Positions 1-32,095 of a DNA stretch of 32,095 bases are shown one piece after another. Source of the DNA: Candidatus Peregrinibacteria bacterium Greene1014_49 (GTDB taxonomy: Bacteria > Patescibacteriota > Gracilibacteria > Peribacterales > Peribacteraceae). Both the position numbers and the translations under genes were made by a program. The stretch lies in the NCBI GenBank assembly GCA_007376635.1, contig VMGQ01000001.1:1-32095 (forward strand). Reading direction: 5' to 3'. The first letter of the stretch is position 1. Each line of letters starts with the position of its first letter. Below the pieces are notes generated by a model. That model was not told the DNA's origin and searched no databases. It worked only from the letters and a program-made list of their open reading frames with translations.

Positions 1-917
1 CTGCAGAAGCAATCGGAGGATCCCGGGATTTGGTCAGACCAGAAAGCAGCCAATGCACTGTTTGCTGATCTCCGATCTCTGAAGAAAACTTGGGAACCGG
101 TGAGTACTATGCTTGCGGAAGTGAACGATCTTTTGGAATTAACCGCGCAAGCGGCACTGGGAGATCTTGCCGATCTGGAAAAGGAATATGCGAAGCTCGA
201 AACGCAATGGAAATCAGTCGAGACGCAGCTCTATCTCTCTGGAGAATACGATGCGGGCAACTGCTACATCACCATCAGTGGCGGAGCTGGCGGTACCGAA
301 GCCCAGGACTGGGCAGCAATGCTTCTAAGAATGTATCTGCGGTACTGCGAACGCCAGGGGTGGAAAACGGATCTGGTGGATAAAACAGATGGACAGGAAG
401 CGGGAATAAAAACCGCAACGATCTATATTGAGGGATCAATGGCCTACGGATACTTGAAATGTGAACGCGGCACACATCGCCTTGTACGTCTTTCTCCTTT
501 TAATGCTAAAAGCCTACGCCAGACAAGCTTTGCTCTTGTAGAGGTTCTGCCAGAGATTGAAGAAACAGAAGTGGCAATCAACCAAAGCGATCTCCGAGTC
601 GATACCTTTCGCAGCGGCGGCGCCGGAGGACAGAACGTGAACATTCACAGCTCCAGAATCGCGCACGCGCCTTAGGCATACTCCGGGCAAAACTTCTCGA
701 GAAACAAGAGGCTGCAGATTTGGCGACGAAGAAAGAATTAAAGGGCGCAACGAAAAGCGCAGACTTCGGTCAACAGATACGGAGCTACGTTCTGCATCCG
801 TACCAGATGGTAAAAGATCTCCGTACGGATACGGAAACAAGTGATACGCAAGGAGTGCTGGATGGAGATATACAGCAATTTGTGGATGCGGAGCTGAAGA
901 GGTTGGCGAAAGGATAG
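1..917 (+). pseudogene. prfB: Peptide chain release factor 2 (RF2), 5' end outside window, with internal deletion and frameshift
   Basis: RF2 reads UAA and UGA stops in the ribosomal A site and triggers peptide release. Frame 1 is open from base 1, so the start is upstream of the window. The stop-codon recognition tripeptide SPF (bases 493-501) marks RF2 rather than RF1, and the catalytic GGQ (625-633) is present. After GGQNVN the frame reads RIAHAP and hits TAG at 673-675. The expected continuation resumes in frame 3 from about base 669 as [11 protein letters not shown], through [18 protein letters not shown] to TAG at 915-917. Compared with E. coli RF2 from memory, about 20 residues after the GGQ loop are missing. 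The frame change implies a deletion of 3n+1 bases. UGA stops are used nearby, so loss of RF2 would be harmful. An assembly or sequencing error is therefore as likely as true decay. Confidence 0.9.
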
Positions 918-920
918 ACG

Positions 921-1006
921 GAGACCAATGAAACCAAGGAGACCAAGGAACAGAATCTGTTCATGTAAAACGTCTGTTCCTTGGTTTCATTGGTCTCCTT
1001 GGTTTC
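921..1006. repeat. Long inverted repeat built from 9-nt units, downstream of prfB
   Basis: Arms 921-954 and 973-1006 are 34 nt long and match at 29 of 34 positions, with an 18-nt loop. Each arm is made of near-identical 9-nt units of the type CCAAGGAGA / CCAATGAAA, so the arms can pair in more than one register. It lies 3 nt after the prfB stop. It may end or stabilise the prfB transcript, although no U-tract follows it directly on the plus strand. Confidence 0.75.
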
Positions 1007-1008
1007 CT

Positions 1009-1035
1009 AAAAAAAGACCCCCGTTTTCACGGAGG
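1009..1035 (-). terminator. Rho-independent terminator of the histone gene
   Basis: Read on the minus strand, a CCTCCGT / ACGGGGG stem (one G-U pair) with a GAAA loop is followed by TCTTTTTT. It lies about 25 nt past the stop of the histone-like gene at 1061. Confidence 0.75.
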
Positions 1036-1060
1036 CCTTTTGATTCCGAGAATCAGATCT

Positions 1061-1231
1061 TTACAGATCGCACGGGCGAACAGTCTTGCGACCGTTGTCG
1101 CTGGCGCGCTTCACTGCTGCCTTGAGAGCAGCCTCGAGAAATGCGCTTGCTGCCTCAGCGAGGTCACCAGCAGCCATCATGTTGTGCTTCTTGACAACTT
1201 CCTTGATTTTCGAAGCGACGACGTAGGACAT
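1061..1231 (-). CDS. Small bacterial histone-fold protein (DUF1931-like), 56 aa
   Basis: This gene is below the length cutoff of the ORF track. The 56-residue product begins MSYVVASKIKEVVKKHN and ends GRKTVRPCDL. Both ends match what I know of the DUF1931/bacterial histone family: a VVASK(I/V)KE first helix, a long central helix (LAEAASAFLEAALKAAVKRA), and the terminal NGRKTV(R/K)xxD strand-loop that contacts DNA in histone folds. One histone fold is about 60 residues, so this is a single-fold protein expected to dimerise and bind DNA as a nucleoid protein. The ATG at 1231 is the first start after an in-frame TAG. No Shine-Dalgarno sequence is visible. A T-tract hairpin follows the stop. The gene stands alone between prfB (opposite strand) and tRNA-Ser. 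The family call is by motif recognition only. Confidence 0.8.
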   Translation of the reverse strand: MSYVVASKIKEVVKKHNMMAAGDLAEAASAFLEAALKAAVKRASDNGRKTVRPCDL

Positions 1232-1452
1232 GAAATAAGGGGGGAAGAAGTAGACGGCGAGATACTAGCAGTCAAAACCCCCTCTGCAAGCTAAAAATCC
1301 ACGTCTAATGGTGAATTCGGCTTGGCAAAAGCAATTGACGGAATAGGCGTTTTGCTAGGGATTACATAACATATAAGCCATTTTGACTCATTCTTTCCGC
1401 TATCCCATAAGAAAAAGCGGAGAAAGTGGAAATGGTGAGATTATTTATGGAA

Positions 1453-1543
1453 TGGCGGAGAGAGAGGGATTCGAACCCTCGAGACCCTTTTGGGGCCTAC
1501 GCGATTTCGAGTCGCGCGCCTTCGACCACTCGGCCATCTCTCC
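1453..1543 (-). tRNA. tRNA-Ser(CGA)
   Basis: On the minus strand, the acceptor GGAGAGA pairs with TCTCTCC, followed by discriminator G and an encoded CCA (1455-1453). The anticodon stem CGCGA/TCGCG encloses the loop CTCGAAA, giving anticodon CGA (reads UCG). The T arm contains GGTTCGAATCC. A long variable arm, typical of class II tRNA-Ser, lies between the anticodon stem and T arm. The length of 91 nt including CCA fits tRNA-Ser. Confidence 0.95.
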
Positions 1544-1599
1544 AGCAGAGAGATTCTACAGGAGGAAAGATGGATACAAACACATCGAACAACGTTTTC

Positions 1600-1746
1600 G
1601 TCGCCCCTGAACAATTCCGTCGCGCTTCACCGCGAAGCAGGGGGGTCAAAAGCGCGCTGTCTGACGAGCGAGCCGCAGCGAGCGAGGAGTTCGCGCTTTT
1701 GCCCCTGCGAGCGGTATGAAGCGCAGGAATTGTTCACCGGGCGACA
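1600..1746. repeat. Large imperfect palindrome, REP/MITE-like intergenic element
   Basis: The left side (1600-1657) and right side (1690-1746) are imperfect inverted copies. The best-conserved blocks are TGAACAATTCC (1608-1618) against GGAATTGTTCA (1726-1736), GCGCTTCA against TGAAGCGC, and CAAAAGCGCG against CGCGCTTTTG. The centre contains GAGCGAGCCGCAGCGAGCGAGGAG, itself almost self-complementary. I recall near-identical intergenic sequence from unrelated bacterial phyla, where it produces spurious ORFs. The ORF-track entries over this stretch look like such artefacts. No transposase is present. Confidence 0.8.
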
Positions 1747-1759
1747 CGCTTTTCTTTGC

Positions 1760-1793
1760 GGTACTTTCTTTTGGCAAGACAAAAGAAAGTACC
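1760..1793. repeat. Perfect 14-bp inverted repeat
   Basis: GGTACTTTCTTTTG (1760-1773) is perfectly inverted at 1780-1793 around a 6-nt loop. It follows the larger palindrome at 1600-1746 directly and probably belongs to the same element. No gene is visible between the tRNA and the terminator at 1881. Confidence 0.85.
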
Positions 1794-1880
1794 AACCTAA
1801 TCGCATAGGGACGCGCAGGAAGAATCGTGCGCTGGGAAAATATTGCACGCGTACAGCGCCAAGTTTGCACCCGTAGCGTC

Positions 1881-1905
1881 AAAAACCGCACCCCAGTAGG
1901 GGTGC
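1881..1905 (-). terminator. Rho-independent terminator of the VirD4-like gene
   Basis: On the minus strand a perfect 7-bp stem GCACCCC-TACT-GGGGTGC is followed by GGTTTTT. It lies 15 nt beyond the stop codon at 1921. Confidence 0.9.
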
Positions 1906-1920
1906 TCTGGTGGGATGCTG

Positions 1921-4161
1921 TTAGATAAGAGGTTCTTCAAATCTTTCCTCCACCCCCATTTCATCCTCCGCAGGCGGCGCACTTGCGGATTCATCCCACT
2001 TCTTGAGCATCTTTTCCACCTCTACCCTTGGAGCCGCGTACTTGCGACGAGATTCGGCGAGAATCTGTGCGGAGCAATCGTCAGTAACTTTCGGCACGTC
2101 AATGGTGCGACCAGAAAACGCTTCGCGGCTTTCACCGGCAACGGACATCTTGCAGTAAAACTCCCGGACACCCAGGTTGATGATGTCGCGCTCTTTGAAA
2201 ACGGGGTTGTATTCTTTCTCCAAAATCTGGGCATCTTCAGCACCGACGCGGAAGCTGATCATCGAACCGACGTTGCCGAAGACCGTTTCGCGGATCTTGC
2301 TACTCAGCTGCCCCATGTACTGGTGCGCGATTGTGAGATTCAAGTGATACTTGCGCGCTTCGGAGAGAATTTCGTAGAAGGTATCGGTCGCGAAGTTCTG
2401 GAACTCGTCGATGTAGAAGTAGAAATCTGGCCGCTTCTCTTCTGCAGTATCGGCTCGGCTCATGGCCGCCTGGTACATTTTTGTGATGATCATGGAACCA
2501 AGGAGCGAGGAGTTTTCCTCTCCTAGAAGACCTTTACTCACTTTCATGAGCAGAATTTTTTTATTGTCCATGATATCGCGGATATCGAACTTCGTTTCCA
2601 CCTGTCCGATGATATTGCGGATCATATTTGTGGCGACGAGCTGACCCACTTTATTCAGCAACGGCGTAATCGCCTCGGCATCGAATTTCTCGCTCCATGC
2701 GGCAAACTCCGAAACCCAGAAGCTCTTCACCACGTTATCCTCGATATGCGCAACGATCTTCTGGCGATAGTTTTTATCCGTGAGCATTTTGAGAATGCTC
2801 AGAACAGTGGTGTTTGGGCTATCAAGAAGAGCGAGTGTTGTATAGCGAAGAACGTGCTCCAGTCTGTACGTCCAGTTATCGCCAAAGAGCTTTTTAAAGA
2901 TATCAAGGAAACCGATCGTCAGCTGCATCTTGTAGGCCTCGTCAACTTTGCTGAGGGGATTAAACGCAATGGGAAACTCCGTATCCGCCGGATCAAAGAG
3001 CACCACATCTTTTATGCGTTCTCTAGGGACATAGCGCAGCACCGCATCGACCAAATCGCCGTGCGGATCCAAGACAGCAACGCCGTGGCCTGCATGCATA
3101 TCCGTATGGATAACGAGCTCTAAGAGTTTGGATTTTCCAGAGCCGGATTTCCCAACAAGATAGAGGTGCCGGCGTCGATCCTCGCGCCTAACACCAAAGG
3201 GAACGAAGCTGCCGTGATAATTGGTGACACCAAAGGCTGAGACCCCGGACTCCCCTGCTTTAGGTAAGTCATGAGGAGGATCGGATTTGCGGGAAAGCAC
3301 GTGCACGATATGCGGAACAATATCCGCGTTGGGGAAGTGATACAGCGTCGCTGCTTCCTTGGCGCTCAAGGTAAACCCCTTCCCAAGTGTGCGCGAGCGA
3401 TACCGATCCATGAAGGCTTGCCCCGTTTGAAAGCGCCCTGCGGCAAATCCGTTGATGTCGGTATCATTGAAATGGAAAAAGCTGTTCACCACAGCATTGA
3501 GCTTAAGCTGTGCTTCTTCGGCAGAAGCCGCAACGTAGCCGCACCGAATGGTTGCAAGAAAGGGCTTGCTCTTCTCTTTTTCATGCGCAGCGGCACTTCG
3601 CCGATCGGCAATGCCTGATCTCCCCTCTTTGCGCATGCGATCACGGATGGAGAATGCTTTTCGCACCTTCGACATCCGGTACCGGAGTGTGTGGAAGAAG
3701 TGATACGCGGCAGTGTCATCCTCAGGTTCAATGACGATTTGCACCCACACCTGTTCAGTTTTGCTGATTTTGCTGATAACCGAAAACAGTCGCGACTGAC
3801 TGTCTTCCTCGTACTGATCATACGTGCGAATAGGAAACACATCCTTCTCGAGGAGCTTGAGCTCCACTCCCGCAACGTGCTGCGTCGTTGCATCAAACGT
3901 CGATGTGTAGTCTTGTGTCTCGCGAATTTCAGCCTCGGGAAATGTGGCGTAAATCAACCCTTCGATCGTCTCCTTGAACTTCTCGTCCATCACCGCATAG
4001 AAGTACGTGTACTGCGCAAGTCCGAAGAATTCAAAGGAGAAGTGCTCCCCGGTCACGGTATTGCGCAGACTCAGCAGAAGTTCCTGGAATTTGGATTCCC
4101 CTTTTTTCTCGCCTTCTTTCCCTTGTGGCACGATGATGTGGAGATACCGGAGATTTGCCAT
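1921..4161 (-). CDS. VirD4/TraD-like ATPase (type IV secretion coupling-protein family)
   Basis: The product has 746 residues. An N-terminal region of about 320 residues without a recognised domain precedes a P-loop ATPase: Walker A GKSGSGKS near residue 340, then VAVLDPHGDLVD, and Walker B FYFYIDEFQNF near residue 580. A sensor-like IAHQYMGQL segment follows, as in TraM-recognition-site VirD4/TraG/TraD proteins. Such hexameric ATPases pump DNA or protein substrates at the membrane. No transmembrane segment is obvious and no other conjugation gene is in the window, so the partner machinery is unknown. A free-standing ATPase of this type is, as I recall, common in CPR genomes. The ATG at 4161 is supported by the plausible N-terminal strand MANLRYLHIIVP. 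A strong terminator follows the stop. Confidence 0.85.
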   Translation of the reverse strand: MANLRYLHIIVPQGKEGEKKGESKFQELLLSLRNTVTGEHFSFEFFGLAQYTYFYAVMDEKFKETIEGLIYATFPEAEIRETQDYTSTFDATTQHVAGVELKLLEKDVFPIRTYDQYEEDSQSRLFSVISKISKTEQVWVQIVIEPEDDTAAYHFFHTLRYRMSKVRKAFSIRDRMRKEGRSGIADRRSAAAHEKEKSKPFLATIRCGYVAASAEEAQLKLNAVVNSFFHFNDTDINGFAAGRFQTGQAFMDRYRSRTLGKGFTLSAKEAATLYHFPNADIVPHIVHVLSRKSDPPHDLPKAGESGVSAFGVTNYHGSFVPFGVRREDRRRHLYLVGKSGSGKSKLLELVIHTDMHAGHGVAVLDPHGDLVDAVLRYVPRERIKDVVLFDPADTEFPIAFNPLSKVDEAYKMQLTIGFLDIFKKLFGDNWTYRLEHVLRYTTLALLDSPNTTVLSILKMLTDKNYRQKIVAHIEDNVVKSFWVSEFAAWSEKFDAEAITPLLNKVGQLVATNMIRNIIGQVETKFDIRDIMDNKKILLMKVSKGLLGEENSSLLGSMIITKMYQAAMSRADTAEEKRPDFYFYIDEFQNFATDTFYEILSEARKYHLNLTIAHQYMGQLSSKIRETVFGNVGSMISFRVGAEDAQILEKEYNPVFKERDIINLGVREFYCKMSVAGESREAFSGRTIDVPKVTDDCSAQILAESRRKYAAPRVEVEKMLKKWDESASAPPAEDEMGVEERFEEPLI

Positions 4162-4175
4162 TTGGACGGAAGAAT

Positions 4176-4187
4176 AATAGGCCTATT
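4176..4187. promoter_or_regulatory. 12-bp palindrome upstream of the VirD4-like gene
   Basis: AATAGGCCTATT is a perfect palindrome 14 bp before the ATG at 4161. It abuts a TATTAT sequence that could be the minus-strand -10 element. It may be a repressor site; this is inference. Confidence 0.35.
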
Positions 4188-4218
4188 CTGTTCCCCTGCT
4201 AGCCAATATTGAAGAATA

Positions 4219-4247
4219 TTGACAGGCAAGCAGCATAATTTTATTTT
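4219..4247 (+). promoter_or_regulatory. Sigma70-type promoter of the metalloprotease gene
   Basis: TTGACA (4219-4224), a 17-bp spacer, then TATTTT (4242-4247). The predicted transcript start is about 25 nt before the ATG at 4278. Confidence 0.6.
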
Positions 4248-4277
4248 ACGCATAAGCCGCAGTATTGCTCAGAAAGA

Positions 4278-5009
4278 ATGCGCCATCGCACACTCGAACA
4301 TCGGCAACAATTGAAGCTCAAGGAGACCACTGTCTCCCCAGTGAATAGCGGTCAGTACCGGTCACGTGGAAGAATTCAAAAAATACTCTTGCCCTATGAT
4401 CAGGTTGGCCAAAGAACTCCCCAAGTACGATGGTATCCGCCTCGCCCTGAAGGCGCTTCGCAAAACCACCCTCGTTTCCACATCGGATCACCGGGGGAAG
4501 GATTTGTACATCCTCTAGCTCCTGCTGAAATACAGGATCGTATCGCATGTTTCCCTGCTCAATTACGCGATGCCATCCAAAAGCGTCTGCACCATATCGT
4601 CTTGCCTACACATACGCAAAAACATGAGCAGAAAGAATGTTATGGAATGCATTGGGGATCATCCATCTATTTGTTCCCCGTGGAAAAAGATGGATTGGAA
4701 ATATGCTCAGCTCTTCCACATCCATTGATGCTCCAGGAGACACAACGCTTTGGTGCGAAATGGTTGTACGACGCTCAGGAAAAGAAATGGATCTGCCATT
4801 GGACAGACAGAGCCATGACCGATTTTTACCGTGAAAATGTTTTCCCGCATGAAATCGGCCATCTCCTCGATGATCGCAATACCTCTTTTCATGACCGGGA
4901 ACGATATGCCAATGCTTTTGCGATTGAACACGGGCAAGCTCCCGAATGTTTTCCGGGACGGAAAAAGCCGCACAACAATCGGAAGAATAGGAGGCACCAT
5001 GCAGTGTAA
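4278..5009 (+). CDS. Putative zincin-type metallopeptidase with HEIGH motif
   Basis: The predicted product has 243 residues. The clear signature is FPHEIGHLLDDRN followed by a downstream glutamate in RERYANAFAIEHG. HExxH supplies two zinc-ligand histidines and the catalytic glutamate; the downstream E would be the third ligand, as in gluzincin-like or minigluzincin folds. A compact domain with WGSSIYLFP and FGAKWLYDAQEKKWICHW precedes it. The N-terminal 75 residues are rich in Arg, Pro and Gln and look less protein-like. The true start may therefore lie further in, or the N-terminus may be frameshifted: another frame at about 4397 reads MIRLAKELPKYDGIRL. No signal peptide or membrane segment is seen, so it is probably cytoplasmic. 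Substrate unknown. Confidence 0.65.
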   Translation: MRHRTLEHRQQLKLKETTVSPVNSGQYRSRGRIQKILLPYDQVGQRTPQVRWYPPRPEGASQNHPRFHIGSPGEGFVHPLAPAEIQDRIACFPAQLRDAIQKRLHHIVLPTHTQKHEQKECYGMHWGSSIYLFPVEKDGLEICSALPHPLMLQETQRFGAKWLYDAQEKKWICHWTDRAMTDFYRENVFPHEIGHLLDDRNTSFHDRERYANAFAIEHGQAPECFPGRKKPHNNRKNRRHHAV

Positions 5010-5011
5010 AC

Positions 5012-5185
5012 CTACACACCTTGACGATACTTCTTTCGCAAAGACCTCTCTGCAATGCGGAATTCGCCAAACTGCGCGATGACTTTTGCTGCGTCATTTC
5101 GCGTTGTTTCCTTCAAAAGTTGGGTGTGCGCTTCCGGCCGCAATGCGGGAGATCCAACTGTTGGTGGATGCGATACTTCGGACAT
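5012..5185 (-). CDS. Small hypothetical protein, 57 aa
   Basis: This ORF starts 16 nt after the stop of Cys-rich gene A on the same strand, so it could be the second gene of that unit. The C-terminal half (LLKETTRNDAAKVIAQFGEF, then RIAERSLRKKYRQGV) looks like amphipathic helix with a basic tail, which makes a real protein plausible. The annotated 73-residue version starts inside gene A; the internal ATG at 5185 is preferred. It resembles no family I recognise. It could still be a chance ORF. Confidence 0.35.
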   Translation of the reverse strand: MSEVSHPPTVGSPALRPEAHTQLLKETTRNDAAKVIAQFGEFRIAERSLRKKYRQGV

Positions 5186-5201
5186 AAAAAAGGGGGAAGA
5201 A

Positions 5202-6878
5202 TTAATAGATTTCAGCTCGGTAACACTCTTCACACATCACTGTCTCCGTACGACCTGGAGCATATGTCGTCTCCATCCCCTTCCCGCATTTGGCGCATGC
5301 TCGATCCCAGAGCTTTCGTGGGTTCCTGAGCTTCAACCGCTCCATATAGCGGCAATCCGGACAAAGCGACGGTACTGGGACAATTTGCTGCCGATAGAAT
5401 GCGAGCTCCTGGGGAATGATTCGGTAATTGCGGGTGCATGCGCTACACGCAAGAATTTCTTCCGTGATACTTTCGGAAACATCGGTGATCTTCTCTGGAA
5501 CAGCCGCTGTTTGCGGACGGAAATCGCGAATGTCCTTTGCACGCCAGAGGAATCCCTTTGCGCGCGCCTGCTCTTCTGTAAGCGGGAAATATTCATTGGC
5601 AACCGACTCGTTATAACCGAATGGCGATAATGAAACAGGGAAGAATTGCCCGAATTCACTCGCCTTCTTCATGGCATCAATAATCTTCGGAACCAATGCT
5701 TCATATTCCTCTTCCGTGTACTGCTTATTAAAGATGCAATGCTTTTTCCGTGTGAGTCCCGAACATCCGAAACAATCGGAACAGCTGAAGCAGTACTCGC
5801 AGTAGAGAAGACGTTGTGAATGGAACACGTAGAGACAGTACGCGACGGTGTGTGCCTCGATTGTTCCGAGCGTCTCATAACAGAGCTCCGAGCGGACGTA
5901 CATGTTGCTGCTGTGATAGATATCTTTCGGCTCTACGCCTACTTGCACAGAACGGCAGTCCTGGCCATTGGTGACGTCGTAGCAATCAATGCAGTTGCGA
6001 GAGTTTTCGATCGCATCGCCGGTACACCCTTCGCAATTCACGACGTTGGCATATTTATGCACCATTTTTTTCATGGCATCTTTCCAAAGTTTCTGCATTT
6101 CCTGTGCACGTTGTAATGATCCGCGGAATGTTGCGGTGCGCTTCACGTATTCTTCCTTAGAGAGCGGCTGATTCATGAAATGATATTCCTTGTGATCGAG
6201 ATTGGTGCAGAGGCAGCAGTTCCGGCAACCGCGGAGATTGCTACTGAAGAAACAATCTTGGCAATTTTGGCTGTGACTGAGCCATTGGCACCCGTAGCAC
6301 TTCGTACAGCTGAAGGCTTCGTAACAGAGATCACTGTCGTACACGTAGCTGCAATCAATAGAATTCTTACATCGCTGCAGGAGCTTTCCGTAGTAGCAGT
6401 CCTCGCAGTATTCGGAGGAATTGATCAGGTAGCAATTCTTGCAGTACCCCGTCCCCGTCGTGAACCCCGAGTTTTCGTTCCCAAGACTGATGAGTGCCAT
6501 GCGTGGCACATCACGCTGCAACGCGGCGAACTGGTCGAAGAATGAACGGTTCAGATCGTAGTCGCGGCCATAACTCATCGGATCCCACGCATCGCTCTTC
6601 CACTCTTCCTGGGAATAGATCTTGAGTGGTTCTCCGATGATCGAGCCAGGGGCATAGATCGAGACAATGTCTTTTCCGGAGAATGATGAACGGTTTTTAG
6701 AGAGGAACCGTTCGTTACGGTGACATGTGCGCTTCTGTGTGCGGCAATCGGGACAGATTTCCGGCAATGGCAGATGTATTTGGGACTTCCCGAACCGGAA
6801 GAGCATCTTTGCGAGAAATGCCTCTTCATCCGGGGTGACCACGAAGCCGTTTTTACAGATTGCACAGGATCGTTCCAT
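5202..6878 (-). CDS. Cys-rich double zinc-ribbon protein, paralog A
   Basis: This 558-residue member shows the family layout. Residues 1-90 form an N-terminal zinc module. Residues about 140-250 are Cys array 1, closed by an RGCRNC..KEYHFMN cap. After a helical linker comes Cys array 2 (about 290-390), closed by DCFGC..KKHCIFNKQYTEEEY. A helical segment with FGYNES follows, then a C-terminal zinc module. The N-terminal module keeps CAIC and CPDC but has lost the second cysteine set (RSSFSGK). The C-terminal module keeps all four pairs: CSAC, CPDC, CAKC and CEEC. No signal peptide or membrane span is seen, so a cytoplasmic metal-binding protein is inferred. The function is unknown. ATG 6878 gives MERSCAIC, aligned with the other paralogs; the longer ORF-track start adds a non-conserved leader. 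It is divergent from a TrmB gene. Confidence 0.85.
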   Translation of the reverse strand: MERSCAICKNGFVVTPDEEAFLAKMLFRFGKSQIHLPLPEICPDCRTQKRTCHRNERFLSKNRSSFSGKDIVSIYAPGSIIGEPLKIYSQEEWKSDAWDPMSYGRDYDLNRSFFDQFAALQRDVPRMALISLGNENSGFTTGTGYCKNCYLINSSEYCEDCYYGKLLQRCKNSIDCSYVYDSDLCYEAFSCTKCYGCQWLSHSQNCQDCFFSSNLRGCRNCCLCTNLDHKEYHFMNQPLSKEEYVKRTATFRGSLQRAQEMQKLWKDAMKKMVHKYANVVNCEGCTGDAIENSRNCIDCYDVTNGQDCRSVQVGVEPKDIYHSSNMYVRSELCYETLGTIEAHTVAYCLYVFHSQRLLYCEYCFSCSDCFGCSGLTRKKHCIFNKQYTEEEYEALVPKIIDAMKKASEFGQFFPVSLSPFGYNESVANEYFPLTEEQARAKGFLWRAKDIRDFRPQTAAVPEKITDVSESITEEILACSACTRNYRIIPQELAFYRQQIVPVPSLCPDCRYMERLKLRNPRKLWDRACAKCGKGMETTYAPGRTETVMCEECYRAEIY

Positions 6879-6915
6879 AGGAAGAACGTAAAGATAGTGA
6901 TTAAAGTACAAGAAT

Positions 6916-6944
6916 CTTATATAATGGTGAAAATCACCTGTGAA
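6916..6944 (-). promoter_or_regulatory. Promoter of Cys-rich gene A
   Basis: Minus strand: TTCACA (6944-6939), a 17-nt spacer, then TATAAG (6921-6916). The -35 box overlaps the GTGAA-N6-TTCAC inverted repeat (6940-6955), so a bound regulator could block or recruit polymerase here. Confidence 0.55.
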
Positions 6945-6966
6945 GTGTTCTTCACGAGTAACAACA
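6945..6966 (+). promoter_or_regulatory. Operator-like box in front of the first TrmB gene
   Basis: The box GTGTTCTTC...AACAACA recurs almost identically before the second TrmB gene (9903-9925). In both places it ends 3-4 nt before the ATG. The inverted repeat GTGAA-N6-TTCAC overlaps its left part. A TATAAT at 6920-6925 would put the box in the 5' leader of the TrmB mRNA. Probable binding site of the TrmB proteins (inference). Confidence 0.5.
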
Positions 6967-6970
6967 CGAT

Positions 6971-7729
6971 ATGCTTACGGACTACCTTAAAACTCTTGGC
7001 CTCACAGAGAAGGAAACCCACATCGTTCTTGCACTTGCAGAACTTGGTGTACAGCCGGCTTCGGCAATCGCGCGTCGTACCGGTCTCGATCGCGTAACAG
7101 CCTATAAAAATCTTCACAAACTCGCAGAGCTTGGTTTTGTGCGCATCTATTTCCGCGATGCTGTGCAGTGTTTCGGTCTCGAGAGTATGGAAGTGATCGA
7201 GGGAAAGCTCCGTGATCGCTCGGAGTACGCGAGAGTGCTTCTCGAAAAATTTCCCACCGCAGCACAGCTTTTGAAATCTCTCGGAGGACAGGAAGGATCT
7301 GTTCCTGAATTGGAAATGTTTGAAGGAGCATCGGGGCTCAAGAGCCTGTTCCGGGATCTGCTCTTCGAACTCAAGAGCCAAAAGATTGAACAATTGCGCG
7401 TGCTCACATCAAATACCTATGAAGAACGTATTGATGATCCGGAGTTACCCGGAATCCTGAAATCCTTCTTTAAAGACCTGCAGGAACGCGGTATCCACAT
7501 TGAATATTTTGAGGCAACGGGCGGCATGGTCCCCGAACGGTTGCGAAATCTCGGAGAATCAAACCCAATGGAGGAAATGCTACGCGCGCAGGGAACGACG
7601 AATGTGTTTGTCGCTGGATCGGCGGTCTATCTCGCTTCGTACCGGGGTAGCAAAATAGGGCTGAAACTTAAGCATCATGATCTGAGTCAGATTTTTCATT
7701 TTTTGTTTGACGTTCTTGGGAAAACATAG
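6971..7729 (+). CDS. TrmB-family transcriptional regulator 1
   Basis: The product has 252 residues. The N-terminal winged helix-turn-helix starts MLTDYLKTLGLTEKE, with the recognition region ASAIARRTGLDRVTAYKNLHKL at about 30-55. A short coiled-coil stretch follows, then a C-terminal ligand-sensing domain of TrmB type (about residues 110-245, including FEGASGLKSLFRDLLFE and TNVFVAGSAVYLASY). TrmB proteins usually bind small molecules, often sugars, and repress or activate adjacent genes. It is transcribed away from gene A with 92 bp between the two starts and probably controls it and itself. It is clearly a paralog of the gene at 9929. The ligand is unknown; the local partners are metal-binding proteins, so a metal- or redox-linked signal is possible. 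Confidence 0.88.
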   Translation: MLTDYLKTLGLTEKETHIVLALAELGVQPASAIARRTGLDRVTAYKNLHKLAELGFVRIYFRDAVQCFGLESMEVIEGKLRDRSEYARVLLEKFPTAAQLLKSLGGQEGSVPELEMFEGASGLKSLFRDLLFELKSQKIEQLRVLTSNTYEERIDDPELPGILKSFFKDLQERGIHIEYFEATGGMVPERLRNLGESNPMEEMLRAQGTTNVFVAGSAVYLASYRGSKIGLKLKHHDLSQIFHFLFDVLGKT

Positions 7730-7787
7730 GAAATATTCACGTGTTCTTTTTGATCATAGAACCGGAATTTTGTTTTTGTGATGCGGA

Positions 7788-7806
7788 AAATACGATTATC
7801 GTATTT
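7788..7806. promoter_or_regulatory. 19-bp palindrome upstream of the coiled-coil gene
   Basis: AAATACGA-TTA-TCGTATTT is a perfect inverted repeat 57 bp before the ATG at 7863. No T-tract follows, so an operator is more likely than a terminator. Confidence 0.5.
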
Positions 7807-7862
7807 CTCGTCAATGCAACACGGCAAGACATCTATTATCCACATGTTACACTCGTGTCCCA

Positions 7863-8156
7863 ATGCCCAAGGCACCCGCCATCACCAACCGGATACTCCT
7901 ACAGCACATACAAGGTATGCGCACTGCCGTGGAAACACGTCTGGAATGCTTGGAAAAAGATGTGAAAAGTCTGAAAACGGACGTTGGAGTTCTTAAAATA
8001 GATGTTGGTGTAATGAAAATCGACGTTGGTGTTTTAAAAAAAGATATTGTGTTTGTAAAAGACGCCCTTCAACGCCTTTACACTCATCGCGTCAACATGC
8101 TTGTGAGAATTCAGAAACTGGAATCCGTAGTCGGGATTCAACAGCAACCGAGTTGA
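7863..8156 (+). CDS. Small heptad-repeat coiled-coil protein
   Basis: The product has 97 residues and its centre is five consecutive seven-residue units of the form D-V-G-V-L-K-(I/K/T). Hydrophobic positions are spaced as in a coiled coil (DVGVLKI, DVGVMKI, DVGVLKK). The N-terminus is basic (MPKAPAITNRILLQH) and the C-terminus is helical. It resembles short structural or DUF-type coiled-coil proteins rather than an enzyme. It lies 133 bp after TrmB 1 and ends 16 bp from the stop of Cys-rich gene B, which is convergent. A palindrome upstream suggests its own control. No specific function can be assigned. Confidence 0.6.
   Translation: MPKAPAITNRILLQHIQGMRTAVETRLECLEKDVKSLKTDVGVLKIDVGVMKIDVGVLKKDIVFVKDALQRLYTHRVNMLVRIQKLESVVGIQQQPS
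7959..8063 (+). repeat. Imperfect 21-bp tandem repeat, five units, within the coiled-coil gene
   Basis: Units start at 7959, 7980, 8001, 8022 and 8043. The core three are GACGTTGGAGTTCTTAAAATA-like and the outer two are degenerate. Each unit encodes one heptad. Confidence 0.8.
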
Positions 8157-8172
8157 TTATTGGTTCACGAAG

Positions 8173-9846
8173 CTAGTACACAGTCTTAAGGTAGCATTCC
8201 TCACAGTACACAATTTCCGGGCGATCCGGGCTGTACGTCGTCTCGATCCCCTTCTGACACTTTGCACAGCTTCTCGGATACAGCGTGTGACGATTCTGCA
8301 CCGTGGAAAGTTTAAGAATGCGCTCATGCGGATGCAACCGCGGAACGGGCAATCCTTTCTTCCGATAGAGCGCCAGTTCCTGCGGAATGAGCCTGTAGGG
8401 CTTACCGCTTTCTGCAGAATGAATCGTGTAGTTCAGGATATCGTCCGGGACGTCTTTGATGTCTTCGGGTAGCCTTTCAGCTTCGATGCCTTTGAGTCCT
8501 TCAGGCAAGGACTGTTCGTAGTCCGACCACTGCCAACCGCGCTTGAGGACTTCATCTTTACTGAGCGGATACCACTCCGAAGCCTTTGATTCGTTGTAAC
8601 CAAAAGAGGAAATCGCAGCTTTCGGAAATCCTCCCCATTCACCAGTTTTCTCCATATGCGCGATGATCTTCGGAACCAATACTTCATATTCTTCCTTTGT
8701 ACACTGCGTATTGAATATGCAGCATTTCGCTTTTTTGAGACCAAAACACCCGAAGCAGTCGCTACAGCCGTGGCAGTTGTCGCAGTAGAGAAGATGATCG
8801 CATTGGTACGTGAGATTACAGAACGCGCTCATTTTGAGATCGATGACATTGCAGCAGTCATAGAGCAACTCTCCATCGCCGGAGCGCATGAGATCGAAAC
8901 AATCGGTATTGCGATGTCCTTCGTAAACGTAGAAGCAATCTTCAAAATACTTCGTGTTGTAGCCATGTTGGACGTTTTTGGAATGGAAAAGGTAATTGCC
9001 ACTGCAATTCTCCGAACCAATCTCCCAGATATGCGGAACCGGTATTGTGAGACGTAGTGCTTCAACTTGTTTCATAAATTCTTGGCGGTATTGTGAGTCC
9101 GTGAGTAGATGATTCCGCGTTTCGTCGAATTGCTCTGGCGTGACTGCTTCATTGAGAATCTGATTCGAGGCATTGCGGCGGCCAACACAGCCAAGAAGCC
9201 GGCTTCCGCCTTTGCAATCAATGCAGAACATCGCATCGGTAACGTTAAAACAGAGTTTCAGCCAATCGCCGTTGTAGCAATCTTCAGAAAAAACGCAGCT
9301 GCTACACAGCTCCATGCCCTCGCAGGAAAAGCAGTCGATAGAATCTAATGAATCAAATATGAAATCACTGAAGTAGACGTTCTCATCATCGATGATCGAA
9401 CTGCACATGTAGCAGTTCTTGTTTCTGGAACTGTGGACGGTGTAGTCGGAGTTTTCGCTCTGCGTATTGAAGATGCACAGTCGCGGCACTGCCTTCTTCA
9501 GCTCTCCGAACTGCTCAGCGAAATTCCTGGAGAAATCAAACGCTCGTCCGTACTGCAGAGCACTCCACTGATCCGACCAGAAGCATTCATGACACAAAAT
9601 CGGATATTCCTTATCCGGAGAGTAGATGGAGATCACCTGCTTCTTGCACGAGGAACAGGTATTTTTGTAGTAGTTGCTGTCATTACGGAAAGCGATGCGG
9701 CGCTGCTGCCTGCATGCAGGGCAATGCGTGGGAGGAGGCAATGGAATGACTTTGCCTCCTATGACCGGGGAAAGCTTCTTGAGCATTGCCAATTCATCAG
9801 CAGAGATCACGAACTGTTCCTTACAGACAACACACGGTTTCTTCAT
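8173..9846 (-). CDS. Cys-rich double zinc-ribbon protein, paralog B
   Basis: The product has 557 residues from ATG 9846 (MKKPCVVC). The 30 extra residues in the ORF track come from the divergent promoter region and are not conserved. The N-terminal module is intact, with CVVC, CPAC, CSSC and CHEC, the last within a CHECFWSDQW motif. The C-terminal module has lost the first two pairs (AESGKPY, LHPHER) and keeps CAKC and CEEC. The cap of Cys array 1 is degenerate: it reads RRNASNQILNEA where other members have NKEYCILN. The cap of array 2 is standard (CFGCFGLKKAKCCIFN). The gene stands as a single-gene unit, divergent from TrmB 2 at 9929 with 82 bp between the starts. No sigma70-like promoter is clear on its strand, which would suit activation by the neighbouring regulator. 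Confidence 0.85.
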   Translation of the reverse strand: MKKPCVVCKEQFVISADELAMLKKLSPVIGGKVIPLPPPTHCPACRQQRRIAFRNDSNYYKNTCSSCKKQVISIYSPDKEYPILCHECFWSDQWSALQYGRAFDFSRNFAEQFGELKKAVPRLCIFNTQSENSDYTVHSSRNKNCYMCSSIIDDENVYFSDFIFDSLDSIDCFSCEGMELCSSCVFSEDCYNGDWLKLCFNVTDAMFCIDCKGGSRLLGCVGRRNASNQILNEAVTPEQFDETRNHLLTDSQYRQEFMKQVEALRLTIPVPHIWEIGSENCSGNYLFHSKNVQHGYNTKYFEDCFYVYEGHRNTDCFDLMRSGDGELLYDCCNVIDLKMSAFCNLTYQCDHLLYCDNCHGCSDCFGCFGLKKAKCCIFNTQCTKEEYEVLVPKIIAHMEKTGEWGGFPKAAISSFGYNESKASEWYPLSKDEVLKRGWQWSDYEQSLPEGLKGIEAERLPEDIKDVPDDILNYTIHSAESGKPYRLIPQELALYRKKGLPVPRLHPHERILKLSTVQNRHTLYPRSCAKCQKGIETTYSPDRPEIVYCEECYLKTVY

Positions 9847-9862
9847 AGTTTTATAGGGGGAA

Positions 9863-9891
9863 TTGTTCTTTCCAATGTAATATTCTATACT
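9863..9891 (+). promoter_or_regulatory. Promoter of the second TrmB gene
   Basis: TTGTTC (9863-9868), a 17-bp spacer, then TATACT (9886-9891). The start of transcription is predicted near 9898, so the operator box at 9903 lies in the leader. Confidence 0.5.
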
Positions 9892-9902
9892 ATACCTGTA
9901 TA

Positions 9903-9925
9903 GTGTTCTTCTTTTAAGAACAACA
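9903..9925 (+). promoter_or_regulatory. Operator-like box in front of the second TrmB gene
   Basis: It contains the perfect inverted repeat GTTCTT-N5-AAGAAC (9905-9921) within GTGTTCTTC...AACAACA, matching the box at 6945. The right half-site of the inverted repeat is better preserved here than at 6945. Confidence 0.55.
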
Positions 9926-9928
9926 GAT

Positions 9929-10744
9929 ATGCTCAAAGATTATTTAGGAAAACTCGGCCTCACAGATAAGGAGCAAACGATCTATCTGACGCTTGCAAGC
10001 ATCGGCGTGCAACCTGCATCCATCATCGCGAGACGACTGGATTTGGATCGCGTCGTTACCTACAAGCACCTGAAGAAGTTGGAATCTCTCGGACTTATGA
10101 AGGTGTACATCCGAGACGGCATTCAGTACTTCGGCGTGACGGGTGCAGAGGGTATCGCCGCGCATTTGCAAGATCGGGAACAGTCCGTCGAAGAACTTGC
10201 CGCACAGATCCCCGCCGTGGAAACAGAACTCAAGCAAATCATGCGGGGAGAAGGATTTGTCCCGACCGTCCAGGTCTTTCAGGGAAAATCCGGCATCAAG
10301 GCGCTTTTCAGAGATCTCCTCTTTGAAGCAAAAAATGAGCGAGTCGTACGCATCCGTATGCTCACATCCAATACATTTGACCAGCAGATGGGAACGACGA
10401 CGCTCGGCAAATTCACGGAGGAGTTTTTTAAAGATGCACAGAAGGCGAAGCTCGCAATTGAAATGCTCGAGGCGTCAGGAACACTGATTCCCGAATACAT
10501 TCGCCGCCTAGATCCTGCGCACTTCGACCCTCGTGAGTTTCCCGCAGCGCGTGGCGCAACGAACGTCTTTCTTGTGGGCACTGCGCTGTATCTGGCTTGC
10601 TATGGCGATTCGCTGATCGGACTGAAACTTAAGCAGGAACAAATGAGCCAGATCTTCCACTTCTTCTTCGATGCAATCGGGAAGAATTTGCCGCCGGCGG
10701 ATAGTAGGGCACCGAGGGAGTTGGAGACTTGGCTGAAGAAATAA
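9929..10744 (+). CDS. TrmB-family transcriptional regulator 2
   Basis: The product has 271 residues and is a close paralog of the regulator at 6971. The winged HTH begins MLKDYLGKLGLTDKEQTIYL with PASIIARRLDLDRVVTYKHL as recognition region. The sensor domain shares FQGKSGIKALFRDLLFEA, RMLTSNTFDQ and TNVFLVGTALYLACY with it. About 19 extra residues form a Pro/Arg-rich tail (KNLPPADSRAPRELETWLKK). It is divergent from Cys-rich gene B. The shared box upstream of both paralogs suggests auto- and possibly cross-regulation. It is followed 12 bp later by the promoter of a toxin-antitoxin operon, so it appears to be monocistronic. Confidence 0.88.
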   Translation: MLKDYLGKLGLTDKEQTIYLTLASIGVQPASIIARRLDLDRVVTYKHLKKLESLGLMKVYIRDGIQYFGVTGAEGIAAHLQDREQSVEELAAQIPAVETELKQIMRGEGFVPTVQVFQGKSGIKALFRDLLFEAKNERVVRIRMLTSNTFDQQMGTTTLGKFTEEFFKDAQKAKLAIEMLEASGTLIPEYIRRLDPAHFDPREFPAARGATNVFLVGTALYLACYGDSLIGLKLKQEQMSQIFHFFFDAIGKNLPPADSRAPRELETWLKK

Positions 10745-10756
10745 CGCCTATGGCTC

Positions 10757-10806
10757 TTGACGAAAGAGACTCAAAAGAGGTACAATAAAGGTACCATTAT
10801 AGGTAC
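10757..10806 (+). promoter_or_regulatory. Promoter and operator of toxin-antitoxin locus 1
   Basis: TTGACG (10757-10762), 18-bp spacer, TACAAT (10781-10786). Three GTAC tetramers at 10780, 10791 and 10803 are spaced 11-12 bp, one helical turn apart, and cover the -10 region. This is typical of an autoregulatory antitoxin operator. Confidence 0.6.
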
Positions 10807-10810
10807 TAAT

Positions 10811-11077
10811 ATGAGTATCTTTCCTACCATCACCCTTAGGGATATCAAGAGAAGGGGGACAAATGCGTTGCCCAAAGGGCAGCCAGTCTATTTGCTGGTG
10901 AATTCGCAAAAGCATTCTGTTGTCTTGCCTGCAGAGGATTACGAGGCAATGGTGGAATTGATTGAGGAATTGGACGACATCAGAGTGATCGGAGAACGCA
11001 GGCATGAGAAGGGCATTCCCCTCGAAAAAGCTTTTCCAAAACTGAACCATGGACGGCGACACTCCGTATCGCGTTGA
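10811..11077 (+). CDS. Antitoxin, Phd/YefM-like (locus 1)
   Basis: The product has 88 residues from ATG 10811. The ORF-track start at 10757 reads through the promoter and is rejected. The N-terminal half (MSIFPTITLRDIKR, then VYLLVNSQKHSVVLPAEDYEAM) resembles the Phd/YefM fold, which dimerises and binds DNA. The C-terminal charged helix (ERRHEKGIPLEKAFPKL) would wrap the toxin. It overlaps the toxin gene by 29 nt, the usual antitoxin-first order with coupled translation. It is expected to repress its own promoter at the GTAC repeats. Confidence 0.75.
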   Translation: MSIFPTITLRDIKRRGTNALPKGQPVYLLVNSQKHSVVLPAEDYEAMVELIEELDDIRVIGERRHEKGIPLEKAFPKLNHGRRHSVSR

Positions 11078-11324
11078 GGTTCTGCCGTCCGCAGTCAAAG
11101 ACACGCGGCGCTTTCCGCAATCGCTCCTTGCGCGTATCTATACGCATCTAACTGCACTTGGAGAAAACCCATTTCCCGCAGGAGCCGCGAAGTTGAAAGG
11201 AGAAGAAGAATATTACAGAATTCGTGTTGGCCAATACCGCATCATCTACAAAGTGGACACTGAAGTGCACGTTGTCTCGATTGCACGAATCGCACATAGG
11301 AGCAGCGTGTATCGCGGGTTGTAG
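11049..11324 (+). CDS. RelE/ParE-family toxin (locus 1)
   Basis: The product has 91 residues. RelE-fold signs are YRVEVLPSAVKDTRRFPQ at the start, PFPAGAAKLKGEEEYYRIRVGQYRIIYKV in the middle, and VVSIARIAHRSSVYRGL at the end, the typical core strands and terminal HRSxVYR. RelE proteins cut mRNA in the ribosomal A site; ParE relatives attack gyrase. The conserved GxYRIIY and final Arg/His/Tyr residues favour the RelE mRNase type. It starts inside the antitoxin gene. Confidence 0.82.
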   Translation: MDGDTPYRVEVLPSAVKDTRRFPQSLLARIYTHLTALGENPFPAGAAKLKGEEEYYRIRVGQYRIIYKVDTEVHVVSIARIAHRSSVYRGL

Positions 11325-11329
11325 AATGT

Positions 11330-11590
11330 TCAATATACTTCATCGTGCCTTCCCACGGTAATCATAAAAATAACCGCATGACCCTCTCGTTCTTCATAGA
11401 GAATCCGCAGATCGTATCCTGCAGAAATGGCTCGCAGACCGCGTTTGGATCCGGCGAGTTTATGATTGTGTAATCTGGGATCAAATGGACTATGCAGAAA
11501 AATCTGTATGACAATGCCAACGTGTTTCTGATGTTCAGCTGAAAGCTTCCGGTATGCCCGATGGAAGGACTTGGCATAGAAAACCTGCAT
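11330..11590 (-). CDS. YafQ/RelE-family mRNA interferase toxin (locus 2)
   Basis: The product has 86 residues and begins MQVFYAKSFHRAYRKLSAEHQ. The segment FDPRLHNHKLAGSKRGLRAISAGYDLRILYEE followed by VIFMITVGRHDEVY is the YafQ signature: the H-x-L...G-x-R...D-x-R-I-x-Y core and the terminal GxHxxVY. YafQ-type toxins cleave mRNA on the ribosome. It starts 3 nt after the RelB-like antitoxin stop, forming one operon. It is convergent with toxin 1 with a gap of 5 bp. Confidence 0.85.
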   Translation of the reverse strand: MQVFYAKSFHRAYRKLSAEHQKHVGIVIQIFLHSPFDPRLHNHKLAGSKRGLRAISAGYDLRILYEEREGHAVIFMITVGRHDEVY

Positions 11591-11593
11591 ATG

Positions 11594-11878
11594 TCATCGA
11601 TGAAGATCTTCCAGCAGAGCCTCGACAGTTGTAAACGGACCCGCAAGCTTCTCTTTCATCGCTTTTGCCGCCAGGCGATCGAGAGCCTTGAGTTGCCGTG
11701 GGGTGTAGTGATCTTCTTGATGCGCTTGCAGGGAAAAAGGGATCTCCCCTGTTGCAGCGACTTTCATGAAAAACATGCGCACCGCCGTCGGCGTATCGAC
11801 GCCGATATCCGCAAAGATCTTCTCCACCCGCTTTTTCAGCCGTTCATCGAGCCGCACTTGTATACTTTTTGATGCCAT
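11594..11878 (-). CDS. RelB/DinJ-family antitoxin (locus 2)
   Basis: The product has 94 residues from ATG 11878. MASKSIQVRLDERLKKRVEKIF and IGVDTPTAVRMFFMKVAATGEIPF match the ribbon-helix-helix DNA-binding domain of RelB/DinJ (the 'xPTxAxxxFxxxxxxxGxIPF' pattern). The C-terminal half is a helical toxin-binding tail ending TVEALLEDLHR. The upstream ORF-track start is rejected because it covers the operator region. The gene lies 78 nt beyond the end of the F-E-D-C operon and has its own operator. Confidence 0.88.
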   Translation of the reverse strand: MASKSIQVRLDERLKKRVEKIFADIGVDTPTAVRMFFMKVAATGEIPFSLQAHQEDHYTPRQLKALDRLAAKAMKEKLAGPFTTVEALLEDLHR

Positions 11879-11909
11879 AACGCATGCAATTGTATACGAA
11901 ACAACGGCA

Positions 11910-11923
11910 AAATGCAAGCATTT
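11910..11923. promoter_or_regulatory. Operator-like palindrome of the relB-yafQ-type locus
   Basis: AAATGC-AA-GCATTT is a perfect palindrome 32 bp upstream of the antitoxin ATG. A GTATAC sequence between them could serve as part of a minus-strand -10 element. Confidence 0.5.
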
Positions 11924-11956
11924 GTCTACAAAAAGAAAATGGTATAGGCAATACGA

Positions 11957-13648
11957 TTAATAGACCGCTTTGAGATAACACTCTTCGCAGTACACGATTT
12001 CCGGTCGTTCGGGCGCATATGTGGTTTCAATCCCCTTTCCACAATTATCGCATTTCCTGTTCCAGAGCTTGCGGGGATTACGCAGTAACCAGCGTTCTTT
12101 CAATCTCTCATCAGGATGGTGATGGGGAATCGGCAGACCGAATGCTCTGTAGAATTCCAATTCCGCTTTAAGGATGCGAAAAGGACGTTTCGTTGCTTCA
12201 CATTGGATAGCCCATTGCAGAATGTCATCAGGAATAGCATCAATACGTTCAGGAAGCTGTGTAGCCGGAATAATTTTTGTAACCTTGGGTATTTCATCGA
12301 TGACCTCCCTCCAGAGCCATCCACGCTCTTCTGTCACAGACTTTGTCAGTGGATAGAAGCGCTGTGCAAGTGTTTCATTGTATGCGGAAAGCGAAGCGGG
12401 AATCGGCAAAAATTCTCCCCATTCATGATTCTTCTGCATTGTTTCAATGATCTCGCAGACTCGGCTCTCATATTCTTCTTTGGAATATTGCTTATTGAAG
12501 ATGCAATATTTTTTGTGACGTAAACCCGAGCACCCGAAACAATTGCTGCAGGATATGCATTCGAAGCAATAGAGCATGTTCTCCGTTCCACCCCACACGA
12601 AAAGACTAAAAAGAATATGGCTGGCATTTTCGCCTACTGCCAAAGACTCGTAACAGAGTTCACCGGGATGCCCCCAATAATTCACGTCCTGACAGTCTTT
12701 CGCTTTCCGTATGTTGGAACAGTATCTGCAATCCTGGAGACCGTCACTGTCGAAGCAATGTGCTGCATTCTTTGAATTGAACAGATAATCACCGCTCACC
12801 GCCTCATTATTCGTACCGACAAAGGACATACGGGACACGCGCGTCTCTAAGGAACGCAGCTTTGTTTGGAGTGCAAGAATCTCTTTTTGTGTGAGCGGAA
12901 AATGCTGCTGCATGCGACGCATATATTCTTCTTTCCCACATTCTTCATTGAAATAACAATATTCCTTGTGGCGCAGGCCGACACATCCGAAACAACTTTT
13001 GCACCCGATACAATCGTAGAGAAACGCACTGTCCGTACAGTTATTGCAGTTTTGGCAGAACAACAATCCGTACCCGTCATTGCAATCGGTACTTTCATAA
13101 CATCGCTCCAGATTCTGCCCATGGAGGCAGTCGAGGGAATTGCGCGAGTAGTAGATCCCTTCGCTGTAATAACAATCTTGTGAATAATCTGCGCCATAAC
13201 AGAGATGGCAATTTTTTGCCCAGCCTGTTGTATTCACATATGGTGAATTTTCATTCTGATCATTGAAGAGGGCCATGTGAGGTGTCGTCTTGATCAGCGA
13301 AATAAGTTGTGGGAAAAGCGGTTTGTCTGTTTCGACATCATGTCCGTACTCCAAAGGATCCCATTGATCGCTCCACCAGATATCATTTTCGTAAATAACG
13401 AGATCACGATCCATCGGATACAGAGAAATAATTTCCTTACCGGTGAATGCAGATTTTCCACGGAAAAGATGACATCTGTTCACTTGTGCCAATCTCCTCT
13501 GACAACGACACTCAGGGCACAAGGTCGGCGAAGGAACGAGGAATTTTTTGCCTCCGATGACCGGGGAAACTTTTTCATAAAACGCCAGATCATCATCCGT
13601 GACCTCAAAGGAAGTTTCACACCAGCCGTTGGCACACATCTTCTCCAT
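11957..13648 (-). CDS. Cys-rich double zinc-ribbon protein, paralog C
   Basis: The product has 563 residues and is the last gene of the F-E-D-C operon, starting 6 nt after the stop of D. The N-terminal zinc module opens with the spaced pair CANGWC (C-x4-C), shared only with D (CANSWC), then CPEC. Its second cysteine set is absent (KSAFTGKEIISLY, IWWSDQWD). Arrays 1 and 2 end with CFGCVGLRHKEYCYFNEE and CFGCSGLRHKKYCIFNKQY. The C-terminal module reads CEATKRPF, HPDER, CDNC, CEEC, so only the second zinc set remains. The N-terminal similarity to D (LAFY..(V/I)SP(V/I)IGGKK) points to a recent tandem duplication. It is followed by an unrelated toxin-antitoxin operon. Confidence 0.85.
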   Translation of the reverse strand: MEKMCANGWCETSFEVTDDDLAFYEKVSPVIGGKKFLVPSPTLCPECRCQRRLAQVNRCHLFRGKSAFTGKEIISLYPMDRDLVIYENDIWWSDQWDPLEYGHDVETDKPLFPQLISLIKTTPHMALFNDQNENSPYVNTTGWAKNCHLCYGADYSQDCYYSEGIYYSRNSLDCLHGQNLERCYESTDCNDGYGLLFCQNCNNCTDSAFLYDCIGCKSCFGCVGLRHKEYCYFNEECGKEEYMRRMQQHFPLTQKEILALQTKLRSLETRVSRMSFVGTNNEAVSGDYLFNSKNAAHCFDSDGLQDCRYCSNIRKAKDCQDVNYWGHPGELCYESLAVGENASHILFSLFVWGGTENMLYCFECISCSNCFGCSGLRHKKYCIFNKQYSKEEYESRVCEIIETMQKNHEWGEFLPIPASLSAYNETLAQRFYPLTKSVTEERGWLWREVIDEIPKVTKIIPATQLPERIDAIPDDILQWAIQCEATKRPFRILKAELEFYRAFGLPIPHHHPDERLKERWLLRNPRKLWNRKCDNCGKGIETTYAPERPEIVYCEECYLKAVY

Positions 13649-13654
13649 GGCTGC

Positions 13655-15352
13655 CTAGTATACCTCCTTCAAATAACACTCCTCACAATACACAATCTCC
13701 GGCCTCTCCGGCGAATACGTCGTCTTCATCCCTTTTCCGCACTTTCCACACTCTCGATCCCAAAACTTGCGCGGATTGCGCTTTGCAAACCGATCAAGAT
13801 GGCGCTGTTCGGGAGAGCGGCGAGGCAATGGGATTTGTTGCTCACGATAGAATTTCAATTCCTGCGCGATAATGCGAAAAGGTTTTCCCGTGACTTCGCA
13901 TCGCACCGCCCACTGCAAAATATCATCCGGAATAGCGGCGATGTCATCGGGGAGAGCATTCGCGGGAATCACTTTTTTGACATCCGGCAACGGTAATTCC
14001 TGATCATCCCACACAAATCCCTGCTCAAGTGCTTGCTGCCGTTCCAAGGGATAATAAAGTTGCGCTGTCGTGCGGTTGTAACCGAATTGGCTTTTATGGA
14101 TGCCAATGAGCTGTCCCCACTCATTGGTCTGCTGCATGTGTTCGATGATCTTCGGGATCAATACCTCGTATTCTTCCTTCGAATACTGCTTGTTCAAAAT
14201 GCAGTACTGCGCCCGCTGCATTCCGGCGCAGCCGAAACAATTCTTTGAGGCCTCCATGTACCAGCAATACAAAAGATCGACGCTGCTGACATTCACCTCG
14301 ATACAAAAAAGCACGCCACCGCAGTTTTCTCCACTGATGACGCATTCATAGGCATTTTGCAGATTGGTGCCGTATTGATAGACGTCGTAGACATTCTTGG
14401 ATCCGAGTACGAGCTGCGTACAGTACTTGGCATCCTCCACATCTTCGCAATCGAAACTCTCCTGCACATTTTTACAATTGTAGAGGTGATTCCCCATGCA
14501 GTTCTCCAGATTGTGCCCTTCGTACTCTTTGAATGGATGTTGTAGCTCGAGTGCCCGGCGAGTGGCCACATGCTCCTGGTATGTGCGATAAGATCCCGTG
14601 TGTATCGCTGCGATACGAGCGGTGTACCCCTCTTGAGAAAGTTGTTCATTCCCGAAGCAATAGCGCTTCTCCCGAAGCCCAACGCACTGAAAGCAATAGC
14701 TGCATCCCATACAATCCCGAAGAAAGGCACTCGCAGAGCAGTTGAAACAATCCTGACAACTTTTCAGTGCGTAACATTTGTGACAATCGATACAGTCGTA
14801 CAATAATTCGCTGTGGAGATTGTAAAACCCGTCCATGCAGGATCTGTTTTTCTTGAAACCATAGCCGTAATAGCAATCATCGCAGAAATCCGCATGCATG
14901 ATGAGATAGCAGTTTTTGCTGGATCCTGCGTAATGGATGTATTCCGAATTTTGACACTCTCCTTGCACGCTTAACGATTGTGCTGGAACGGCTTTCCGCA
15001 ACTCTGTTAATTGATCGAAGAACGGTCTCTCAAAATCCATTTCTCTCCCATGCTGCCCTGCATCCCACTTGTCACTATGCCAGCACTCCGGACAGTAATA
15101 CGTTTGCGGGCTATGCTGCGGAAACTGCGTAAGAGTGCGCTTAGCGCAAAGTCCGCACACTCCCGAATACAAATGGCGTTCATTGGCATGTCCCAGTCTG
15201 CGCTGTTGCCGGCAATCGGGACAAAGGGTTGGTGGAGGAATCGCATATTTCTTTCCACCAATGATGGGTGATATGTTGTCGTAAAATGCAAGATCAGCAT
15301 CGGTGATCTCAAAGGATTGGTCGCACCAGGAATTGGCACAGATGTTTTGCAT
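13655..15352 (-). CDS. Cys-rich double zinc-ribbon protein, paralog D
   Basis: The product has 565 residues from ATG 15352 (MQNICANSWC). An earlier in-frame ATG at 15364 would add MLIS, which also precedes the start of E. The N-terminal zinc module retains four pairs: C-x4-C, CPDC, CGLC and CPEC (in CPECWHSDKW). Only B shares this completeness. The C-terminal module keeps CGKC and CEEC but has CEVTGK and PEQR at the first site. Array 1 has several Cys-x2-Cys steps, for example CIDCHKC and CQDCFNC, capped by CFQCVGLREKRYCFGN. It is the third gene of the operon. A nested palindrome separates it from E. Confidence 0.85.
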   Translation of the reverse strand: MQNICANSWCDQSFEITDADLAFYDNISPIIGGKKYAIPPPTLCPDCRQQRRLGHANERHLYSGVCGLCAKRTLTQFPQHSPQTYYCPECWHSDKWDAGQHGREMDFERPFFDQLTELRKAVPAQSLSVQGECQNSEYIHYAGSSKNCYLIMHADFCDDCYYGYGFKKNRSCMDGFYNLHSELLYDCIDCHKCYALKSCQDCFNCSASAFLRDCMGCSYCFQCVGLREKRYCFGNEQLSQEGYTARIAAIHTGSYRTYQEHVATRRALELQHPFKEYEGHNLENCMGNHLYNCKNVQESFDCEDVEDAKYCTQLVLGSKNVYDVYQYGTNLQNAYECVISGENCGGVLFCIEVNVSSVDLLYCWYMEASKNCFGCAGMQRAQYCILNKQYSKEEYEVLIPKIIEHMQQTNEWGQLIGIHKSQFGYNRTTAQLYYPLERQQALEQGFVWDDQELPLPDVKKVIPANALPDDIAAIPDDILQWAVRCEVTGKPFRIIAQELKFYREQQIPLPRRSPEQRHLDRFAKRNPRKFWDRECGKCGKGMKTTYSPERPEIVYCEECYLKEVY

Positions 15353-15367
15353 GGAAATCAGCATACG

Positions 15368-15425
15368 CGAATAGCGGAATATCGGGATAGCCGGATATTC
15401 CGCTATCCGGCTACCCGGCTATTCG
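15368..15425. repeat. Nested overlapping palindromes between genes E and D
   Basis: Three perfect inverted pairs share 58 bp: outer CGAATAGC (15368) / GCTATTCG (15425); a 13-bp pair ATAGCGGAATATC (15371-15383) / GATATTCCGCTAT (15394-15406); and a 10-bp pair TAGCCGGATA (15388-15397) / TATCCGGCTA (15404-15413). The last two use overlapping bases and exclude each other. The element fills the only long gap inside the F-E-D-C operon. Confidence 0.85.
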
Positions 15426-15426
15426 A

Positions 15427-17088
15427 TCAATATACAGCTTTCAGATAACACTCCGCGCACACAATCTTCTCCGTCCTCTCCGGGCTGTACGTCGTCTGGA
15501 TCGCTTTCTTGCAATTGCCACAAGCGCGCTCCCAGAGCGTATAAGAATTGCGCAGAGCCATCCTCCGAAGATGTCGCTCTTCGGGATGAATGCGCGGGAG
15601 TGGTAGCCGCATTCTGCGATAGAAATCGAGCTCTTGTTTGATGATTCGGAATGGCCGCTTGGTCACTGCACATTCAATAGCCCAACCAAGGACATCATCA
15701 GGAATTTCATCGATGCTATCGGGGAGGCGATCGGCAGGCACAATTTTTGTGACGTCGGGAGGAGCATCTTTTTCATCACGCCATCGAAATCCTCTCTTCA
15801 GAGCTTCCGCTTTTGTAAGTGGGAAATACGTCTGTGCAGATGTTTCGTTATACGCAAAGGGGATGACGGTATACGGCCAGAAATGTCCCCATTCTCCGCG
15901 AGATTTCATGTGTGCGATGATTTTCGGGAGAAGGGCTTCATATTCTTCCTTCGAGTACTGCACGTTAAGGATGCAATAGTCCTTGTGCCGGAGCCCTGTG
16001 CATCCGAAGCAGTGCTTACACGACTGACAACTGTCGCAGTAGCGCATGTCGTTGCAAAACCACATGTAGCGACAGAATGCCATTGCACTGCAGCCGCGAG
16101 ATACCGCGCAGTTATAGAGCTGCTCACACCGTGGCCATCCCGCGCTGTAACAGGAGTGAATGTCTTTTGCATCATTGAGCGAGACATCGTTGCTGCAATC
16201 TTCACTCGTGTCACCGTCGAAGCACTGCAGACAATTCTTTGAGTCAAAAAGATGATCGCCCGTGACGTTCTCGCAGTTGATCGTGTGAGCCGCACGATGC
16301 AGCGCATTCTGCCGAACCTCGGCATATTGCTGATAAGCTTTCACCCAGCTTGCATAGGATCCGTTGATCATTTCCGACCGCAGCTTCTCATACGCTTCAC
16401 GGCTGCAGGGCTTATTGAGAATGTGATAGGACTTATGGGAGAGATTGCTGCAGAGCAGACAATGATCGCAACCGCGGAGGTCGTAACAGAATGCACAGTC
16501 ATTGCAGTTGTAGCACTCCTGAAGTGCGATCCCCTGTACGCAGGTGCCGAAAGCCAGACACTCATAACAGAGCGCGCTTTTACCCTTAATATGAAAGCAG
16601 CAGTCGATCACGTTCTCCACATCCACCATCCAGTAGCTGTAGTACATATCCTCGGCGCGAACGACGAGGGAGTTCAAGTAGCAGTTTTTCGATTGGCGGA
16701 TGTGACTGTTGTAGTCGCAATTTTCGGATTGGAAAACGGATGTCCCTTCACGCGGAACAACTTTCTGAAGCGCATCGAATTGGGCAAAGAATGACTTTGA
16801 AAAATCGAACGGCTTTCCGTACGTAAGCCCTTCCCAGCTATCTCCCCACCAGACGTCATTGCGATACACGGTGTACGGGCTTTCCGGAGGATATGCACTG
16901 AGAATTTTGCTCCCGGTCGCATCGCACGTGCGGTGATAGAGTTTCCATTCATTGCGCGTGGCCATGAGCTGGCGAATGCGTTCCTCTGGTTCGATTGTAG
17001 GAAGGGGCATATCCATCGCTTCGATAAATGCTTGCTCACTCTCGGAAATGGTAAAGGGCTTACCGGTGATCGTACAGGTTTTCTCCAT
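15427..17088 (-). CDS. Cys-rich double zinc-ribbon protein, paralog E, with degenerate terminal modules
   Basis: The product has 553 residues from ATG 17088 (MEKTCTITGK); ATG 17100 (MLISMEK) is possible. Both paired-Cys sites of the N-terminal module are gone: CTITGKPF replaces CxxC, and PTIEPEERIRQL replaces the CPxCR segment. The N-terminal module now looks like the decayed C-terminal modules of its relatives, which makes the homology of the two ends easy to see. The C-terminal module keeps CGNC and CAEC only. The central arrays are fully cysteine-rich, for example CYNCNDCAFCYDLRGCDHC and CDSCQSCKHCFGC. Second gene of the operon; F ends 27 nt upstream of this start. Confidence 0.84.
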   Translation of the reverse strand: MEKTCTITGKPFTISESEQAFIEAMDMPLPTIEPEERIRQLMATRNEWKLYHRTCDATGSKILSAYPPESPYTVYRNDVWWGDSWEGLTYGKPFDFSKSFFAQFDALQKVVPREGTSVFQSENCDYNSHIRQSKNCYLNSLVVRAEDMYYSYWMVDVENVIDCCFHIKGKSALCYECLAFGTCVQGIALQECYNCNDCAFCYDLRGCDHCLLCSNLSHKSYHILNKPCSREAYEKLRSEMINGSYASWVKAYQQYAEVRQNALHRAAHTINCENVTGDHLFDSKNCLQCFDGDTSEDCSNDVSLNDAKDIHSCYSAGWPRCEQLYNCAVSRGCSAMAFCRYMWFCNDMRYCDSCQSCKHCFGCTGLRHKDYCILNVQYSKEEYEALLPKIIAHMKSRGEWGHFWPYTVIPFAYNETSAQTYFPLTKAEALKRGFRWRDEKDAPPDVTKIVPADRLPDSIDEIPDDVLGWAIECAVTKRPFRIIKQELDFYRRMRLPLPRIHPEERHLRRMALRNSYTLWERACGNCKKAIQTTYSPERTEKIVCAECYLKAVY

Positions 17089-17115
17089 GGAGATGAGCAT
17101 ACCCAAGTATTCAAA

Positions 17116-18825
17116 TCAAAACACTGTCTTCACATAGCACTCCTCACAAAACACCTTCTCCGGTCTTTCAGGGCTATACGTCGTCTCAATCCCCTTCCTG
17201 CAATTCTCACACTTCCTACCATAGAGCTTGCGCGGATTTCTCCGTGCCATGCGTGCCCGATGACGACAGAGGAAACATTCCACAGGAAGCGGCAAATTCT
17301 TTCGTCGCAATAATGCCAATTCTTGCACTGTGATTTTGTAGGGATGATGACAGGAGAAGCACAGCAATCTCTTCTTTGTAGCATCGTCCTCTGTTTCGAC
17401 AATAGTGGAAGGTGGGACAAAGACCTCCTCGCTCGTCCCCTCGAGATCATCTTCCCGCTCCGCCCAGCCATAACCCAAACCCGCCGCTTCTTCCATCGTC
17501 AATGCACAATGATCCGCCGCAACAGTTTCGTTATAGGGAAACAACGCGAGTGATGCTGGGAAGAATTGTCCCCATGAACCACTCGCTGCGCTCAGATTCA
17601 TGGCGTCGCCACCGTCATGACGCATGTGTTCGACGATTTTTTTCACAAGCGCTTCGTACTCCCCCTGCGTGTACTGCTTATTGAGAATGCAGTATTGCTT
17701 GTGCTTAAGGCTGCAACACCCAAAGCAATTACTGCACGAGAAGCAAAAGGTACAGTAAAGCTCATACCGACACGGCCAGCAGCTTGCTGAGAAAAGCACC
17801 GTATGTGCGTTATAGACGCAATTACTGGATTCGTACATATTCTCTGCCTCACCACACTGCTCCGTATCCATGCTATTTTTGAGTGGAAGTGGAGACTGAT
17901 AACTGTAACGACAATCCCAGAGTGATTCCCCGTCGAAGCACTTGTACGCATTCTTGCTCTGGAGCAAGTAATCGCCTGTGCAGTTTTCATTCATGAATCC
18001 TCGCATCGATTTTTGCGGGAACTGAAGCACAAATGCGTCAAAATGCGCACGAGCACCGGCAAGTGCCTCGCGGGATGCGAGGGATTTCTGCACGCGCTCG
18101 AAATCCTCTTTGGAAACAGGCTTATTCTCAATGTGGTACTCCTTGTTTGTGAGATTACTGCACATGATGCAATGTTTGCAGCTCGTACAATTTTTGAGGA
18201 ACAATGAATCTGCGCAGTTGCTGCAGTCCTGGACAAAAGAACAGTTATAGCATTGCAGGCAGTCCATCGCATGCGCTGTGAGTTCCGATCTCCGCACACG
18301 GTGACAGTCGATGCAATCTTTGCATCCGTTAATGCTGTAGCAGTAGTAACAATCACGACTCTCATCACTATCAAAGATCAGATAGCAATTCTTATTCTTC
18401 CCGGAGTAGTTCGTATAGTCACAATTCTCATCGTATGTGTATGCAGTTGTAAGACTCGGGTACGGCACCGCACGCGAAAGTTCTTTGTACTGCTCGAAAA
18501 AAGATTTGTTGAAATCATAGTCACGACCATAGGAAAGCGGATCCCACCCGTCACCCCACCATGCTTCTCGCGCGTACACCGTGAAACCGGAGTCTTTCCG
18601 GAAATTGGAAATGACGGATTTCCCAGTAAGTCCACAAGTATTTCTGTGCAGATGCATTTGGTTCACTGCCGCCTGACGACGCAGTTGACGACAATCTGGG
18701 CAGTGCAGAGGCTCGGGAAGATCCAATGTGACACCCCCAATGATCGGCGAAAGTTTTTTCAGAAACGCCCGGTCGTCATCGGTGACCGTGAATGGCGCCT
18801 GGCATTGCTTACAACGAAACTGCAT
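17116..18825 (-). CDS. Cys-rich double zinc-ribbon protein, paralog F, first gene of the F-E-D-C operon
   Basis: The product has 569 residues from ATG 18825 (MQFRCKQC). The next upstream ATG (MGTMQF) would lie too close to the -10 box. The N-terminal module has CKQC, CPDC and a single Cys in CGLTGK; the fourth pair is absent (AWWGDGWD). The C-terminal module retains all four pairs (CFSC, CFLC, CENC, CEEC), as in A, and ends VKTVF instead of the usual VY. A Gly/Ser-rich insertion (DGGDAMNLSAASGSWGQF) lengthens the linker after array 2. A strong promoter with a -10 box 8 nt before the ATG suggests a leaderless operon mRNA. It is divergent from TrmB 3. Confidence 0.86.
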   Translation of the reverse strand: MQFRCKQCQAPFTVTDDDRAFLKKLSPIIGGVTLDLPEPLHCPDCRQLRRQAAVNQMHLHRNTCGLTGKSVISNFRKDSGFTVYAREAWWGDGWDPLSYGRDYDFNKSFFEQYKELSRAVPYPSLTTAYTYDENCDYTNYSGKNKNCYLIFDSDESRDCYYCYSINGCKDCIDCHRVRRSELTAHAMDCLQCYNCSFVQDCSNCADSLFLKNCTSCKHCIMCSNLTNKEYHIENKPVSKEDFERVQKSLASREALAGARAHFDAFVLQFPQKSMRGFMNENCTGDYLLQSKNAYKCFDGESLWDCRYSYQSPLPLKNSMDTEQCGEAENMYESSNCVYNAHTVLFSASCWPCRYELYCTFCFSCSNCFGCCSLKHKQYCILNKQYTQGEYEALVKKIVEHMRHDGGDAMNLSAASGSWGQFFPASLALFPYNETVAADHCALTMEEAAGLGYGWAEREDDLEGTSEEVFVPPSTIVETEDDATKKRLLCFSCHHPYKITVQELALLRRKNLPLPVECFLCRHRARMARRNPRKLYGRKCENCRKGIETTYSPERPEKVFCEECYVKTVF

Positions 18826-18833
18826 AGTGCCCA

Positions 18834-18861
18834 AGTATAGGATTCGATCTCAAAACGTCAA
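18834..18861 (-). promoter_or_regulatory. Promoter of the F-E-D-C operon
   Basis: Minus strand: TTGACG (18861-18856), 16-nt spacer, TATACT (18839-18834). Only 8 nt separate the -10 box from the ATG at 18825, so transcription should begin at or next to the start codon. Confidence 0.7.
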
Positions 18862-18881
18862 CAATACAATAATTCTATAAC

Positions 18882-18937
18882 TTAGTATTTATTTGTAAAA
18901 TAGACTATGGATTCATTATACAAATAAGTAATACTAA
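18882..18937. promoter_or_regulatory. Inverted repeat in the F / TrmB 3 divergent region
   Basis: TTAGTATTTATTTGTA (18882-18897) is mirrored by TACAAATAAGTAATACTAA (18919-18937), with one 3-nt insertion. The repeat sits between the two divergent promoters, upstream of both -35 boxes. It is a good candidate operator for TrmB 3. Confidence 0.55.
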
Positions 18938-18951
18938 TTTCGTCAGAAAAA

Positions 18952-18980
18952 TTGACACTTTTTCCCATACCGAAGATACT
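18952..18980 (+). promoter_or_regulatory. Promoter of the third TrmB gene
   Basis: TTGACA (18952-18957), 17-bp spacer, GATACT (18975-18980), then 7 nt to the ATG at 18988. The ORF-track start TTG at 18952 is the -35 box itself, so it is not the true start. Confidence 0.7.
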
Positions 18981-18987
18981 GGAATCT

Positions 18988-19752
18988 ATGGAAATGGCTC
19001 TGCTCCTCACGACCACCGGCATCTCTGAAAAAGCGGCACAAGTATATCTCGCGGCGCTGCAAGCAGGTCCCACAACCATGACTGATCTCGCTCGCATCAC
19101 CACACTGAAGCGTCCATCGGTATATCTCTTGATCGATGCGCTGCTCGGAAGAGGTCTTATCACCACAGAAAAGCGTGGCAAGAAAACCTTTTATCGTGCG
19201 GAACATCCACAACGCATTCTGCAAACGATCCGAGCACGGACACGGGAGATGGAACGCGTAATCCCTGAGCTCGAAGCGATGTACTACGATCCCCGCGGTC
19301 GTCCGCGTGTGACCGTATCCGAAGGAATCGATGCCATTCTTGCCGTCTATGAAGACATGTATGCAGCGATGGGACGCAAGGGCGAAATCCTGTTCTTCAC
19401 GGACATCGCAAGTCTCGATGCAAACCTGCCGGATGCGATCGACGGTCTTATTGAGCGCATCAAAACCCTCCCCCGTTCGTATCGCCTCCGCGAACTTAAC
19501 CTGGAAAGTCCGCAAACCTACGACTACATCCGGAAATTGGAAAAAGTGAAAGGAAAACATCACCTCTTTCGTGTGCTGGATCCAGCTCTTTACCCCTATG
19601 AAAACACCGACACGCTGATCTTCGAGAATAAAACCGTGCTCTTCTCCTTCAAAAAAGAGATCTTCACCGTCGTCATCGAAAGCCAGCAGATCGCCGATAC
19701 ACATAGGGCAATGTTTTCAGCGGCGTGGATGGCGGGGAAGGAAGTAGGGTGA
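18988..19752 (+). CDS. TrmB-family transcriptional regulator 3
   Basis: The product has 254 residues from ATG 18988. The winged HTH covers about residues 5-70 (MALLLTTTGISEKAAQVYLA, then LARITTLKRPSVYLLIDALL and the wing KRGKKTFYRAEHP). A short helix with REMERVIPELEAM links to a TrmB-type sensor domain ending FTVVIESQQIADTHRAMFSAAW. It belongs to a different subgroup from the pairs at 6971/9929 and 22421/24743: the HTH is longer and the EGIDAILAVYEDMYAA segment replaces the SGLKSLFRDLLFE block. It is divergent from the F-E-D-C operon. It ends directly against the stop of a convergent toxin gene. Confidence 0.86.
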   Translation: MEMALLLTTTGISEKAAQVYLAALQAGPTTMTDLARITTLKRPSVYLLIDALLGRGLITTEKRGKKTFYRAEHPQRILQTIRARTREMERVIPELEAMYYDPRGRPRVTVSEGIDAILAVYEDMYAAMGRKGEILFFTDIASLDANLPDAIDGLIERIKTLPRSYRLRELNLESPQTYDYIRKLEKVKGKHHLFRVLDPALYPYENTDTLIFENKTVLFSFKKEIFTVVIESQQIADTHRAMFSAAWMAGKEVG

Positions 19753-20019
19753 TTATTCGTACGCCTTGCTGCGATGGCGGACGGCGATAATTACAATCGC
19801 AGACGTCTCATTCTGCAATTCCACAATCACTCGATAATTCCCAACACGGAAACGATGCGTACCGATGCGCGCATTGGCGAGAGGCTTCGCGAAATGCAAA
19901 GGGTCTCGTTGGGATGCGAACCAATGCATTTTGTTCCAGATGCGGTCAGCGGTAATGGAGGGCAACTGCTTGAGTTCTTCTTTCGCGTCTAACGTCCAGA
20001 CGATCGCTTGAGATCCAAT
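19753..20019 (-). CDS. RelE-family toxin (locus 3), without an obvious ATG/GTG/TTG start
   Basis: The RelE core is clear: IVWTLDAKEELKQLP, then DPLHFAKPLANARIGTHRFRVGNYRVIVEL and AIVIIAVRHRSKAYE with the terminal HRSKxY motif. About 85 residues match RelE length. In this frame no ATG, GTG or TTG occurs between the antitoxin body and the RelE core. The nearest candidates are ATT (20019) and ATC (20004), both rare starts, inside the end of the antitoxin gene. The coordinates given use ATT. Alternatives are frameshifting from the antitoxin frame (a fusion product), a rare start, or a sequence error. Confidence 0.7.
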   Translation of the reverse strand: MGSQAIVWTLDAKEELKQLPSITADRIWNKMHWFASQRDPLHFAKPLANARIGTHRFRVGNYRVIVELQNETSAIVIIAVRHRSKAYE

Positions 20020-20252
20020 TCTCTGCGTACTTCTTCCATCGTGTAGTACTTGCCTGCGCGATAATCCCTCCTCCCCCTTTCCGCTTGAGCGATCAATGCT
20101 TCGAGCTCGGGATCTTCTTCGATGGGCTCTACCCGCGCAACGGGCACTGAATGACGCATTAGAAGAAAATTCAGCTTCTTCTTTTTTGCCTCCTTGAGAA
20201 GACTCGGCATATTCTCCCGGAACTTGCGGATACTGATCATGCGTGTAGCCAT
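19989..20252 (-). CDS. Antitoxin, Phd/YefM-like (locus 3)
   Basis: The product has 87 residues from ATG 20252. The N-terminus MATRMISIRKFRENMPSLLK, followed by FLLMRHSVPVARVEPIEED, fits the Phd/YefM antitoxin fold (an 'S(I/V)xxFRxNxxxLL' opening). The C-terminal charged helices (AQAERGRRDYRAGKYYTMEEV) would bind the toxin. The longer ORF-track start extends across the operator and is rejected. Its 3' end overlaps the toxin reading frame. A perfect 16-bp palindrome lies 28 bp upstream. Confidence 0.72.
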   Translation of the reverse strand: MATRMISIRKFRENMPSLLKEAKKKKLNFLLMRHSVPVARVEPIEEDPELEALIAQAERGRRDYRAGKYYTMEEVRRELDLKRSSGR

Positions 20253-20280
20253 GGAATGAGAGGAAGAAACTGTAAATATG

Positions 20281-20296
20281 GTACACAATTGTGTAC
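20281..20296. promoter_or_regulatory. Operator of toxin-antitoxin locus 3
   Basis: GTACACAATTGTGTAC is a perfect 16-bp palindrome, 28 bp before the antitoxin ATG, placed where the -35 region should be. GTAC ends also occur in the operator of locus 1. Confidence 0.65.
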
Positions 20297-20432
20297 ACAA
20301 ATGCAAGAGGATTCTTGGAATGACATGTGACCATAAGAATCCAGAATGCACGGCTTTTCTGCGACAAAGTACATACGCTCACTACAAAGAATCTGACAAA
20401 GAAGTATTTTGGCTTTATGAAAACGAAATAGA

Positions 20433-20454
20433 CGTTCCAAGAGCCAATGGAACG
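20433..20454 (-). terminator. Possible terminator of the sORF-G operon
   Basis: CGTTCCA / TGGAACG forms a 7-bp perfect stem with an 8-nt loop, 4 nt past the stop of gene G. The minus strand continues TCTATTTCGTTTTC, only a weak T-tract. Nothing else is visible between this hairpin and the operator at 20281. Confidence 0.4.
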
Positions 20455-20458
20455 GCGG

Positions 20459-22135
20459 CTAATACACCTCTTTCAAATAGCACTTCTCGCAGTAAACCAC
20501 TTCCTTCCTTTCTGGTGCATATGTCGTCTCAATCCCCTTTTCGCACTTACTGCATTTTCTGCTCCAGAGTTTGCGGGGATTGCGGAGCGCATTGCGATCC
20601 AAATGCCTCTGTAACGGGCTTCTTCGCGGGACGGGAATGCCTAATTGACGATAAAACTTCAGTTCCTGAGGAATGATTTTGAATGGCTTTCCCGAAATCT
20701 CGCATTGTAAAATGGATTCGCAAATTGCATCGGGAACATCGGTGATGGCATCGGGAGTATCCACGGCTGGACCGAGGTAACGTTTGCCACTTCCCTCCTC
20801 CTCGCGCCACATCCAGCCGCGCTTCTCCACTTCTTCACTGGAAAGCGGCAGATATTCCTGCGCGACGGTTTCGTTGTAGCCGAAAGGACAGATGGATGGC
20901 GGAAAAAACTGACCCCACTCGCCAGTCTTGCGCATATGTTCAATAATTTTCGGTACGAGTTCCTCATATTCTTCTTTTGAATACTGTTTGTTGAGGATGC
21001 AGTACTCTTTGTGGTTCAGCCCGATACATCCGAAGAGATTTTTGGAGTTATTCGTAAGATCGCAGTAGTACACGTTGCTGTTGTAATGCGATGCCATGGA
21101 GTAACCGGAGAACTTCATGGCGAGCGTGGAAATAAGCTCCAGCGACATTTCCGGCTGGTACAGCGAATAATTCAGATCGCGGCAGTCTTTGGCATCAAGC
21201 ACGTCATAGAGATATGCGCAGTCTTCAGAATTCACGACATTGAAACACTCAAGGCAATTTTTACAGTTTTTGAGATCATTTCCCGTGCAGTCTTCGCAAT
21301 TCATGTTGACCATATCCCGGTACATTCCCTTGGTGATGCGCATGGTATTCCACAATGCAGATACCTGCAGAAGCGAAGAGTGAGACCCCAAATTCAATTC
21401 TTTGAGCTTCCGCTGGTACTCCTCCTTCGTATGCTGCTCATTGAGAATGCAGTACTCCTTATTGCGAAGATTGATACTGAGCAGGCAATTTTTGCAGCCT
21501 TTGCAGTCGAAGCAGAACGCGCAGTCATTGCAGTCTTCCAGATACATCGCATGCCGACATGCGTAGGAGTTGTAGCACTGGATGCACTCATAACAGAGCG
21601 TGCTGTGGTAAGCGAAGGTGCAGTCCACGCAGTTCTTTGAATACTTGGTGAAGAGATTGTAGTAACAGTCTTCATTCCCCTCTCCCGCGATATCGAGATA
21701 GCAGTTTTTGTCATCACCGCAATAGTTGCAGTAGTCGCTGTTCTCGCAATTCACGATGTCGATGCCGAGACGCGGCACTTTGAGCATCAACTCTTTCCAG
21801 TGATCAAAGAATGGACGGGAAAAATCGAACGCCTGACCGTAGGAAAGCGGATCCCATTTGTCACTGTACCATTCACTTGGCTTGTAAACCGGAAAGGGCG
21901 CCTCTTGGGGATACAATGAGATGAACTTCTCACCGGAAAGATCGCACGTGCGATGGTAAAACGTGCGATCGTTACGCCATGCCATACGGCGCTGAAGACG
22001 GCAAAGGGAACAAAGTGATGGCAGCGGGACAGGACATGTTTTTCCGCCGAATGTCGGGGTGATCTTCTCGTAGAATGCGAGATCAGTGGCTGTGAGATTT
22101 ATTGCCGAAGCACATTGGAGGCAATGCTTACTCAT
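20459..22135 (-). CDS. Cys-rich double zinc-ribbon protein, paralog G
   Basis: The product has 558 residues from ATG 22135 (MSKHCLQC). The start overlaps the stop of the upstream small ORF as ATGA, so translation is probably coupled. The N-terminal module has CLQC, CSLC and a lone Cys in CDLSGE; the C-terminal module has CEISGK, SPLQR, CSKC and CEKC. Array 1 is dense (CNDCAFCFDCKGCKNC) with a textbook cap NLRNKEYCILNEQHTKEEY. Array 2 departs at its end: SKNLFGCIGLNHKEYCILN has lost the first Cys of the usual CxxCFGC step. Second gene of a two-gene unit divergent from TrmB 4. Confidence 0.86.
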   Translation of the reverse strand: MSKHCLQCASAINLTATDLAFYEKITPTFGGKTCPVPLPSLCSLCRLQRRMAWRNDRTFYHRTCDLSGEKFISLYPQEAPFPVYKPSEWYSDKWDPLSYGQAFDFSRPFFDHWKELMLKVPRLGIDIVNCENSDYCNYCGDDKNCYLDIAGEGNEDCYYNLFTKYSKNCVDCTFAYHSTLCYECIQCYNSYACRHAMYLEDCNDCAFCFDCKGCKNCLLSINLRNKEYCILNEQHTKEEYQRKLKELNLGSHSSLLQVSALWNTMRITKGMYRDMVNMNCEDCTGNDLKNCKNCLECFNVVNSEDCAYLYDVLDAKDCRDLNYSLYQPEMSLELISTLAMKFSGYSMASHYNSNVYYCDLTNNSKNLFGCIGLNHKEYCILNKQYSKEEYEELVPKIIEHMRKTGEWGQFFPPSICPFGYNETVAQEYLPLSSEEVEKRGWMWREEEGSGKRYLGPAVDTPDAITDVPDAICESILQCEISGKPFKIIPQELKFYRQLGIPVPRRSPLQRHLDRNALRNPRKLWSRKCSKCEKGIETTYAPERKEVVYCEKCYLKEVY

Positions 22136-22326
22136 TGCTGAAGAATATCACGGATAGAGATAACACAGATTCTTTCATATTCCTCACAAAGATCCAGGAT
22201 AGCATCATCGAAGTACAACGATTCTGGAAGACGTTGCGCACGAAAATCATCTCTTTGCTGGGTACATGCCTCAATTTCCATACGTACGGTTCTTGCAGAC
22301 CGTTGTTGTTCTGGAGCAGTGTTCAT
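22132..22326 (-). CDS. Small hypothetical protein encoded ahead of gene G, 64 aa
   Basis: It starts at ATG 22326 (MNTAPEQQRSARTVRMEIEA); the ORF-track start adds a Phe-rich leader that overlaps the promoter. The sequence is charged and probably helical, ending YFDDAILDLCEEYERICVIS and IRDILQQ. Its stop shares ATGA with the start of gene G, so the two are very likely co-translated. No family is recognised. Its coupling to a Cys-rich gene suggests a partner or regulatory role. Confidence 0.6.
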   Translation of the reverse strand: MNTAPEQQRSARTVRMEIEACTQQRDDFRAQRLPESLYFDDAILDLCEEYERICVISIRDILQQ

Positions 22327-22331
22327 AAAGG

Positions 22332-22361
22332 TGAATAGGAAATGGAAATAGAACATGTCAA
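22332..22361 (-). promoter_or_regulatory. Possible promoter of the sORF-G unit
   Basis: Minus strand TTGACA (22361-22356), then an 18-nt spacer to a weak TATTCA (22337-22332), about 5 nt before the ATG at 22326. The -35 box is a perfect match and the -10 box is poor. Confidence 0.45.
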
Positions 22362-22400
22362 ATTCTAAAGATTATTTTGTTGTAGCCAAGACCACGACAC

Positions 22401-22419
22401 TGTTGCTATAATAACAACA
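22401..22419 (+). promoter_or_regulatory. -10 box within an inverted repeat before TrmB 4
   Basis: TATAAT (22407-22412) lies 8 nt before the ATG at 22421 and is enclosed by TGTTG (22401-22405) and CAACA (22415-22419). No good -35 box is present. AACAACA just before the ATG repeats the end of the boxes before TrmB 1 and TrmB 2. Confidence 0.55.
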
Positions 22420-22420
22420 C

Positions 22421-23185
22421 ATGAGTACACAACTCTTCGAAGACCTCGGACTCAGCATGAATGAGGCAAAAATCTACGATGCGCTCATAACCTATGGTGG
22501 TTCCGGCGTTTCCACTATTGCGCTTCGATCCAGTGTGCATAGAAGTAATGCATACGATTCTCTGCATCGTCTCATTAAAAAGGGGTTGGTGTACGAAGTA
22601 TTCAGCCAGAAAGAAACGATCTATGAAGCGGTAGATCCCGGAAAACTTTTAGAGTTCGTAGAAGAAAAACAAGCGAAAGTACAAGCCGCTCTCCCAAGCC
22701 TTCTTTCTCAGTTTCAACAGCACCGCTCACCGGAACGTGCATATATTTTCAAGGGGATAGAGGGTGTCAAAAACTATTTACGAGAAGCATTGAAGGTCGG
22801 AGAAAATATCTATTCCTTTGGCGCAAAGGGGGCATGGTTTGATCCGCGATTGGAAACATTTGTCCGCTGGTTTTTGAAAGAGGCCAAACGCAATAAAATC
22901 CAATACCACCATATTTTTGATCATGAAGTGCGAGAAAAACTTCCCCACGTCCTAAAGGCAGTCGGGAAGCCGTATAAATTCCTCCCCAAAGAGTATGCAA
23001 CGGATTCAACGATGGATGTTTTTGGCGACCACGTTGTGACCTTTCATGGATTGGAACTTGCGAAACTAAGAGACGATATCACCATTTTTGTGATGGTAAG
23101 TCCTGGGCTAGCCGAAAGTTACAGGGCATGGTGGAAGCTAGTCTGGGATCTCCTTCCGGAAGCAAAAAACCGAAGGGGGAAATAA
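22421..23185 (+). CDS. TrmB-family transcriptional regulator 4
   Basis: The product has 254 residues. The winged HTH starts MSTQLFEDLGLSMNEAKIYD, with the recognition region VSTIALRSSVHRSNAYDSLHRL and the wing SQKETIYEAVDPGKLLEFV. The sensor domain contains YIFKGIEGVKNYLREALKVG, a Trp/Phe-rich FGAKGAWFDPRLETFVRWFL, and GDHVVTFHGLE. It is very similar to TrmB 5 at 24743, so the two are recent paralogs that flank a transporter gene. It is divergent from the sORF-G unit and ends 15 bp from the convergent symporter gene. Confidence 0.88.
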   Translation: MSTQLFEDLGLSMNEAKIYDALITYGGSGVSTIALRSSVHRSNAYDSLHRLIKKGLVYEVFSQKETIYEAVDPGKLLEFVEEKQAKVQAALPSLLSQFQQHRSPERAYIFKGIEGVKNYLREALKVGENIYSFGAKGAWFDPRLETFVRWFLKEAKRNKIQYHHIFDHEVREKLPHVLKAVGKPYKFLPKEYATDSTMDVFGDHVVTFHGLELAKLRDDITIFVMVSPGLAESYRAWWKLVWDLLPEAKNRRGK

Positions 23186-23200
23186 AAATCTACCTTTCTC

Positions 23201-24631
23201 TCATGCCCTCACCACCTTCTTCGGGAAAGCCAAGCAGAATGCAAGCGTAACTCCCACAACAAACAACGTGCTTCCCACAATCCAAACGGGATTATCGATC
23301 AAGTTGCTGTAGACAAAGAGCGGGATGCCGACGAAGAAGGCGACGAGTACTCCCCAGAAGACTCCTCGTTCGTCCAGGCGATCCCAATACAAACTCAAAA
23401 CCGTAGGAACCATAACGCACGCTGCAATCGTGTTGAACACCCACCACAATTGCTGCAAACCGAAATTCGGAACATAGACCGCTGCCAGGGAGACCAGCAA
23501 TCCGATGACGGTCATCGCCACCATGGATCGACGGGCGGATTTCACGGCAGCGGCATCATCTTTCGGATGTACAACATCGGTGACCCACAGGGAACTTGCA
23601 GCGGATAAGCCTGCATCCAATGCGGAAGACAATCCTGCAAGGAGCATCACGACGAACAAGGACACCGCCCAAAACGGAAGCAGAGAAGCGACGGTTTGCA
23701 CTCCGATCATCGAGGGATCAACTCCTTCCGGCAACGTGATCCCAAGCGCAGGATTTGCTCCCAAAAATCCGAGCGTAGAGAGCCCGATAGGTACGAGACC
23801 GAAAAGAACGGACCCGAAGATAAATGCCCGCACCACCTGACCATCCTGAATAGCGAAGGCACGCTGCCAGTTGGACTGATCGGAAATAGAACCTGCAATG
23901 AGACCAATGGAAGTAACAATCCCGAAGGAGAACGCCACTCCGGGATCAAGCATGCTTTGAATATTTTGCACGCCATGAAAACCCGCACTCACCGCACTCG
24001 CGCCGCCTGCCGCATGCCACGCCAAAGGCAGAATGATGAGACCGACAACATAGATCAGACCGAGCTGCACGAAATCCGTAACGATAGAAGCCTGGAAACC
24101 GGAAATTGAAGTGTAGATAAGAACAATCAGAGCCAGAATCGGCATGATCGTGGTCAGCGGAATGCCCGTTAGCAGAGAAAGCAAACTGCCTCCGGCAAAT
24201 AATTGAACGACAACCGCCATCAACTGATAAAAGATGTAGGGAAAAAGAAATATTTTATGCACTCTGTCGCTTTGCAGGCGATAACGAATGAATTGCGTGA
24301 ATGTATATCCTTCGGGGAAGCGTGCCCGGATCTTGGGGGCAAAAACCGCGAAGATCAGCAGAGCAAGAATATTCGGCAATGTGAACCAAAAGATGCCTGC
24401 CAAACCTTTTTGATACGCAACCTGAACGGAAACGAAAAGTGCAGGCGCCCAGATCCAGGAAGACGCGATGCTGAATCCACCGAGCACCCAGCCGACCTTT
24501 CTATTTGCGAGAAGAAAACCTTCTTTGGTTTGCCATCCGCTCCTTCGTGCAAAGAAGTAGGTAAAAAGCGTAATGACGATGGCAAAACCGAACAGAAACC
24601 AATAGCCGATGGCAGGAGAAACGAAATTCAT
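23201..24631 (-). CDS. Sodium:solute symporter family (SSF) transporter
   Basis: The product has 476 residues with about 13 hydrophobic membrane spans, the normal SSF (PutP/PanF/DUR3) length and layout. Family features are the start YWFLFGFAIVITLFTYFFAR, the GGFSIASSWIWAPALFVS segment in the first repeat, and GLIAGSISDQSNWQRAFA in the middle, close to the SSF signature around the Na+ site. SSALDAGLSAASSLWVTD corresponds to the conserved SxxD(A/S)xL...AS region. It should import a small solute with Na+ at the cytoplasmic membrane; the substrate cannot be told from sequence. It is divergent from TrmB 5 and convergent with TrmB 4. TTGACA (24665-24660) is the likely -35 element. Confidence 0.88.
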   Translation of the reverse strand: MNFVSPAIGYWFLFGFAIVITLFTYFFARRSGWQTKEGFLLANRKVGWVLGGFSIASSWIWAPALFVSVQVAYQKGLAGIFWFTLPNILALLIFAVFAPKIRARFPEGYTFTQFIRYRLQSDRVHKIFLFPYIFYQLMAVVVQLFAGGSLLSLLTGIPLTTIMPILALIVLIYTSISGFQASIVTDFVQLGLIYVVGLIILPLAWHAAGGASAVSAGFHGVQNIQSMLDPGVAFSFGIVTSIGLIAGSISDQSNWQRAFAIQDGQVVRAFIFGSVLFGLVPIGLSTLGFLGANPALGITLPEGVDPSMIGVQTVASLLPFWAVSLFVVMLLAGLSSALDAGLSAASSLWVTDVVHPKDDAAAVKSARRSMVAMTVIGLLVSLAAVYVPNFGLQQLWWVFNTIAACVMVPTVLSLYWDRLDERGVFWGVLVAFFVGIPLFVYSNLIDNPVWIVGSTLFVVGVTLAFCLAFPKKVVRA

Positions 24632-24659
24632 AATATCTAAATGAAATAAATATTTAATG

Positions 24660-24665
24660 TGTCAA
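24660..24665 (-). promoter_or_regulatory. -35 box of the symporter gene
   Basis: A perfect minus-strand TTGACA lies 28 nt before the ATG at 24631. The expected -10 position holds only AT-rich sequence (ATTTAGATATT), so the exact -10 element is uncertain. Confidence 0.4.
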
Positions 24666-24729
24666 TGTTAGGCACCACATATTGAGTGGCAAATATCACC
24701 AAAGGGTGTTCATCATCACCACAACGTGA

Positions 24730-24735
24730 TATACT
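24730..24735 (+). promoter_or_regulatory. -10 box of TrmB 5, decides its start codon
   Basis: TATACT ends 1 nt before ATG 24737 and 7 nt before ATG 24743. A -10 box cannot lie that close to a translated start, so 24743 is preferred, probably on a leaderless mRNA. Confidence 0.55.
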
Positions 24736-24742
24736 GATGTCT

Positions 24743-25522
24743 ATGATCCATGCAGACCTCTTTCAAACGCTCGGGCTTTCTCCAAATGAATCGCGAATTT
24801 ATGAAGCTCTCCTCACATTCGGAGGTTCGGGTGTATCCACCATTGCCCTGCGTTCCGGTGTGCACCGCCGCAATGCCTACGACGCAATACACCGTCTTAT
24901 TGAAAAAGGACTTGTTTCAGAAGTATTCAGTCAGGGAGAAACGATTTACGAGGCAGTGGAACCCGGAAAGCTGATGGAATTTGTAAAAGAGAAGGAACGT
25001 CTGCTGGATGCAGCGTTGCCGGGGCTTTTCTCCACCTATCGTTCCCAGCGCGCGGTCCAACGCGCGTACATTTATAAGGGGGTGGAAGGCATGAAGAATT
25101 TCCTCCGTGAGGCTCTCAAAGTCGGTGAAGACATGTATGAATTTGGCGCAAAAGGCGCGTGGTTCGACCCGCGACTCGACACGTTTCTCCGATGGTTCCT
25201 CGTGGAAGCGAAGAAAAAGAAAATGACCTTTCATCATATCTTCGACTGGGAGGTGCAAGAAAAAGTCCCGCATGTTCCTGAAATTGTGGGAAAGCCCTAC
25301 AAATTCGCACCGAAGGCATATACATCGGAATCCGCCATCGAAGTCTTCGGCGACCATGTGGTCACGTTTAGTGGTCTGGGATTTGGGAAGGTGGAAGATG
25401 ACCTGACGATTTTCGTGATGGTGAGCCCGAGACTCGCCGAAAGCTACCGCATCTGGTGGCAGATGATGTGGGATTTGCTCCCGGAACCCGGAAAACAGAA
25501 GACTCCCCGGAAGAAGAAATGA
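24743..25522 (+). CDS. TrmB-family transcriptional regulator 5
   Basis: The product has 259 residues from ATG 24743 (MIHADLFQTLGLSPNESRIY). The ORF-track start at 24686 runs through the promoter. It shares long blocks with TrmB 4: GGSGVSTIALRSGVHRRNAY, EVFSQGETIYEAVEPGKLMEF, FGAKGAWFDPRLDTFLRWFL, and a C-terminal EPGKQKTPRKKK basic tail that TrmB 4 has only in short form. It is divergent from the SSF symporter, whose promoter lies in the shared 111-bp gap, so transporter control is its likeliest job. Its 3' end is 4 bp from the convergent stop of Cys-rich gene H. Confidence 0.88.
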   Translation: MIHADLFQTLGLSPNESRIYEALLTFGGSGVSTIALRSGVHRRNAYDAIHRLIEKGLVSEVFSQGETIYEAVEPGKLMEFVKEKERLLDAALPGLFSTYRSQRAVQRAYIYKGVEGMKNFLREALKVGEDMYEFGAKGAWFDPRLDTFLRWFLVEAKKKKMTFHHIFDWEVQEKVPHVPEIVGKPYKFAPKAYTSESAIEVFGDHVVTFSGLGFGKVEDDLTIFVMVSPRLAESYRIWWQMMWDLLPEPGKQKTPRKKK

Positions 25523-25526
25523 GGTT

Positions 25527-27179
25527 TTAGTATACGGTCTTCAAATAACACTCCTCGCAGTACACAATCTCGGGTCGCTCCGGATTGTAGGTCGTCTCCA
25601 TCCCCTTCCCGCACTTGCTGCACTCCCTGCTCCAAAGCTTACGGGGATTGCGGAGTGCATTGCGGTCTTTGTGACGTTGGTCGGGGCAGATTTTTGGAAG
25701 CGGCAATCCCATGGCGCGGTAGAATTTCAATTCTTGTGGGATGATCTTGTACGGTCTTCCTGTAACCGAACATCGGAGAATTCGGTTCGTGATTTCATCG
25801 GGAACATCGCGGATATCATGGGAAAGCTCCTGGTCGGGACCCAGACACTGATGTGCATCGCGTTCGGTATGCCACTTCCACCCCCGGGAGAGCACTTGCT
25901 TCTCCGTGCTTGGGAAATATTCGTTAGCCAGCGTTTCGTTGTATCCGAAGAGCGAAAGTGTAACGGGGAAAAATTCCCCCCATTGGCTATTTTTTTGCAT
26001 AGATTCGATGATTTTTGGCACCAGTGTCTCGTATTCCTCCTTCGTGAACTGCTTATTCAGGATGCAGTACTTCATGTGCTTCAATCCCGTACACAGGAAG
26101 CAGTGCTCACAATGGAAGCAGAGGCTGCAGTAGAGCAAATGCTTGTTGAACCAGCAGATGTCATTGAAGACATGCATGTAATTGGACTCGCTTCCGACCG
26201 CTTCGTACACGAGCTCGGAGTTATCGTCATTCGTGACGTCGTATGCGTCGCGCATGAACGTAGCGTTGGCAACAAATGCGCAATCCTCCACATTCATCAC
26301 CTCAAAACAGCAACGGGCATTTTTGGAGTGCTGGATGGCATTCCCTGTACACGCGACGGCATTCACGCTGTCCATGGATTTTCTGGGAAGTGACTGCAGG
26401 TGTTTTTCAAAGGACGTACGCAAAGCAGGGATGTCCCGCAGAAGTTTGGGGGCTTCCTCTTTGTATTCCACTTCCGTCCTCTGAACGTTGCCGATGCAGT
26501 AGGAAGCATTGCGGAGCCCAAAGCATCCGATGCAATGGTGGCATCCCTTCAGATCGTACCCCACATGGCAGTCATTGTTGTTCGTACAGCTGCGAAGATA
26601 CGTGCATGTATGGCAATGATCCGAATCCATGACTTCGTAGCACAATTCCGCATCATTCAAACTCGCACAGTCACAGACATTCCTGCATTTCCATGAGCGG
26701 TTGGTGTAGTACGAGTCTTCACACTCGGCACTGGTGAAGAGTAGATAGGAATTCCTGTTGTGCAAGGAAAAGTTGCAATACTCACTGTTCTCGTGCTCCT
26801 TGTTGATAAGGCTGATGCGAGGAACAACATGAAGAAGCTCCTGGAATTGGTCAAAGAACGAACGATCCCATGCAATTGGTCGCCCGTACGAAAGCGGATC
26901 CCACGCGTCTCCCCACCACGCACTCTGCTCATATACGGGATGAATGCTTTCAGGCCTGTACATCGTCACGATCTGCTTCCCGGTCAGATCACATTTCCGA
27001 TGGTACAAGTGGCGTTCATTGCGCCATGCCAATCGCCGTTGCTGCCGGCAATCCGGGCAAAGTTTCGGCGGCGGGATGTTATAGCGCTTACCGGCAAACA
27101 CCGGCGACACTTTTGTATAGAACGCGAGGTCGTCTTTGGTGATCTCAAATTCCGCCGAGCATTGTTTGCACACCTCCAT
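25527..27179 (-). CDS. Cys-rich double zinc-ribbon protein, paralog H, last gene of the K-J-I-H operon
   Basis: The product has 550 residues. ATG 27179 (MEVCKQC) overlaps the TAA of gene I by one base (TAATG). The ORF-track start lies inside gene I. The N-terminal module has CKQC, CPDC and CDLTGK with a lone Cys. The C-terminal module has CSVTGR, CPDQR (one Cys of the old pair kept), CSKC and CEEC. Array 1 has fewer close Cys pairs than usual and is capped by CIGCFGLRNASYCIGNVQ; array 2 is capped by CFLCTGLKHMKYCILNKQF. Very similar to I at both ends, hence probably a recent duplicate. Confidence 0.87.
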   Translation of the reverse strand: MEVCKQCSAEFEITKDDLAFYTKVSPVFAGKRYNIPPPKLCPDCRQQRRLAWRNERHLYHRKCDLTGKQIVTMYRPESIHPVYEQSAWWGDAWDPLSYGRPIAWDRSFFDQFQELLHVVPRISLINKEHENSEYCNFSLHNRNSYLLFTSAECEDSYYTNRSWKCRNVCDCASLNDAELCYEVMDSDHCHTCTYLRSCTNNNDCHVGYDLKGCHHCIGCFGLRNASYCIGNVQRTEVEYKEEAPKLLRDIPALRTSFEKHLQSLPRKSMDSVNAVACTGNAIQHSKNARCCFEVMNVEDCAFVANATFMRDAYDVTNDDNSELVYEAVGSESNYMHVFNDICWFNKHLLYCSLCFHCEHCFLCTGLKHMKYCILNKQFTKEEYETLVPKIIESMQKNSQWGEFFPVTLSLFGYNETLANEYFPSTEKQVLSRGWKWHTERDAHQCLGPDQELSHDIRDVPDEITNRILRCSVTGRPYKIIPQELKFYRAMGLPLPKICPDQRHKDRNALRNPRKLWSRECSKCGKGMETTYNPERPEIVYCEECYLKTVY

Positions 27180-28852
27180 TAATAAATGGTGGAAAGATAA
27201 CACTCTTCACAGTACACAATCTCCGGTCTCTTCGGACTATACGTCGTCTCGATCCCATTCCCGCACTTGCTGCACTTCCTGCTCCAGAGCTTGCGGAGGT
27301 TTCGTAGCGCCAAACGTTCTGTATGCCGCTGATCGGGACATTGTCTGGGAATGGGTAAGCCCATCAGGCGATAGAACTTGAGCTCCTGCGGGATAATCTT
27401 GAAGGGTTTTCCGGTGACACTGCAGGTGAGGATCTGTTCGCAGATGTCATCGGAGACGCCGTCGATGGTCGCGGGGACGGCAAACGCCGGACCCATGTAT
27501 GCATCCTTCTTTTCTTGGGTCTCATACCACTTCCAGCCGTTGTTGAGAGCGATATCGCGCGTGATGGGGTAGTACTCCTGCGCAAGCGTCTCGTTGTAAC
27601 CCATGGTGGAAAGTTGCGGATGCGGATACTCGCCCCACTCGCCAGTCTTGCGCATGTGTTCGATGATTTTGGGGACAAGCTCTTCGTATTCCTCTTTCGT
27701 ATACTGCTTATTGAGGATGCAATACTGCTTGCGCTTCATGCTGCTGCAGCCAAACACATTGGAACAGTGATGACACTCGCGGATGTAGTAGGCATCGTTG
27801 CCGTACCACAAGAGAAATGTCCCCATGGAACGCTCTGAACCGACGGTGGAGCAGACGTTGTAACAGAACCGTACTCCGTGCGGCGCGGTGTAGTTGGCAT
27901 CGCGACTGGAAAATCCCTTCGGAGTATTGGTGACGTACATGCAGTCCTCACAACCGGAGACGTCATAGCAGCTGCGGCAGTGTTTGGAGTTGAACACCAT
28001 ATCGCCGCTGGAGTCTTCCGAGGCAAACACGTACGCAGCCCGGTGCGGCAATCCAAGTTTCAGTGACGCCAGTCGCTTTTTGAGCAGATCGATTTTCTCC
28101 GCAGTGAGAGGAAGGAGCTCTTTCATGCGCTTTTCGTATTCCGCCTTACCGATGCGCTCGTTCAGGAAACAATACTCCTGGTTTTTGAGTCCGAAACACA
28201 GGCAGCAGTTCTTGCACCCCTGACAGTCCTCGATCATCAGGCAATCGCTGCAGTTGTGGCTGTAGAGCGTGAAATGACACTGGTAACACTCCTGCGAAGC
28301 GACGCATCCGTAGCACCAGCGGCAGGAGTAGAGCGAAAGTCCGTCGACGATGTTCTGGCAGCTGATGACGAAGCGCCCATAGAGAGAGTCTTCAATATCG
28401 GTCGCCCCCGCAATGAGATAGGTGTTGCGGGCGTTAAGCGAGTGGTTGGTGTAGTAACTGTTTTCCGCGTTCGTCGTGAAGAGCGACATGTGCGGGACTT
28501 CTTTATTGAGCACTTCAAATTGCTCAGTGAAAGTCTTGCTGAAATCAAATGGTCGTCCGTAGCTGCATTCATCCCATTTGTCGCTCCACCATTCATCCTG
28601 ATCATAGACGACGTACGGCTTGTCTGGTGCATACATCGATACGATCTGCTTTCCAGAGAGATCGGATTTACGATGGTAGAGCGTGAGATCGTTGCGAAAC
28701 AGAAGCCTCCTCTGGCACCTACAATCAGGGCACATTTGTGGCGCCGGAATGTCGTAACGCTTTCCTGAAAACGTCGGAGAGACGCTCTCATAAAACTGCA
28801 GATCATCTTTCGTGATCTCAAACGCTGCCGCACACTGTTTACAGGTAGGCAT
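27179..28852 (-). CDS. Cys-rich double zinc-ribbon protein, paralog I
   Basis: The product has 557 residues from ATG 28852 (MPTCKQC), sharing one base with the TGA of gene J (TGATG). The N-terminal module has CKQC and CPDC. The third pair is completely lost: HRKSDLSGK has Ser where most paralogs keep one Cys. The C-terminal module has CSVTGK, CPDQR, CSKC and CEEC. Array 1 has CQGCKNCCLCFGLKNQEYCFLNE as its end; array 2 ends CSNVFGCSSMKRKQYCILNKQY, where CxxC before FGC is replaced by CSNVFGC. It ends LSTIY, whereas H ends LKTVY. Confidence 0.87.
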   Translation of the reverse strand: MPTCKQCAAAFEITKDDLQFYESVSPTFSGKRYDIPAPQMCPDCRCQRRLLFRNDLTLYHRKSDLSGKQIVSMYAPDKPYVVYDQDEWWSDKWDECSYGRPFDFSKTFTEQFEVLNKEVPHMSLFTTNAENSYYTNHSLNARNTYLIAGATDIEDSLYGRFVISCQNIVDGLSLYSCRWCYGCVASQECYQCHFTLYSHNCSDCLMIEDCQGCKNCCLCFGLKNQEYCFLNERIGKAEYEKRMKELLPLTAEKIDLLKKRLASLKLGLPHRAAYVFASEDSSGDMVFNSKHCRSCYDVSGCEDCMYVTNTPKGFSSRDANYTAPHGVRFCYNVCSTVGSERSMGTFLLWYGNDAYYIRECHHCSNVFGCSSMKRKQYCILNKQYTKEEYEELVPKIIEHMRKTGEWGEYPHPQLSTMGYNETLAQEYYPITRDIALNNGWKWYETQEKKDAYMGPAFAVPATIDGVSDDICEQILTCSVTGKPFKIIPQELKFYRLMGLPIPRQCPDQRHTERLALRNLRKLWSRKCSKCGNGIETTYSPKRPEIVYCEECYLSTIY

Positions 28853-30525
28853 CAATAGACAGTGGAAAGATAGCACTCTTCACAATACACGGTTTCCGGG
28901 CGTTCGGGTGCGTAGGTAGTACGAATATCTTTCTTGCATTTGGCGCAGCTACGATCAAAGAGCTTGCGGGGATTGCGCTTCTGGAGACGATCCAGGTGCC
29001 GTTGATCAAAACACCTGCTCGGAATTGGGAGATTCATCCGTCGGTAAAATACGAGTTCCTGAGGAATGATCTTGTAGAGTTTTCCCGTGGCTTCGCACCG
29101 GAGAATTTTCTGGCACACATCATCGGCAACAGCATTAATTCGCTCTGGTACATCAATCACCGGTCCTAAGTACTGTTCTCCACTGGTTGTTGTTTCATTC
29201 TTCCATCGCCAACCACGAGCGAGAACTTCATTTTCGGAAAGCGGGAAATACATTGATGCGATTGTCTCGTTGTAACAGAAAGGCGAAAAGGTATGGGGAA
29301 AGAACTGACCCCAAATTCCCTCCTGCTGCATGGATTCTTTGATGAGAGAAAACATCTGCGCGTACTGCTCTTTTCCACATTGCTTGTTTAAAATGCAGTA
29401 TTGCTTGTTGTGAAGACCAACGCATCCAACACAATCTTGGCAGCTGTAACAGTTATCGCAGTAGGCAAGGTTGTTGGAAGTCGACATGCAGGTCTGACAA
29501 GAAACCAGCCCATAGCCGTACGATGTCAGACAGTTGTAGCAAAGCTCGGATGGTGCGGTGGAAAAGTTACAATCGGCACTGTGCTGAAATGAACCGAGCG
29601 TGGCACAGTGATAACAATCCTCACATTGCTTGAGATCGTACCCCTCGCAAATATTTTTTGAGTAGTAGAGATAGTCGCCGGTGACATTCTCGCATCCAAA
29701 TCCGTGATAGGACTTTACGATTTCCTTCCCAGTGAGAGTCGAAAGCCGCTGATGTGCCATGGCAATTGTCTGACGATTTCCCTGATCCAGTTCAGCAATT
29801 TTCTGCTGGTACTCCTCTCTACTATAGGGCTGATTGAAGATGTGGTACCGCTTGTTTTTTAAGCCCACGCATCCGAAACAGTCGCTACAAGCGCTGCAGT
29901 GCACCAGAAAAAGCGAGTTGGAACAATTGTCGCAGTCACGAGAGAAGAACACCGTGTTACATTCCACGCAATCGGTGCACTCGTAACAAAACTGACAACG
30001 GTAGCAATAGAGGCAGTCATAACAATCTTTAGAGCTCCACACGATATGACCGTAGGCGCAGTCCTCATTATCCACGCACCCGAACACAAGATAACAATTG
30101 CGGCTTCGAGAACTCATATTGCAGTAATCTGTATTTTCACACTGTGCATTGATGATGCTCATCCGGGGAACGGTGCGGTGCAAGATCTCGACCTGTTGCA
30201 GAAACGGAACCGACGCATTTCTGTCCATGCCAAAACTCAAAGCATCCCATTTATCACTCCACCACTCATGCATCTCGTACACAGGAAACGGTGCATCGAT
30301 GTCATACATGGAAATCATTTTCTTCCCCGAAAGATCACATGTGCGATGATAGAGATGGAAAAAATTGCGGAACATCAGTCGTCGTTGTCTCCGACAACTG
30401 GGACAATCGACAGGTTCCTGCACATCCATTGTTTTATAGAGCTCTCGTTCCGATTGTGTCATACGATATATATCACCACAGTTGAGACAAGTATTGCCTT
30501 TGGTGAGCGGGGTCAAACTATTCAT
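28852..30525 (-). CDS. Cys-rich double zinc-ribbon protein, paralog J
   Basis: The product has 557 residues from ATG 30525 (MNSLTPLTKGNTCLNC), one base overlapping the TAA of gene K. The N-terminus is longer than in the other members and the first finger differs: CLNC is followed by YRMTQSERELYKTMDVQEPV and then CPSC, without the usual FxIT..D segment. The C-terminal module reads CEATGK, CFDQR, CAKC, CEEC. Both array caps are standard (CFGCVGLKNKRYHIFNQ and CVGCVGLHNKQYCILNKQ). Array 2 contains CQTCMS and CDNCYSCQDC. Second known gene of the operon; further genes may lie beyond the window. Confidence 0.87.
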   Translation of the reverse strand: MNSLTPLTKGNTCLNCGDIYRMTQSERELYKTMDVQEPVDCPSCRRQRRLMFRNFFHLYHRTCDLSGKKMISMYDIDAPFPVYEMHEWWSDKWDALSFGMDRNASVPFLQQVEILHRTVPRMSIINAQCENTDYCNMSSRSRNCYLVFGCVDNEDCAYGHIVWSSKDCYDCLYCYRCQFCYECTDCVECNTVFFSRDCDNCSNSLFLVHCSACSDCFGCVGLKNKRYHIFNQPYSREEYQQKIAELDQGNRQTIAMAHQRLSTLTGKEIVKSYHGFGCENVTGDYLYYSKNICEGYDLKQCEDCYHCATLGSFQHSADCNFSTAPSELCYNCLTSYGYGLVSCQTCMSTSNNLAYCDNCYSCQDCVGCVGLHNKQYCILNKQCGKEQYAQMFSLIKESMQQEGIWGQFFPHTFSPFCYNETIASMYFPLSENEVLARGWRWKNETTTSGEQYLGPVIDVPERINAVADDVCQKILRCEATGKLYKIIPQELVFYRRMNLPIPSRCFDQRHLDRLQKRNPRKLFDRSCAKCKKDIRTTYAPERPETVYCEECYLSTVY

Positions 30526-32095
30526 TAATATACGGTAGATAGGTAACACTCCTCACAGTAGACCGTTTCAGGGCGCTCGGGAGCGTATGTCGTCTGAATT
30601 CCCTTCTTGCACTTGGCGCACTCCCGCTCCCAAAGCTGCCGCGGATTTCTGAGCTTCAATCGCCACTTGTGCCGCTCATCGGGATGCACATGCGGCACCG
30701 GAATGCCCATATCGCGGTAGAACTGCAGCTCCTGGGGAATGATTTTGAACGGCCTTCCCGTCGCTTCGCAGTGCAGGATCTGCGTGCAGATCTCGTCATC
30801 CACCTTCCGGATGTTATCAGGCAAATCCGCTGCGGGCCCCATGTAGTTTTTCTGCAAATCCTCTTCCTCTTGCCACTGCCAGCCGCGTTTGAGGACTTCC
30901 TCTTTCGTCAGCGGTACGTGTTCCTGCGCCAGCGACTCGTTGTAGGCGTAGATACTGTGCTGCGGAGAGAAGAACTTTCCCCATTCCCCCGTTTTTTGCA
31001 TGTGTTCGATGATCTTGGGGACAAGTTCTTCATATTCCAATTTGGTGTACTGCTTGTTGAAGATGCAGTACTCGTTCTTCCGTAAGCCCGAGCACCCGAA
31101 GCAGTTCTTGGAGCCGAAGCTGTGGTCGCAATAGATGAGCTCTGAGCACCCGTGCCAGCAGAGATTGCAGAAGAGAAGATGATACGGATCGTATCCGCAC
31201 GCCTGGCAGAAGTAGACGAGTTCCGCGTTTTGGCCCCAGTATGTGTAATCCATGCAATTCTTGGAATTCTGGATGCACTGGCAGTAGCTGCAATCTTCGA
31301 GATTGTTGCCTTCAAAGCACCACTTCGCATTCTTGCAATTACGGAGGTAATCGCCGCTGCAGTGATCGAGATTCATTCCGTGAAATTCCTTCACGATGGG
31401 ATCGCCGAGCATCTCTTCGATGCGCTGCTGCGCTGCCGTCATGTCTTTGTAACTCCCTGTATTCACGCTGCGAAGGAATTCTTCGTATTCAGTTTTCGTT
31501 TTTTGCTTGTTGAAAACCACATACTCTTTCTTGATTTGATTCGTGCATCCGAAGCAGTGCGTACACCCCTGACAATCACGCAGGAAGAAGCTGTCGCGGC
31601 AATTGATGCAGTCGCGGCTGTAGCGCAGGTTGTAGCAATCGCGGCATCCCACACATTCGTAGAGAAGTTCACAATGCTCAAGATTCAGATTGTCGATGCA
31701 GGTATTGCACTGATTGATCCATGATCCGAAGTAGCAGTCTTCATCTTGGTTGCTACTGAAAAGGAGATAGCAATTTTTGAGCTGACTTCCCGTATTGCAA
31801 TAATCGCTGTTTTCATACGGCTTCTCGAGAATGCGTGCCATGCGTGGAACGCGTGACTGGAGCGCAAAGAACTGCTCGAAGAATGGCTTCCTGAAGTCGA
31901 AATCCACTCCGTAATCGAGTGCACTCCATTTGTCGCTGTACCATTCGTCATTCTCGTACACGGGAAACGGTTTGTCTGTGGAATAGCAAGAAATCATCTG
32001 TTTCCCTGTGAGATCGCATTTGCGATGATAGAGGAACCGCTCATTGCGACGTGCGAGGCGGAGCTGCATGCGACAACGCGGACAGAGATCTGGTG
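30525..32095 (-). CDS. Cys-rich double zinc-ribbon protein, paralog K, N-terminus outside window
   Basis: The frame is open to the window edge: codons before the ORF-track ATG read PDLCPRCR, the end of the first zinc site, so the gene starts upstream. At least 522 residues are visible; about 35-40 are missing if it matches its paralogs. The N-terminal module keeps CPRC and a single Cys in CDLTGK. The C-terminal module has CEATGR, HPDER, CAKC and CEEC. Array 1 is capped by CTHCFGCTNQIKKEYVVFNKQ and array 2 by CFGCSGLRKNEYCIFNKQY. Its stop overlaps the start of J. The operon promoter is not in the window. Confidence 0.87.
   Translation of the reverse strand, partial: PDLCPRCRMQLRLARRNERFLYHRKCDLTGKQMISCYSTDKPFPVYENDEWYSDKWSALDYGVDFDFRKPFFEQFFALQSRVPRMARILEKPYENSDYCNTGSQLKNCYLLFSSNQDEDCYFGSWINQCNTCIDNLNLEHCELLYECVGCRDCYNLRYSRDCINCRDSFFLRDCQGCTHCFGCTNQIKKEYVVFNKQKTKTEYEEFLRSVNTGSYKDMTAAQQRIEEMLGDPIVKEFHGMNLDHCSGDYLRNCKNAKWCFEGNNLEDCSYCQCIQNSKNCMDYTYWGQNAELVYFCQACGYDPYHLLFCNLCWHGCSELIYCDHSFGSKNCFGCSGLRKNEYCIFNKQYTKLEYEELVPKIIEHMQKTGEWGKFFSPQHSIYAYNESLAQEHVPLTKEEVLKRGWQWQEEEDLQKNYMGPAADLPDNIRKVDDEICTQILHCEATGRPFKIIPQELQFYRDMGIPVPHVHPDERHKWRLKLRNPRQLWERECAKCKKGIQTTYAPERPETVYCEECYLSTVY

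What the first reader, a model, noticed from the sequence alone, without database searches (positions are those of the whole stretch)
5202..32095. Candidate new system: eleven Cys-rich paralogs in five units, four of them paired with a divergent TrmB regulator
Seen directly: all eleven Cys-rich genes are on the minus strand and all five TrmB genes on the plus strand. Units A, B, F-E-D-C and sORF-G each start back-to-back with a TrmB gene; the start of K-J-I-H is outside the window. The TrmB genes fall into three subgroups (6971/9929, 22421/24743, 18988), so regulators and effectors appear to have been duplicated as modules. I recall single Cys-rich relatives in CPR genomes with uninformative annotations, but know of no function and no description of this regulator pairing. 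Inference: paralogous metal-binding proteins are switched on by different small-molecule signals.
Basis: partly seen in the sequence, partly recalled or inferred. Interest (0 to 1): 0.9.

Follow-up and report, generated by a model that had tools for sequence, protein, structure and literature searches.

The report
Cysteine-solenoid protein arrays with dedicated motor
In ultra-small Patescibacteria, large families of cysteine-rich proteins, each group with its own switch protein, almost always come with one dedicated DNA/protein-moving motor ATPase found in no sampled genome that lacks them, which points to an undescribed "one motor, many swappable partners" system.

Summary
Eleven Cys-rich paralogs (35-48% identical) lie on the minus strand and five TrmB-type regulators on the plus strand. 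Four units start back-to-back with a TrmB gene; the fifth TrmB faces a sodium:solute symporter. The pairing is not local coincidence: a divergent TrmB heads 38 of 95 evaluable units in related genomes and 38 of 108 in named GTDB contigs (about 0.2 expected).

The 746-aa VirD4/VirB4-like ATPase at 1921-4161 belongs to an ortholog group encoded directly beside the Cys-rich genes. Among 287 genomes across the phylum it occurs in 20 of 21 with full-length Cys-rich proteins and in 0 of 266 others. Nearly all orthologs end in a conserved peptide (...F-E-E-P-L-I).

The Cys-rich protein is a confident novel model (pLDDT 91): two Zn-finger modules flanking two 12-residue-repeat beta-solenoids, internally duplicated. 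Solenoid cysteines swap freely with Ser/Ala/Val, so they look like core packing rather than metal ligands.

Best reading: one soluble secretion-type motor works with many separately switched Cys-solenoid partners, probably cargo or cargo receptors of a type IV-like export system. The partnership is strongly supported; export itself is inference. Module duplication is not supported inside the window.

The parts
1921..4161 (-). Dedicated VirD4/VirB4-like motor ATPase (746 aa) with C-terminal peptide ...EERFEEPLI
   Evidence: PF02534, PF10412, DUF87 above cut-off; Walker A GKSGSGKS and DE pair conserved; ortholog group adjacent to and co-occurring with the Cys-rich family; AF2 pLDDT 86, Foldseek to TrwK/VirB4, HerA, TrwB
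5202..6878 (-). Cys-rich solenoid protein A
6940..6955 (.). Imperfect dyad GTGAAGAACACTTCAC between A and TrmB 6971 (candidate operator)
   Evidence: inference
6971..7729 (+). TrmB-type regulator, divergent from A
   Evidence: PF01978 35.8 bits, cut-off 25.6
8173..9846 (-). Cys-rich solenoid protein B
9904..9925 (.). Dyad TGTTGTTCTTAAAAGAAGAACA between B and TrmB 9929 (candidate operator)
   Evidence: inference
9929..10744 (+). TrmB-type regulator, divergent from B
   Evidence: PF01978 32.1 bits
11957..13648 (-). Cys-rich solenoid protein C
13655..15364 (-). Cys-rich solenoid protein D
15427..17106 (-). Cys-rich solenoid protein E
17116..18834 (-). Cys-rich solenoid protein F, first gene of unit F-E-D-C
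18952..19752 (+). TrmB-type regulator (start may be 18988), divergent from F
   Evidence: PF01978 47.3 bits
20459..22135 (-). Cys-rich solenoid protein G; the protein whose structure was predicted
22421..23185 (+). TrmB-type regulator, divergent from sORF-G
   Evidence: PF01978 58.9 bits
23201..24631 (-). Sodium:solute symporter, divergent target of TrmB 24743; not seen at other arrays
   Evidence: PF00474 1.4e-37; no match in the other fetched loci
24743..25522 (+). TrmB-type regulator, sister of 22421, divergent from the symporter
   Evidence: PF01978 54.1 bits; 67% identity to 22421
25527..27203 (-). Cys-rich solenoid protein H
27179..28876 (-). Cys-rich solenoid protein I
28852..30549 (-). 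Cys-rich solenoid protein J
30525..32095 (-). Cys-rich solenoid protein K, 5' end cut by the contig end

Best explanation
The locus is one copy of a recurrent Patescibacteria gene system with three parts: (1) a divergent TrmB-type regulator; (2) one to eight tandem genes for a Cys-rich protein (here called CSP) built as Zn module - beta-solenoid - beta-solenoid - Zn module; (3) one soluble ATPase of the VirB4/VirD4/HerA motor superfamily per genome, usually directly 3' of a CSP gene on the same strand. Mechanism I commit to: the ATPase is a hexameric motor dedicated to the CSPs, which are interchangeable partners (cargo, or receptors that bring cargo). The conserved end domains of CSPs are the part the motor recognises, perhaps through the ATPase's C-terminal peptide F-x-x-P-[LI]-[ILV]; the more variable solenoids differ between paralogs and set what each one binds. 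TrmB proteins decide which CSP set is made. The most likely use is type IV-like export to a partner cell. Shown: gene order, co-occurrence, conserved motor residues, conserved C-terminal peptide, domain duplication, TrmB pairing. Inferred: physical interaction, recognition by the tail, hexamer, export, and the sense of TrmB control.
For: Co-occurrence: across 287 phylum genomes the full-length ATPase ortholog is in 20 of 21 genomes with full-length CSPs and 0 of 266 others (Fisher 7e-30). The 21st, G214, has a shorter ATPase ending GGEPLI 0.85 kb from two CSP genes. In 59 relatives (own genome included): 26 of 29 with full-length CSPs, 0 of 30 others; two same-genus species have both and two have neither. 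Adjacency: in 36 genomes, 32 have a CSP gene within 1.4 kb of the ATPase, 30 of them on the same strand; it is a neighbour in 32 of 90 locus groups, the next family in 9. 35 of 36 end in a ..P-[LI]-[ILV] peptide; generic paralogs do not. TrmB: 38/95 and 38/108 unit heads, expected about 0.2. Structure: pLDDT 91, pTM 0.90; end modules homologous to each other (hhalign 99.7%), solenoids too (99.95%); ends more conserved than solenoids (entropy 1.7-1.9 vs 2.2-2.4). T4SS: a T4SS_pilin protein (PF18895) lies on C11 of the same genome, and VirD4 homologues in Patescibacteria are reported as mostly far from virB4 and possibly exapted (PMC12102498).
Against: No direct evidence of interaction or export. 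The ATPase has no transmembrane anchor by hydropathy, unlike a canonical VirD4. No relaxase or channel gene was recognised at the loci. CSPs have no signal peptide-like start, and all paralogs keep one fold, whereas known effector sets are diverse. Most copies are satellites far from the ATPase gene. G020 and G056 have CSPs but no full-length ortholog, and G030 shows only a contig-end fragment. The full-length cut-off for the ATPase was chosen after seeing the scores: without the two most remote members the count is 18 of 21 against 0 of 266.
Confidence: 0.45

Rival explanations
1. A cytosolic DNA-handling or anti-invader machine: a HerA-like motor with many nucleic-acid-binding recognition proteins, expressed under separate switches.
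For: The motor superfamily includes HerA, and weak PADLOC HerA/mad8 hits exist. The C-terminal Zn module is basic (mean net charge +6.5) with conserved R-x3-R helices. Distribution is patchy and arrays expand. Toxin-antitoxin genes sit between units. ORF6N proteins, a PADLOC candidate family, replace TrmB at some heads.
Against: No nuclease or other effector domain found in CSPs; CSPs have no PADLOC hit; no recurrent known defence genes among neighbours.
Confidence: 0.25
2. One reading: paralogous metal-binding or metal-storage proteins, switched by TrmB according to small-molecule signals, with no special role for the ATPase.
For: About 41 Cys per protein; nearly invariant CxxC pairs at both ends; TrmB pairing.
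Against: Solenoid Cys columns are freely Ser/Ala/Val/Leu; strict co-occurrence with one motor ATPase is unexplained.
Confidence: 0.1
3. The ATPase and CSPs are joint passengers of one mobile island and do not work together.
For: Patchy presence; toxin-antitoxin genes and a tRNA-Ser gene near the window locus.
Against: No recurrent integrase, relaxase or other cargo gene; the pair persists in distant classes with different flanks (G071, G318, G247); the ATPase stays single while CSPs multiply and scatter.
Confidence: 0.12
4. TrmB pairing reflects chance or the abundance of TrmB genes in these genomes.
For: TrmB genes are common: 217 matches in 59 genomes, the own genome included.
Against: Expected about 0.2 divergent pairs per roughly 100 heads, observed 38; 6 of the 11 above-cut-off TrmB genes of this genome face a Cys-rich unit.
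Confidence: 0.01

Closest known systems
VirD4/TrwB type IV coupling proteins and VirB4/TrwK (HerA/FtsK superfamily motors)
   Same: Pfam T4SS-DNA_transf, TrwB_AAD_bind and DUF87 above cut-off; Foldseek to TrwK/VirB4 (2e-15), HerA (2e-12) and TrwB (TM 0.62 by target length); Walker A and DE residues kept
   Different: No transmembrane anchor, a VirB4-like N-terminal region, a short C-terminal peptide, and a strict tie to CSP genes instead of relaxase or channel genes
Generic VirD4-like paralogs present throughout Patescibacteria
   Same: Same motor core, up to about 50% identity over part of the length
   Different: Mostly longer (830-1,100 aa), lack the F..P[LI][ILV] tail, present in nearly every genome with or without CSPs
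zf_Tbcl_2 (PF23477) / TIGR04272 CxxC-x17-CxxC domain
   Same: C-terminal module has C528-x2-C531-x17-C549-x2-C552
   Different: The window CSPs score below both curated cut-offs and carry solenoids and a second Zn module
Insect (Tenebrio-type) antifreeze beta-solenoid
   Same: 12-residue, three-spaced Cys pattern; weak match to a Vibrio phage protein annotated 'insect antifreeze protein' (5e-4)
   Different: No secretion signal seen, longer, Zn modules at both ends; no PDB antifreeze match by sequence and no PDB fold match at E <= 0.001
Large extracellular cysteine-rich proteins of Ca. Peribacter riflensis (PMC4736985)
   Same: Same lineage, a multi-gene cluster, about 7% Cys
   Different: Those average 1,655 aa and most have signal peptides; CSPs are about 560 aa without one
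TrmB-family regulators
   Same: PF01978 winged helix above cut-off; divergent, regulator-like position
   Different: About 250 aa; no match to a sugar-binding C-terminal domain model was returned

Membership tests
Type IV coupling protein (VirD4/TrwB) | RecA-like motor core with Walker A and B | tested here: met
Type IV coupling protein (VirD4/TrwB) | N-terminal transmembrane anchor | tested here: not met
   Maximum 19-residue hydropathy about 0.9-1.6 in the aligned orthologs
Type IV coupling protein (VirD4/TrwB) | Encoded with relaxase or channel genes | tested here: not met
   No such genes recognised among the recurrent neighbour families; only CSP and TrmB recur widely
Type IV coupling protein (VirD4/TrwB) | Recruits substrates to a secretion channel | not testable with these tools
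   Needs binding or translocation assays
HerA-NurA or HerA-type defence | Partner nuclease or effector | tested here: not met
   CSPs have no PADLOC hit and no nuclease model
TrmB family | TrmB winged-helix domain above cut-off | tested here: met
TrmB family | Sugar-binding effector domain | tested here: not met
   No such Pfam model among hits at E<=1 for the four scanned regulators; NCBIfam TrmB models far below cut-off
zf_Tbcl_2 / CxxC-x17-CxxC | Four Cys with exact 2-17-2 spacing | tested here: met
   C528, C531, C549, C552, 95-100% conserved
zf_Tbcl_2 / CxxC-x17-CxxC | Score over the curated cut-off | tested here: inconclusive
   Window proteins score below it; several homologs pass PF23477 in six-frame scans
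Metallothionein-like metal store | Most Cys conserved as ligands | tested here: not met
   Many solenoid columns are mixed, e.g. position 178 C44/S40 and 291 S44/C40
Insect-type antifreeze solenoid | 12-residue Cys-containing beta-helix turn | tested here: met
   Cys autocorrelation 0.67 at lag 3 and 0.65 at lag 12 in solenoid 1; beta-rich solenoid pattern in the model
Insect-type antifreeze solenoid | Ice binding and extracellular location | not tested
   No signal peptide-like start seen

The most novel reading that the evidence does not exclude
An undescribed bacterial system in which a single dedicated secretion-type motor is served by a large, individually regulated repertoire of double beta-solenoid proteins, used by episymbiotic Patescibacteria to act on partner cells.
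Probability: 0.35. Interest if true: 0.88.

Novelty: categorically new. Interest (0 to 1): 0.75.

Why it matters
Patescibacteria have small genomes, yet some spend about 2-3% of them on this family: up to 24 matches per genome at about 1.7 kb each. VirD4-like ATPases are known to be abundant in the phylum, mostly far from virB4 and possibly exapted (PMC12102498); this work gives one group of them a specific partner family. If the CSPs are exported, they would be a large candidate set of molecules for the interaction between episymbiont and host, an open question in the phylum. The strict one-motor-to-many-partners rule and the conserved C-terminal peptide make the hypothesis directly testable with purified proteins. 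The fold, a Cys-rich double solenoid capped by Zn modules, has no match in the PDB at E <= 0.001.

Tried and rejected
- Module duplication inside the window: rejected by pairwise identities.
- The sORF in front of G as a system part: no significant homolog in any other locus.
- The symporter at 23201-24631 and the 243-aa ORF at 4278-5009 as system parts: neither found in the other fetched loci; in the same-genus genome G002 the ATPase directly follows a CSP gene without that ORF.
- Known defence system: no PADLOC hit for CSPs.
- Phage or plasmid origin: one partial viral contig, no plasmid match, and only the solenoid-level match in one Vibrio phage.
- Structure transfer from the PDB for the CSP: no usable fold match. 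BFVD hits are long repeat proteins with TM about 0.1.
- PDB sequence search with the family profile: only weak LIM-domain zinc-finger matches at the C-terminal module.
- Operator search: dyads are somewhat stronger than in composition shuffles (6.9 vs 5.8), but no shared motif was found across subgroups, so this stays suggestive.
Full report
What is there. The window is a complete 32,095-bp contig (C103) of a 1.36-Mb genome, 96% complete, from the Peribacteria/Peregrinibacteria side of the Patescibacteria, judging by the names of the closest relatives. Eleven Cys-rich ORFs (A-K, called CSPs below) lie on the minus strand and five TrmB-type regulators on the plus strand. The CSPs are 35-48% identical and align over their whole length. 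The genome has more copies on C34, C50 and C55. On C34 two further CSP units again face a TrmB gene, so 6 of the 11 above-cut-off TrmB genes of the genome face a CSP unit. The fifth window TrmB (24743) faces a sodium:solute symporter instead.

Is the TrmB pairing real? Yes. I fetched CSP arrays from related genomes and 78 named loci from the GTDB collection, found CSP and TrmB genes with profiles built here, and counted units with a divergent TrmB within 900 bp of the first CSP: 38 of 95 evaluable heads in relatives and 38 of 108 in the GTDB loci. The two sets share some genomes, so they are not fully independent. Chance expectation is about 0.2 in each (a rough calculation from TrmB density). 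Arrays split by gaps over 400 bp count as separate heads, so the fraction is an underestimate. CSP and TrmB copy numbers also correlate across 59 genomes (Spearman 0.41, p 0.001). Some heads without TrmB carry a divergent ORF6N-domain protein instead, so the regulator can be replaced.

Were regulators and effectors duplicated together? Not in this window. TrmB 6971 and 9929 are 48% identical, but A and B are only 35% identical, A's lowest value. TrmB 22421 and 24743 are 67% identical but face a CSP and a symporter. Across genomes, distances of paired TrmB and CSP correlate (Mantel r 0.40, p 0.0005, 59 pairs), yet in the 24-pair subset the second CSP of an array correlates equally well (0.50 against 0.52), so this does not separate co-duplication from shared species history.

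Clustering all neighbouring ORFs showed one family far ahead of the rest: a 746-aa ATPase, present next to CSP arrays in 32 of 90 locus groups; the next family is in 9. In the window it is the gene at 1921-4161. It matches T4SS-DNA_transf, TrwB_AAD_bind and DUF87 above cut-off, keeps the motor residues, and its model resembles VirB4/TrwK, HerA and TrwB. It usually lies directly 3' of a CSP gene on the same strand. In 36 genomes checked one by one, 32 have a CSP gene within 1.4 kb, 30 of them on the same strand. Related VirD4-like paralogs occur in nearly all genomes of the phylum (281 of 287), so I separated the dedicated group by full-length alignment. Across 287 genomes drawn evenly from the phylum it is in 20 of the 21 with full-length CSPs and in none of the 266 others (Fisher 7e-30). 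The one apparent exception, G214, has a shorter relative with the same kind of tail 0.85 kb from two CSP genes. Among 59 close relatives, the own genome included, the count is 26 of 29 against 0 of 30; inside the genus, G002 and G004 have both, G001 and G003 neither. The exceptions are G020, G056 and G030; G030 shows an ATPase fragment at a contig end beside a CSP. The cut-off was set after seeing the scores: the two most remote ATPases (G071, G318; 44-45% identity) score close to the best generic ones, but both sit beside CSPs and have the tail.

A conserved tail. In 35 of the 36 dedicated ATPases the protein ends in a short peptide of the form F-x-x-P-[LI]-[ILV] or close to it (G214: GGEPLI; G128-type variants such as VEEPII occur); G040, which appears broken there, does not have it. 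Generic paralogs in the same alignment lack it. The tail is disordered in the model (pLDDT about 35-49). That is what a docking peptide would look like, but no binding was tested.

What the CSP is. AlphaFold2 with 98 sequences gives a confident model (pLDDT 91, pTM 0.90). Profile comparison shows that residues 4-91 and the C-terminal module are homologous (99.7%), and that the two central Cys-rich regions are homologous to each other (99.95%). The architecture is therefore Zn module - solenoid - solenoid - Zn module. Cys positions in the solenoids repeat every 3 and 12 residues (autocorrelation 0.67 and 0.65 in solenoid 1), and one solenoid weakly matches a phage protein annotated as insect antifreeze protein, so the repeat type has a known analogue. 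The end Cys (5, 8, 42, 45 and 528, 531, 549, 552) are 84-100% conserved, while many solenoid Cys columns are shared with Ser, Ala, Val or Leu. I read the ends as zinc sites and the solenoid Cys mainly as core packing. The ends are also the most conserved parts of the protein and the solenoids less so. There is no signal peptide-like or transmembrane segment, no PDB fold match at E <= 0.001, and no family model above cut-off for the window proteins tested.

How it most likely works. One motor gene per genome, many CSP paralogs, and separate switches suggest a motor with exchangeable partners. Conserved ends would serve the common task (meeting the motor), variable solenoids the individual task (binding a target). 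The motor belongs to a superfamily that moves DNA or proteins, often as coupling proteins of type IV secretion. The genome has a T4SS_pilin protein on C11, near a generic paralog. A published survey found 5,713 VirD4 homologues in 2,918 Patescibacteria genomes, only 148 of them near virB4, and raised the possibility of exaptation (PMC12102498). I therefore favour export of CSPs, or of something they carry, to a partner cell, at about 0.3 on its own; DNA handling is the main rival. The wider statement that ATPase and CSPs work together I hold at about 0.85.

What is known. The Peribacter genome paper describes large extracellular Cys-rich proteins (PMC4736985), which differ in size and signal peptides. 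Searches of the paper library found no description of this family, its TrmB pairing or the ATPase link; the library lacks most subscription papers, so this is not proof of absence.

Noticed in passing
window 10757-11324 (+), 11330-11917 (-), 19753-20351 (-): Three RelE/ParE/YafQ-type toxin-antitoxin modules lie between CSP units (Pfam).
   Followed up: partly
window 100-917: The prfB (release factor 2) reading frame is broken near 675-720; the same-genus genome G002 has one 291-aa ORF there (L215). Could be a MAG sequencing error.
   Followed up: no
window 4278-5009 (+): A 243-aa ORF with a HEIGH motif, found in no other fetched locus, sits between CSP A and the ATPase.
   Followed up: partly
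window 23201-25522: SSF symporter divergent from TrmB 24743, suggesting this TrmB subgroup can also control transport.
   Followed up: partly
L109, L143, L144, L172: ORF6N-domain proteins (PADLOC candidate PDC-S05) sit divergently at some CSP heads where TrmB is absent; in L143 one lies beside the TrmB.
   Followed up: partly
L157 1-11302: A tandem array of CSP genes reads as full-length ORFs only with TGA=Gly (code 25), so the family also occurs in recoded Gracilibacteria-type genomes.
   Followed up: yes
L212 (G243) 4900-10250: A remote variant: 1,016-aa VirD4-like ATPase, a sigma-region-4/HARE-HTH protein, and a CSP-like protein split into solenoid (301 aa) and Zn (98 aa) genes.
   Followed up: partly
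L159 24-1742: A generic VirD4-like ATPase next to a CSP carries a CxxC...CxxC motif after its motor core, similar to the CSP C-terminal zinc finger.
   Followed up: no
relatives: Most genomes of the family carry one short (about 105-140 aa) PF23477 protein, with or without CSPs; possibly the ancestor of the CSP end modules.
   Followed up: no
L182: CSP-ATPase pair on a contig labelled Nitrospirota; mis-binning or horizontal transfer not resolved.
   Followed up: no
L218 3914-4288: Vibrio phage 1.238.B protein annotated 'insect antifreeze protein' shares the Cys-solenoid repeat (31% over 105 aa).
   Followed up: partly
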